NCBI GenBank assembly: GCA_025558095.1 | Contig: JAIVFI010000008.1 | Span: 310,001 to 374,000 of the forward strand | Source: Hyaloraphidium curvatum | Taxonomy: Eukaryota > Monoblepharomycota > Hyaloraphidiomycetes > Hyaloraphidiales > Hyaloraphidiaceae | Length of the DNA stretch: 64,000 bases | Direction of reading: 5' to 3' | In this document: positions 1 to 64,000 of the stretch, piece by piece | How positions within the stretch are numbered: position 1 is the stretch's first letter | How the letters are laid out: every line of letters begins with the position of its first letter | The notes under the pieces: model-generated | Database searches by the model: none | What the model was told of the DNA's origin: nothing | Seen by the model: only the letters and a program-made list of their open reading frames with translations | Made by a program: the position numbers and the translations under genes

Positions 1-191
1 GCGAGAGAACGTCCCGCTTTTGCGTTTCGGGATTGCTGGGGACGTCTTGCGCGTCGCTTGCGTTGCTTGGTCGGGATTCGCCCGCGCTGACCGGTTTCTG
101 AGAGGTCCTAAAACTCATATTTCCGGGAGCCTCGCAAGCCCGCGAGCGCACCGCATCTCCCTCAGAAACACCGCAAATCACCGCACCTCTC

Positions 192-389
192 ATGTCCGCG
201 CAGCTGCCCGTGTCGCAGGACCGCGCCGACGAGAAGGACCACCCGCAGATCCGCTCCTCCGACATGCCGGACTCCTCGAAGGTCCCCCCTCCGTACGGCA
301 CCCGCTCGCACGAAGTGGAATGGTGGCGCTTGGCGTGGGTGCCAGCCGCCGCCGCGGCGTTCGCGGTGGCTTGGGCGGTGCGGAAGTGA
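192..389 (+). CDS. Small single-pass membrane protein, unknown function
   Basis: A 65-residue reading frame starts at an ATG with a plausible context. Residues 1-40 are polar and charged. The C-terminal 22 residues form one hydrophobic, alanine-rich helix flanked by WW and RK, which is the look of a tail-anchored protein. No family is recognised. It is intronless and lies upstream of a convergent aspartic protease gene. The size and tail anchor resemble small subunits of mitochondrial or ER membrane complexes, but this is only a resemblance. It could also be a chance frame. Confidence 0.4.
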   Translation: MSAQLPVSQDRADEKDHPQIRSSDMPDSSKVPPPYGTRSHEVEWWRLAWVPAAAAAFAVAWAVRK

Positions 390-508
390 GCGCCACGCCG
401 CTCGGACTTTCCTCGGACTCGTTCTCCGGTGCGGACGGACTCCACTCGGGCCCCTGGAGGCCTCAATGACACTTGCTCCATGCTGGGCAACCGGTCTTTC
501 TCAGTCCT

Positions 509-566
509 ATGTAGTGCAACTTAGCAGATACAAAATAGTCTCGCAACACTCGATCCGCGCAGTGCT
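509..566. repeat. Imperfect ~58-nt repeat, copy 1
   Basis: This stretch resembles 2375-2436: both hold TGTAGTGCA, then AGATAC with AATAGTCT, then CTCGATCCGCGC and a GTGCT/CTGCT end, with small indels between. Both copies lie just beyond the 3' end of a minus-strand gene: this one after the aspartic protease, the other after the amine oxidase. A shared 3'-end element or the scar of a small duplication are both possible. Confidence 0.6.
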
Positions 567-696
567 CTTCGCCTCTCTCGTCCGTCGTCCGGTGCCCCTC
601 CACGCAGCCGCCACACCTCCCCCCACCCTCGGCCCGGGCCAGCACGGTCCCCACGTCCGCCGCCTCGCACCCCGCCAAGGACACAGTTCCGCGGTC

Positions 697-2265
697 CTAG
701 ACGGCGCACCCGACGGCCCACAACAGGGAAAGCACCACCGGGCCCCACGCAAGCCCCGGACGATCCATCCCCTTTGATCCGCCGGGCCTGCTCGTCGGAG
801 TCGGCGGGACCGCCGTCCCTGTCGCCGTCGCCGTCGCCCACGCGCACGCCGGCGCCGGCGCCGGCATCGCCGCCAACCCACCCACCTCCGCGTCCCCCAC
901 CCCGCACCCCCGCGCCTCGGCCACGTGCTCCAGCCCGTTCGCCTCGTCGATCGCCACCGCGCGGCCGCGGACAAAGGGGATGCCCAGGACGGAGAAGGCG
1001 CCCGGCTGGCCGGGGGTGAGGTAGAATTTCCAGCTCGGGGAGGCGGGGGAGGTGAGCGCCGCTCCTAGAGGCTGAGAAGCGTTGAGCGCCGCCAGGATGG
1101 GGAAGAAGTAGGCTTGCGGCGGGAGCAGGTAGGATGCGCGCTGCGGGGTGCCCGACGTCGAGCCGAGCACGAGCGTCACGTTCGGCCAGGCCGACAGTTC
1201 TGCATAGGTGAGCAGCCGCGGGTTGAAGTTTGACGCGGTGCATGTTGCGGCGGTGCAGCCCGGCAGGGCAGACGCCTGGGCGGCGAGGAGGGAGGTGAGC
1301 GCCGCGTACGCATTGGGACTCAGCTGGATGGTCTCGGTGCCTGTCGAGGGAATACAGTCAGCGCTCGCGCCGACGACGATGCTTCCCCGAGCATTCGCCC
1401 CCGAGCGTTCGCCCACCAGAGTCGATCAGAATCCCCTGCGTCCCCTCGTCGACGGCGGAAACGGGGCCTCCGCCAACCCCGATCCCGACGATGCTGGCCT
1501 CGATCGATCCCGGTTTGGCCACCGACGCGTTGGACGGCGGCGCGGTATTCATCGGCCAGGAAACGTACGCCGTCCTGTTCGCGGCGAGGTCCAGCGCACC
1601 CCACGTCACGGTACCCCCGAACTGCCCCCCGAAGCAGAGTGTAAACACCTGCGGCAGCCCGAGCGCGGCCGACAGCTGCGCAGGAAAGTTCGGGTACGGC
1701 GGCCCCGCCGCGGCCGCCGTGCCGACGGGGTTGAGCAGCGCGCTCCGCACGCCGACGATGCCGTCCACGTCCGAATTGTTGGGCAGGAACGCGGTGCGCT
1801 CGTACATGCCCGCGAACATCGCCGGGATCGAGACGTTGCCCGCCCCGGGCAGCGAGACGCTGTCGTTGAACACGGCGCCCTTCCAGCTGGCGCCGCTGAC
1901 GTAGCCGACCTGCTGCCCGCACTGCGGCGGGAAGCTCCCCGCCGTGCAGAACCCCCCGCAGAACCCCGCCGTGCAGGAAACGGGCGCCGCCGAGGCCGAC
2001 GACCAGAACGCGTCGCAGACGGCCGGGCATCCCGCGCACTGCTGGGCCCAGGGAAGCGCGAGCGGCGACAAGCCCGTGTCGAGGACGAGGCGCTGCGGCT
2101 GGCGCGAGGCGCCGAAGAGCAGCTGGATGTAGGACTTGCCGCCCTCTGCAGCGTGGTGTAGATCGGCTGCGCGGGGGGGAACGGCTGCGCGGAGGCGCCG
2201 GGCGGCGAAGCAATCGCAACGAAAGCGCCGATGACCGCGCCGCTGAGTGCCGCGGACGGTCGCAT
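697..2265 (-). CDS. Pepsin-type (A1) aspartic protease, probably GPI-anchored
   Basis: The first catalytic motif VLDTG lies near 2090 and the second, ILIDSG, spans a 76-nt intron (1341-1416, donor GTGGGC, acceptor CGACAG) that restores IDSGTETIQL. The family C-terminus (SVLGIPFVRGRAVAIDEANG) follows. The last residues are GGSKG plus a hydrophobic tail, the layout of a GPI-attachment signal as in yapsins. A signal peptide starts at the only suitable ATG (2265). However, the signal-peptide frame and the VLDTG frame differ by one base near 2158 (CTGCAG|AGGGC), so there is a short unrecognised intron, a real frameshift or a sequence error. The catalytic part looks intact. Likely role: extracellular or cell-wall proteolysis. 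Confidence 0.75.
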
Positions 2266-2374
2266 GGTTGCCAACGACCCCAGGGGAACGATCCCCTGGC
2301 GATCCCCTGTTGGCCGGGTCGGATCCTCAAAATACAACCGCGTCCGGTGTCCATGTCGAGAGGGGCAACACTTA

Positions 2375-2436
2375 TTGTAGTGCAGTTTACTATGCTAGAT
2401 ACAATAGTCTTGCATGCTCGATCCGCGCGGACTGCT
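2375..2436. repeat. Imperfect ~60-nt repeat, copy 2
   Basis: This is the second copy of the sequence at 509-566. It lies in the 200-nt gap between the amine oxidase stop codon (2468) and the aspartic protease start (2265), so it may serve as a 3'-end signal for one gene or as upstream sequence for the other. Nothing else is recognised in that gap. Confidence 0.6.
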
Positions 2437-2467
2437 TTTTCGTCGACTTCATTCCGGTGCCGCGCTT

Positions 2468-4216
2468 TCAAGCTGCCGGCGCTCCCTCGGCCTTGGCCAG
2501 TTCGGCAACCATATCCGCCGCCTCGTAACCCGCCTCGAGCGCGCCCTCGATGTAGCCTGGCCACCTGGTCGAAGCTTCCGTGCCGGCCCAGAACACCCGC
2601 CCGACCGGCCTCCACATGGCATCGCCGTATGCCGTCCAGACGCCCGGCCCAAAGAAGCTCGTGAACGCCCCGCCGACGAACTGGTTCGCGGGCCAGACCC
2701 CCTCGATCACGTCGACGAGGTGCTCCTTGACCCTCTCGCGGCCAAAGTACGCCGCAAGGTCGTCCTCGATCGCCAGCCGGCGGCGCTGCGGGGACAGCTC
2801 GAGGTGCTTGAGTCCGGCCTTGCCGACGATGAAGCTGGCGAGCACGCCAGGTGCGTTCGGGCGGAGAGTGTTGGTGCTGTCGGCGACGAACTCGAGCGTC
2901 GAGAGGTTGCCCATGGCGGTCCCGGAAAGGCCGTCCTCGAGCCAGAAAGGCTTGTCAAAGACTGCAAGGATCTTGACGATGGTCCCCATGGGTGCGCGCT
3001 GGGTGAGCTGCTCGCGTGCCGGGGGCACGGGCTAAAAGGCGTTGCGGTAAGCTGATGGTCTGGGCGATGCGAGTCGGGGAACCCTCACCGGATCGTAGAT
3101 GATGGTCCCGGCCACGTGCGGCGGCATGGCGACGATGATACCCTGCCTAGCGTGGAAGCGCTCCCCTCCGACAATGGTGAGCGTGACCGCGGCCCCCGGG
3201 GGCGGCGGCAACCCCTGCTTGGCGCTCGGCCTCCCTGGGCGCTTGAGCTCGTGCTGCTCGATCTTGACCACCGGGCTGTCAAGCCTCACCGTCCCGGGGG
3301 GCAGCATCTCCACCAGCTTCTGCGGGAGCTGCCCGCACCCGCCATCCAGGAGGTACGATTCGGGGTTCTCCCGCTGCGGCGCGACGCGCTGGCACCACAG
3401 CGCGTGGAGGAAGCTGGCCTGGTTGGGCTCGTACCCGCCGCTGCCCCCCATCCGGTTCATGCTCTGGATCCACCAGCTGCCCAGCGCGGAATGCACGTTG
3501 CGGCCGAGCCAGGTGGACAGGGTCTTGCTGTCGAACACGTCGGCCATGGGGTGCAGCCAGGGGGCGCGGGGGTCGAGTTCCTTGGCGAGGGCCTCGATCT
3601 CGGTCCAGGCTTCGGCGAGGTCGCGCACGCTGTGGGCGTTGATGGGCTCGCGGTGGGTGAGCGGGATGCCGGCGGCCTCGGGGGCGTCCTTGACGTTGTC
3701 GATGAGGGAGAGGGGCATCACGGTGCCGTCGGGGAGGACGACCTTCTGCTTTTCGAACAGGAAGACGTCCCTGCCAGAGTGCGGCGTGGGGAAGGTGGGG
3801 ATCCCGAGCTCCTTGGTCAGCTCTTTGAGCAGGTGGTGCGTCTCCCCCATCCACTGTCCGCCGAGGTCGAGGTAGACGGGCTCCGACGCCGTGCCGTCGG
3901 CGGAAAGCGCCACCGAGGCGCGCCTCTCCCGCTCCTCTTTCTGTGCCTTCATGTCGTACTCGAGATCGTCGGCCGTGGAGCCGGTCACGACTGCCGCCAG
4001 CTCTGCCGCCGCGGCGTTGACCCTCCGTGACGACGAGACGAGCGCGCGCTGCAGCCGGCCGCCAAGGTGGTCCTGCGCCTCCAAGACGAGCACAGAGAGG
4101 CCCGCATCGCGGACCCGCCGGGCCGCTGCGAGGCCCGAGATGCCTCCTCCGACGACGACGACGTCGACGATGGGCTCCGAGGAAGAGTTGACCGAGGAAG
4201 GCGGATCGGCGGGCAT
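2468..4216 (-). CDS. Flavin-containing amine oxidase (monoamine oxidase-like)
   Basis: Two exons, 4216-3089 and 3031-2468, encode 563 residues. The 57-nt intron (donor GTGAGG, acceptor TTTTAG) joins IIYDP to PVPPAREQL in frame, giving the family's conserved PP..R.QL..R.PMG segment. The N-terminus has the FAD Rossmann motif VVVGGGISGLAAARR and an E at the end of the second strand (VLEAQ). The C-terminus has the FAD-contact segment RVFWAGTEASTRWPGYIEGA. The family oxidises primary, secondary or polyamines to aldehydes with release of H2O2; the substrate cannot be told here. The first 15 residues are not an obvious targeting signal, and no PTS1 is seen (end APAA). The start was chosen as the ATG just before the FAD motif. 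Confidence 0.93.
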
Positions 4217-4495
4217 CTCGGTGGAACGGGTTGCCGCGCTATCGGGACCGCACAATAAATAGGCGACTATTTGGAGTCGCGGTGGTCGATAGAGACGGTG
4301 TTGCCCTTCTAGGGACCGGATATCGGCGAGCGGAGGTTGGGACCGGCCTTGCGGTCGGCAAACACTTCTTGCCGCTTCCGAACCTCCGCAATGCCGAACC
4401 TTCAGACGAGGGATCGACCGAAGTGAAACTAGCAATCGCAACAATCATCAATATTCCCGATTGATATCATTGCATTCGTTGGCGCTGCCTCCTTT
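4217..4495. other. Intergenic, amine oxidase start to bshC stop
   Basis: This gap of 279 bases lies between two minus-strand genes. It should hold the amine oxidase promoter. It is less GC-rich than its flanks, and no coding sequence or recognisable site is seen. Confidence 0.5.
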
Positions 4496-6076
4496 CTAGC
4501 TGCTCTCCATCAGGATGGTGAACTTGAATGCCAGCGGATCGAACGCCGCGTACAGGTCATCCAGCAAGTTTCGGTTGCCCGCCAGGATCGTCAGCAGCCC
4601 CTCCACCCGTTCCTGCAGCACGCCGCCGGGAAGCATCGCGGCCTTGAGCATGTCGAGCTTGGCAAACGTCCGCTCGTGCCGCCGATCGCGCGCCTTCTCC
4701 ATCCGCGCGCGGAGCTTCCGCACGCTCCGTGCCGCGCGCTCGCCGTGCGCAACGGCGGCCCGCGCGGCCGCGGCGTCGATCCCGTTGGCTCTGGCTTCCA
4801 GGCGCGCGAAAGCCGCGGCGATCTGCGCCAGCTCTTCCGACACGTCCACGGGCACATCGCCGAGGCGCTCGGCCAGCCGGCGCTTCAGCGCAGCCGTGTC
4901 CGCAAAAAAGTCCGCGGGCTCGAGCTCCAGTTCCCGTGCAAGCTGCACGGCCGACCGGTCCATGTACATGGCCGAGTTGCGCAGGACGACGATCGGGAAC
5001 GGCACCGAAAACAGGTCAAAGACGCCCTTGAGCTGACCCCAGTAAGCCAGCTCGGAACCGCCCCCCACGTAGGCGACGTTGGGCAGCAGGATCTCCTGGT
5101 ACAAGGGCCGCAGCCCGACGTTGGGCGAAAACCGCTCCGGGTGGGTCCGAGACAGCGTCCGCAGCTCGTCCCGCGAGAAGACCAGGCCGGTGCCTACAAC
5201 CTCGAAGTTGCCGTCGAAGCGCCGCTCCAGGCGGGTGCGCAGGTCGCCGTAGAGGTAGAAGAGGTTCGTCGGACGCGCGTGGATCTGCGGTCTGTAACCC
5301 AGCTTCTCCAGCCTGGCGTCCGCCGCGGTGATCGCTCGGTGTATCGCAGTGCCGTCGATCTCGCTCTCCACCACGGGGCGAAAGAAGGCCTTCAGGGCCG
5401 GCGAGTCGGCGTCGAGGGCAACCACGCCGAAGCGGCCGAAAAGCTCGTGTGCGAGCCGCCTGGTGGCTTGCGCGAGGCTGGACCCGAGCCCATACGTTGC
5501 GGTGATCCCCCGGAAGCGCGCGGGCAGGGAATCCAGGAGCTCGACGAGCGAGTCGTCGATGCGCATGCGGCCCGTTGCACCCCGCTGCTCCGGTTTCCAG
5601 CGGAAGGTCTTGCCCGCGAACGAAAAGTGGTCGATCTCGGCGAGATCATGGTCCTCGGTTGCCATGTAGAAAACCGGAACGAAGCAGCAGTCCGGGTGGG
5701 CTTCGCCGAGTTGGAAGGCGAGCTTCACGGTGCTGATGATTTTGTAGGCCCAAAAGAGAGGACCGGTCATAAGATTGAGCTGGTGGCCCGTGACAAGAGC
5801 GAAGCAGTTGGAGCGCGAAAGTCGCGCGATGTTCTCGGCAACTTCAGGGTGCACATCATCCCCGAGGTCTCCATACTGCCTCTGAAGTTCCGAAACGAGG
5901 ACGGCGCGCTGTTCCGGCGAGTAGGACGCGGCCTTGTCGCGTATTTGGTCCGCAAATGCGGGCAGGTCCGGGAAGCGCCCGTAGAACGGAGCGAGGCGCG
6001 GGCTGCGCGCGATGTAATCGATGCAGAGCGATGAGAAGGCATTCGTCGCGCCGTAATCCACGAGCTGTGTTCGCAT
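4496..6076 (-). CDS. bshC: Bacillithiol synthase BshC (cysteine-adding enzyme), Bacteroidetes-like
   Basis: BshC joins cysteine to glucosaminyl-malate, the last step of bacillithiol synthesis. The 526-residue frame is uninterrupted and of usual family length (about 540). It carries the hallmark block TGHQLNLMTGPLFWAYKIIS, then VPVFYMATEDHDLAEI, and later LLPNVAYVGGGSELAYW. The GHQLN and TEDHD wording is what I know from Bacteroidetes BshC rather than Bacillus. A coiled-coil-like region precedes the C-terminus. The ATG at 6076 fits the family N-terminus; an ATG at 6118 would add 14 Arg-rich residues. The gene has no introns, unlike most neighbours, and is divergent from the hydrolase-like gene at 6224. 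Bacterial origin by transfer is inferred. Confidence 0.92.
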   Translation of the reverse strand: MRTQLVDYGATNAFSSLCIDYIARSPRLAPFYGRFPDLPAFADQIRDKAASYSPEQRAVLVSELQRQYGDLGDDVHPEVAENIARLSRSNCFALVTGHQLNLMTGPLFWAYKIISTVKLAFQLGEAHPDCCFVPVFYMATEDHDLAEIDHFSFAGKTFRWKPEQRGATGRMRIDDSLVELLDSLPARFRGITATYGLGSSLAQATRRLAHELFGRFGVVALDADSPALKAFFRPVVESEIDGTAIHRAITAADARLEKLGYRPQIHARPTNLFYLYGDLRTRLERRFDGNFEVVGTGLVFSRDELRTLSRTHPERFSPNVGLRPLYQEILLPNVAYVGGGSELAYWGQLKGVFDLFSVPFPIVVLRNSAMYMDRSAVQLARELELEPADFFADTAALKRRLAERLGDVPVDVSEELAQIAAAFARLEARANGIDAAAARAAVAHGERAARSVRKLRARMEKARDRRHERTFAKLDMLKAAMLPGGVLQERVEGLLTILAGNRNLLDDLYAAFDPLAFKFTILMESS

Positions 6077-6223
6077 TCGACGCGTTCCCGGGCGGGTTCG
6101 GACTGGGCCGCGCCGCATGGCAGCAGGCGGCGCCGCCGCGGGGATCCGCGTCCCATCTGTATTCTCAAAGGCGGACCTGGCGTGCCGGAGCCGGCTCGCG
6201 AACGAGGCATTGCTCGGCGTCGG

Positions 6224-7858
6224 ATGGTATGGCCGCGCTGGCGGCGGAGACTCGTCCTCCTCGGCCCGTTCTTGCTCGTTGCGGCCTTGCTGAACCTCCG
6301 CGCTCCTGCGCGCACCTCTGCGCCCTCTCTCCGGATTCCATGGGGCGCGATTGGGCCGACCGAATCATACGCCGCCGTCGACACCGCGCGGAACTGGAGC
6401 TGGTCGGAATCCGACCGACCGATTGCGCTTCGGCGGCCCCGGACACGTGGCGCACTCCACGAGTTCGTCAGATGGACCGGAGACGTCGCGACGCTGCTGC
6501 CCCGAAATCCGGAGGCTTCGCCCTCGCAGCTGGACTTTCCGCTGCTCCCGCAGACGTTCGTCGTGGACCGGACGCGCTTCATTCTGGAGCTCCCGAACGC
6601 GATTCCTGGGTCGGAAGCACCTCGCCCGCGGGGTGTGGCGGTCATCTTCCAGGCCTGCCACAAGTACGCGTGCGCTCTGGACTTTTGGATACTTCCTCCG
6701 CAGCGCGAGCTGGTTGCGTTCCTCCTCACGCTGGGCTTCGCCGTGCTGTCCCCGGATTTCATCCGCTTTTCGAGAACGAATGCCGCGGGTTGCGCTTACA
6801 TGGCGCAGGAAGAGCCCCGTTGGTCGTCGAATCCGGACTACCTTTCTCTCCGAGAGTCGCTGCCGAAGGCTCTCGCTCGCTCCGGCCTTGCCGGACTGCC
6901 TCTTTTCTGGTACGCCATCTCGGGCATCGCTGGAACGGCCGCCTTGCTTTTCCGGGACATCCAATTCGCGGCGGCCGTCATTCATTCTGGAAACCTCCCT
7001 TTCTCTTTGCTCCGCGATCCCAAAGTGAGGCTTCCGCCCGTTCTACACCACATGTTCCTCCGCGACTACTACCTCCCGCGCGCTCTGGCCGAGAACTTTA
7101 CGGGCATCTATGCCGGCCGGGCGGAGCCTACCCGGGTGATTTCGGACGAACGGTGGTTCGGGCTCACCACGGGCGACGAGCTCCACCGTGCATGTCCCGA
7201 GGTGGCTTCGAGGGACGAATGGAAATCTCTGCTCGCGTGGATGTGCTCGAGGGGACGCTGCGCCCGCCACAAGAGCAGGCCGCTTAGCACGGATTCGACG
7301 CTGGCGATGGACGACTACGTCGACCCGCTGCCGAACATGGCGGGACCCGGGCCGATCGCAGGCTCTCGCTTTGACTTTGCTTCGGAAGACCGTCTCGTCG
7401 TGCACCTGCCGATCGAGAAGAAGGAGGGCTGGTTCGACAACCTGGAGGGCTGGTTCGAGCTTTTCGATCGGTCCGCCGTTCGCTACTACCGCAGGCTTGC
7501 GGTGCTCGATCTCCTGGCATTTGCCGCGACGGCGCAGGAAGGGAAAGGCGAGGGCGCCAAGGCGATCTGGGCCAGGGTCCGGGCCGCAACCGCGGCCGAC
7601 GGCGGGCCTTACGTGGAATGCGCTTCCGGCGCCGAGCTCGAATGCCGCGTGCTTCGCGCCGATCTCGATCCCCGCTTCTACGATCGTCTTGTCAACGATA
7701 CTGAGCTGGCGCAGCCGATGATTCGCAAGGCCCGGATTGCCCACAAGGTTGCGATCGGGTTCTGTATCACGTTTGCGCGGTACGTTCATCAAGGGCTGGC
7801 CGGCTACGGGGGCAAGCAGGAGATGGGAGCGTGGTTCGAGCGATGGCTTGACCCGTAG
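6224..7858 (+). CDS. Membrane-anchored alpha/beta-hydrolase-like protein in the bacillithiol locus
   Basis: An intronless frame gives 544 residues from the ATG at 6224. Residues 8-24 form a hydrophobic stretch preceded by RWRRR, a signal anchor. A hydrolase-like core follows: GVAVIFQACHKYACALDFW, LLTLGFAVLSPDF, then WYAISGIAGTAALLF, in which SGIAG could be a nucleophile elbow (G/A-x-S-x-G-like). The C-terminal half has no recognised motif. It lies between divergent bshC and the 5' piece of bshA, shares their lack of introns, and may have arrived with them. I do not recognise a specific family, and a role in bacillithiol metabolism would be guesswork from position. Confidence 0.6.
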   Translation: MVWPRWRRRLVLLGPFLLVAALLNLRAPARTSAPSLRIPWGAIGPTESYAAVDTARNWSWSESDRPIALRRPRTRGALHEFVRWTGDVATLLPRNPEASPSQLDFPLLPQTFVVDRTRFILELPNAIPGSEAPRPRGVAVIFQACHKYACALDFWILPPQRELVAFLLTLGFAVLSPDFIRFSRTNAAGCAYMAQEEPRWSSNPDYLSLRESLPKALARSGLAGLPLFWYAISGIAGTAALLFRDIQFAAAVIHSGNLPFSLLRDPKVRLPPVLHHMFLRDYYLPRALAENFTGIYAGRAEPTRVISDERWFGLTTGDELHRACPEVASRDEWKSLLAWMCSRGRCARHKSRPLSTDSTLAMDDYVDPLPNMAGPGPIAGSRFDFASEDRLVVHLPIEKKEGWFDNLEGWFELFDRSAVRYYRRLAVLDLLAFAATAQEGKGEGAKAIWARVRAATAADGGPYVECASGAELECRVLRADLDPRFYDRLVNDTELAQPMIRKARIAHKVAIGFCITFARYVHQGLAGYGGKQEMGAWFERWLDP

Positions 7859-7998
7859 ACGCTTGGACGATGGGACGTTGCTCTGTTAGAGATGAGACGG
7901 CCTGGTACTGTATCTGCAGACACCTCTGAGGGACTGGACTTCGAGGGGAGGTGATTGGTGTGGCTGAGTCCGCCCTTCCCCTGCTTCGGAGGTCGGAA

Positions 7999-8200
7999 AT
8001 GCCCGCCTGTGCGGCTCAAACGGAGCCGAACAGCTCTCGCAGGCCATGCGTCGGCATCATTTGCCACGATTCGCGGGGCGGAAGCTCGAGAATCGCCTGC
8101 CAGCTCGCGGCGTCCCTCTCGCGTCGGGACGCAGTTCGAGTTCATCTGTTTACCCGGTCGGCGGACAGGGGCGGCTCCCCGGTGCGCGCCGCCGGCTGCA
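7999..8200 (+). pseudogene. bshA: 5' fragment of bshA (bacillithiol glycosyltransferase), interrupted
   Basis: The frame from the ATG at 7999 reads CVGIICHDSRGGSSRIACQL then AASLSRRDAVRVHLFTRS. This matches the BshA amino terminus: beta strand, C-x4-GGS-x-x-A loop and the next strand (pattern kIGI.C....GGSg..A..La..La..gH.vH.fT). After about residue 50 the similarity is lost in Arg/Gly-rich low-complexity sequence. The remainder of BshA reappears in the same orientation at about 22455-23256. BshA transfers GlcNAc from UDP-GlcNAc to L-malate. As it stands this piece cannot encode a working enzyme. The 3' limit given is approximate. Confidence 0.7.
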
Positions 8201-8269
8201 GCGACGCCCGGCGGAACGGCTCGGCGGACCCCATGCGGAGGAGGCGGAGCGGAGGAGGCGGAGGGAGGG

Positions 8270-10822
8270 GGAATCAGATCTGTAACGCCCGCGGATACGA
8301 AAGCTCTACCCAGATCCCAATTCAACTGTTCATGTAGTCCTCGATTACACTATTCTCTTTCCGTATCTTCACGCCTCGTCCTTAAAATCGACCTAGAGGA
8401 CCGCGTCGCGCGATATACATGGCTTCTGCCGTCGGTCTGCGTCCCCATCCTTTGGTCTATATGAATAGCCCGCCAGACAGGGCGTCGATCTGCTCCTGCT
8501 CGTGGAACTGTGCTTTTCCGTCCCTATGTCGGCCTCCTGGCCTGATCTTGATGTGATCGGGTCTTTGACGATTCCGAGGCACTCTGATGGCAGACGTCGG
8601 TTGCTCCCAAACAACCCGCTGAAGCACAAACCACCCTCACGGGACAGCGACTCTTTGCTCGTCTGCAGCGCCAAGAAACTCAAGGCGCACTTTCCGAGCC
8701 CCTGCTGGACGACCTTTCGGCTATCGATCTCTTGTCACGCTCGCTCACAACTTTGCCTACCGCCTCCCCTCCCCGACCATTGTTTGTTCACCAACTCTGC
8801 TCGCGGGAACCCTGCTCTTCGACTTTCTTCGGCTAGGTGAGTTTTGATCGACGTCGGCAAGGGACGGAAAGTGCGCCAAGGGTATCGAGGCGCTCATACG
8901 GGTTCATGGTTACCCCGGAACTGGTCACCGTGAGTGGTGACCCGCTAAGGACTTCCCGTAGAAGTCCTAGGGAGTGATTGCCGGTAGAAAGCGTCGAGGA
9001 GCTCGGCGTATGATCACTCTACGACCACAAGGTAGTCCCATCGCGCTTGCCCCTCGCCAAACCGCCCGCAAACAGCCAAACCTCCGAACCCCTCACACGC
9101 GCTGCAGAGCACGGCGCGCCACGCTGTGCATCGGTTTTCATTCAGCTGGTGCATTTCTCGGCGCCTCCGCGGGTGATGGCGCCGGGATTCGGTCGCGAGG
9201 CGGTGCCGGAGACCGTTGGGCCCTCCCGCGGTCAGGTGCGATCGTCGGCGGCCGCAGGCCTTGCCGGCGGTGCTTGACCAAGCGACGCGGCTGCGCACAC
9301 CGCGGCGGCATCGCGCAGGCTCGTGGTGCCCGTCGATTGGTTTCTGGCGCGACGGTGGTCGACCCCGGGCAGATGCCAAGTCGGGCGCTGGCCGTCGGCG
9401 CGGCTCTCCCGTCGTTTTTTGCTCGGAGATTTCTTTTTTAGAGCCGCTCAGGAAGAATGTCGGCGTGGATTTGTCTTGGGCGCCTTCTTCCTGTGCCGCC
9501 GGATGGGGTGTGCGCCCAATGCCATTTGTCGCTGCCTGCGGAGCTTTGAGCGCCGCCGGTTCGACCCCCTGCCTGTGCGGCCTCGTCGCCGCCGGCGGGG
9601 GCTGGATGGCCGCGCTTGCGTTGCTGTTCTTGGCTGCGACGAGGTACCCTGTCGAGGGGACTCCGAGCCACCCTCTCTGGCGGCGGCGAGACGCTGGGGC
9701 CCGTGTTGCACTGCTTCTGCGGGACGTTTCTTTCCTTTTGGTACAAGTCGGCGTCTCCCGGGCACGATTCTGACGCGGCGCTGCGGAGCGCGGCTCCCGC
9801 GACGGCACGCCGAGGACCTCGATCGCATCCGGCAGAGCGCCCTCTACTCCCCTTCCGGTTGGCGTATATCTGCAGCAGAGTGCCCGTGAACCGCAAATGT
9901 GAGTGTCCGCGCCGCGATGCTCTCCGTGGCGTCGGCTGACTCGCTCGTCGTCGCTAGGAACCGCATCCGCCCCTTTCGCGATTCCTCTGCGTTGCGGCCC
10001 GCTGCTCATTCCTGGACCCATTTGGATACCCGGACCGTCGTCAAACCCGCGCCACCGCTGATCGGGCACACTGCCATTTCTTCCGTCCGTGCGCGAACGG
10101 GCAAACCCCGGCTAGGGGCAGCTCAGCGGCCGCGACGGCGGTGTCATCCGGTCCCCGTCTACTCGCTTCCTCTCTCGCTATTGCTCGCCATTGTAGCGAT
10201 GGAGTAGTTGGCTGGCTTGCTTCTCGGACACGGTAGCTGGACGGGTGACGTGGCGGGCGTCGCTCTCGCGCATGTGGCGGATCTTCTTCGTTTCGAATTC
10301 TAGGACGTTTTCTTTGTTTTGAGGGAGGATCTTTTGCCTCGGAAGCGGCTTGCATGTAGCTCGGACGCGCCTGTGGCGACCTGATGCTCGTGGGACCAGG
10401 ACGCCTCTTGCAAACAAGGTCAACAAAGGACTCCCCCCGTGTCGTCTTTCACGCACCAGACCTCCGGCGCCAGCAGTCGCGTAAGTTTCCGAGCTTTTTT
10501 GTCTTGATCTGCGACTGGCGCGGCCGGGCAGCGCCGCGGAGGGGGGGGGTTTGGCCTGGGGCGACCTCCATCTCGGGCACTTCATGCCCGGCCATCCGCG
10601 CCTGCCGCCGGCGGAGACCCGGTCTGGCCCGGTTCTGCGACCTTTGGGTCGCAAGCTGCGGTTTGCGGGGGCTCCCTCGGCCGCGGCGGTCCGTGCAGCC
10701 GGCGCTCGGGCCCGGCCGGCAGAACCTTTCGCCGGACTTTGCTCACGGCCGTTCCCGCGCCAGATCTCTGCGACCTCGTGCTCTTCACCGTGTTCTGATC
10801 TCATCTTTTCCGGATTCTGACC
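8270..10822. other. 2.5-kb region without a recognised gene
   Basis: No frame here shows a recognisable protein. A possible coding stretch lies at about 8600-8835 and ends at a good 5' splice signal (CTAG|GTGAGT at 8836), so a spliced leader or upstream exon of the downstream giant gene is conceivable. Two tandem perfect hairpins lie at 8923-8968. From 9000 to 10800 the sequence is GC-rich with several frames open on both strands, none with protein-like motifs. Confidence 0.4.
8923..8968. ncRNA. Two tandem perfect stem-loops, candidate structured RNA
   Basis: The first hairpin has stem GGTCACC/GGTGACC (8923-8929 with 8936-8942) and a 6-nt loop. Five bases further, the second has stem AGGACTT/AAGTCCT (8948-8954 with 8962-8968) and a 7-nt loop. 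Both stems are perfect 7-mers. No RNA family is recognised. The position inside the block that carries the Fanzor-like gene makes a guide-type RNA worth considering, but known Fanzor guide RNAs usually lie at the 3' end of the nuclease gene, which this does not. Confidence 0.35.
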
Positions 10823-13800
10823 ATGGCCGGGGCCGCCGAGGCCGCAGTCGACCTGCCCGACCCGGGTGCTGTTCCGCCCGAGGACATCAGCGCGGCGCTT
10901 CAGGGGGCGCCGACGTCCGTCATCTTGGGCTTTTTCGACGAGATGTACGACAAGACGTCCGAGGCCGCGGCGCTGCGGCTCGAGATCTGCGAGCTCGTCG
11001 ACCCCGAAGACGGCACGTCGCCCCGCAGGGCCGTTCCCCGGGGGAAGGCAAGCAAGATGGACATCCATGCGCGCAAGACGGCTGAGGAGGAAGTGACCGC
11101 CAAGCGAGCGTCGGCCCTCCGCGACGGCGGCAAGTGCGACTACGAGGGCCTGTTCCAGACTTACTGCCGGGTCCGCGCCGCGGTTCTGGACAAGCGGGTG
11201 GCTCAGTACATTGCCCGAGAACGGAGAACCGAACGCAGGGTGCAGATTGAACTCGCGAGGCAGCTCAAGGCCGAGGCCCGGGACGCGAGGAGATCCACCA
11301 GGGTCGAGGATGTCGCCGCGGGCAAGGTGGAGCACCCTGAGCATCACCCGCGCCGCGTTAGCTACGATGCTTCGACCGCGGCTGTGGGTCTGTGCATGGC
11401 CCTAGGCGTGTTGCTCGGCTTTGCGGCGTTCTTGGATATCACGATGCAGTCAGTTGCCGGCATCGCCAAGGGAGTGGCCAAGGGAGCCTTCGAAGGGGTC
11501 GCCGCCGCTGCCAAGGGTCTTTGGACGGCTCTCGTTACCCGGCGAGTCGCCGCCGCTTTCCTGGCCGTCGTCGCGCTTCTGGTCGCCGTCTTTCTCGTCG
11601 GACACGGGAGCCCCGACTGCCGCTCGAGCGACTTCCCCGCCTTACCTGCGCGAATCTCTGGGTCGTTGCCGAACTCGACAAGATCTGTGCACCGCCTCGG
11701 AGCTCACGTCGCCCGGCCGTCCTCACCATCCGCATCGTTGCATGGGGACGCCAGCGGGGTGCGACTCGTTCGCCGCGTCGCTCCGACCCCTGCCAGCGGC
11801 CCGGGACCCGCGCACCCGGCGCAGCCTGTCGAAGTGCAAGGGGCCGGCGCCAAAGATGTCGCGCCGTCTGCGGCGCCGTCATCACGGTCTCGCCCGGCCC
11901 AACGCCTCGGGTCTCCTCGCGCGGCGCGCGCCGCCGAGAAGTTGCTGGGGCGTCACACCGCAGCCGGTGGGTTTTGATCGCTCCGGATCGCATGGAGCTC
12001 GCAGCATTGACGCTCCCCACTCGTCCGCTGGCGCAGACGTCGTTGCCATGTGCGATGCCGAGCTCGCCAGGCGCGCGCAGGCCGAGCTTGCCCGCACCCA
12101 GCTCCGCCACGCTGTCATTGCCTTCCAGCTCAGGGACCGCATGTGCGACCGTCCTGGCAAGCTCGACTACCTGACCGGTGAGCTGCCATGTGGGCCCTTC
12201 GGTGCCATCTCTGACATGCCGCCTCTCTTTGTTCAGATTCCGAATGGGGAACGTTCGTCGGCGCCGCGCTCACCTGGCGCCTCAAGATGTCGGGCCCCTG
12301 GCGTCCGGCCTCCGCGGCGCCCTCCGCCGCCGTCGCCGATGCTACCGCACACGACCACCAGTGTGGTGTGATGGAGACGCCTCCGGCCTCGTGGACACCC
12401 CCCGTCAGGCCGGCCTCGGGCGCCGCGCTCATCCCGGCTCCGTCGTTGACCATCCACCCTCCCTCCGAGCCGGACGCCTCCGCCGCCGAACCCGCACCGC
12501 GCGCTGCCGATGCCGGGCTTGCCGCAGGGCCCGGGCCACTGGCTGCCGACGCTGTTGCGGCCAAGGTCGTCGCCGGAGCTGTCGACAATGCGCCCGCGCC
12601 CTGGACCCCAGCCTCTCGACCAGCTCCCCGACCTCCCTCCCCCACCCCCGCCGTTTCTGCGGTCGTGGCGGCAGGCCCAGAGCGCCGCGACGGAGACGAC
12701 GACCCCCCGACGCCCCTCACCCGGCCGTCGTCGTCTGCTTGGCGAGAGGGCGGAAGCCCCGCAGTCGCGTCGGAGGCGGCGCCGCCCAGCGGACCTCCTC
12801 TTCATGACGCGGGCGCGCGCTCTCTGCCTGTTGCGGGTGGCGCCGACGACGAGCCCGCTCCCCGGGTCCCTTGGAATGGACCGCTCTCGCGGTTCACCTT
12901 GGCCGGCCCGTGGACCGCCGCCGAGGCGGGCGAGGTCGACGAGCCGGAGGTGCTCTTCATTCTGCACCTCCCGTCCGACGTTGTGGCTGGGCACAACGCC
13001 TCGCGCGGGGTTGAGATCTCGATGCGCGCCTCGGATACGGTGTCTGATCTCCAGGTTCGTCGCGATCCATTCCTGTCGAGGCGCAAGCAGTTGACGCCCT
13101 TCCTACGCCCATTCCCGATCGCCACAGGTCCTCGTCGCAGACCGCATCGGCTGCCGTGTCTCTGCCGTCGACCTCTTTTCCGACCACCATCGGCGCAGGC
13201 GACTTTGCCCCGCAGCGTCGCTGGGCCAGTGCGGGATCCAGGCCGGCAGCTCCGTCTTTGCCCGCCGGCTTCGCAAGTTCACCCTATTCGTCTCCTCCTT
13301 CCCCATCACCCTCAGCGACGGCCTGCACTCGCTGAACAAGACCCTGACGGTCCGCGTGGGCTCCGACTTGCGGATCTCGGCGCTCAAGGTGGGCCAAATT
13401 CTCACCATGGCACCCGGCTGTCTTGCTGACCTCCCAATCCGCGCGCAGAAATCCGTCGCAGCCCGCCTCGGCGTCCCCAAGACGTCCTTCTACCTACGCA
13501 CACGGAGCGGCCTCGTCCTGGAGAAGGGCGGGCAGGTCGGGGACGAGCAGGTCGGGGACCTGCTCTGGAACGAGGCCACTCTCTTGGCCACCGTCCGCCT
13601 ACCCGGCGGGGCCAAGAACGCGACTTCGAGCGGAGGAAGGCGGGGGAGGGGAGGCAGGGGCGGTGGTCGGGGTGGGAGGGGCGGCCAGGTGCCCAAGACG
13701 CCCAAGCGGGTTCGGTCGGAGGACGAGGACGAGGGCGACGACAAGGAGAGCGACCCGGATCCGGAGGTGACGACTGGCGGCAGGGGGGTGGGCACGGAAC

Positions 13801-16800
13801 GGACCTCGCGCAGGGCGGGGTTGCGGAACGCCAATGCTGGTGCCGCGCCCGGCCCCTCGGTCTCGCCCGCGCACTCCACCCCGGCCGCGGCTCCGTCTCC
13901 CTCCGAGCCCGCTTCCGGCGCAGCGGCACCCACAGCTGCAGCACCACCTCCCTCGGCCCCCGCCGCCGGCAAGCCCCCCCCGCGCGGCCCTCGCGTCGAG
14001 CTGCCGGCCATGGACACCCACGAGGGCACGACGGCGCGGGCAGGCGGCAAGGGCGGCAAGAAGAAGGCCGGCGGCGGCCTCACCGGCACGCTGACGGAAG
14101 GCGAGGTGCAGACCATCGGCGGCAAGCACAGCGGCGGCAAGACCGCGACCAACAAGGAGATCTGGCCCGTGGCGATGAAGCTGCACGGCGGCGCATCGTA
14201 CCGCCTGCAGATCGACGACCACCTCGCCCGGCGGCGCATTCCCTTCAACCGGATCTGTTTCTACGTCGACGCGTCAGTGATCCTGCATTCCATCCTCGGC
14301 TCGGATTACGAGGCCAAGGCGCGGCAGGCCCTGGCGCCGCTCCTCTTTGGGCGTGCGGACTCAATGACCCTGCCGCCGGCTGACGAAACCCTCCCCTGGG
14401 TGGAGGACAGCCTGGGGGAGCTCGCGCGCGCGTTCGTGGACAAGCTTAAGCGGCTGCTCAGGGCGACGCCGGCATCGCGCGCCCGCGGCGACACCGTTGT
14501 GGTCTACTTCGAGACCGGGGCGCCAAAGCCGTCCGCGCAGGGAACACAGGCCCGCGCGGGCAAGCACCCGATCGCGTTGCCCGGGGCAGCGGACGCGGAG
14601 CCGTGGCAGCTGGTGCCGGAGGTGTTCGACGGCCAGCAGCAGCAGCAGCAGCAGCAGCAAGGAGGCGCGTTCTACGCCCTGCGGAAGCAGGTGCACGAGG
14701 CCGAGAAGCGCGGGACGGCCAACTCGGAGAGCTTCAACGGCGCCCTCAAGGGCTTCCTCAAGGTCGCGGGCAAGCCGGGCGCCGACGGCGTGCGCAAGGC
14801 CTTCGACCGGCCGGATGATCGTACAGGTGCCAATCGTGGGTCTCGCCGTGGACCACCCCCCGAAAACGGCTCCCGCTCACCGCCTCCATCTCATTCCATC
14901 CAGGTCTAGCAACGGCTCGCGCCGGCCACGTTGCAAGCTCCGCTCGCCTCGGGCCGGGCCTCATGCTCGTCCTCTCGCGCCTCGTCCGCGACCGCCTCCA
15001 GGCTGCACACGCCATGTTCGGCGCGACGGATGTTCAGCTCGTGGTGGCCGAGGCCGACGGCCATTTTGTCCGCGACGCGGAGCTGCGGTTGGATGCCCAC
15101 GGCCAGCAGGAGCTGCGGCTGGTCGTCACGAGCGACCGCGACCCCTTGTACATGGCCGTCCGCGAGGGCGCCATACACGGGATCGCCGATCTGTTCACCG
15201 ACGTCAAGGGGGCGACGCCGAGCCTGTTCCTGAAGCAGGATATCCTGGCGCACCTGGACGTGACCGCGGAGGAGCTCAAGGCATCGGTGCTCGTGGCGGG
15301 AAGCCACAACACGACGAGCCACTTCATCGTGGGTGTCGTTGATTCGGAGCTTTTGCGATCAGGCTGAAGGGAACGGCGGCTCACTGTCCCTCCCCGCAGG
15401 GCGCCAAGCGGTTCCGGGACGTGCTGCGGGCGAACAAGGCGATCATTGACGCCGCGTGGCTCCAGGCGCGGGAAGCTGTTCCGGGGTCCAGCTGGATCCG
15501 CACGTGCCTGGACATGGTCGTGCAGAACAACCTCGTCACCCCCAAACCCCGCGATCTCATCGCGGCCGACAAGGAAGAGCTGGTCCGCATCTACCACGAG
15601 ACCGAGGGCAAGCGGGCGGACGGGACGCCGCAGCGCCGTCTCCGGCTTCCGCTCGACGTCGCGCCGTCGGCGCAGGCCATGTTTCCTCTCCTCGTGCCCC
15701 TGGCCGAGGTCTTTGCCATGGAACCACTCGCAGCGGACCACCGGAAGGCCTTGGAGGCCCGGCGGAACGAGCTACGGAACGATCTCCGGAAGTTTGACGA
15801 GCGCTACGAGCCAGGGGAGAAGCTCATAAAGGCGGACGCCAAGACGCGCGAGAACATGCAGAAGGAGCTCATCGACGTGCTCGAGAGGCTCGGGGAGCAG
15901 CCCGTTCCGGGCAGCATCGCCGGGACCCCGTCTCCGAGGCCCCGACGGCGACATCAGTACGTGAGCCTCAAGGTGGGGAGCGAACGGCGGCGCTTGATGA
16001 CCTCGAGCTCACGCACAACCGTCGCCAGGCCGCGCTCGCGCAGCCTTTGCCGGCCGATGCCGCGCCCGGTCCTTCCTCCCCGGCACCGGTGGACCCGCAG
16101 CAGCCGGCCGACCCTTCGGCCGGCGCATCGGCATCGGCCAGCGCGGGCCCGACTTCGGGATCGTCGTCGGGACCGGCGTCCAGTCAGGCCATGACTCCGG
16201 AGCGAGACGCCGCGGTCAAGGTCGCCATTAAGATGGGCGAGGGCATCCAGGCCGCGTTCGAGCGGCGGGCCAAGAACGAGGAAGAAAGGCGCGAGGTCGT
16301 CGGCAAGCATGCCTGGAACGCGGCCAAGGAGGAGCCCGACGGGGACGGCTACATCTTCCTTGTCGGCGGCACCGCGATCCGTTCGACCGCCACGCCGGGC
16401 GCCGCTAGGGACGCGGTGCGCGCGGCAGTCGCGGCGGAAGCCGCCTCCGGGTCTGCTGGCGGGAACTTGGGCGGAAATGCGGCGGCTGCTGCGGACGCAG
16501 GGGCCCCCAGAGGCACCGCAGCGGGAGCTGCCGCGCCGGTGCCCATGGAGGTCGACCCTCCCGCGACATCACCCTCCCCTGAACCGCCTCGGGACGCCGC
16601 GATGGAGGACGCCTTCGCCGCCGGCGCCGGAACTGCAGTGGGTGACGTGCCGATGGACGAGTCGGCGGCGGGTCCGGATCCGGACGACGACGACGACGAA
16701 GCCCCGGAGGACGACGAGACCAGGCGGAGGACGAGGCAGGCCAAGGGCAAGGGGAGGGCCGAACCGATGAACGACCCGCTGCCCACGACTGCGGATCCCC

Positions 16801-19800
16801 GGACCGCGACCACGGAGGCGTTAGGTGCAGGGGAACCCGAGGGCGATCGAGAGGGAGCACCGGAGCAGGGTCGTGGGGCCGAACGGCCGCGCCTGTTGGT
16901 CAGGCTGCGCAAAGTGGACGCCGAAGGCTTGCGCTGGGAGCACGTTCGCGGCGATCACGCGCCGGCGTCGGGCAACTTGCGGGGCGCAGGTCGCCAGGAT
17001 TCGGCTCCCGCGCCCGCGCCCAAGAAGCAGAAGCGCGGCCGCGGGAAGGCCGACGAGGGCTTCAAGCTGGATCCGAAGGACGCCAAGGCGGACGAGGCGG
17101 AGGAGGAGGAGGCCCAAGGCGCGCGCAAGGGCGGTGGTGCTGTCACGATCCCCGGCCCCGTCCTCGACCACCTGGTGCAGCCCTGGTCCGGGCCCGTGAA
17201 GGACTTCATCTGGGCGCAGGTGCGGCAGGGTAAGGGCAGGCCGTCGGACGCGGACATCGAGGACTTTATGCGGAAGCAGCTCGGTCTGATCGGCACGGAG
17301 AAGCAGGCCGAGGTCGAGCTCGCGGAGAGGCGCAAGTTCGGCGACTTCATGGCGCTGGCGTTCCGCACGCAGCAGAGGCTGCTCATGGCCGGGAACGCCG
17401 CTTTTCGGATCGTCTTGGACACGTATCTGCACTTGGACGAGGAGCAGCGGGCTGCGTGGTTCCCGGGAGTGCCTCCTTCTCTCAACTGCTCCGATCCGGA
17501 AGCCCTAATTGATAATACGTACGCGGCGGTCGCCACCGCGCTGAGGCTCGAGGGCGGCGGAGATCCAGCTCGATTGGGTTCGGGGATCCCCGAGATCCGC
17601 GCCTTCCTTAGGGAGCTGGGCAAGGAGCTGACGTGGATCGGCCTGCAACCGGACGAGGACCCAGTGCGGATCCGCAGCGGCTTTGAGGAGTGGCTGAAGC
17701 AGAAGAAGGCGGCAGCGAAGGTTGCCTACGCGAAGGACTTGGCGAAGAGCGGCAAGCCACCGCGCGCGCGCAACCCCCATCTGGAGCGGGCGGCGGAGAT
17801 GGAGGTCGGAACTCTGTGCCGCATTTTCCCGGACCTCGCGCGCGAGTACCTGGACCAGCCCATTTCGCCGGACCGGGAGGACGGAAGGAAGCGGCTGTTC
17901 CTGCAACGCAACATCCTCCGGCTGGCGCCGCTCAAATCCTGGAGTCCGCGCGGAGCGGATGGCCAGGACCGTGCGGACGAGATCCTCGGGCTGCCTGCCG
18001 AGCTGGCATTTGCGACGGACGAGGATGCGGGACCCGACCGCACCGAGATCCCGGCGCCGCAGCCCGTGGACCCCGACCTTCGGCACGAGTATCGGCAGGC
18101 GATGCGGGAAACCAGCATCGCAATGGGCAGCGATCGCCTCCTCATCGCGATGCAAGAGGCCGCCGGCAGGCAGCTGCGCGGCCTTGCCTTTGTTGATTTC
18201 GTGGAAACCAGGTTCCGCGTGCTCGCCCGAGAGCCTGGGCTGGCCTTCCACCGCGGCGGCGCCCTGGACGATCCCACCCGCCGCTTCGTGTACGGGGACC
18301 TGTCGGCGCCGGACTTTGACCCCTCGCTTCCCGTCACGCTGCTCTTTGGGAACTGCCCCAAGCTCGACGTGCTCCTCGGTTCCCGCCGCCACTTCCTCAA
18401 CCCGACCAACAAGCTCCTGTTCAACGTTCTCAACGTCGTCGCCCTGCACCGGCTGCAGAACGCCCTCGAGCGTGCCAAGGTGGGCTCCCCGTCGCTCGGA
18501 AGCACGCACACCCTCACCCGTGCTGACACATCGACGCAGCGCGGCGATCCCGGTCGGTACCCCGCCGAGGTCCTGGAGAAGGACATCAAGGCCATCAAGG
18601 CTGACATCAACATGATCAAGGAGACCGAACCCCTCAAGGACCCCGACGATGCTCACTGGGAAGCGGCGACCGCCGCGCGCTGCCGCGTTCTGGGCAACAT
18701 TGTGTTCGCGGACGTCAACAGGATGTGCCCGATGCTGTTTGTGGGTGGCGACAATTGCCGTAGCATTCCAAGCGCTCGACTGACGCCTTCGCGCAGAACG
18801 ACGGCGACGAGTGCTGCTGCTGCGATCTCCCCCTAATGCTCCGCGTCGGTCGGGACAAGGCCCCCGAGCTCACCAAGGACGAGGCTCGCCGCGCGATGGC
18901 GCTCCACCGCCGAATGCAGCTCGAGTTCCTGCGACACGAGCTCCGAGCCTTCCACCCTGCGTTGGTCGTGGGCCTCGGCGTCAACATGCGCAAGGTGCTC
19001 GACGCCGCCTCTGGCGACCGCGACGTCCCGACCACCCCGCTCCCCTTCTCCACGGGCGGCGTCGCCAGCCTGCGGCTGCAGCCCGTCACCAACGACGACC
19101 TCCTTCCCCCGACGGACTTCGAGGTCGCCATGGCCCCGCACCCGATATCGGGGGTCAAGCTCCCGTCGCACCTCGCGGATTCCATCACCGCCATCAACCT
19201 CATCCCGGACCCCTCCCTCGTGCCGGGCGACGCCGCCGTCGTCGGTCCTTCCTGGCGCGCCGTGGCAAACATCGACGAGGGTGCGCGCCTGGCGATCGAG
19301 CGCCTGCTCCCGAGGGTCTACCGCAACTTCCCGGACACGGACGCCTCCGGGACCCCTCTCATGGTCTCGCTCGCCGCCGCATCGCTGGCGATCTCGGACT
19401 CGTTCATCGAGCACGACACCATGCACCACTCCTACAAGCTTTTCCCCGGGGTTTTCGCGCAGATCCATTCCTCCCGTCTCGTCTCCACCCTCACGCGCCT
19501 CGCCCGCGACGGTCTCCGCCGCCTGGTATACAACAAGGCGCACGCCTACCTCTCCAAGGCGTTCGCGCCCGGGGTCCCGCGCGGGCTCATCAACGCCCTG
19601 GCGTACCGCCTCCGCTGCGTCCTCGTTCCGCCGAAGCGCGGCGGCGCGCGCGCGATCGCGGCCGAGGAAGAGGGAGACGAGGAAGCAGAGGAGATTGTGT
19701 TCGCCGGGGTGCGCCAGGCCGCGGGCGACGACGACGCGGACACTGCCGGGGCCGTGACCGACGAGACGCCCGCCGAGACCGTGCTTGACATCTACGCCCG

Positions 19801-22399
19801 CGCCACCATCCTGGTCGGCGAGGTGGAGGGCGACGTTGCCGGTCTTCGAGAGCGCTTCACCGCGGACCTGTCGGCAGAGAAGCGCGGGCCGATCGAGGCC
19901 GCCTTCGACCTGTTCCTGAACCTGCTCACGGTTGCGGACGGAGGTGTCCGCTCGGCCAAGCACAAGGACGACGTGCGCACCGAGGTCGGCTTGGGCACGA
20001 CCGAGCTTTCCAAGCTGACTCTGGTGGAGCAGCTGGTGATGGTCCGCCGCGGGGTCGTGGCGGGCGAGCTGCGCCAGAACGTTGTGCCACGGCTCCATGC
20101 CGGAGACCGCTTCCAGCCCGTGGACAACACGGCGTTCGGGCGCTGGATCTCTGCCTACATTGGACATTTGCATCGGCTGAAGGAGGGCGGCACCGACAAG
20201 GACGGGAGGCCCGTTCCCTTTGCCCTTGCCGACGTCGTTCGGGGCTGGGATGTGCCGCGCATCAAGGCCGTCCAGGATGCCCTCGACAAGCAGAACCAGG
20301 CCACAAAGATTGACACCGGCACTGCGCCCGGCCTCCCCGCGCTCATGAACAAGATGATCCCCGGCCTGGCCCGCGTCGTACGCGGTCCGGCGATGGACCG
20401 GGGGGACGCGCACGTGGACAGGTTCGAACCCTACAAGTCTAGCCACTTCCAGTCCAACGGCATAGAAACGCGGATACTCGTGACCAACCAGCGCCATCCG
20501 CACCGCTACAACCAACTCGGCGGCGTGCGGACCAAGACTGCGGTGGGTCATTTGGCGCAGCGGCAGCTGACTGCGAGCAGATGCTGACCACCGCTCGATC
20601 GTGGCAGGCGGGGGACCCGATCCTCGGCGACAACCCGCGGTGGCCCGTCGACTGCAGGGGCTGCAAGAAGGGCAAGTGCGATCGGCTGTACCCCGGCTGC
20701 TCGTAGGTGTCCCGCACGATCACCGACGCCGATATACCTGATCCCGAGTTGCTGACGCCCGCGATCAGCGACTGTGCCGCGGCCAACCGCGCGTGCGTGT
20801 ACGATCTGCCGACCTGCAAGCCCTGCGAGGCGGCAGAGCGGGATTGCGACGGATGCATGCCGACCTGCGGGTGCGTCTCCAGCTTTGACGTGCATGCCGG
20901 CGCCAGAGTCTCACACCATCCGGTGCCGCGCAGCCACTGCTCCGCGAGCTCGACGTCGTGCACGTGGTCCGTCGCGCAGCCAGAGCGATACGCGCAGGTG
21001 ACCAGCAACGCGTTCCGCCGCACCCTGCCCGAACTTGCCGGGCATCGGCACATCAAGGCCGCGACCACGGCAACGGTGCCGGCGGCGGACAACGAGGCCG
21101 CGAGCGCGACCGCCGGCATCCCTCCTGCTCCTCCACCCACTCCTCCCTCTCCTCCCGCCCCGCCCGGGCCGCCGGCCTGCGGCTCGACCCCGATCTCCAG
21201 CCGCTGCTCCTCGTCGTGCTGCCATGTTCGCGCCGGAGCCGCCGGCACGCATGACCACGCGCGAATCGTGGTACTGGAAGGACAGCTGTGCTGTCGCCCT
21301 CCATCGGGCCCCGGCGGCCGCCGGTGTCAGAAGCTGCAGACGGACGGCAAGGACGTGCCGTACTTCTTCAGGCACTCGACGACCGTCGAGGCTGCGGACA
21401 GCCTCGCCCTCGAGTCGATCCTGGTCGCGGTCGACCCCGGCACCGGCGGCCACACGATCAGCGTCACCGTTCACTTCCGCGGCGAGGGCGGCCAGCTGGA
21501 GCAGCTGACGGTGCACCGCAAGTTCGAGCCTCTCTCGTCCGCCGGATACCGTGCACGCGACGAGGAGGCGAGGTCGGCGGCCTGGTGGGAGGCCCATGGG
21601 GCGATGTCGCAGGGGTTGCGCGGGATCTCGAGGTCGCCGTACCCCATGGACGGCGTCATGGCCGGTGCGCGAGCTGTCGTCCGCGTTTCCGAGCGCCGCA
21701 GTGCTGACCTCTTTCCCGTGCCCAGGTGCCGCCTTCCTCCGCAATGCCGGCCCCCTCCTCGACCACGCGCAGAGCCGCAAAGCCCAGCTGGCCAAGGCCT
21801 ACCGGTTCCGCGCCTTCCAGGCCCGCAGCAACGCCATCGTCAACTGGATCACGGAGGCCTGCGAGGCCCTGTGGCGGCGCAAGACGTATGTCGAGACCTA
21901 CAACGCCGCCGTCCGGCAGGCCCAGGGCGCGCACGGTGGCCGCAAGCCGACCGCGGAGGAGCTCAGGATCACGGAGCGCGCGGCGCGCGAGGCCGCGGAG
22001 CAGGCCGTCGACCGCATCGCCGCCGTGCCCAACCCCATTGTTCTCTGCGGCGCTGGCCAGGGCTCGTCGTCGAAGATGCCGTACCGCGGCGGCATCGCCG
22101 AGCTGCTCTCGCGCCACTTCCTCGTGGTGATGCTCGGCGAGCACAACACGTCGCAGCGGTGTCCCACGTGCCTCTCGGAACTCAAGGCGTACCCGCTGCG
22201 CAAGGGCGACGTCGAGCACAAGGTCTGCCCGTCCTGTGCCGGCCGCTCGGACAAGCACGGCTTCAAGGACAAGCTCGAAGTCAACAAGAATCGGTCGGCG
22301 ACGTTGTGCCTCATTCGAGTGTTCCTGCACATCATTGCCACCGGCCAGCGGCCTGCCGCCTTCACCCACCCCGCTGCTTTGCGCGGAACTGCCGGATAA
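10823..22399 (+). CDS. Giant 12-exon gene: membrane segments + 2 ubiquitin-like domains + XPG-like + Fanzor-like
   Basis: The start ATG has a strong context (GACCATGGCC). Exons: 10823-11966, 12037-12177, 12237-13054, 13128-13388, 13449-14820 (donor could be 6 or 15 nt later, same phase), 14904-15328, 15400-15960, 16029-18740, 18797-20542, 20608-20702, 20769-21664, 21726-22399. All 11 introns are 56-83 nt, GT-AG, and every phase matches, giving 3,614 residues with no stop. That agreement is strong evidence for one gene rather than several. Exon 1 encodes a charged helical region (residues 1-185) and two hydrophobic segments (about 190-265). Separate entries describe the later domains. Donors such as GTGGGT are those of the host genes around it. 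Without transcripts, a split into two or more genes stays possible. Confidence 0.7.
12946..13610 (+). other. Two tandem ubiquitin-like domains in the giant protein, the second ending LPGG
   Basis: Removing introns 13055-13127 and 13389-13448 yields two beta-grasp-like units. Unit 1 (about residues 665-745) runs EVLFILHLPSD..., VEISMRASDTVSDLQ, then VLVADRIGC..., parallel to ubiquitin's second strand and first helix. Unit 2 (about 751-842) runs LTVRVGSDLRISALK | KSVAARLGVPKTSFYLRT and ends NEATLLATVRLPGG, matching the order TIENVKAKIQDKEGIP...TLHLVLRLRGG of ubiquitin, including the final diglycine. An RGG-rich segment follows directly. Both domains are split by an intron at the same structural place (just before or in helix 1). 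A GG end inside a polyprotein could be a cleavage site for ubiquitin-like proteases; that is inference. Confidence 0.6.
14166..15460 (+). other. XPG/FEN1-like nuclease domain in the giant protein
   Basis: The N-region has ICFYVDASVILHSILGSDY, similar to the FEN1/XPG strand bearing the first metal Asp. After a Q9 tract (CAG repeats near 14633-14658) and an intron, the I-region reads VAEADGHF, then RLVVTSDRDPLYMA (pattern EA.a..., vv..DsDlL), then VLVAGSHNTTSHF|GAKRFRDVLRA, corresponding to the helix-two-turn-helix entry. Acidic residues at E-x-D and D-x-D are kept; the usual second Glu/Asp cluster is not complete (EAD rather than EAE, HN in place of DY after VAG). The fold assignment is moderate and catalytic activity is uncertain. 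Family members cut flapped or branched DNA. Confidence 0.55.
16029..18740 (+). other. Long acidic/low-complexity then helical region of the giant protein (exon 8)
   Basis: This 904-codon exon begins with Pro/Ala/Ser-rich sequence, then an acidic tract (DPDDDDDEAPEDDE), basic KKQKRGRGK-type nuclear-localisation-like stretches and, from about 17140 on, well-ordered amphipathic sequence of about 520 residues without recognised motifs. I can name no domain. Its place just before the Fanzor-like region suggests a DNA- or RNA-binding or structural role, without evidence. Confidence 0.5.
18797..22399 (+). other. Fanzor (TnpB-like) nuclease region of the giant protein
   Basis: Exon 9 is mostly helical and ends with HFQSNGIETRILVTNQ, like the segment before RuvC in Fanzors (F.tDG...). 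A Cys-rich stretch follows (CRGCKKGKC... CKPCEAAERDCDGC). The RuvC-I motif is ILVAVDPGTGG (Asp near 21433). After a long helical arginine/alanine part come LCGAGQG and GEHNTSQRCPTC (22139 on), the Fanzor/TnpB RuvC-II Glu, TS-x-x-C-x-x-C signature, then CPSC completing a four-Cys zinc ribbon. The expected RuvC-III Asp (RD..A) is replaced by Asn (KNRSA, 22286-22300). Known Fanzors are RNA-guided DNA endonucleases of about 400-1000 residues, so fusion into a protein this size is unusual. Confidence 0.68.
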
Positions 22400-22454
22400 A
22401 CCGACCCGGCGCGAACCTGAATGGGTGAGTGTAGGATTTCTCTCGGGCAGGGCT

Positions 22455-23256
22455 TTCTCGGGCCCTGAGCATTCACGGAGGAGTTGACCAACCTCTCTCC
22501 CCTTTTCAAAAGTCTGCGGATAGTGGCGGGGACTCGGATGTTGTGACCGCTGTATCTCGACATCATGCCTTTCTGGCGAGGGATGTCTTTTGCCTGGATT
22601 CCTGCCCGACGGTCTTGCGCAACTTTGTTCCTGTCGAACGCTTTGCTCGTCGACGCCGATCCACCAATGCGGGCTGCAAAGTTGTCGGCCATGTTTCCAA
22701 TTTCAGGCCCGTCAAAAATCCGCTGATGGTCGCCGAGGTTTTCCAGATTCTCCGCCTGCAGTCGACCTCCGTCACGCTGAAGCTCATCGGAGATGGCCCG
22801 TTGAAGGGCGAACTGACTATGCGTCTGCAGGAACGCTGTTTGTCGGATGGCGTGCTCAGTGTCGACAGTGTGTCGGGAAGCGTGCACAGTGTCGGCTTCA
22901 CCCCGGACGTGGCGGCGGCTCTTCATGAGTGCGACGTCCTCTTTGTTTCCAGCCAAATGGAGGCATTCAGTCTAGCTGCATTGGAAGCCATGGCAGCCGG
23001 AGTGGCGGTAGTAGCTCCCAGGGTCGGCGGCATTCCGGAGCTCTTGACCGACAACGAAACGGGAGTTCTTTACGAGCCTGGGGACGTCGCGGGAGCCGCG
23101 GCAGCCTTGAAGGCGGTCCTGGGTGACGACGCCTTCCGAAGAAGGCTCACGGAGCGGGCATTTGAGGTGGCAAAAGGGTACGACGTGAATGCTGGCGTCG
23201 CTGCCTACGAGCGGCTCTATCTCCGCCTGCTCAGCAGAGGTCGAACAACGATTTGA
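22455..23256 (+). pseudogene. bshA: 3' part of bshA (bacillithiol glycosyltransferase), separated from its 5' part
   Basis: The open frame (after a stop at 22434) reads ...IHGG, SDVVTAVSRHHAFLARDVF, NFVPVERF, VVGHVSNFRPVKNPL, LIGDGPLKGEL, then EAFSLAALEAMAAGVAVVA and GGIPELL. These are BshA/GT-B glycosyltransferase features: D.VTAVS, the acceptor-side PNFV, HxSNFRPVK and the sugar-nucleotide E-x7-E (EAFSLAALE) with G.PE. About 260 codons remain intact. No ATG in a suitable place precedes TAVS; the first usable codon is GTG 22543, so the piece is not an independent gene. Its last codons overlap the antisense of a bshB remnant (RLLSRGRTTI), so the original C-terminus was altered too. Confidence 0.82.
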
Positions 23257-23475
23257 CACCGGGTACACGCGCAGCTATGTATCTTTCGCCAAAGTCAAAT
23301 CCCACCGAGATGTGGGTCATCGTCCGTCCTCTCCGTCCGATGCGTCGGATCGTGGAACTGCGTCTCGGAGACGAAGCCGCCCGCGATGGTTCGCGCCTTT
23401 CCATCAGGCGTTGCAGAACACACAGTCCGGCTCGAGTTCACGCAGCCGGTCATTGCACCACAGCCAGGTGAAGCT
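23230..23475 (-). pseudogene. bshB: Decayed copy of bshB
   Basis: The sequence CAGCAGAGGTCGA-CAA-GATTTGACACCGGG and what follows closely match the 3' end of intact bshB (27475 on), including the stop codon region, which on the minus strand still reads PGVKS...DLC-stop. Relative to the intact gene there is one loss of about 65 nt and another of about 200 nt, and reading frames are broken, while islands such as GATGTGGGTC...GTCCGTCCTCTCCGTCC and GGCGTTGCAGA...CAGTCCGGCT persist. It lies tail-to-tail with, and overlapping, the 3' end of bshA. Confidence 0.85.
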
Positions 23476-23643
23476 TGGGCGCGATGTGGCTTTCGCATTT
23501 TTGCACGAGATCCGGCTACGCCCGAGAATTAGGCTTTGGCTTTGACTCGTGACCGTATCCCTCCCCGGTCCAGACCGCGCAACTTGACTCATGCCGCAAC
23601 CCCCCCTCCTTCAGTAAACTCAACGCCGACTCCTTCGACCGAA

Positions 23644-26600
23644 ATGAACCTCATGAAAGCGTCGGCGGTCGCCGTCGGACTGGCTGTGATTTTGGCCGCG
23701 TTGGCGGGACCGGCCAACTCGGACGGCACATACAGTTGCTACGATTCCGCAGGCTGCTCGTCCAATGCCTGCATTGACGGAGGAAAGCAATGCCACAACG
23801 ATTTCGATTGCCAGGGAACGTGCGGGAGCTGCAAACAATGCTGGGCATGGGGCTGTGGTTTTCTCGGAATATACTGGGCAAGCTTCCCTCCAGTGGCGCC
23901 ATCGCATGCCGCTGATCATTACAATGCTTCCCCATCATAGGACTGCGGAAAGAATTGCGCTAAATGCGGTGGCTCTTGCAGCTCGACTTCCAACTACTGT
24001 AGCAGCAGGTCAGGCTGCTACACAACCTGCCAGTGCTCGTCTTCCTCGTGCGGCTCGAACCAGTACCTTTCTGGCTGCGGAGGCTCCAGCTCCGGCACTT
24101 GCACAACATGCGGATCATGTCCTCCTGGACAGGAGCGCCAGGGATGCTACGGCCTGAACTCCGGAAGCTGCAACAGCTGTCCGTCGATCCCGTCTGGCGC
24201 CTGGTTCACTGGCTCAGGATGCAGCTACGAGGCCTGTCCCTCCGGAGAGAGCAACTGCGGGTCGCCTACAAGAGACGGCAAAGCTTGCGCAAATCTCCAG
24301 ACAAACCAATGGCATTGCGGCGCGTGCAACCGGGCGTGCCCTTCGGGACAGATTGTGAGTTTTGGTCCATCCTGCGCATGAACGAACCTGCTGACAAACG
24401 TTTGCCCTCCAGTGCACACAAGGCAGCTGTGCGTGTCCGTCAGGAACCTCCATGTGTGGTTCCACCTGCCTGGACCTTCAATCGGACAAGAAAAACTGCG
24501 GCACGTGCGGAACTCCGTGCTCGGCCGGCAAGATTGTAAGCTCCAGCTCCCGTACCCTCGCACGATCGCGCTAATGTTCCGTCTTCGCAGTGCTCGTCGG
24601 GGACGTGTGTATGCGAAAGCGGCCTCACGGACTGCTCTGGGAACTGCGTGGACTTGAAGGCTTCGTTTTCGCACTGTGGCGGATGTGGCACTGCGTGCCC
24701 TGTTAACCAAACGGTACTTTAAAGCCGCCGAACACCTGGAATGGTTAGATAACGCCTCGTCCTCAACAGTGTCTCGGCGGATCATGCGGGTGCCCAAACT
24801 CGCAAACGTACTGCGGTGACAACTGTTTCGACACCTTGACCGAAACCAAGCACTGTGGAGCATGCTCCAAGGCATGCCCAGCGACTCAAATTTGTTCATC
24901 CGGAACCTGTGTGTGTCCAATTGGGTTGGCATATTGCGCCGACAGCGGCCTGTGCTCCGATCACAAGACGGACACCGGGAACTGCGGTGCATGCTCCAAG
25001 CGGTGTGGACGCGGACAAACGGTGCGACATGTTCTCGATGCTCTCTTTGCTGCCCTGCTAATGAGACTGCAGTGCGAAAATGCGACTTGCATCTGCCCGA
25101 GCGGGCTTTCCTACTGCGCTTCCGTCGACTCGTGCATCGATCTGCAATCTGACACACAGAACTGCGGTTCCTGCGGGAGCGTCTGTCCCGCCGAAGCCAC
25201 GCGCTGCTCCGCTGGCCAATGCCGGCTTGCAACATTCTCTGCTGAGCCTGCAGGTGCTCCGATGGTCTCTGACAACACCACTGCGCTCGGTCTCATGCAG
25301 GGCTCCAACTTCGGTATCTCCACGGCCCGAGGCGGCCTCGCCTGCACGCCCAAGTGCGCCATCAATGCCGCCGCCAAAAGTGAATACGTCGTTGGCAGAG
25401 TGTCGAACCTGACGGCCGTCTACACCTTGCGCCGGGGCACGGTCTGTCTTCTCGTCCAGGAAGCTCCAGGTTTGCCAGCTGCCTTGATCGAAGCAGGTTG
25501 CCCCAGGAGCGCATCCGCCGGCAAGCGCCAAGATGGCAATCTGCTGCCATTCTGGCACGTCTACAATTCCTCGGGATCCATCAGGCTGCTCAATGCAAAC
25601 ATGGACGACGAGACGGGGTGCATCTTGGTGCCGTCCTCAGGCAATGTCGGCCTAGGCGCATGCGCAAACGAGACTGCGACAACGTGGAACTTCAGTCTGA
25701 CTCTCGAAAGTGGAACGAGCACGGTTCCGATCGGCGTCATTGTGGGCGCGGCAGTTGGCGGTGCCGTTGCCGTGGCCGGTGCAGCAGGCGCCGTCTACTA
25801 CGGAGTCCGCCGAAACAGGGCCAAGAAGGATGCATCAACCGGATCTGAGGACCGGAACTCGGACTGCAGCCGAGACGACATGATCGGAGAAAGTTCCGTG
25901 AAAAAGGCGCCGCACACGCTTCCTGTTCCCACAGTGTTTGCCGCAGTTCCTGAAACGGTGCCTGGCCCGAATTCGGCGACGCCGAATAATCCAGATTACG
26001 AAGTGGTCCCGGCGTTCCCGGCAGGCAGCGTGTTGTACAGAACATGGGGGGGCGATTCAGAAGGCTCCATTCTATCCGTTCCGGTCAAGCACTACTCAAC
26101 GGTCGACTACGCGTACGCGGCGACGGCACCCGATGAGCTCGCCCTGAAGCCCGGAGGTGAAGGCGGCATAGCGATTGTTCGTCGCACTTTCACCTTATGG
26201 CATTTCTCAGATCGAATCTACGTCGATAAAGCTTTCAGTGACGGCTGGGCTTTGGGAAGCCTTGCCGATGGAAAGCAGGGTCTGTTTCCAGGCGACTTCC
26301 TGGTCTTTGCGCAGGCACCTTCACAGCCACAAGTTCCTCCACGAATGACCTGCTCAATGCCCAAGAGCGAGCCAGCGACGTTGTACGAACAGAAACCAGC
26401 ACCGTCGAAGACCATGAGCGGATCCTCATCTTCAACAGCTATCGAATCCAAGATGTCCAAGATTGCGGCAAACGATTTCGGCCCCTTCGCCTCCAAATTG
26501 CTCGTCGACTCATCGGAGATCATTATTGACCGCAACCAACGGCTTGGCGAAGGAGGTTTCGGCGTCGTGTACGCCGGTATCCTGCGAGGTTCCAACGCAG

Positions 26601-27410
26601 TTGCGGTCAAAACGATCAAGGGAGACTTGGACGAGAAGACAATGCTGGCATTCATTAAAGAGGTCGTCAACTGGGAGGGTTTGGTTCAGCGCAATGGTGA
26701 GCCGCGCTGATCTGCAGAGTGAAGCCCACGACCCACTCTTCCCAACTCAGTGCTGCCGCTCATGGCTTTCTGTATCTCGCCCCCAATGATGATTACCGAC
26801 CTGGTGGAGGAAGGAAACATGCGCAAGTACCTCGCCGGGCACAACTGGGACCAGGCTATGGGTCTCAGGTTCCTGATCGAAGTCACGGCCGGCATGTCGT
26901 ATCTCCACGGCAGCGGCATTCTGCACGGCGACCTCAAGTCGCTCAACGTTCTCATCGATGGATCACGGGCCGTCATCACCGATTTTGGCCTTTCACAGCT
27001 CAGATCCCAGGTCAGCAAGTCGACAAGCAAGGTCGGAAACGGGCTCCAAGGGACCCCGGGCTTCGTGGCGCCGGAGATCCTCGCGGGCGGCAGGCTGCAG
27101 GCTCCGGCAGATGTGTACGCGTTCGCCATGACGGCCTACGAAGTCTTGTCGCGCGGCAGCTACCCGTTTGAGGACTTGACGAACGTCGCAACAGTAGGCT
27201 CCGGCACGGCATACGGCGTATCGGTCCTGACGCATGAACGAACAGATCGTCTACAAGGTCGCAGTCGAGCAAGCCCGCCCGGCGCGACCTGATGGCGTGG
27301 CCGACCCGGTGTGGACGTTAGTGGAGAGATGCTGGGCGCACGACCCAGCAGCCAGACCCACGTTTGTGGAAGCACACGATCAGCTTGTTAAGATTATCGC
27401 GCAGCTCTAG
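23644..27410 (+). CDS. Receptor-like kinase: Stig1-like Cys repeats, TM, SH3, TKL kinase
   Basis: The ATG at 23644 starts a signal peptide (MKASAVAVGLAVILAALA). Cys-rich repeats with the pattern G.C.CP.G...C...C.DL..D..NCG.C...CP.GQ follow, roughly one per exon (exons ending 24354, 24535, 24713, 25021; each next exon begins TGC), matching Stig1-type repeats. An N-glycosylatable ectodomain and a membrane segment (VIVGAAVGGAVAVAGAAGAV, near 25740) come next, then a cytosolic SH3 domain (DYAYAATAPDELALKPG... DGWALG, GKQGLFPGDFL), then a kinase with LGEGGFGVVYAG, AVKTIK, HGDLKSLNVL (HGD for HRD) and DFG. Introns at 26697-26750 and near 27190-27245 restore the kinase. The junction after exon 1 (before 23941) is not resolved. 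Likely a cell-surface receptor; ligand unknown. Confidence 0.85.
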
Positions 27411-27474
27411 GTTGGCTTGCTGTATAGATCGTCGCGCTGCTTTACCTCCACTAGATTATGTTGGCGCATCCTGC

Positions 27475-28206
27475 TCAGCAGAGGTCGAGCAATGATTTGA
27501 CACCGGGTATACGCGCAGCTATATACCCCTCTCCAAAATCAAAGCCCGCCTGATGGCCAAACTCACGGGCGCGAGCTTCGACGAACCTGATGAACGCGGG
27601 GGTCGAGATGTGGGTCTGCGGTCCGTCCTCTCCGTCCGGTGCGTCGGGATCATGGAACTGCGTGCGGTAGGCGCGAATGGCATCCAACTTCCGGTCCCAG
27701 AACTCGCTGATGTCCACGACAAACGTCGGTATGAGCAGCCGGTCCTGGATGTAGCTGTAAACGTTCTTTGGTCGCCATGGGGCCTGTGCTTCGCCATCGG
27801 GGCCCAATGTCGCCACCTTGACCAATCCGCTGAGAAAAACGGACTCGGAGACGAGCTGCGCCGCCCGCGAGTGGTCCGGATGCCTTTCCACCGGGGCGTT
27901 GCAGAGGATGCAGTCCGGCTGGAACTCCCGCAAAGCTTGCACAGCCGCCAGCTGCGATGCCTCGTCGTTCCGGAAGAAGCCGTCGCGCAGACCCAAGTTC
28001 CGCCGCACGCTGAGCCCCAGGATTCGGGACGCGTCCTCCGCTTCCCGGGCTCGCGTCTCGGCTGTGCCCCGCGTGCCCAGCTCGCCGCGCGTGAGGTCGA
28101 CGACGCCGACCCTCCGACCCCGCGCAATCTCGCTCAGGATCGTCCCTCCGCAATTGAGCTCCGCATCATCGGGATGCGCTGCAATGACGAGCAGGTCCAG
28201 CTTCAT
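27475..28206 (-). CDS. bshB: Bacillithiol deacetylase BshB (PIG-L/LmbE family)
   Basis: BshB removes the acetyl group from GlcNAc-malate to give GlcN-malate. The 243-residue intact frame starts MKLDLLVIAAHPDDAELNCG, with the zinc-binding AHPDDAE motif, and has VERHPDHSRAA, the second HPDH zinc motif. YIQDRLLIPTFVVDISEFWD and FDFGEGYIAARIPGVKSL fit the BshB1 type seen in Bacteroidetes. Length matches the family. It is intronless, lies 64 nt tail-to-tail from the receptor kinase gene, and downstream of citrate synthase on the same strand. A decayed second copy sits at 23230-23475. With bshC and the split bshA, it completes the pathway genes of bacillithiol synthesis in a eukaryotic setting. Confidence 0.93.
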   Translation of the reverse strand: MKLDLLVIAAHPDDAELNCGGTILSEIARGRRVGVVDLTRGELGTRGTAETRAREAEDASRILGLSVRRNLGLRDGFFRNDEASQLAAVQALREFQPDCILCNAPVERHPDHSRAAQLVSESVFLSGLVKVATLGPDGEAQAPWRPKNVYSYIQDRLLIPTFVVDISEFWDRKLDAIRAYRTQFHDPDAPDGEDGPQTHISTPAFIRFVEARAREFGHQAGFDFGEGYIAARIPGVKSLLDLC

Positions 28207-28443
28207 TTGTCTCGTGATTGACAGGGGGACGTTGGTCCCCGTTCGCTAAGGCCTCTCCGGGAGTCACTCGTGGCGATTGCCCTGGGGAATCCCCAAAGGC
28301 AGCGCCAGCAGACATCAAGAGTGGAGCTCCTTGTGCCCGCTCGGGAAAATCCGAAGTCCGAAGACCCAAAACTTGATGACGATCACTCTGAAAAGCTACA
28401 CATGTCTATCTCCCGAGTCCCAGCTTCGCAATCAGCCCTTGTC

Positions 28444-30094
28444 TTAGATTTTGGCCTTGATCGGGGGCACTTCCTTCCTTGCCTCGACCGCCACGTAGTC
28501 CCGCCGCTTCTCGCCGATGAACAACTGGCGCGGTCTCCAGATCTGGGCGCCCTCAACGTCCATGCCCTCCGACCAGTGCGCGAGCCAGCCAACGGTGCGG
28601 GGCATGGCGAAGAGGACTGCAACGAGCGAATTGTCAGTTTGCCATCATCGCTTTACACGGGTCGAGACCCACCAGGGAAGAAGTCGGTCGGGAAGCCCAT
28701 CGCGCGGTAAATGAGGCCGCTGAAAAAGTCCACGTTCGGGTACAGCTTGCGCGAAACAAAGTACTCGTCCTTCAGGGCGGCCTCCGACAGCGCGATGGCG
28801 ACGTCGATCAGAGGTTCGCGGCCGACAATGTCAAAGACCTCGTAGGCGGTGCGCTGAACGAGCTTCGCGCGGGGATCGAAGTTCTTGTATATGCGATGTC
28901 CGAATCCCATGAGCTTCTTCTTCTTCTGCTTCACGCCCTCGATAAACTCGGGCACGTTCTTGACATTGCCGATCGACTCGAGCATCCTGACCACGGCCTC
29001 GTTCGCGCCGCCATGGAGGGGACCGTAGAGCGCGGCGGTAGCTCCGGCAACGGCGGAGTATGGATCAACGAGCGAGCTGCCGACGTGGCGGATTGCAGCG
29101 GTGGAGCAGTTCATCTCGTGGTCGGCGTGAAGGATAAAGAGGACATCTGCAGCACGTCGTCAATTTCTGACCTTGAACCGAGACGGGCCACTTCGTAAAG
29201 CACGAAGCCCGCAGCAAAACCCACCAAGAGCGCGAGCCAGACCCGGGTGGACCGGCTTGGGGCTTCCACTGTTGTGCCACCACATGTGCAGGAAGTTTTC
29301 CGCGAGGGAAAGCTCCGGTATAGGCTCATTGATGGGCTTGCCTGCCCGGTGCCGCAAAATGGCGGCGCCGATGGTCATCACCTGGCCAACAATCTTCATC
29401 ATGGTCTGGCTGCGGAATTCTGAAGGGAAGCGGAACAGGTCCTGGCCCCGGAAAGCAGGGTTTGCCTGGGGGTTGAAGGCTCCCAGGGATCCCACGGTGC
29501 TCAAGAAGATCGACATGGGGTGTGAATCGTAGTTGAAGGCCTGGATCACCTTGACCGCTCCCTGGGCCGCGGAGGCATCGTCAACACCTGAACCAGCTAC
29601 AGACAGGACGCAGGCACCCACGGTGGGGAGGTAGCTGCCCTCCATCACAGCGCGATTGAACTCCAAGAACTGCTTCCGCGTAGGGAGTTCGCCGAAGAGG
29701 ACCAGGTAGGCGCACTCCACAAAGTTGGACCTTTCCGCCAGCTGCTCGATGGGGTAGCCCCGGTACTCGAGGATTCCATTGTCGCCGTCGACCATGGAGA
29801 TCTTGGAACGCGCGACGGCCGTGTTCAAGTAGGCCGGGTCGAAGACGCGGACCGGCAGCTTGGGACCCTGAACGGCGCCATGCTCGTCCACGGGCACTTC
29901 GACCTGCTTGCCGGTCCTGTTGTCGATGATCGTGATCGTGTTCTTCCTGGGAAGAGATCATTCGTGGGGAGCAATGAGCGGAGTGGCGGCAAGTCGGGTA
30001 GCCCGGGTGTAAATCGTGCCGACAGCACGCGGAGGCTCGTCAGCCTTGGCATCCGGGACCAATCGGTTCGGGAGACGGACCTTTGCGCGCTCAT
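28444..30094 (-). CDS. Citrate synthase, probably peroxisomal (ends AKI)
   Basis: Citrate synthase condenses acetyl-CoA with oxaloacetate. Main exons: 29946-29622, 29561-29225, 29146-28673, 28616-28444, with introns 29562-29621, 29147-29224 and 28617-28672, all with donor GTGGGT. A short first exon from ATG 30094 is likely (about MSAQR, donor GTCCGT), joining [13 protein letters not shown] in frame. Catalytic elements are present: [20 protein letters not shown] (His), [13 protein letters not shown] (His, Asp). The protein ends [11 protein letters not shown] works as a non-canonical peroxisomal PTS1 in some fungi, and no long mitochondrial presequence is evident with this start. A longer unspliced N-terminus would read as Arg/Ser-rich, presequence-like, so mitochondrial location cannot be excluded. 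Confidence 0.93.
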
Positions 30095-30652
30095 CGTTGC
30101 TTCAACCGGTGCCGAGGGCGATTCACAACCCAAGAGCTGGGGTTTGCCGGGTCCGGAGATTGCTGCGCGCGGCAAGGGTGTGATCAACGCGTCATGCCCC
30201 AACATCTGGTCGGAGGCACCCGGGAGCAGCCCGAAACTACGCGTGACGTGCAAAATGCACGTATCTTGTAGCTATGGGTTTGTAGAGCAATTCAAAAGCG
30301 GCAAGCACCGCGATTCGGACGACCAGCTTCCGATCGAGTCCGTGCGACGGGCGGAGTGTGACGAGGCTCACAAGAACTTGCTCGTCTTTGTTTGTTCAAA
30401 TCCAATAAACGGAATTGCAACTCCTGTATTGCATGCCTGATATCACGGTCGCTCATCGTGGTGCTCCGCCGCTCGCACGGGTGCGATCAAATGATCGCAC
30501 ATCGATTTGCCCCGCCCTGATCGCCGACCATCGCGGTGTCACCCACAACGACCGCCCCGTCTTCCAGCGCGGATTCGCGGCACGTGAAGCACCCGTTCCG
30601 GCTCCGAGACTTCCATCACAGCGAAAGCTTTCCGGCCTCTCGGATCGCCAGA
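30095..30652. other. Divergent promoter region, citrate synthase / formate dehydrogenase
   Basis: The 558-nt gap lies between divergently transcribed metabolic genes. It holds a perfect 20-nt palindrome (30481-30500). An in-frame ATG at 30536 would extend the formate dehydrogenase by 39 residues; the ATG at 30653 was preferred because it begins a typical presequence. Confidence 0.5.
30481..30500. promoter_or_regulatory. Perfect palindrome GTGCGATCA-AA-TGATCGCAC
   Basis: Nine-base arms separated by AA lie 153-172 nt upstream of the chosen formate dehydrogenase start. The symmetry and spacing look like a binding site for a dimeric transcription factor. No known motif is recognised, and one such palindrome in 64 kb could be chance. 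Confidence 0.4.
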
Positions 30653-32343
30653 ATGCTGCGCGCCGTGACCGCGATGGCGCGCCCCGCCCCGCGGGTCCCG
30701 TCTGCCCGCCTCTTCAGCGCCAGCGCCGTGGCCCAGAAGAAGATTCTCGCTGTCCTCTACAGCGCCGGCAAGGCTTCGGAGGAGAAGCGTAAGTTGCTCG
30801 TCTAAGGGCGACGTGTCGCGCGCACCCGGTCCATGTCACCCACACTGCCTCCCTGCTCAGGGCTGCTCGGGTGCCGCGAGAACGCGCTCGGCCTTCGCCC
30901 GTGGCTCGAGTCGCTTGGGCACGAGTTTGTAGTCACCGATGACAAGGACCGTCCGGACTCGGAGTTTGACAAGCACCTCGTCGACGCCGAGATTGTGATC
31001 ACCACTCCTTTCCACCCCGGGTGAGCGGAATTCCTTGGCAGTTCGATTCAAATCAATGACTGACGTTGCCCTGGTCAGATACATCACGAAGGAGCGCCTT
31101 GCCAAGGCCAAGAACCTCAAGGTCTCGATCACCGCCGGCGGTGCGTTTCAAGACACACCAGTCCGCTTTTCCTGCTGATCCGTTTGTTTTCCAGTCGGAT
31201 CCGACCACGTCGACATTCCCGCGGCCTGCGAGCACAAGCTCGCCGTCTACGAAGTCACTGGTATGTGATTGTGGCAGGTTCTCTTCGGCTCACCCTCACT
31301 CGGTGTCACCAGGCTCGAACGTGACCTCCGTTGCCGAGCACGTCGTGATGCAGATCCTTGCCCTGGTCCGCAACTTCATCCCTGCCCACGAGCAGATCAA
31401 GGCGGGGGAGTGGGCGGTGGCCGACATTGCCCGCAACGCGTATGATCTCGAGGGCAAGGTGATCGGCACGCTCGGGGCCGGACGGATCGGCTACCGCGTG
31501 CTCCAGCGGCTTGTGCCCTTCGAGCCTAAGGAGCTGCTCTACGCGGACTACCAGCCGCTTAGCAAGGGTGGGATCTGTCGTTGGTGGCCGCCGGTGTCGT
31601 TGCTGATCACGGGACCAAACCAGACCTCGAGGACGCTGTCGGTGCGCGCCGTGTTTCCGTCGAGGAGCTCTTCAAGCAGTGCGACATCATCACGATCAAC
31701 ACCCCGCTCACCGAGGAGACCCGCGGGATGGTCAACAAGAAGTTGCTGAGCCTCACGAAGCCGGGCGTCTACATCGTCAACACGGCGCGCGGGGCCATCA
31801 TCAACCGCGACGATCTGGTGGACGCTGTGAAGAGTGGCCACGTTGCCGGCTACGCTGGTGATGTCTGGTTCCCGCAGCCCGCGCCGAGGGTGGGTCTTGA
31901 TGACGGGGCGTCGGCACACGGCGGTCGCTGATCACATCGCTGTCGCTGGTCGTGCTGCTTCGTTTCAACGTGTTGGGCACTCAAACGTCCTACTCTTGAC
32001 TGTCTGCATTGGTTTCTGCTTCTCGTGGACCGCTGGCGTTATTTTAGGATCACCCCTGGCGAACGATGCCTCGTAACGCAATGACGCCTCACTACTCGGG
32101 AACCACGCTTGATGCCCAAGCTCGTTACGCCAACGGCGTCAAGCTGATCCTTGAGAACTACTTTGCCGGCAAGCCGCAGCAGGCAAAAGGTGCGGTGAAG
32201 CCTTTTGTGACAGGGTGACGTGAGGTGTTCACAACCCGTAAACTCGGACAGACATCATCGCTGAGGGCGGCGCCATCGTCAGCAAGGCCTACGACCGCGC
32301 CGGCAAGGTGGAGACCAAGGCGCACGTGGAGAAGGAGACGTGA
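30653..32343 (+). CDS. NAD-dependent formate dehydrogenase, mitochondrial-type
   Basis: This enzyme oxidises formate to CO2 with NAD+. Exons: 30653-30788, 30861-31020, 31079-31140, about 31195-31261, about 31314-31568, about 31641-31890, a DHPW-containing exon from about 32050, and a last exon from about 32265. It shows a serine/arginine-rich presequence ([20 protein letters not shown]), [23 protein letters not shown], the NAD motif [26 protein letters not shown], then [20 protein letters not shown] with the active-site His and the conserved FDH wording. Joining across donor GTGGGT near 31891 restores PAPR-DHPW. The C-terminus ([10 protein letters not shown]) is ordinary. Exon-level limits for the middle exons are good to a few bases. 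Confidence 0.93.
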
Positions 32344-32440
32344 GCATCTGCGTGATCGGCCAGCCCCAGCCCTTCTAATCGCTTGTCGTTCCCAGCTACA
32401 ACTGAAGCTGCAGTCCTGTTCTCCATAGAAAACTATCCTG

Positions 32441-33682
32441 ATGGCTCGAAAAGCTGTGGTGTGGGCACGGGTGCCCCTGGAGCGTTTGTCCAGCTGCGAC
32501 GTCGGCCCCGAAAGACCCCTTCAAATCTCGCCACGGCCACGCGCCATCGGCGACCGCTCCTGCCGGCAGTCATCCCGGAGCTCTCTCAGCATGATGTCCA
32601 CGAGCCTTTCCGAGGCCGGCGCGATGCCTCCGAGCCTCGCCGGACCGCGCAAGGCTTCGCGGGGGCTCGGACACCGCAGGGTCAACTCGCTCTCCCCGAA
32701 GGACGAGGCGACGGCGCTCCTCACCTTCAGCGACCTGGACCTGTCCGCCAGCCTGCTTCCCGGCGACGTTTGCTTCGAAGGAGAGCTCGTTTCGCCCGCC
32801 CTGCCGCCCCTCCCCGCCGAGCCGGACCCCGTCCCTCGCACATCGCCCGCGCCCTCCGCCTCCGATCGGCGCCAGGAGCCGACCGAGAAAGTGACATCGG
32901 AGAGCGAACTCATGCTCGAGTCGGCCGTGGAGCTGCTGGAACAGACCAAGACCGTGCTCGCGAACAAGGCACTCAGGGTCCATGCGCGCTCGGCCTCGCC
33001 GGCTCTAGTGCAGAGGAAGGACCCTGCGGCGGGCTCCGGAGTGGACTGGTCCGAGCTCGAGACGGCTCGAAATGAGCGGGCGGTTGCCCAGTCGCTCGCC
33101 TCTCTCCTGCCGGGAACGTGGCAGTCGGAGTGCAGCCTCCCTCTGTCGCCGGCGGAGCCCTCCCCGCTGGTCACCGAAGTGGGACACTGGGACTTGGAGG
33201 AGTTCAAAGCCCCGTTGATGCGAGGTCCCACCTCCCTTCTCTCCCCGAGGTGGGCCACGAAGGCCGCTACCGATCCCGCGAGCGACAAGAGCTTCGCTGA
33301 GAACGAAGTGAAGGCAGAAGGCAATGGCGAGACTACTTCGAGACCTTCCGAGCCGGAGCACGTTTCTCTTGCGGGGGTCTTTGAGCAGGAGACAAAAAAG
33401 CGAGCCGAAGGAGGCCGGACCACCGAGGACACTGAGCAGACGGAGAAAGAGCGTGGCGAGGCAGCCGCGAAGCCAGCCACGCCTGCGAGAGCGAAGCGCA
33501 GCATACCCGCCCCGTCGCCCATCGTGCCGATACGGACCATCGTGGCCCGATCGATACAGGCGAGCATGCAGAGCCTGCAGAGCGTGCCCTCGAGCCCCGT
33601 TGGCGGAAAAATGGAGACGAGCCTCCCCGGATACGCCAGAGCCACAAAAGCCAGCAAGAGCCACACCCGTAAGGCTCCCTGA
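32441..33682 (+). CDS. Disordered Ser/Glu/Pro-rich protein, unknown function
   Basis: A continuous 413-codon frame with an ATG start. Composition is Ser, Pro, Glu and Lys-rich, with short helical patches (ESELMLESAVELLEQTKTVLANKALRVH) and SP/TP sites typical of phosphorylated linkers. No domain is recognised. An overlapping long antisense frame exists (32521-33741), but its Ser/Arg-rich, Cys-containing composition is that of a shadow. It lies 97 nt after formate dehydrogenase and converges with the F-box/LRR-like gene, 45 nt away. Confidence 0.55.
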   Translation: MARKAVVWARVPLERLSSCDVGPERPLQISPRPRAIGDRSCRQSSRSSLSMMSTSLSEAGAMPPSLAGPRKASRGLGHRRVNSLSPKDEATALLTFSDLDLSASLLPGDVCFEGELVSPALPPLPAEPDPVPRTSPAPSASDRRQEPTEKVTSESELMLESAVELLEQTKTVLANKALRVHARSASPALVQRKDPAAGSGVDWSELETARNERAVAQSLASLLPGTWQSECSLPLSPAEPSPLVTEVGHWDLEEFKAPLMRGPTSLLSPRWATKAATDPASDKSFAENEVKAEGNGETTSRPSEPEHVSLAGVFEQETKKRAEGGRTTEDTEQTEKERGEAAAKPATPARAKRSIPAPSPIVPIRTIVARSIQASMQSLQSVPSSPVGGKMETSLPGYARATKASKSHTRKAP

Positions 33683-33727
33683 GCTGTGCCTGATGTATCG
33701 ATCTCGACCAATACAAGATGATTTGGA

Positions 33728-34741
33728 TCAAGCATATCCAAAATCGGCCTCGGAACACAGCTCCAAGGGGTCCGCGACCCCGTAGCTCATCATCTCCGCG
33801 AAGCAGGCCTTGCAGTAGACAAACTTCGAGCTGCCCGAAAACTCGGAGCAGTCGTTGCAGACGAAACCGGAGCATATCGGATTCCGGCACCAGGAACCGA
33901 AGGTAAGGGTCGAAGCAAAAACTCCCCGCGATGCGTTTCCGGGTTTCACCATGTCGCCATGCGCTCCGCAAGGCGAGCATCGGGTCCGGCAGTCGGTGCA
34001 TCGGATCAGGCACCTCATGCGATCTCCGGCAAACGATTCCTCGGCACACACGGTCTCGACCAACCCGCAAACGGGGCAAGCATTCTCGCGCGGGTTCGGA
34101 GACTCGTACGAGAGGGACATCCAGCAGCCCGCCCTTCTGCACGTGGCGTAACGTAACACCTCCAGCAAGCGCTCCGCCTGCGTATTGGTGCGAGTGACTC
34201 GATCCAGTACGTTGGATGTCACGGGCAGTTGTGCTCCAAATCCGTCACGATACGATGTCCCGGCAAGGTACAAGGCTTCAAGCGACTCTTTCTGAAGGCA
34301 ATCAAGGACAAAGGAAGCGACCTCGCCCTCGTCCTGAAACACGACCGAGCTGCATCCCCTCAGGCTCAGGATTCGCAGCGTCGAGCAATGCCCGACCAGA
34401 GTCCGCAACGCGGGAAGCGTTATCGACGAGCAATAATCCAGCGCCAGGGTGCCCAGTGACCCGAGGAAACCCGTAGGTAGCTGCGATAGCAGCATCAACG
34501 TGGAGTCATTCACACGATCCAGCTTCAATGGTGCGCGTCTCCGACTCAAGCAAGACCCATGGATCTCGTGGAAATCGAGCTTGGTCCCGATCGCAGTCCA
34601 CAATGTCGCGTCTCCGAGCACCGAGTCCCGCGCCCAGCGCGACGCCGATGCGAAAGTCAACAAGGATGGTAGGCCATCCGGCCCCCCAAGAACATAAACG
34701 AGGATCGCAGACACCAGTTCTGGCACCAGTGAATCAAGCAT
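33728..34741 (-). CDS. F-box/LRR-like protein with Cys-rich C-terminus
   Basis: From ATG 34741 the frame gives 337 residues. The beginning, LDSLVPELVSAILVYVLGGPDGLPSLLTFASASRWARD..., resembles an F-box (L..P.E....I...L...DL......S..W). Leucine-rich units follow (LGTLALDYCSSITLPALRTL, CSTLRILSLRGCSSV). The last 130 residues hold many Cys pairs (CPVCG, CTDCRTRCSPCG, CRNPICSGFVCNDC, YCKAC), likely zinc-binding. Such proteins usually give substrate specificity to SCF ubiquitin ligases. An ATG at 34852 would add 37 residues lacking family features. Confidence 0.6.
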   Translation of the reverse strand: MLDSLVPELVSAILVYVLGGPDGLPSLLTFASASRWARDSVLGDATLWTAIGTKLDFHEIHGSCLSRRRAPLKLDRVNDSTLMLLSQLPTGFLGSLGTLALDYCSSITLPALRTLVGHCSTLRILSLRGCSSVVFQDEGEVASFVLDCLQKESLEALYLAGTSYRDGFGAQLPVTSNVLDRVTRTNTQAERLLEVLRYATCRRAGCWMSLSYESPNPRENACPVCGLVETVCAEESFAGDRMRCLIRCTDCRTRCSPCGAHGDMVKPGNASRGVFASTLTFGSWCRNPICSGFVCNDCSEFSGSSKFVYCKACFAEMMSYGVADPLELCSEADFGYA

Positions 34742-35689
34742 CGTCGCGTTCGGCCCGTATAAGGAGTTGCTCGTCGCCCCCACCCGCCTTCGGGCGACCC
34801 GGTGGCGCGTTCGCGCTTCATCGGTACACGACGCGTTGGGTAGTGTCCTCACAAGCCGAGCGGCCTAAGGGCGTCACGACGACACGTGTGTTTTAAATGT
34901 CACCTTAGATCACCCAGGTCACCCCGCGCCCCAAGAATCAGCTCCTCATCGGAGTTGGGGCGTAGGGGGATTTCTAAGTGTACGGTGGGATTGCTAGCTC
35001 CTCATTACACCCCGCGCGCGCGCCTAACCCGCCTATCAAAAATAATTTTTCTATTTCTGAGACCAATTCTGTTTTCCGAGCTTCCTAAAAGCACCGACGC
35101 CACGACCGCGGCCGTCCTCCGGGCGGCGCATCAGTATGATGCGCCCGTCCTGGAGGTGGCGTTAACGTGGGTCAATGAGGCAAGTCGGCCGTCTATGAGC
35201 TCGAAGAAAGAGAGCTCGTCGAGCCTCTTGCTGGGTGCCACGGGTCCTCAGACCCTCTGTTCACATGGTTGCATGGGGCCGGTGGCAATAGCAGGAAGCA
35301 CATTCATCGTCCTGCGCTTTTCGGCGCTGAGGGAGGCCGGATGAAAGTGTTGGGCGCGGATGAGGTCCCCATTCAATTCGTCCGGCCGTGGGCTGCTCGC
35401 TATGGCCCAACGAGGTTCAGGCCATCTAGAGGAGTATGGATGGACGCTTTAGGAGCTCACGATGTATCCCTCTTCTTATTCGATGTGAAGTTGTGGGACT
35501 GGAACGGTCTCTGATGCCACTCACCTTGCCGATGCCCCATCAATACCCTGCCATCAATGTCCTCCTTGTAGCGAGCTGAAGAATCTAGCACGACGCCGGC
35601 ATACAGGGACTTGTGTACTGGCAGCGCGCTGGGCGGGGTCTGGAAGGTTTCAGAACCACGACACAGATTTGCGGATTGGTCTCGCAACC
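34742..35689. other. Gap before the XPF gene
   Basis: About 950 bases between divergent genes, partly AT-richer (34890-35080). A short perfect hairpin lies at 35125-35145. Open frames of up to 150 codons here have no protein-like features. The last 150 bases are probably the XPF leader. Confidence 0.45.
35125..35145. promoter_or_regulatory. Hairpin GGCGCATCA-GTA-TGATGCGCC
   Basis: Nine-base perfect arms around a 3-nt spacer, with looser outer pairing (CCTCC before, GGAGG after). It could be a protein-binding palindrome or a small RNA hairpin. It lies about 550 nt upstream of the XPF start, and no function is known. Confidence 0.35.
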
Positions 35690-38600
35690 ATGCCGAAGCT
35701 TCTGGAGTTCCAGAAGGGCATGATTCGGGAGCTTCTGGACGCTGTTCCCGATGGCCATGCGGAGGACGACCCGGACGTGTACGACCAGGCGCTGGCGCGC
35801 GCCATGGACGGGCCACAGATGAATCAGGACGGAGAGGCCAAAGGCGACGGCCTCCTCGTCACCGGAAAAGGCCTCGGACTGCAGCGTGTGCTGCTGACGT
35901 TCATTCGGATCTACATGGATCCCCGCTTCCTCGTGCTGCTGATCAACACGCCGGAAAGGGAGGCGGACAGCCTGCGGGAGGCACTCCTGCAGCGGGAAGA
36001 CCTTGTCGCGGAGGCCCAGCGCGGTGAGGAGGAAGGGGACGGACTTGCCATCTCGGTCAAGGAGCTGAAAGTTATCAACAACGAGACGCTGTCCTCGGCG
36101 CGCCGGGATCTCTACCAGCGCGGGGGCGTCCTTGCCATTACCTCGAGGATCCTCATAACGGACATGCTGAACGATCAGATCCCTCTCGAGCTCGTTTCCG
36201 GTATCCTCGTGAACCACGCCCACCGCGTGCACGAAACGTCGACCGAAGCCTTCATTCTCAGGCTTTTCCGGCAGAAGAACAAGGTCGGATTCATAAAGGC
36301 CTTTTCGGACTGCCCGGAGGATTTCGTTCGAGGCATGTGGAAGCTAGAAAAGTCCATGAAGGCCCTGTATTTGCGCCGCGTCTTCCTGCATCCGAGGTTC
36401 GAAGTTCGCATCATGGAGGAACTGGAAAGCAAGGGCGAACCCAAGGTTTACGATATCCGGGTGCCGCTCACGGACACCGTGAAGCAGATCCAGGCGGCCC
36501 TCATCGAATGCGTGGACGCTTGCCTCAAGGAACTTGCCCGGAACAACAGCTGGGTGCGTCAGCGGTCAATTTAATCTTTCCTTTCGGTTTCTCTTATTGT
36601 CACGACGCAGCTCGACGCCGAAGAAATGACGGTCGACAACTTTCTCTTCCGGTCTTTCGACAAGGCGATCAAGCTCCAGCTCGAACCTTTCTGGCACAAG
36701 TTGAGCTCAAAGACGAAGCAGCTCGTCGAAGACGTGAAGACCCTGCGCCGCTTGCTCGATTTCTTGCTGGACTACGACTGCGTTTCGTTCAACCGCCTCC
36801 TGGAGGTCATTCTTACTTCGCAGGCGGTCGCGGCACCTAATCGGGGTGGCGCACCGGAGCCACAGTCGCCGTGGCTGCTGTTGGACGCGGCAAACACCAT
36901 TTTCGCGCTTGCAAAGAAGCGCGTTTACGTGCGTCGCGACCCGAACGACGAGGATGAGGACGAACATGAGCTGGAGATGATGCAAGTTCGGCGGACCTGG
37001 GTTCCCCACGCGGACATGCTTCTGCCGCCTCATGTGGATCCCGTGCTCGAAGTGCAGCCCAAGTGGCAGGCTCTCGCCTCGCTTTTGAAGGACATTGAGA
37101 AGGAGCGCCGGAAGATGGTCGCCAAGGGCTCAAGTCCCGGGCCCGTGCTGATCATGTGCGAAGGGGACAGGACGATGCGCCAGCTGAGGGAATATCTGAG
37201 TGGACCGACTGCGCCAAAGATCGGTACCACGTCTCGCGAGGCATCTCCAGCGGACTCGCACGACAGCGATGAGGCCGTGGAAGTTCTTGGCAGCAGCGAT
37301 GACTCGAGCGAGCATTCGGACAGCGTGGATGAACCCATCAATTTGGACAGCGACGAGGAAGAGCGGCCGAAAAAGAAGCGAAGCAAGCCCAGGCGCAACG
37401 CACGAAAGAGCAAGGCGAAGCGGGGCAAAGATGGGGAAAAAGGCGAAAGGACTCGAACGAAGCTCAAGATCGATGCGGAGGAGGACCGGGCCGGGAAAGC
37501 GATGCTGGGACGGATGCTCGGAAACTACTTTAGCTGGAAAGGGAGCGTGACAACCGTGAGCAGGAACTTGTTTGCGGGCAGCACTGGCACTGCCCAGAAT
37601 TCGGCTGCCGCCGCCGGCGGGGGAAACCCGGCGCCAAATGGAGTTGGGGGAGTTGGGGGAGGACGAGGTGGTGATTCGGGACCGAGCAGAGGAGGCCGGC
37701 CCCCGCCGAACAAGCGGCGCAGAGTCCGCGGAGCTTCAAAGGCCGCTGCCAACACGCACATACCCGTCAGCAACCCAGTTTCTGCGATCGGTGGCGCGAA
37801 CCGTGCGGGCCGGCCCAACGCTTTGCCGTTGACTTTTGAAGAAGAGGCTGCCGAGGTGGCTCGATTGTGAGTGGGTTCGATCGCTGTTCTGGTCGTTCTC
37901 ACCTGCCGTTTTGGTAGCCTCGACGCGCAGAACGGAATACCCGGCGAGAACGGCGAGGGCGAGAATGATCGAGCCGACAGAGATGCGGCGCAGGACGTGG
38001 CCGACCTGCTCGATGCAATGAAGGGGAACGAAGCCGCCCCGCTCGTGGTGGCCGAGAACGACATTGGCGTCCTGTCGACGTCCGCTATGGTCGTCATTCG
38101 CCCCTACGGTTCCAGCAGCGCAAGTGCCATTTCCTCCGCGGAAACAGCCGGGGACGAGGACTCGCGAATCTTGGAGGACTTGAAGCCGCAGTGGATCGTG
38201 CTGTACGATCCCGACCTCGCCTTCGTTAGGCGCATCGAACTGTATAAGGCTGCGAACGAGGAAGTCAAGGACCTGAAGGTTTATTTCATGGTCTACGAGG
38301 ACTCTGTCGAGGAGCAGAGGTATCTGAGCATGGTGCGGCGCGAGAAGGACTCTTTCGAGAAGCTCATCCGAGAGAAGAGCAACATGGCGATCCCGATCGA
38401 CCAGGACGGGAGGGTCGTCGCCGAGCAGGCCGAGTTCCTGCGGGACCTTTCTACCCGCGTCGCCGGTGGCGGTCGCACCAGCCTGCATGCGAACCGGCCG
38501 CCGCTCATCATCGTGGACGTGCGCGAGCTGCGATCGTCTCTCCCGGCCATGCTGCACGCCAAAGGCATCGAGCTCGTCGTCAAAACGCTGGAAGTGGGCG

Positions 38601-39234
38601 ACTACGTGCTCAGCACTTCGATCTGCGTGGAGCGCAAGAGCGTTTCGGATCTCGTGCAGAGCTTCCGTTCGGGTCGGCTGTACACTCAGGTGGAGGCCAT
38701 GAGCACGCATTATCGGATGCCGGTACTGCTGATCGAGTTCGACATGAACAAGGCCTTCTCGCTGCAGGTACGTTGCGCTTGGAACCGGTTAGTCGATAGG
38801 AGTTGATCCGTGCGCCGATTCAGACCGTCAACGAAGTTAGGACCGAGATCAACTTCAACGACATCCAGTCCAAGCTTGTGCTCTTGCTGCTCGCCTTCCC
38901 CACGCTTCGGATCCTGTGGTCATCGTCCCCGCATGCAACCGCCGACATGTTTGAGGACCTCAAGCGGCAGCAGGAGGAGCCGGATCCCGACAAGGCGCAG
39001 GCGATCGGCGTGGAAAATCTGGACAGCGCCCAGTCGATGTACGCACCGACACCGCAGGAACTCCTCCGATCCCTGCCCGGCATCAATCAGAGGAACGCGA
39101 GGCACGTCATGAACCACGTGGAGAGCATCTACGAGCTGAGCAAGCTGACGCAGGATGAGCTGGCTCCTTTAGTCGGACCGGAGAATGCTAGGCTGCTGCA
39201 CGTGTTTCTCCACACCAATGTTCAGAAAGCGTGA
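35690..39234 (+). CDS. XPF/RAD1-family structure-specific endonuclease subunit
   Basis: Exons 35690-36553, 36611-37866, 37918-38767 and 38824-39234 join in phase to 1,126 residues. The N-terminus LLEFQKGMIRELLDA and the helicase-like half fit XPF. The ERCC4 nuclease core is VDVRELRSSLPAMLHAKGIE, VGDYVLSTSICVERKSVSD, with the metal-binding GDY-x8-ERK-x3-D motif intact. The C-terminus has the tandem HhH (LLRSLPGINQRNARHVMNHV). A Ser/Asp-rich, Lys-rich, then Gly-rich linker (about residues 480-700) separates the halves. With its ERCC1/Rad10 partner this enzyme cuts 5' of lesions in nucleotide excision repair and in single-strand annealing. Introns are 51-57 nt. Confidence 0.95.
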
Positions 39235-39280
39235 ATTGCATACGGCTACAAATTTGATCGCCGAATTGTCTATCGCGTAT

Positions 39281-42052
<2,772 letters not shown>

Positions 42053-42811
42053 GAAAATGCCGGCTCACAGAGCCTCAATCCCAGGCCGTGTTCCCCTGTC
42101 CGGCAGGCGGAGCCGCTACCGGCCGTTCGAAGCTTGGCGGTCCCGACGGCCGCCGACGTCCACAGGAGCCCAAACACTCCGATGCGAGTGCAGAAGTCTC
42201 CTAAACGCTCAGCACATCGATGGCCGCGCGTCCGCTCCCGATGCCGGCCTGCTGTGCGTGCGGGTCGTTCTGTTTACGATCGAGCGTCGACCACTCGACA
42301 GGGGTCTCGGCCGTCTCCAGCGTCCGTCCAGCGGCCGCGCAGGGCGAGTTTGCTTCCCTCCGAATGCTCCCGCAATATCTCCGGGTGGCCGCGGCCTAAA
42401 CCGTGGGCGCGGGAACTTCCGAATTGGGCAGCTGTTCCGGCCGTGTTGGGGGTTCCTCCGCGACCCACGTTCACATCCATCGGCCAGCGGACCCTTCCCA
42501 CTTCAGACACCGATCGCGAGGACGACTTCAATCGAAGTATGCAGTGCTATTCTATGCGGATCGATCGGCGAGCTGAAGGTCCGCACACAACGGCAAAGGA
42601 AGAGAACAAGTCTGTTGGCCGATCGGAAAGCCACGTTCCGTTCTGTGCTCGAAGTCATTGCCTGTCCCTTCAGCATTTACAGTTCATCCTAAAGTGGGCT
42701 CGAAGCGGGTTAGATCCTGGATCTATGTTGTCGTGCGCGACGGGAGGGTGGCCACCAGTCTCGGCAAGTCCGTCTTCCCGCGTACCTCCTCCCTGCCCAG
42801 CTCGCACCACC
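42053..42811. other. Divergent promoter, MARK kinase / sirtuin
   Basis: A 759-nt spacer between divergent start codons. It has no recognised gene and should hold both promoters. Frames that stay open through it are extensions of the sirtuin frame and look non-coding. Confidence 0.5.
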
Positions 42812-44515
42812 ATGAGCGTCCCGCGCGTGACGTTCTCCTACTCGGACCGCATCTCGTTCCGCGAGGACCTCGGCGGCCGCCTCGGAGACCCGGAACTGCG
42901 CGACGGCGACGCCGAGCTCCGCGACTCTTCGCTGGTCCTGGCCGAATGGATATCCCGCGCCCGCCGGATCATGTTCTTCTCCGGGGCCGGGCTATCGACG
43001 GCCTGCGGGATCCCGGACTTCCGCGGGCCGGACGGCGTGTGGACCGTGCGGGCGAAGGACGCCGCGAAGCGCAAGGGGGCCAAGGGCAAGAAGGGCGGGC
43101 CAAGTGCCCCGGAACCGGCGCCGAAGAGGCAGAAAACGGACCAAGGGGCACGCGATGCAGCGACGGACGGGATGCCCGAGACGCTGCCTCTGCCGTTCGT
43201 GCGGCCGTCCTTCACGCACCAGTTCATCGCCTACTTCGTGGACCACGAGGTCGCCGGCTCCCGGAAGGAGATCCACGTCACGTCGCAGAACGTGGACGGC
43301 ATCCATTTCCGCTCGGGCGTGCCGCGCGACCGCCTCTCGGAGCTGCACGGGAGCGTGTTTGTCGAGTACTGCCCCAAGTGCAAGCGCGAGTACAACCGCG
43401 ATTTTGAGCTCGAGACGGTCGGGAGGTCCACCACGGGCCGCAGCTGCGAGCAGGAAGGGTGCCGGGGCCGGCTGCGGGACAGCGTGCTCGACTGGGAGCA
43501 GACGCTGCCGGACGAGGAGGTGAACAAGAGCATCGACTTTGCCCGGGAGGCGGACCTGGTCGTGTGCCTCGGGACGAGCCTGCGGATCGTGCCTGCGGCG
43601 GACATTCCGTTCTCCATGAAGATGGTGGCGAAGCCCAAGAAGCGCTCGCAGGGCTTCGGCGGCGAGGCTGCGCTCAACGGAGACGCTGAACCCGAGGCCA
43701 AGGCCGATCCTGACCTCGAGCACAATGGCGAACGGGAAGCAGATACAGATGCAGACGCTGCGAAGGACGCTCCGGATGCATTGAAGGACGACGGATCGGA
43801 GGGACGCGAGGATGGCGTCGCAAAGCTGGAGACCGGCGTGAAGGCCGAGGAGGTCGCCGGGGAAACCGCCGGAGCAGGCGCCGACGCCACCGACGCTGAG
43901 CTCCCGATGGGCAAGGTCGCCATCATCAACCTCCAGGAGACGCCCAAGGACAAGTTTGCTGACCTGCGCATCTTTGGCGAGTGCGACCGCGTCTTCCGGA
44001 TCGTTGCCGACGCGCTCTCTGTGCGCGTGCCCGACTACGTCCGCCGCGACGCGTGGGCGGTCGAGGTCTCGTGGAGGGCGGTGCGGAGGAAGGACGGGGC
44101 GTTCGACCACCTCGTTGATTTCGGGCTCGCAAGCGGGCACGGGAAGCACGTCCCGGCGCCGTCGATCGATGCGGTCGAGGTCACCTTGACGGTCGCCGGC
44201 GGAGAGGGCGAAGAGAAGGGCGGGCGGACGGCGTCCGTCAGGGCTGGAGGCGCGCCATTTACGGGCACCGTCTTCCTGAAGCAGCTCCCGGACGCCGAGC
44301 TGCCCTCGATCGCGTTCGCGGCCCGGCTCGTCGACGGTGCCGCGGATCCTGGCCGCAACAGGTGGCGGCTGGGGATCGACGGCACCAGAATGCGGGTCGA
44401 AAACGGGGTGGATGTCGTGCTGAAGGACGTGAAGACGTCGGCTGCGGAGGGCTCGGCGGAGAGGCACTGGGCCGCGACGGTCGAGGCGGTGACGCAGATC
44501 AGGTCCTTCTACTGA
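42812..44515 (+). CDS. Sirtuin deacylase, SIRT6/SIRT7-like (class IV)
   Basis: A single-exon frame of 567 residues from the ATG at 42812. NAD-binding GAGLSTACGIPDFRGPDGVWT is the SIRT6/7 wording. The catalytic segment is TSQNVDGIHFRSG ... SELHGSVF (His), the zinc ligands are CPKC and CEQEGC, and CLGTSLRIVPAADIP completes the core. A Lys-rich insert (KRKGAKGKKGG) lies near residue 95 and an acidic Glu/Asp/Ala-rich insert near 290-370, both longer than in animal SIRT6. The family removes acyl groups from histones with NAD+ and acts in chromatin, telomere or rDNA upkeep and repair; nuclear location is likely. Its stop lies 5 nt from that of the convergent Mgm101 gene. Confidence 0.94.
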   Translation: MSVPRVTFSYSDRISFREDLGGRLGDPELRDGDAELRDSSLVLAEWISRARRIMFFSGAGLSTACGIPDFRGPDGVWTVRAKDAAKRKGAKGKKGGPSAPEPAPKRQKTDQGARDAATDGMPETLPLPFVRPSFTHQFIAYFVDHEVAGSRKEIHVTSQNVDGIHFRSGVPRDRLSELHGSVFVEYCPKCKREYNRDFELETVGRSTTGRSCEQEGCRGRLRDSVLDWEQTLPDEEVNKSIDFAREADLVVCLGTSLRIVPAADIPFSMKMVAKPKKRSQGFGGEAALNGDAEPEAKADPDLEHNGEREADTDADAAKDAPDALKDDGSEGREDGVAKLETGVKAEEVAGETAGAGADATDAELPMGKVAIINLQETPKDKFADLRIFGECDRVFRIVADALSVRVPDYVRRDAWAVEVSWRAVRRKDGAFDHLVDFGLASGHGKHVPAPSIDAVEVTLTVAGGEGEEKGGRTASVRAGGAPFTGTVFLKQLPDAELPSIAFAARLVDGAADPGRNRWRLGIDGTRMRVENGVDVVLKDVKTSAAEGSAERHWAATVEAVTQIRSFY

Positions 44516-44520
44516 AGAAA

Positions 44521-45388
44521 TCACGACCCGCCCGCCTTCTTCCTGAACCTGGCGACGAATTTCGGATCCCACAGCGCCGACGCCACGCCCAGGTCCTTGC
44601 AGCACCGCACCAGCGCCGCGTACTCGAGCGCCGCGTTGACCGCCGGGTCGTTGGCCGGGTTCGCCGGGAACGTGCCCCCCGGCGGCGAATAGTCCCCCCT
44701 GGCCTCCGAGACGAACTGGTTGCGCGCCATGAGCGCGTACGGCCGCGAAATGGTCCGGCCCGAGAGGGTCAGCGGGCCGCGGGGGACGAGGTGCCAGCCC
44801 GCGAAGCCAAAGGCGTCGTCCAGAATGTCCTGGTACCTGGACCGCTTCAGGTAAACCCATCCCGTCTCTGCGACGAACGCAAGGAGTATCAGGAGATCCG
44901 TCGCAAGTGATGTCAGGACGCCGGAACCCACCGGGTCGCACCTCCAGGTCCTCCTCGCCGATCTCGACGGCCAGCTTCGCCGCCACGTCCTCCGGGAACG
45001 GCCCCGCCGACACGGTCGCGTACAGCGCCTTCCAGTCCTCCGAGACCTGCATCGATTCGTCCGCGAACGGGCTGCGCATGCCCTCTGTCGGCCGGTTCAT
45101 GAGGTGCGCCAGCGCGAGGCCGCGGTACGCCGAGCGGTCGCGGGCAAACACGCCGGGCGGCAGATCGCGGGGGGCGTCCTGCGGCGCGGGCTTCTTTACG
45201 GGGGCCGGAGGCGCCGGCGCGGGTGTTTTTGGGGGCGAACGCGCGTCCGACGGCCGCGGCGGCCTCGGCGGCGCGGGCCACGAGCCGCCCACGGCGCGGG
45301 CGCGGCGGCGCGCTGAGACGAGGCAGACGCTGCAGAGCGGCGCAGGACGCGCGTCGGCGGCGCGCACAACGCCGCACACGCGCTGCAT
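44521..45388 (-). CDS. Mgm101-like mitochondrial recombination protein
   Basis: Two exons, 45388-44932 and 44867-44521. The 64-nt intron (donor GTGGGT) joins EEDLEVRP to ETGWVYLKRSRYQDILDDAF. The core then reads FGFAGWHLVPRGPL, YALMARNQFVSEARGDY and VRCCKDLGVASALWDPKF, which is the Mgm101 signature. Residues 1-70 are Arg/Ala/Pro-rich, a mitochondrial presequence plus linker. Mgm101 is a Rad52-type single-strand-annealing protein that maintains mitochondrial DNA. It ends 5 nt from the sirtuin stop. Confidence 0.93.
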
Positions 45389-45981
45389 CGCGATGCGGGA
45401 CGTGGGGTGCCGACTTGGAATCGGGCTCTACACAACCTTCACACGATCGGTTCCACACAAGGCCGAGCACAGAGATACGAAGGTAGGTTGCTCTTTGGTG
45501 CACTGCAGGATGCTCCAAGCAGCGCATTACACGTGTATCGGGTGTAACGCCGCTTGCCATCGCGCTCCTTCTGTGCCTTGCGGTGCCCCTGCTCGCGAGC
45601 CGAGAAAGGACACCGATCGGGACTTCCGTGGCGACACAGCGCATCTCATGCCCAAGGTGGAACAAACGTGACAGGTTGCTGCCTTTAGAGGGCGATCCGA
45701 GACGGTGCAGGCGCAACTCTGGGCTTCCGACTCCGACCCGCCCGATCGGCCCCGTTGAAGGACGAAACCTGGATTGCGGGACCCAATTTCCCACAGAGGC
45801 AGTAAAGTGCCTCTCTTTGCGTCTTTTCCGGTGCACATCAGGCTCTCGCCAGCTGTTCCAGCTTACGCGAGTTCGCTGTTTGGGGCGGCCGTCCGTCTGT
45901 TTGCCAGCAACACGTCCCCCACCTGTCAAACCGGCCCCGCGCCTTCAGGGCGGCCGATGCGCATCGCGCCGCCGGCGCCCC
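45389..45981. other. Divergent spacer upstream of Mgm101 and a disordered protein gene
   Basis: No gene is recognised in these 593 bases. The reading frame of the downstream gene stays open back to 45583 but has no ATG before 45982 and loses its Ala/Pro/Ser character there, so it was not used. Confidence 0.45.
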
Positions 45982-48213
45982 ATGCCCGCGTCTGAGGCGC
46001 CCGCGTCCGCCGGGAGCGCATCGCCGGCCGGGCCGCCCGGGTTCGGCAGGACGGCCGCGCTGCTCTGCGGGCTGCACTCGCTGCAGGAGCGCACGCTGCA
46101 CGCCGTCGACGCGGCGCTCGGCACGTCGCCGCCCGTCGGCCGCACGGCACATCGGCCGGGAGCGGCGCACCGGGGGAGGCTGCCCGCCGAGGATCGGGCG
46201 TCCGCCGGCCACCGCTCGCCGCCCGGCCCCGCGTGGCGCTCGCCGCCGTCGCCCGACTCGCCGATCGGCCGTTCGGCGGTCGCTGAGATGGACGCCGCCG
46301 CCAGGAAATTCATCGAGGCCACGCGGCCGGCGGGCCTGTCGCGCACCGTGCCGTCGGACCCGGACTTCCGCACGCGCGACCGCCCCAGCCCGCGGACGCC
46401 CCCGCGCCGCGACGGGGAGGGCTCGCCCGCTTGGCTCGAGTCGGTGTCGCCGCTGCTGACCTCCGAGGTCGAGAAGCTGGAGCGCAGCTACCAGCAGAAG
46501 AGGTCGGCGCGGAGCACGCCCGCCTCGCGCCGATCGGACCGTGCGCGCGAGCCCGAGCCGAGGCCGACCCTCTTCGGCCTCGATGAGCTCGATCTTGAGC
46601 GCGTGCTCGATGCCGAGGAGGAGGACAACCTGGGCCTGACCTCGGAGCCCGTCGCCCGGCGGTTGTTTGGGCGGCTTCCCGAGCGCACCATGCCGCCGGC
46701 CGCCGCCGGCCCCGGTTCCAGGACTTCTGCCAGGGGCCCGCTCCAGCGAGCGGAGCTCTCCGGCCTGGATGTCACGGACATGTTCCGCGACGCCCTGCCT
46801 CGCGGAAGCACGCACTCGGCGTCGCGGCAGCGGAGCTCGCTCGCCGATCGCTTCAGCGTCCGCCGCCAATCCATACCCGCATCCCCTGAACCCCCTGCCA
46901 ACCCGCTCGAAAAGGAGCCCTCGGCCCCGACCGCCGACGAGCTCTTTGGCGGCGACGCCCCCGCCCCCTCCTTCCGCGGCGCCCCGCGCTCCGAGCCCGG
47001 CGCCAAGCTGGCCGAGCGCGAGATCGCCGCCGGGCTGTCCAAGCTGGACGACCTGGAGGCCAAGTTCCGCGAGCAGACCGCGCGGATCGGCACGCGGTCC
47101 GCCCCAACGACCCCAGCCAAGCCTGCACCGCGCGCGCCAGCGACGCCGGCGAGAGCCGCTCCTCCCGCTGTGCCCGCGCCCGCACCGCGCTCTGCACCCC
47201 CGCCGCAGCGCACGCGTATGAGCGGCTTTTCGCTGCCCTCGGTCGCATCGAAGGAGGAGATCGAGGACGCCATCCAGCGGCTGGAGGAGCTCGAGGTCGT
47301 GATCAAAGGCCGCTCCTCCGCCACGCGCAGGCCCGAGCGCGGCGATCGCAGCCTGCTTTCCGAGGTCGAGACGGCGACCAAGCGGCTTGACGAGCTCGAG
47401 CAGGTGTTTTGGAACGAGGTCGTCGGCGGCGAGTTTGCCCTGCCCGGCGCGCGCGAAGCCGAGGCGCCGAGGACCCCGCGTTCTTCGCTGGGGGCGGGAG
47501 GGCGGGCGCCGCGGACGCCCGAGATCGTGGTGGACGATGCGGACGCGGGCAACGACAGCGGCTTCGTGGGGGGCGCGACGCCGTCGCCGAGCCGCTTCGG
47601 GAGCGCTGCGCCCAGCCCGAGGCGCACGCTGCTCCCCGAGCGCGGCGCACCCGGATCGCCCGCCGGGCTGGGCCTCCTCCCCAAGCCGCGCCCCGGCGCG
47701 CCTCCTGCCCCCGCGCGCGACACCGCCTCCCCGAGCTACCCGGGATCCTCCAACGAGGCCCTGGCCGGCTCCGCCGCCTCCGTCTCTGTCGCGGTATCCC
47801 CCTCGGAGCAGGACCCGCTGTCGTCCATCGTCGAGACCGCCCGGGCCCTGAACCCCCTCGTGGCCTCCTCGACCCAGCTCGCCTACTCTGCCGCCTCCTC
47901 CCCTGCGGCCCGCACCGCGGACGACGGCACCTCCGAGGTGCTCCTCGCCCTCGCCAAGGTCGGCGAATCGGTGCAGGTCGGCCTGGCCGCGATCCAGCGG
48001 TACGCGCGCGCCGAGGCGTCCCTCAAGGCCGGGAACGCCCCGGCGACGGCGCGCAGCACCCCTTCGGCAACGCCTCCGCGTTCCTTTGCCGACTACGAGG
48101 TTCCCTCCCCGCGGCCGTCGGCGGGGAGCACCAGGGACGTGTTCAGGTTCAGGCACCACCACGACGGCGTGCCGTGCTACGGCGGCCGGTCGTGCGAGTG
48201 GAACAGGGAGTGA
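45982..48213 (+). CDS. Large disordered protein with short coiled coils, unknown function
   Basis: A single exon of 743 residues. It is Pro/Ser/Arg/Ala-rich with SP and TP sites throughout. Short heptad-like helices occur: LTSEVEKLERSYQQKR, REIAAGLSKLDDLEAKFREQT, KEEIEDAIQRLEELEVVIKG and LSEVETATKRLDELEQVFWNEV. No family is recognised. The composition suggests a scaffold of cytoskeletal or septation type, which is inference. A long antisense frame covers the same region but is Arg/Gly-rich shadow. Confidence 0.65.
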   Translation: MPASEAPASAGSASPAGPPGFGRTAALLCGLHSLQERTLHAVDAALGTSPPVGRTAHRPGAAHRGRLPAEDRASAGHRSPPGPAWRSPPSPDSPIGRSAVAEMDAAARKFIEATRPAGLSRTVPSDPDFRTRDRPSPRTPPRRDGEGSPAWLESVSPLLTSEVEKLERSYQQKRSARSTPASRRSDRAREPEPRPTLFGLDELDLERVLDAEEEDNLGLTSEPVARRLFGRLPERTMPPAAAGPGSRTSARGPLQRAELSGLDVTDMFRDALPRGSTHSASRQRSSLADRFSVRRQSIPASPEPPANPLEKEPSAPTADELFGGDAPAPSFRGAPRSEPGAKLAEREIAAGLSKLDDLEAKFREQTARIGTRSAPTTPAKPAPRAPATPARAAPPAVPAPAPRSAPPPQRTRMSGFSLPSVASKEEIEDAIQRLEELEVVIKGRSSATRRPERGDRSLLSEVETATKRLDELEQVFWNEVVGGEFALPGAREAEAPRTPRSSLGAGGRAPRTPEIVVDDADAGNDSGFVGGATPSPSRFGSAAPSPRRTLLPERGAPGSPAGLGLLPKPRPGAPPAPARDTASPSYPGSSNEALAGSAASVSVAVSPSEQDPLSSIVETARALNPLVASSTQLAYSAASSPAARTADDGTSEVLLALAKVGESVQVGLAAIQRYARAEASLKAGNAPATARSTPSATPPRSFADYEVPSPRPSAGSTRDVFRFRHHHDGVPCYGGRSCEWNRE

Positions 48214-48665
48214 TCCGCGGGGGCCGCTCTTGGGAAGCATCTTGGCGCCCGAAGCACGAGTGTACGAAACAAATCCTATACCGTCGATAGTAGTGATCAG
48301 TGTAAAGACTCTTTTGGATCTATTTAATTGATGCTGTTCCGATGCGAACTACTTGGGGTTGGACTGGATGGTCTGGAGCGCCACGTCAGCGGGAAGCCAT
48401 CACAATTCCACACATGCTCGCCGGCCGGCTCGCCCTCACCACCTCGCTCAAGCTCGCAACCCCCTTCGCACGTGAGGGCCAATCGCGCGGCCAATGCAGG
48501 CGCCCTGCCTGACGCGTGCGCCCTTCACGCCGCGGCTCCTTCCTGTCCGATGTCATTTCTCTCCCGCACCCTCACCGGTCCGAACCCACTCCTTGACGCC
48601 GTATCACCCTCGGCACATTCGTATCGGGACGACGCCGCGCCCCTCAAGTCACCGCAACCCGCAAG
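48214..48665. other. Intergenic, upstream of the hemerythrin-domain gene
   Basis: 452 bases with an AT-richer part (48260-48340), probably the 3' end of the preceding gene, and a likely promoter after it. Nothing else is seen. Confidence 0.45.
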
Positions 48666-49517
48666 ATGGCCGCCGGCGGCGAGACCATCCTCACGCTCAT
48701 CAAGGCGGACCACCGCGGGTTCCTCCGGCTGGCGCAGCAGCTCGAGAACGACGTGGTGGACAAGGACCTCCGCCAGCGCATCCTGAACACGTTCATTAGG
48801 GAGGTTGCGGTGCACTCGACCTTGGAAGAGTGAGGATCGTCGGCACCGGTTGCGTCCGAGTTGCTGACTGACGAGTCCGACAAGGGCGTGCGTCTACCCG
48901 ATGATCACAACGAAGATGGGCCAGGAGGTCTCGAACCAGATGCGTGCCGAGCACCAGGTTCGTTGCGGCACCCTCTGGCTTTGCGCTCGGAGACCTGACA
49001 CCCGATCGTCCCTCGCCGAGCAGCCTGTCAAGGACAAGCTCTACGAGGTCGATCAGATCGGCTATGTAACCGACCCCAAGATCGCTCCGCTGATCAAGGA
49101 CGTCGTGGACCACCTCAAGACGCACATCAAGCACGGTACGATCGCGGAGCCTGGCCGTACCTTCGAACCGCTCTGATCGCCCCGACAGAGGAAGAGCAGG
49201 AGATCCCGCGCCTCGAGAGCTTGCTGTCCGCGAGTGAGATGCAGACCCTCGTCAACACCTGGCACACCGTGCGTTTCTTGGCTCTCGAGCGTGGCTTCAT
49301 CGGCTGACCGTCCCCACGTTGACAGATGCGCCCCACGATCCCCACCCGTCCCCACCCGTCCGCCCCCGCCAGCGCTCCCGGCAACATCATGGCCTCGGCC
49401 GTCGCCACGCCGTTGGACAAGATGAAGTACGTGTCGCCTCCAGGGCACCTCAGTTGCCCGATCTGATCGTCGTGCAGGGACCTGGTGAGGTCGTACATTG
49501 ACGTCGACAAGTCTTGA
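48666..49517 (+). CDS. HHE (hemerythrin-like) domain protein
   Basis: Exons 48666-48829, 48885-48957, 49024-49135, 49189-49268, about 49326-49427 and a last one ending at 49517; each junction keeps frame. The domain shows ILTLIKADHRGFL, then AVHSTLEE-ACVYPMI, and later LIKDVVDHLKTHIKH-EEEQEIP. The His and Glu residues are those that carry a di-iron centre in hemerythrins. The last exons (ASAVATPLDKM..DLVRSYIDVDKS) are typical tail sequence. Family members sense or buffer O2, NO or iron. The substrate cannot be told. Confidence 0.9.
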
Positions 49518-49645
49518 GCCGTCACTGGAGCAAGGAGGAACTCTGAATCGAGCATCTTGATGTCGCATTTCTGACTTTGCAACACGATCGTTGTTTGCGC
49601 GGTGATCGTTGCGTGTCCCCTCCGTGTCCCAATCTCCGTTCATTC

Positions 49646-50455
49646 ATGGGCTCCTCCTCGAGCAAACAGCCGGCCAATGGCGCGGCAGCGGGGCCGAAGC
49701 AGGCCCCGCCAAAGATCACGGCCAAAGACCGTGCCATTTTGGACCTGAAGGTGCAGCGGGACAAGCTGCGCCAGTATCAGAAGCAGCTCGAGGCCGTGCA
49801 GGCCCGCGAGACGGAGCTGGCCAAGGAGTTCCTCGCGAAGGGGGACAAACGGAGGGCACTGCTCGCGCTGAAGAAGAAGAAGTACCAGGATACGCTGCTG
49901 GAGAAGACGGACAATCAGATGCTGGTCTTGGAACAGCTGGTGGGGGATGTCGCGGCGCGGAGCGTGCGATGCGCCCTGACGGCGCGTCCTTTCGTGCTGG
50001 ATCGCTGCAGACCAGTTCCATCGAATTTGCGCTCGTGGAAAAGCAGGTCGTCGAGGGCCTGAAGACAGGTTCCGCGGTGCTGAAGGAGCTCAACAACGAG
50101 ATGAAGATCGAGGACGTGGAGCGTCTCATGGACGACACCGCGGACGCCATTGCGTACCAGCAGGAGGTTTCCGATCTCCTGAGCTCCAAAATTACGGCCG
50201 AAGACGAGGAGGAGATCGAACGGGAACTGGACATGCTCGTCGCAGAAGAGGAGCGGGAGGCCGCGTCCGGTCAGCTGGACAAGCTGCCCGAGGTTCCTAC
50301 CGCGCCTTTGCCAGACGTGGGAGACAAAGGCAAGCGATGTCTTGCCCAAACGAGGGAGTTTGATTCTAACAGACTCTCCACCCCACGTCACAGTTCCAAC
50401 TCCGGCCAAGGCAAAGGAGAAGAGCCGCAAGAAAGAAGATCTTGTGGCAGCATAA
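49646..50455 (+). CDS. ESCRT-III subunit Vps20/CHMP6
   Basis: Exons 49646-49939, 50011-50329 and 50394-50455. It starts MGSSSSKQ, an N-myristoylation signal as in Vps20/CHMP6. Helix 1 is KITAKDRAILDLKVQRDKLRQY; later segments SSIEFALVEKQVVEGLKTGS and EDVERLMDDTADAIAYQQEV are family-typical. The end SRKKEDLVAA is reached only if the last intron uses a GC donor (GCAAGC at 50330), which joins VGDK to VPTPAKAKEK in frame; no GT donor does so. The protein nucleates ESCRT-III on endosomes for membrane scission. Confidence 0.93.
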
Positions 50456-50581
50456 CACTCGTCAGCCACGAGATGATGACCCGAAGCCATCGTGCAACCC
50501 ATGGAAGCTCTTGGACTTCTTGGCATCGGTCCCCGCAGCTCTGAAGGACGCCAGCGCCCTTCGCAGCGCCCACCGCCCGTG

Positions 50582-51153
50582 TCACTCTTTCGATAAGTGG
50601 GCGATTCGGGTGGCTGATGCTTCCCAAGAGTTTCGCCCGTCGAACGGGTGGATTATCATTTTCGAGATGGAATTGCCCTCAATGCACCTTGCGTTGACAT
50701 CCCATCCGTCTTGGAGCACGTCAGAGGCGGCAACGGAAAGTGTGTTGAAGGGAACTCACCGGGATTGGACCGTGGAACGTAGAAGGGGGCTATTCCGCAC
50801 CTTCAGAGCCAATGTATGAGCGTCGCGGGGCCATGAAGGCCCAAATCCACACTACCTCGAGCAGAAGTAGTGTTTGGCGGTGCCAGTACCGAAGGTATAG
50901 AGGGATAAGTCACTCTCGTCAGCCAATAATCGGAATCGCGACTGGGGGACGATAAGATGAAGGAAGCCCTTCTTCGTGCAGATCCTTGAGCGGTGGTCAT
51001 AAGGCACAGGCACAAGCAGGGTTCAGGCAAGGTCCTCTCTCACGTGCAGTTGCAATCCTCGACATCGATTTCGGAAGACGGTGTGTAACACTCAAAACGA
51101 ACGCGTCCGCAATGGCATCCGCCAGAGTGCTTTACAAGGTTCTCGCTCTCCAT
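50582..51153 (-). CDS. GFA/CENP-V-fold zinc protein (glutathione-dependent formaldehyde-activating-like)
   Basis: Exon 1 from ATG 51153 reads KHSGGCHCGRVRFE and DCNC; further exons supply TICTKKGFLHLIVP, SDLSLYTFGTGTAKHYFC, CGIAPFYVPRSNP and DGWDVNARCIEGN, ending SKE-stop at 50582. Cys residues at CHC, CNC-x2-C, FC-x2-C are the two zinc sites of the Mss4-like GFA family. Earlier reading of single frames misses it because it is cut into four exons (donors GTGAGA, GTAGTG, GTGAGT). Bacterial GFA enzymes were described as adding glutathione to formaldehyde; most eukaryotic members have no proven activity. It is divergent from the LanC-like gene by 243 nt. Confidence 0.88.
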
Positions 51154-51396
51154 CGGGAGCCAGGCAGCCACGGTTCTATCGATTGCGTGCCTCCGGGTTG
51201 TGTTGTCAATATCGGAGCTTCGGGCCGGCCGAAGTCCTCGACGGCAACGAGCGTCCCGTATCAATGCGTGCTGTTGACTTGATTGGAGTGCCGACGACCG
51301 CCACATCACTCGCACGGGGACCCCATGGCGACAGCTCTGGGGACCTTGAAATCAATCTTCGAAACTTGAGCCGAGATCTTGCGATCCGGACCTTGC

Positions 51397-53127
51397 ATGA
51401 ACATGAAGGAAACGGGGCTTCGGCACCTTCCGAACCCGTATGTCCACCTGGATGATACGCCCCTCCCTGCGGAGTGGGAGGGCCGCCTTCGGGCCCAACT
51501 AGATCAGGAGGCGCGCACTCTGCTGGACAATGTTCAGCACGGACTGCTCCGGGGCGGCGGCGTGGTGAGTTGACGCGCTGACTGTCACGGAGTTCCGGGG
51601 GTTGAAGTGCCTCCCGCTCCGAACTGCCCAGGACATCTACACCGGTTACGCGTGAGTTTTGATGGGCTTGGGCAGCCGATGATGAAGAATCACACCGCCA
51701 TGCGTACAGTGGCGTTGCGTTCTTCTTCAAGCGTCTCGCTGAGTTCGACCCAAGCGTTACGTATCCCATTGAAGTGGAAGGCCATGGGCGGAAGGAAGAG
51801 ACGGCATTGGTACGTATGGCACGAGCGTGTCTTCTTACTCGCCTCACTCATCTCTCGACAGCAAATTGCCAAGCGCTACTCCGACACTGCCATGAACCTT
51901 CTTCAGATCGCGACCCCGGGCAACGATGTAGCGTTTCTGACCGCGCCGTCCGTTGGCGCCGTTTGTGTGTCGGCAGCGATCGACGTCAAGATGGGGAAGA
52001 TGCGCCAAGCCGAGGACAAGGCCCAGAAGGTCCTGGCGACCACGTCGCGGAGCGTTGAGCAGACCGAGACTCCCAGCGAGCTACTGTGCGTAGCGGGTCA
52101 CGAAGGCTTTCCACCGTGCAAAGCTGATTCGATTCGCAGCTACGGGCGAGCTGGCTTGCTTTATTCTTACCGGTTCCTGGGCATCAAGTGCAAGATTGCC
52201 GTGCCCGAAGAAAGCGTTCGACTCGCGTTTTGTGGGTTGTTCCGCCTGACCAAATGCAACGATCATGGCTCATTCGCGACCAGATACAACCATCCAGGAC
52301 GGCATCCGCACCGCAAGAGACTCTTCCTTCCGCACCCTGGCCATGCGGCTCGGCATCGAGTCTCTCCCGCCGCTCATGTGGAGGTTCTTCGGCAAGACGT
52401 ACCTGGGGGCCGCACACGGAGTGGCCGGGATCATCACTGAGCTCATGCACTATCCACTGCTTCTGGATACGCCAATGTCGCGGTACCTTGGCACCGAGGC
52501 CCAGGAGGCGGACCTCACCGTCAAGGACCTGCTCTTCGAGACCATACAGTGGCTTGTCGGTCTATTGCACCCCAATCTGCCTTCTTCGCTCGATAGCATG
52601 AAGGACTCTCTGGTCCAGTGGTGTCACGGAGCGCCTGGCGCGGCGATCATGCTTTGCAAAGCGCTCGACGTCTACGGTCCAGAGAACGGGATTGAGGAGG
52701 CCGCAATCAAAAGCGCGGACGTGGTATGGGATCAAGGATTGCTGAAGAAAGGCGTTGGTGGGTATCGATCGAGAACTCAGAGGCGACATCCGCTTACTGA
52801 CGGATCAGGACTGTGCCATGGCATTGCGGGAAACGCCTACGCGTTCTTGCACCTCTTCAAGGCAACGGGAGATAGCAAGTACTTTGCCCGTGCCGTGCGC
52901 TTTGCTCTGTTTGGGCTAGATTGGCAGGTAAGGACGAGCTGCCGGAGGCGCACTCGATCGCTTGCTGACTCGAGGTCAAGGAACGCACCGAGCGAGGCGA
53001 GTTCCGTCACCCGGACCACATTTGGTCCCTCTTCGAAGGTAGCGCTGGATACGCCAACCTTGCTGGTCGATATTTTGCGGGTCAAGGGAAACCGCGAGGT
53101 CGCCGTTGGGTTCCCCTGTCAGGCTGA
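51397..53127 (+). CDS. LanC-like (LANCL) protein
   Basis: A multi-exon gene: an N-terminal exon (MNMKETGLRHLPNPYVHLDD...), a short one (DIYTGYA), VAFFFKRLAEFDPS, then GRAGLLYSYRF, the large exon around 52360-52760, and two final exons. The zinc ligands of the seven-fold LanC barrel are seen as WCHGAPG and GLCHGIAGNAYAFL, with HGVAGI and SLFEGSAGYANLAG for other repeats. It ends PLSG-stop at 53125. Eukaryotic LANCL proteins bind glutathione and add it to dehydrated Ser/Thr residues. Not every exon limit is fixed. Confidence 0.88.
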
Positions 53128-53376
53128 TCTCCCGGACTCTCAAACATCTTCGGTTCGTTTGTTGGCCGAATCCTATAAGCCTGATCAATTCCTGACGATT
53201 GCTTCCCGCCGTAGTCTTCTGATTCCCCTCTAGCTCCTGGGCTGTAGGCTTATACCTCTAGTTTGATCTGTCTTCACGGAGTGCTACGGTCCGCACGAAC
53301 TGGAACCGCGGGATAGGCTCGGCCTCTCTTTACTTAACTGAATCCGTGTCATGGCACGGTGGATTAAGCCTGACGT
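53128..53376. other. Spacer between the LanC-like gene and repeat copy 1
   Basis: About 250 bases of 3' flank with a low-GC stretch. No gene or motif is seen. Confidence 0.4.
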
Positions 53377-54010
53377 GCCCTTCTAGCTGTCGGCAGCCTT
53401 GCCGTACGGACGAGCGAGGGATCCGTGTCCCACCGGGCTGCTCGAGGGATTCGAGGGACCGGGCCGGACTCTTTAGCTTCTGATTACTCGCATCCGCTTG
53501 ATCGCGGATGCCGAACGTCCGTGTGCGGGGCAGGCGAGGGCCTGGAAGTTAGTGCTGCGGCGCCGAACTTTGCGCGGCGGCGCGAGTCTCAGGTTTTCCT
53601 TCAAGACCACACTCGAACAGGTCCGTGCCCTCCACGCGCCTGCCTGCCGCCGGCGGTCCGTTCTGACGCTCGCTCCTCCTCAGGATCATGTTTGTAGTCG
53701 GTCTCTAGTCTTTTGCTTCCACAAAAGACACTCCTTTTATCGTCGATGATGAGCCGAGATGCTCCCGGCCGAGAGTGAGGTTGTCGGGCGGCTGCACTTC
53801 GGCTGGACCCCGGTCCTCGGCCGTCCTGCGCCCCCGAGCGAAGACCGACTCGCCGCCTCATTCCGGCGGCGAGGACGCCGGGAAGCATGGTCTGACACGA
53901 TGGGAGAAAAGCAGCAACAACACCCAATCAAAACAACAAACGGTAAACAAACGAAGCGCTCCGGCGCGCCGCGGGCTCGATGGGCAAGCTCTCCGGTATG
54001 TTTCGAATGC
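53377..54010. repeat. 634-bp perfect direct repeat, copy 1
   Basis: Identical base for base to 57066-57699 (offset 3689), as far as read. It runs from GCCCTTCTAGCTGTCGGC to GGTATGTTTCGAATGC. Just past the right end the copies stay alike apart from a 7-nt indel and one change (ACTTCTTTCGCGTAGGC against TTTGTACACTTCTTCCGCGTAGGC). It contains only short open frames, identical in both copies, without protein-like features. It ends 90 nt before the SepSecS start, so it forms that gene's upstream region. Confidence 0.95.
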
Positions 54011-54100
54011 ACTTCTTTCGCGTAGGCAATAGTGAGCAGACTCTCCATCGCGGATTCGCGGTTGAGACATTTCAGACCGTCCGAATCGCTGCGCTTCGGC

Positions 54101-56039
54101 ATGGACGAAGGGAACTTCCAGGCCGCGGCCGAGCTCATCCGGAACGAGACGTACATTCAACAAGCTCGGCAGTCGCGGAAGGGGCGGGAACAGCTCGTCC
54201 GACAGCTGGTTCGCGTCTCCCTCGGAATCTCGCCCAAACGTTCATTCTCGTCCCTCTTTCTTTACATTCATCTGCAAGCTCCACCATCGGACTCTGCCGG
54301 AGAAAGGATGGAGCGATGCGGTCATCGAAGCCGTTCTTGCGGAGATCTCGGCCATGGATTCAAACAACTTTGAAGGTGCTCCTCCTCCCTGCTGCTCTTG
54401 GCACCCGAGGACTAATGAGGCTTTGGCAGGGAATGTCGGATTGGGAGAAAGAGAAGCACGCGTGTTCAGCTCTCTTGTGGCTCAGCGTCACTACAGGTGA
54501 ATCGTGTGCTGGGGACGCCGCGCTTCAGCAGTTGAACCTCCCTTCACGATCCTTGCGAAGATTTGGACACGGAATCGGACGTTCTGGAGACATCGCTGAA
54601 GTGTAAGTCCTGTCTTTTGCGCCCTGTCCTCGTTAGAACGCGCTGAGGGCCGTTTGCACAGTCAGCCAAAGGCGGCCGGATCCTCTCTGATTCAGAAACT
54701 GACAAACTACCTTGTTACGGACGCTCTGCGAATAGCTGGTAGGTCGAGCAGGTGCGCTTTTGACATCTTCATTGATCGCTAGCTGCCAGGTGCGTCGAAA
54801 CCTTCGACGGCGGCCTGCATCGTTTTCCCAATGGCAACGGGGATGACGCTGGCGCTCGCTCTTCGCGCCATCAAGAACAAGCGGGGCCCAAAGGCCAAGT
54901 ACGTTGTCATGCCCCGTATCGACCAGAAGTCTTGCATGAAGGCGATCTTGACTGCCGGTTTGTTGCATTTCCTCCGCAAACTAGCTAGTTTTGCTGACCA
55001 TTTTCAAGGCCTCGAGCCCATCTTTGTCGAGAATGTGATTCAAGGTGACGAAGTTCGCACCGACTTGCAAGCTGTTGAGGCCGCGATAAGGGATAATCCG
55101 GATTCCGTCGTGTGCGTTTACAGCACGACGAGCTGCTTTGCTCCTCGGGTTCCCGACGCGTAAGCATTAACCTTCCATACCGCTGCGAGCTCTAATCCTT
55201 TTTTAAGACTGCCGGAAATCGCAGTCATCTGCGCCAAGTACGGGGTTGGGCACTTGATCAACAACGCCTATGGTGTGCAGTCGAGCAAGTGCATGCACCT
55301 CGTGTCGGAAGCGTGCCGGATCGGGAAAGTGGACCTTTGGGTCCAATCGACGGACAAGAACTTCATGGTCCCGATCGGGGGCGCAGTCGTTAGCGGACCG
55401 GACAAGGCGCTCGTGGAAAGCATGGGTAAACTCTATCCTGGTCAGTGCGTTCTTTTCGACCGCTGAAACATAGCTTGATGAAGCGTTCATGAGCAGGTCG
55501 AGCTTCAATGTCGCCGATCCTGGATTTGTTCATCACGCTTCTGTCGATGGGTTCGGCAACTTGGAAAGAAGTCTTGAAGCAGCGGAAAGAGTCTTACACC
55601 TACCTTCACGGACGTTTGAACGAACTTGCTGTCGCGCACGGCGCGAAGCTTCTCGACGTTCGCAAGAACGACATTTCGCTGGCGCTGTCTCTTTCTCCGT
55701 TCGATTCGACAGATGAACCAAAGAAGATCAGCTTCCTCGGATCTATGCTTTTCTCCCGCTTTGTTTCCGGGACTCGGTAAGTGGCAGAGGTCCTCGTCGC
55801 TTCATTCAGCTGGTTTTGATCTCGCTTTCAGCGTGGTGCCCAGATTATCAACAGCGACGCCCATATCCGGATTGCCGGCGGTCGAAGGATGGATGTCTCA
55901 TTGTCGCAACTATCCCGTGGCTTACCTTACTGCTGCTGCCGCAGTTGGCTTGCGGAAAGAGGAGGTTGACGACTTTATTGCACGACTGGACAAGGTGCTC
56001 GCGGAGTTTCGACGGAGTCGGGAACGGGGAGAAACGTAG
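54101..56039 (+). CDS. SEPSECS: O-phosphoseryl-tRNA(Sec) selenium transferase (SepSecS)
   Basis: SepSecS is the PLP enzyme that converts phosphoseryl-tRNA(Sec) to selenocysteinyl-tRNA(Sec) with selenophosphate. Ten exons are needed. In order they give [147 protein letters not shown] (PLP lysine in DKNF) and [11 protein letters not shown] ... SRFVSGTR. All are the family's conserved blocks. The stop TAG is at 56037. It implies that the organism makes selenoproteins. Confidence 0.96.
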
Positions 56040-56089
56040 AGCCTGCCCTGGAGCCACCTGTATTCCAGCAGGTATATTCTGTTGCTCCA

Positions 56090-56876
56090 CTACTTCTTCT
56101 TGCCCTCCTTCTTTTGAATGGTCTCGTCGCCAACGAAGACGCCCTTTTGGTTGCTGTGGACAATACGGAGAGGAGAATGGGCGTACCATTAGTCTTGAGG
56201 ACCAAACAGATCACGCAGCAGACACATACTAAGGCTCCGGTGGCCGCCATGCCCGAATTTGAGAGGCGAATTTCGTGACAAGGGGCCAATCGATCCCCGA
56301 CAGCTTTATCCGTTGCGGGTTCTGAACCGCCACGGTGACGCCGTCCGGCACGGGCACCAGGATCTGGTGCGAATAGCCCAGCTTCAAATCCAGCTTATTG
56401 TCCACAAGAGTCGCGCGGTAACCGACGCCGACGAGGCGCACGATCAAGCTGACGCCGTCCGAAACGCCCTCGACCATGTTGGTCACCAGCGCGTTGGTCG
56501 TGCCCCACATCTGGCGCTGTTTCTTCTCCTTTGGATCCTCGCACATCACTTTTAGGCGCCGCATGTCCGACTCCTGTACGGGAGTCTCGTCGAACGAGAT
56601 GAACGGAAAGATGGGCATCTTCAGCGTGCCCTTGGGGCCCGTCACGACCACATGGCGCCGCGAATTCGTCGCGGGCGCGATGTCCAAGTCCTCAACCTTG
56701 ACGGTCACCTCCTTCGGAAGCGTGATGAGGCGCTTGCCGACGTAGGACTGCGATGGGCGCGTCGCGTGGAAGGCGCGCGCCGTCGGGGCGGTAGGCACCG
56801 CAACGGATTGCGGAGCCGCCCATCGCAATTGTCCGAGGGAGCAGGCCGACGGCCTGGCCAGCAATCTGCTCGCCAT
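56090..56876 (-). CDS. Mitochondrial ribosomal protein uL6m
   Basis: Exon 1 (56876-56230) starts with an Arg/Ser/Ala presequence (MASRLLARPSACSLGQLRWA) and runs through VVTGPKGTLKMP, VSLIVRLVGVGYRATL, LKLGYSHQI, and IDWPLVTKFASQIRAWRPPE. The 76-nt intron (donor GTATGT, acceptor CCACAG) adds PYNQKGVFVGDETIQKKEG-KKK-stop (56090). This is bacterial-type uL6, which lies near the GTPase-associated centre of the large ribosomal subunit. It converges with SepSecS (50 nt between stops). Confidence 0.95.
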
Positions 56877-57065
56877 GGGACCGAGGACGCAATCGGGGTC
56901 AGTGTGTTTGTGGAGGCAGGCACGGACCGCCTGGGCCGGCAGGTCGCCTCACTACCCCCTTCTCACTTCGAGACCTGGATGAGGTCTGCATGTGCCTTGA
57001 TTCGGGGTACAGAGATGGATGTGCATCAGAACTAACAATTCACTTACGACGGATGATCTGGACGA

Positions 57066-57699
57066 GCCCTTCTAGCTGTCGGCAGCCTTGCCGTACGGAC
57101 GAGCGAGGGATCCGTGTCCCACCGGGCTGCTCGAGGGATTCGAGGGACCGGGCCGGACTCTTTAGCTTCTGATTACTCGCATCCGCTTGATCGCGGATGC
57201 CGAACGTCCGTGTGCGGGGCAGGCGAGGGCCTGGAAGTTAGTGCTGCGGCGCCGAACTTTGCGCGGCGGCGCGAGTCTCAGGTTTTCCTTCAAGACCACA
57301 CTCGAACAGGTCCGTGCCCTCCACGCGCCTGCCTGCCGCCGGCGGTCCGTTCTGACGCTCGCTCCTCCTCAGGATCATGTTTGTAGTCGGTCTCTAGTCT
57401 TTTGCTTCCACAAAAGACACTCCTTTTATCGTCGATGATGAGCCGAGATGCTCCCGGCCGAGAGTGAGGTTGTCGGGCGGCTGCACTTCGGCTGGACCCC
57501 GGTCCTCGGCCGTCCTGCGCCCCCGAGCGAAGACCGACTCGCCGCCTCATTCCGGCGGCGAGGACGCCGGGAAGCATGGTCTGACACGATGGGAGAAAAG
57601 CAGCAACAACACCCAATCAAAACAACAAACGGTAAACAAACGAAGCGCTCCGGCGCGCCGCGGGCTCGATGGGCAAGCTCTCCGGTATGTTTCGAATGC
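57066..57699. repeat. 634-bp perfect direct repeat, copy 2
   Basis: Second copy of 53377-54010, same orientation. The two enclose SepSecS and uL6m. This copy lies 190 nt upstream (in the sense of the minus-strand uL6m gene) of the uL6m start and is followed by about 300 nt without a recognised gene. No terminal inverted repeats, no TG...CA ends and no clear target duplications were seen. Confidence 0.95.
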
Positions 57700-57993
57700 T
57701 TTGTACACTTCTTCCGCGTAGGCGCGTCGGTATGGAACTCTCCGGAGCGGTATCGAATAGATCCATCCCTCGCCTCCTCCTTCGACCCCGTTTCGTCCAC
57801 CAAATGTCCCGACAAAGGCCATCAGCAAGTCCAATCAAGTCGTCCTGAATGGCTGCCGCGCGCATGAAGCCGCCAGTCGAGGAGATCTATGGCGGTGGCG
57901 CCGCCAGGTCCCCTGCCGGGTGGGAGAAGTCCCCCAGCTTCCACCGGCGCCGACCTGAGCCGAATCCTCGTACCGCAGCTCTTCCCAGAATGC
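57700..57993. other. Spacer after repeat copy 2
   Basis: 294 bases between the repeat and the Tpt1 stop. It resembles no known gene; the first 25 bases continue the repeat similarity imperfectly. Confidence 0.4.
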
Positions 57994-59021
57994 TCAGCCG
58001 GCCATCAAATCCGCGCCCTTGTCCGTGACCGCCTTGGCAAACAGCTCCCTGGGCACGACCCCGTTGTCGTTGCCCGGCGTGAGAATCACCCCGTTGGCGG
58101 ACCTGTAGAACCGCAGGCCGGCCTGCATCGCCCGCGCGGCGTCGATGTGGATGAAGAGGTTGCAGGATCCGCGCATGCCGCTGGGAAAAGCGTTGCTGTT
58201 GGTCCGGGGGTGCCGGGAAGGAGAAAAACGGGATGGGCCCACCTGATGACCCCGTCCTCGCCGAGCATGCCGGAAGCGCAGTGGATGTGGTTGCGCGACA
58301 TTCGGGAAAGGCCGGATTTGGCTGGAGGGAAATGAATGCGGCGTGCGGGCGTTGGCAAGGGCGCCGGACCGGCCAGGGAGGGCAAAGACCCACAAATGCT
58401 CGACCAGTGCTTCTGGTACGTGCCGTGGATGACCACGGGAATCTCGGCGGGGTCCGTAATTTCCTTGAGGTCGAGATCTTCCACCTATACTCGTGGGGGA
58501 GTACGTCGGTAAATAGGAGGGTGGGAAAGGGGCAGAAAAGGCACACCTCCAACGAATGTCCCTGGTTCGCCCTGATCAGGTAGACGAGAACCTCTTCCTC
58601 GTCTTTCGCAGCTGCAGGTCCGGGTGCCGGTGGCGCAGCGTCCGCGCCTACGGTGTCGGACCCCCGGCTGCTCTCCGTAATGAGCGTGAACCGCTTCTTT
58701 TCGTTGTCCCTGACGACCAGCTGGATGTCCCTGAGCTTGTAGCCCTTGAACAACTTGTGTGCCAGCTGCCCGGAACCGCCAGAGTCCGCCTGTCAACCCG
58801 GTGGAACAGCACCGAAGACTCGTTCGACGAACCAGGTCGTCCACTTTCACGTATCCGTCCTTGCGCATCGGAATGCCCTCCTTCTGGGCCCCGTGGCGCA
58901 GCACGTAGGACAGGGACTTTGACAGCTTGACGTTGTGGGAAGACGGGGGGTGCGAGGCGCCTCCCCCGGAACGCGGCGTCCTGGGGGCGTTTGGCCGCCC
59001 GGCGGCCGGCGAGGAGGCCAT
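57994..59021 (-). CDS. tRNA 2'-phosphotransferase (Tpt1/KptA)
   Basis: Tpt1 moves the 2'-phosphate left by tRNA ligation onto NAD+. Five exons splice to NVKLSKSLSYVLRHGAQKEG, GYVKVDDL-LAHKLFKGYKL, RANQGHSLE-VEDLDL, VVIHGTYQKHW-SSISKSGLSRMSRNHIH, and SGMRGSCNLFIHID, RFYRSANGVILTPG. The family's catalytic set is present: R and H of YVLRHG, R-x-NQGHS, HGT and the SRMSRNHIH segment with R-x3-H. Donors include GTGGGT (near 58393) and GTGGGC. The stop TGA is at 57994. The start chosen (59021) precedes a Pro/Ser-rich leader; a longer N-terminus open to 59180 is Arg-rich and may be a presequence. Confidence 0.93.
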
Positions 59022-59371
59022 CGCGCGTGTGTGGCCGACCACGAGGGCCGAGAGCGGCACGAGGAGGCCGGAGCGACGCGTCCTTGCGATTCGCGCGAGC
59101 TGATTTCCGGAGCGTGATCGAGCGCGACGCGGGGCCCCGCGTGCCCTTCCACTCCAGGGTCTTCTCGACGACCGCGACAACTCCGCGCAGGTGAGGCATT
59201 CTCCCGTGCCGCGCGGCAGGCGCGATCAGCAGTGCCGCGCGCACCCGCTGCGCGTGCCGCGGAGGCCGCCGCGCCCCCCCGCCCGCCGCGCGGCATCGCT
59301 GCCCCGCACCCGCTGACCCGCCCCCCGCAGCGCCCGCCGCCCGCCCTCTTTGCATTCAACAATCCGCAGCA

Positions 59372-60290
59372 ATGGCCGACTGGTTCTCGTCGTCGTCCGT
59401 CAACATCCGCGTGCGTGGCCCGCCGCACCCCGCTCGGGGTCCGCCGCTCACCGCTCCCATCCGCCCCCCATCCGCCATCACTCCCTCGGCCGGCCATTCA
59501 TTCATTGCATCCCGCCAGCCCGGCGTTGATGTCTGCCCCGACCCGCGCTACAAGCCGTGCACCGCCCCCGCGCCCGCGCCCTCGGCCCCCGAGCCGACCC
59601 CCGCCCCGGCCGGGCCGTCGCAGCCCGCGCCCGCCGTCGTGCCGCCCGCCCAGGCAAACAACCAGCAGCCCGCCGTGCAGCCCACCGGCCCCGCCACCGC
59701 CCAGGAGCAGCAGCCCTCGGTGCAGCCCACCGCGCCCATCCAGCAGGAGCCCGCAACCGTGCCCCCCGGGCCCGCCAAGCCCCCGGGGCCCGGGCCGGCC
59801 GTGCTGCCCGCCATCGGCGCCGGTAGGCCGGGACAGAACAAGCCCTCGGTAGACCCTGCGGGCCCCGGCCTGGCGACCAAGGACCACACCGTCGCCGTGA
59901 GTTTGCCTGCTCTGCCGCAAATGCGCGAAAGCTGACCCGCCGTTGTGTTGGATCGCAGCCCGGCGACACCTTCTACATCCTGGCCGGCAGGTACGCCACC
60001 TCGGTCGAGGACATCCAGGCCGCCAACCCCGGCGTCAACCCGGAGGCGCTCCAGGTCGGCCAGGTCATCAAGATCGGCAAGAAGGTCACCCCCGTGAGTT
60101 CCCGGCGCCCATCTCTCCCACCGTGGAAGTCGCCTGACACTCCTCGGTCCAGTACACCATCCAGGGCGGCGACACCTACTACGGCCTCGTCCAGTCCGGC
60201 AAGGCCACCTCGGTCGAGGCCCTGCAGGCCTGGAACGAGGGCGTCAACCCCGAGGCCCTCCAGGTCGGCCAGAGCATCAACCTCGCCTAG
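59372..60290 (+). CDS. Protein with Pro/Ala/Gln-rich region and two LysM domains
   Basis: Exons 59372-59410, 59519-59896, 59959-60093 and 60153-60290 (GTGCGT and GTGAGT donors) keep frame, 229 residues. After MADWFSSSSVNIRPGVDVC comes a 110-residue Pro/Ala/Gln linker, then two LysM units: KDHTVA-PGDTFYILAGRYA with VEDIQAANPGVNPEALQVGQ, and YTIQGGDTYYGLVQSGKA with NEGVNPEALQVGQSINLA. LysM binds chitin or peptidoglycan-type GlcNAc polymers. No signal peptide is seen with this start, so either an upstream exon supplies it or the protein is intracellular. Confidence 0.82.
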
Positions 60291-60702
60291 GCCTAGGCGG
60301 GCTTCTCTATCGGCCGTGTACGCCAGCCCATGCGTGCGCGTGGCCTGAATTTATACGATCACCTATGCTCCTTGTCTCTTTCGTCCGCATTCGTCCGTTG
60401 GGAAGCATGTTTTGAGGTCGGAGGGCGCTGCCAGTTTTGATGTGTCAGAGATCTGTTGGGCGCACGCGGGGGGCGCGACCCTTACTCTGCGAACTTTCGG
60501 ATCCCCACACAAATGCGCGTCGCAGGCGGCCCCGCGGCCGCTGGATAGGCTGCCGTTGTTCCGTACGCTGCAGCCGGCGTGCTTCGCGGCCCGCGAGGCG
60601 CCGACCCGCGCGCCCACGCGCCGAACCGCCCGCGACCTTCCCGCGCCGCGCGCGGCTCCCCCGAGCCCGCCCGCGCCCGTGCCGCGCCCTAAGCCCGCGA
60701 AA
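60291..60702. other. Intergenic, LysM gene to RING gene
   Basis: 412 bases. The first 100 are the likely 3' end of the LysM gene, the rest the promoter of the RING gene. No gene or distinct site is seen. Confidence 0.45.
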
Positions 60703-62045
60703 ATGATGGCGGCCGCCCCCGACCCGTCCGCCGCGGCCGACCCGGCCTGTGGGAGCGCCCCCGCGCAGTGCCCGATCTCGGCCTCACCGCGCGCCGGATC
60801 TCCTACCAGACGACCACGACCTCGAGTGGTTCCACTGCAACGCGTGCCGAAACGATCACAGGAGCGGCCGCGCGTTCTTCCTGGCCAGCTGCGGCGGGTA
60901 TCGCCGGCGATCGCCGCCGGGCAACAGCGGGCTGACTTGCGCGCCGCAGGCCACGTGTACTGCAAAGCATGCCTCGAGAAAAAGGCCGGCGGGGCCGCGG
61001 CGAACCCCGCCACGCCGCAGTACTGCTTCCAGTGCAAGGACCAGGTGTCGATCGTCGCCCTTGACGAGACCGTGGGTCCCCGCCGTCGTTGCCCGATCGG
61101 CGGACGGCTTACCGCGCCGCAGCTCGAGCCGGACCTGCAGCAGTTCTTCTCCAGCAGCCTGCAGCAGCTCGAGAGCGCGCTGCAGGTGCTCAGGTTCCAG
61201 AACTCGAACGCCGTGCAGATGATCAAGTACCTCAAGGAGCGGGTCAGCAAGTGTCACGGCTCGACGCAGAAGATGGCGGCCGAGCTGCAGCAGCTGCCGC
61301 AGCTCCATCAGTGGGTTGGATTGCGGACGTCGCAGGCCTTTGTTTGACAACTTCCCCGTCTTACAGGCAGATCGCGAAGCTGCAGCAGGAGAACCAGCTG
61401 CTGCAGCAGGAGAACCACAAACTGCGGAGCTTTATCGGCCAAGGACGCCAGCGGTACGCCTCTTCGGTATATGGCGAGACAGAGAGCCCGGATTTCACAC
61501 AATCGAGCAGCGACGGCGTCTCCCCCGCCTCGGACCACATGCGTCAACCGACCGGCCCGCAACCCCAGCGGCCGCCGCAGCCCTCCCGCCTCAGCCTCCC
61601 TCCCGGCACCCCCAGCTCCACCGCCTCGGGCGACATGGGCTGGCGCCGCTCCCCCGGCCGCCCGTCGCCCTCCATGGGCGGCTTCCCCTCCCCACACAGC
61701 TACTCCGCCGCCCCCGCGCCCTCCGCCGGCCCCCGCTCCTTCCCCTCGCAGACCCCCCGCATGCCCGCGCCCCCCCGCGGCAGCGCCCGCCCACCCGGCT
61801 CCGCGATGCCGTCGCTGGGCGACCCGCACGCGCGGGCCTGGCCGGGGGCCACCCCGCAGCGCGGCTTCGCGACGCCGCAGCTCGGCCCGGGGGGGCAGTT
61901 CGCGCCCTATGCTTACGGGTCGCAGGGGCCGGGGGGATACAGCGCGACGCCGAGGAGGGGAGGCGGAGGGAGGGGCGGCGGGCCGGTGAGGAGCACGCCG
62001 AGGATGGCCGGGGGGAGCGCGATGCCGTCGTTTGGCGGGCGCTGA
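60703..62045 (+). CDS. RING-finger protein of the Zip3/RNF212/HEI10 type
   Basis: Exon 1 (60703-60748, MMAAAPDPSAAADPA) joins across a 61-nt intron to YDHDLEWFHCNACRNDHRSG, then FFLASCGHVYCKACLEKK and QYCFQCKDQVSIVALDET: a C3HC4-like RING in the Zip3/RNF212 arrangement. It is followed by LEPDLQQFFSSSLQQLESAL and a coiled coil (QIAKLQQENQLLQQENHKLR), then a Ser/Pro/Gly-rich tail ending FGGR. Introns with donor GTGGGT lie at about 61069 and 61318. The junction inside the RING (CG-HVYC, about 60896-60950) needs a donor other than GT or is misread. Relatives are SUMO/ubiquitin ligases that set meiotic crossovers. Confidence 0.82.
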
Positions 62046-62391
62046 GGAAGACCGGGCGCGCATTTGCGCGCGGGCGGAGGAAGAGTTCGAAACCCGAGAT
62101 TCCCTTTGTATGTTCGAGGAGAGAGTTGCGATTCCCGTGTGCGCCACTGTTGCTCTGCGTTGTCCAAGTCCGATCCAGGTTGAGGTGGTCCCCGAGGGCG
62201 GCTGCCGACGCGGGCGAGGGGCCTCGCGTGCCAATCATGCCTCTACCGACCAAGCTCTCAGGTAGCCGCAAAAGTAGCCAGGAACCCTCCTTCAGACCGT
62301 GTCGAGGTCGTCCTAGAGTGCGGGCTCCATGTTGGCCACCTGGCAGACAGGTCCACGACACCGCCCGCGAAAGCAGCCAGCGCCCTCCCTT
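62046..62391. other. Convergent 3' spacer, RING gene / Tfb5
   Basis: 346 bases between the convergent stops. No coding sequence is seen. Confidence 0.45.
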
Positions 62392-62736
62392 TCAAATCTG
62401 GTCCTTCATCTGGTACGAATTTTCCTCGAGGATGGACTCGAGCCGCGCCTGGATCTCCTCCAGGAACTCGGGCGCGATGACCACCTGCCGCTCCCCGAAA
62501 TCCGCGATGACAAACGTCGCCTCGCCGCGCTGCTTGCGCTGGTCGTTCATGTCCAGGATGATCTGCTTGATTGTCGGTTCGCTGGGTCCGTGGCATCAGG
62601 GGAGAAGAGGGAGAGGAACCCGGCGCGTTGAGCGGGGAAGGAGCGGGCGGGTAGGCGTCAGGAGGGGAATCGGAGCAGGCGGGAGGCAGAAGCATCATTA
62701 CCACTCAATCAGAACGCTCTTGAATGCCCTGACCAT
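62392..62736 (-). CDS. TFIIH subunit Tfb5 (TTDA/GTF2H5)
   Basis: A 74-residue protein in two exons (62736-62702 and 62581-62392), below the size at which single frames are noticed. The 120-nt intron (donor GTAATG, acceptor ACCCAG) joins MVRAFKSVLIE-C to EPTIKQIILDMNDQRK, and the rest reads FVIADFGERQVVIAPEFLEE, QARLESILEENSY. This is the Tfb5 family in full length (about 65-75 residues). Tfb5 stabilises Tfb2/p52 in TFIIH and is needed for nucleotide excision repair. It is divergent from the rhomboid-like gene by 194 nt. Confidence 0.92.
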
Positions 62737-62930
62737 CTCGACCAGGCTTGAAACTTGCTGCCAGGAACGCGTTTGGGCGCGCTTTTTCGCGCGTCGACCC
62801 CCGGCCGCGAAACCCCCGGTCAAGGCCCATCACTCGTTCCGCGGCCGCCTTTCCGTGCCTCCGCCGCACGGATCGCGCAGCACCGCACCGCACCTCCGCG
62901 ATCCCGCCGCCCCTTCGCGGGATCCGCACG

Positions 62931-64000
62931 ATGCGCCGCCTCTCCACGCTCCTCCTCCTCGTCGCCCTCTCCCTCCTCCTCACCCGCCCCGACGAGCCCT
63001 CCTTCCGCCGCTTCCTCGTCTCGGAAGCCAATAAACGCGACAGCCAGTTCCTCCGCTCGCTGGCCTACTCGCCCCGCCTGGACCTGCGGCAGCGCGATTT
63101 CGTGCTGGCGCGGTACGCCTCCCTGCCGGGAATCGGGGGGGCCGAGTTCGTGGGCGCGTGGGGGACGTGGTGGCCCGTGCCGAGGGCGGGGAAGGGGAAG
63201 GGGTGGACGGCGTGGGTGCCGGCGTGTTCGGGGGGGTGCGGGCCGGGGGTCTGCGTGGGCGCCGAGTCGTGCCTTTGCCTGCCGGGCCATACGGGGCGGG
63301 GGTGCTCGGCGACGGTGCCGCAGTTCAGGTCGCTGGGACCGAGATTGCCTAAGGAGCGCATGGCTTCCGTCAGGGGGTTCTTAGAAGCGGCAGGGAAGTG
63401 GGGCGCGCCGGAATGGGCGCTGGATGCCGCGGAGGGGGCCGCCGAGGCCGTTTCGGACGCGCTGGACCAGGCGACGGTCATGGAGGCCATCATGGTGCTC
63501 ATGGTGGGCATGTACGTCGCCGGCACCGTGTTTGCTTCGCCCTTCCCGGCCATGCGGGCGCGGTTCGACGCCTTCGCCTCGAGCTCCCCCGCCCGCTTCA
63601 ACCCCGCCGGATTGCTCCTCGCCAACTTCAACAGCAACTCGCTCGCGGACCTGCTGCTGAACCTGGGCTTCTTTGTGCACTTTGCGCCGGCGGCGTACGC
63701 CCGCCTCGGGGAGCGGCGCTTCCTGTACCTGGTCGGGGCGTGCTGCCTCGCCGCGCAGGGCGCCTCGCTGCTCTGGCGCAACATCTCTGGCAACTCGCGG
63801 CGGTCGGCCGCGGGCGCGAGCGGCTGGGTGGTCGGCCTCGAGTCGTACGTGCTCGCCGCCGTGGCGGGGTCGTCGGCCTACGCGCAGGGGCCGCTGTTTG
63901 TGGTTCGCGAGAGCGTGCTGAGGCACCTCATGCTGGACCTGATCGTCAACGGACGGCGTTCGGACTGGGCGGCCGCGGTCGGGGGGTTCGTCGGGGGCGT
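62931..64000 (+). CDS. Rhomboid-like membrane protein with an EGF-like motif (cut by window end)
   Basis: The frame is open from ATG 62931 to the last base, so the C-terminus is missing. A signal sequence (RRLSTLLLLVALSLLLTR) leads. A luminal region holds CSGGCGPGVCVGAESCLCLP then GHTGRGC, an EGF-like pattern of six Cys. Hydrophobic helices follow: ATVMEAIMVLMVGMYVAGTVF, LADLLLNLGFFVHFAPAAYA, FLYLVGACCLAAQGASLL, then AAGASGWVVGLESYVLAAVA. GASG could be the rhomboid GxSx serine motif; the His and the His-x4-Asn partner expected later or earlier are not clearly seen. Rhomboids are intramembrane proteases. An inactive rhomboid is also possible. Confidence 0.6.
   Translation, partial: MRRLSTLLLLVALSLLLTRPDEPSFRRFLVSEANKRDSQFLRSLAYSPRLDLRQRDFVLARYASLPGIGGAEFVGAWGTWWPVPRAGKGKGWTAWVPACSGGCGPGVCVGAESCLCLPGHTGRGCSATVPQFRSLGPRLPKERMASVRGFLEAAGKWGAPEWALDAAEGAAEAVSDALDQATVMEAIMVLMVGMYVAGTVFASPFPAMRARFDAFASSSPARFNPAGLLLANFNSNSLADLLLNLGFFVHFAPAAYARLGERRFLYLVGACCLAAQGASLLWRNISGNSRRSAAGASGWVVGLESYVLAAVAGSSAYAQGPLFVVRESVLRHLMLDLIVNGRRSDWAAAVGGFVGG

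Follow-up and report, generated by a model that had tools for sequence, protein, structure and literature searches.

The window analysed here is a stretch of 64,000 nucleotides comprising bases 310001-374000 of an 855,321-bp contig (C8) of Hyaloraphidium curvatum, a member of an early-diverging fungal lineage, which the NCBI taxonomy places in the Monoblepharomycota, Fungi, and whose assembly amounts to 31.9 Mb in 55 contigs. The consulted part of PMC12115818 gives SAG235-1 as the H. curvatum strain used there, and we assume that the assembly analysed represents the same strain. Bacterial-type genes of bacillithiol synthesis (bsh) are found in this window among spliced genes. On the left, an amine oxidase gene (2471..4444, minus strand, ends approximate) is interrupted by a GT-AG intron of 57 nt (3032-3088). 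A STIG1-like part and a kinase domain form one spliced eukaryotic gene (23646..27410, plus strand), which lies between two copies of bshB and has introns of 58 nt at 24355 and of 55 nt at 24536. On the right, a spliced citrate synthase gene (28444..29957, minus strand, 5' limit approximate) has a 56-nt intron at 28617-28672. The introns in all three genes confirm an earlier note on this DNA, in which the flanking genes were described as spliced and as part of the same contiguous sequence. The same note called an intronless ORF of 558 aa (6182..7858, plus strand) "hydrolase-like", for which we find no basis: searches of Pfam (E up to 1) and of NCBIfam (0.01) retrieved nothing for the ORF, its PDB matches do not go below E 0.13, and its single-sequence structure model (pLDDT 35.0) is useless. 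We leave its role unassigned.

The bshC gene (4496..6118, minus strand) is intact and intronless, as had been noted, and its open frame encodes 540 aa, or 526 aa from a second ATG at 6076. The protein matches both BshC domains (PF10079, E 6e-100; PF24850, E 2e-24) and reaches 374.5 bits against an equivalog cut-off of 265.8 (NCBIfam TIGR03998, profile positions 2-525 of 529). No other PF10079 match occurs in the 31.9 Mb of the genome, where bshC is a single-copy gene. The predicted structure has a pLDDT of 90.2 (16-row alignment), and its best match in the PDB is the BshC of B. subtilis (4wbd; E 3e-32, TM 0.77). Among the columns invariant in 50 other rows, 61 of 64 are retained in the fungal protein, the altered residues being T93A, Y108F and W137Y; at 90% conservation the count is 106 of 118. 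We interpret the gene as encoding a bacterial-type BshC, with the predicted activity of its family, i.e., the addition of cysteine to GlcN-malate. In viral contigs, 18 stretches fit the pattern searched for, and none of them encodes a relative of BshC.

The intact bshB gene (27475..28206, minus strand, 243 aa) is of the BshB1 type and is likewise open without an intron, in agreement with the earlier note. It scores 276.5 bits against the BshB1 equivalog cut-off of 182.5 (TIGR04001), while the scores as BshB2 (50.7 bits), MshB (34.7) and Mca (32.5) all remain under their cut-offs. The public model of this gene (P0241, with 95% full-length identity to the BshB encoded here) implies one putative intron of 56 nt (27471-27526), which would replace the C-terminus; the public record names the protein a putative deacetylase LmbE-like domain-containing protein. 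The motifs AHPDDAE (residues 10-16) and RHPDH (residues 108-112) are present, of which AHPDD and HPDH are presumably zinc-site motifs. Out of 52 columns invariant in 40 rows, 50 are retained (91 of 97 at 90%), and the two invariant residues lost are the Asp just before RHPDH, which is replaced by Glu, and His151, which is replaced by Ser. The protein is best described as a bacterial-type BshB1 and a predicted GlcNAc-malate deacetylase. The end branches of BshC and BshB measure 0.63 and 0.39 changes per column in the careful trees, and given such branches the retention of columns in both proteins can be read as constraint, although part of the branches may lie in unsampled bacteria.

A relic of a second bshB (23231..23599, minus strand) lies tail to tail with bshA, whose 3' end it overlaps. 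It has suffered deletions of 54 nt and 180 nt as well as several small indels, but is still 86% identical to the intact bshB over the last 81 bp. The 353 aligned bases contain 62 mismatches, which are distributed over the codon positions of the intact gene as 21/115, 14/119 and 27/119; this pattern is a weak sign of constraint. A 4-residue insertion in the intact bshB, for which matching bases are found in the relic, is absent in all 12 of the nearest relatives, and four Rufibacter rows display a different, longer loop at the same site. As the insertion is common to both copies but occurs in none of these 12 relatives, the duplication appears to have taken place after the split from them. The contrast between the decayed copy and the one that is still open provides the strongest indication in these data that bshB may have been used in this lineage.

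The bshA gene is recognisable in two pieces on the plus strand, as the earlier note had proposed, which lie 14 kb apart. A custom profile, based on 111 relatives of more than 340 aa, matches an N-terminal remnant of 38 residues (about 8050..8163; profile positions 3-39, E 3e-9) and the C-terminal half (E 1.7e-72 in the frame 22435-23253), and its next match has an E of 6. The C-terminal half (22531..23256) corresponds to TIGR03999 positions 144-374 and retains 29 of the 30 columns with a conservation of 95% or more across 55 rows. Positions of about 40-148, i.e., about 110 residues, are missing, and the 144.1 bits of the C-terminal half against the TIGR03999 cut-off of 273.7 fall short of a full-length, two-domain GT4 protein. 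By its sequence, bshA is a pseudogene. An intact bshA elsewhere in the genome, for which the earlier note had suggested a search, was looked for, and the assembled genome holds no match to TIGR03999 over the cut-off, the next-best match reaching 64.3 bits. Eight other, weaker TIGR03999 matches occur in the genome.

The interruption of bshA is occupied by repeats. At the broken end of the N-terminal piece, a 118-bp run (8157..8274, plus strand) is identical to positions 205611-205728 of the same contig. It is followed by a dispersed repeat of 0.75 kb (8283..9034), of which full or partial copies with 87-94% identity are present on contigs C11, C2 and C36, and by a repeat element of 13.4 kb (9067..22501), which has a near-complete copy on C31 (94.9% identity) and is partially represented on C17 and C15. 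The intact columns of the C-terminal half, together with the identical 118-bp copy, suggest a recent break. The divergence of about 5% between the 13.4-kb element and its C31 copy means that the break could be older, and its recency would hang on the 118-bp run. Ten ORFs in and around the 13.4-kb element have no Pfam match at 0.01, some of these ORFs being in the wrong frame; there is none at 1 for the ORFs at 18836-20584 and 9017-10066, and none at 0.001 for two more. A Zn-ribbon ORF (21551-22396) displays weak matches, all below cut-off, to Zn_ribbon_TFIIB (20.6 bits), Cas12f1-like TNB (16.9) and DZR (13.6).

For the phylogenies, homologs were taken from lists of the best 120 of 2700, 6204 and 7408 matches, and further eukaryotic homologs are possible. 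The BshC tree comprises 18 of 119 listed homologs (the window's own excluded) and 32 of 80 bacterial bshC loci, and the careful tree omits 13 of its 51 rows; the BshB tree comprises 40 of 120 listed matches, with the fungus's own P0241 left out, and 7 of 41 rows were dropped. In the careful tree, BshC forms a clade of 12 rows (100/100) with the 11 environmental proteins P0002-P0012. This clade is sister to Hymenobacter (91/83, not starred), and these rows are nested in a set of 25 rows that otherwise consists of Hymenobacteraceae and environmental rows (100/100). Thirteen rows of the BshC tree have an unusual composition, among them the window's BshC. BshB groups with the 12 environmental proteins P0242-P0253 in a clade of 13 rows (100/99), and its near relatives and the Hymenobacteraceae form one set with weak support (49/57). 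Neither scores nor trees moved the two proteins into unrelated PIG-L or other families, an outcome that the earlier note had named as a check; both stayed BshB1 and BshC. The donor of both genes was likely a bacterium, an uncultured relative of the Hymenobacteraceae.

The relationships of bshA are different. Its tree comprises 55 of 120 matches and 11 of 20 loci, and 21 of 67 rows, including L118 (14% identity), were dropped for the AU-tested tree. Identities of the C-terminal half are 29-34% with ten Bacteroidota rows and reach 43% with environmental proteins. In the quick tree it is sister (88) to a set of 17 rows of Bacteroidota, Zixibacteria, Gemmatimonadetes and others, while in the careful tree it falls on the other side, with other rows and on a long branch (1.2), such that its placement is unstable. 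A single clade of the C-terminal half with Bacteroidota BshA rows was rejected (AU p = 0.0003), where the Bacteroidota group was named after the quick tree had set those rows apart. The near relatives longer than 370 aa score on both sides of the BshA cut-off of 273.7 bits (P0122 279.9 and P0140 274.0 above; P0126 267.7, P0125 263.6 and P0121 249.2 below), and the shorter P0133 reaches 202.2. By these matches the fungal bshA is a divergent BshA: its C-terminal half has its best full-length relatives in a subfamily of P0122, P0140 and their kin, at or near the TIGR03999 cut-off, with which the N-terminal piece has a CHDS-GGS type motif in common.

All 20 bacterial genomes searched, out of the 80 loci, contain a BshA over the cut-off. 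The 80 bshC loci are of Bacteroidota by title, except L050 ("bacterium"), and none of them has bshA or bshB in the flanks when searched with the fungal BshA and BshB (E <= 1e-3; flanks of at most 10 kb per side, less where a contig ends). Since bshA falls outside the Bacteroidota clade and no linkage is seen within these flanks of the 80 loci, at least two bacterial lineages would have contributed to the fungal genes, or the donor was a mosaic. The attribution of bshC and bshB to Bacteroidetes-type enzymes in the earlier note holds, as BshC and BshB1 are related to those of Bacteroidota; bshA is not of this type. The note's proposal that the whole pathway was moved as one cluster is not supported by the AU test and by the searched flanks of the bacterial loci, and bshA is broken besides.

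Bacillithiol is synthesized in the order BshA, BshB, BshC: BshA is a UDP-GlcNAc:malate transferase, BshB1 removes the acetyl group of GlcNAc-malate and BshC attaches cysteine to GlcN-malate, and loss of BshA stops the synthesis. The same order is given in the consulted part of PMC6282198. An intact bshA does not accompany bshB and bshC in the assembled H. curvatum genome, i.e., no complete pathway is present, and as bshA is lost the assembled haplotype should make no bacillithiol. A bacillithiol redox system (BrxA/B, BrxC, YpdA) was likewise not detected in a six-frame search of the genome. The bacilliredoxin families PF06491 and PF11009 have no match in this search, which intron-cut genes could escape, the DinB-like family PF12867 has none either, and the best match to YpdA reaches 62.6 bits against a cut-off of 339.9. 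The genes for glutathione are present, with glutamate-cysteine ligase in four pieces on contig C38 and glutathione synthetase in four pieces on C40, one of which spans a TAG that may be intronic. From these gene contents, the likeliest state is an orphaned pathway, perhaps recently broken, which may once have worked and has now probably stopped.

We therefore favour, with a probability of roughly 0.78, the explanation that a bacterial bacillithiol pathway was transferred to the fungus, was once in use, and was crippled by the loss of bshA, perhaps recently. This reading is directly supported by the identities of the genes, their nuclear location, the positions of BshB and BshC in the trees, the broken bshA, the relic and the glutathione genes. 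H. curvatum or an ancestor would have gained BshB1 and BshC from the relative of the Hymenobacteraceae, and BshA either from another bacterial lineage or from a donor already carrying a foreign BshA. The genes would have ended up within 24 kb of the nuclear genome, under selection, and bshB would have been duplicated, one copy decaying and the other being kept intact. Later, repeats may have moved into bshA, with the loss of about 110 codons destroying the first committed step. Glutathione would stay the thiol of the host, and bshB and bshC would be orphaned steps whose decay is not yet visible. According to a rough simulation of neutral change, with an assumed indel ratio of 0.1, bshC remains open with a probability of 0.19 when divergence is 1% and of 0.016 when it is 2.5%; for bshB the values are 0.45 and 0.15, respectively. 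If bshA was broken earlier, bshC would have had to remain under selection in the absence of bshA, for which this explanation offers no account. It is also conceivable, at somewhat below even odds, that we are dealing with a eukaryote that makes or recently made bacillithiol beside glutathione, by a pathway from at least two lineages, and that the strain was caught in the loss of the first step, while other isolates or another haplotype may keep it.

Bacterial contamination, or a mis-assembly joining bacterial DNA to a fungal contig, would agree with the fact that bshC, bshB and the ORF at 6182-7858 all read without introns. However, spliced genes flank and interleave the bsh genes, copies of the repeat in bshA occur on three other contigs, the two bshA pieces lie on either side of the repeats, the decayed bshB copy adjoins bshA, and the public protein P0241 also places bshB on an 855,321-bp contig. 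We reject contamination, which is very unlikely, on the introns, which bear out the argument of the earlier note against it, on the shared repeats and on the decayed copy; the bacterial-type BshC and BshB1 are encoded in a eukaryotic nuclear genome. A different question, which concerns the origin only and overlaps with the favoured transfer, is whether one donor gave all three genes as a cluster, its bshA being itself foreign. The tail-to-tail overlap of bshA and the bshB relic and the location of all pieces within 24 kb would be in line with such a donor, against which stand the rejection of bshA from the Bacteroidota BshA clade and the absence of bshA and bshB from the flanks of the 80 bacterial bshC loci; it is possible, but we rather doubt it.

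Concerning function, bacillithiol might still be made, if an intact bshA were present on an unassembled allele or if another family-4 glycosyltransferase supplied GlcNAc-malate. The apparent constraint on bshB and bshC and the well-preserved columns of the bshA C-terminal half, which may point to a strain- or haplotype-specific loss, are compatible with this, as are the eight weaker TIGR03999 matches. Nevertheless, we regard it as unlikely in view of the assembly, in which no second bshA exceeds the cut-off, and of the bacilliredoxin families, which were not found in the six-frame search. Even less probable, in our opinion, is a recruitment of BshB and BshC to another task, such as the processing of another glucosamine conjugate, for which bshA would be dispensable. 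Both ORFs are intact without bshA, BshB lacks two otherwise invariant residues, and contig C43 encodes a further relative of BshB1 of the PIG-L type (115.7 bits, under the cut-off), all of which could be expected after recruitment; yet the columns conserved in the canonical enzymes are mostly retained and no partner gene indicates another substrate.

To our knowledge, bacillithiol, a sulfur compound with a protective role, is regarded as confined to bacteria. The transfer of genes from bacteria to fungi is a general phenomenon, and intronless bacterial-type genes among spliced fungal genes, as found here, resemble the known cases. In contrast to these, the present case involves a low-molecular-weight thiol pathway, for which a 2025 survey, in the part consulted, found no eukaryotic homologs (PMC12719100). 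Among the matches listed from the open-licence literature (titles and starts of abstracts), none reports bacillithiol genes from a eukaryote, which does not prove their absence. Bacillithiol synthesis of the Bacteroidota, in particular of the Hymenobacteraceae, provides the closest parallel to BshC and BshB1, as the fungal proteins are equivalogs of both and group near this family. The fungal genes differ in being nuclear and within 24 kb of each other, unlike the 80 bacterial bshC loci with neither bshA nor bshB in the searched flanks, in a bshA that is broken and of another lineage, and in that no bacilliredoxin was found in the fungus. If our reading is true, a low-molecular-weight thiol system can be passed on to a cell in which glutathione is already present, and H. 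curvatum would also exemplify the loss of such a system. The bsh locus bears marks of residence, namely duplication, decay of one copy and interruption by the host's own repeats. From the P0122/P0140 subfamily, to which it is otherwise closest, the fungal bshA differs by its division into two pieces 14 kb apart and by the absence of about 110 residues.

The 118-bp run that adjoins the broken end of bshA (window 8157-8274) is identical to a second stretch of the same contig (C8:205611-205728) and looks like a templated insertion. The 13.4-kb repeat element (9067-22501) has copies elsewhere in the genome, of which the one at C31:133551-147040 is near-complete and those on contigs C17 and C15 are partial. 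Its last ORF (21551-22399, plus strand) ends in a zinc ribbon with a weak likeness, scoring under the cut-off, to a TNB domain of the TnpB/Cas12f type, and the element is possibly Fanzor-like.

In the public protein record of bshB (P0241) a 56-nt GT-AG stretch (27471-27526) is spliced out as a putative intron, by which the conserved C-terminus is exchanged for 20 different residues. Between the intact bshB and its decayed relic lies a spliced gene (23646-27410) in which a cysteine-rich, STIG1-like part is combined with a domain resembling tyrosine kinases, which is uncommon for a fungus.

A further intronless PIG-L-type protein, related to BshB1, is encoded on contig C43 (positions 1168-2298 of C43:54355-57720). 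It scores 115.7 bits against the BshB1 profile, below the cut-off of 182.5, and is perhaps an additional deacetylase of bacterial type.

Elsewhere in the window, a LanC-like domain (PF05147, E 1.5e-26) is matched at 52265-53233, and a 300-bp direct repeat with 100% identity occurs at 53372-53671 and 57061-57360, at a spacing of 3.7 kb.
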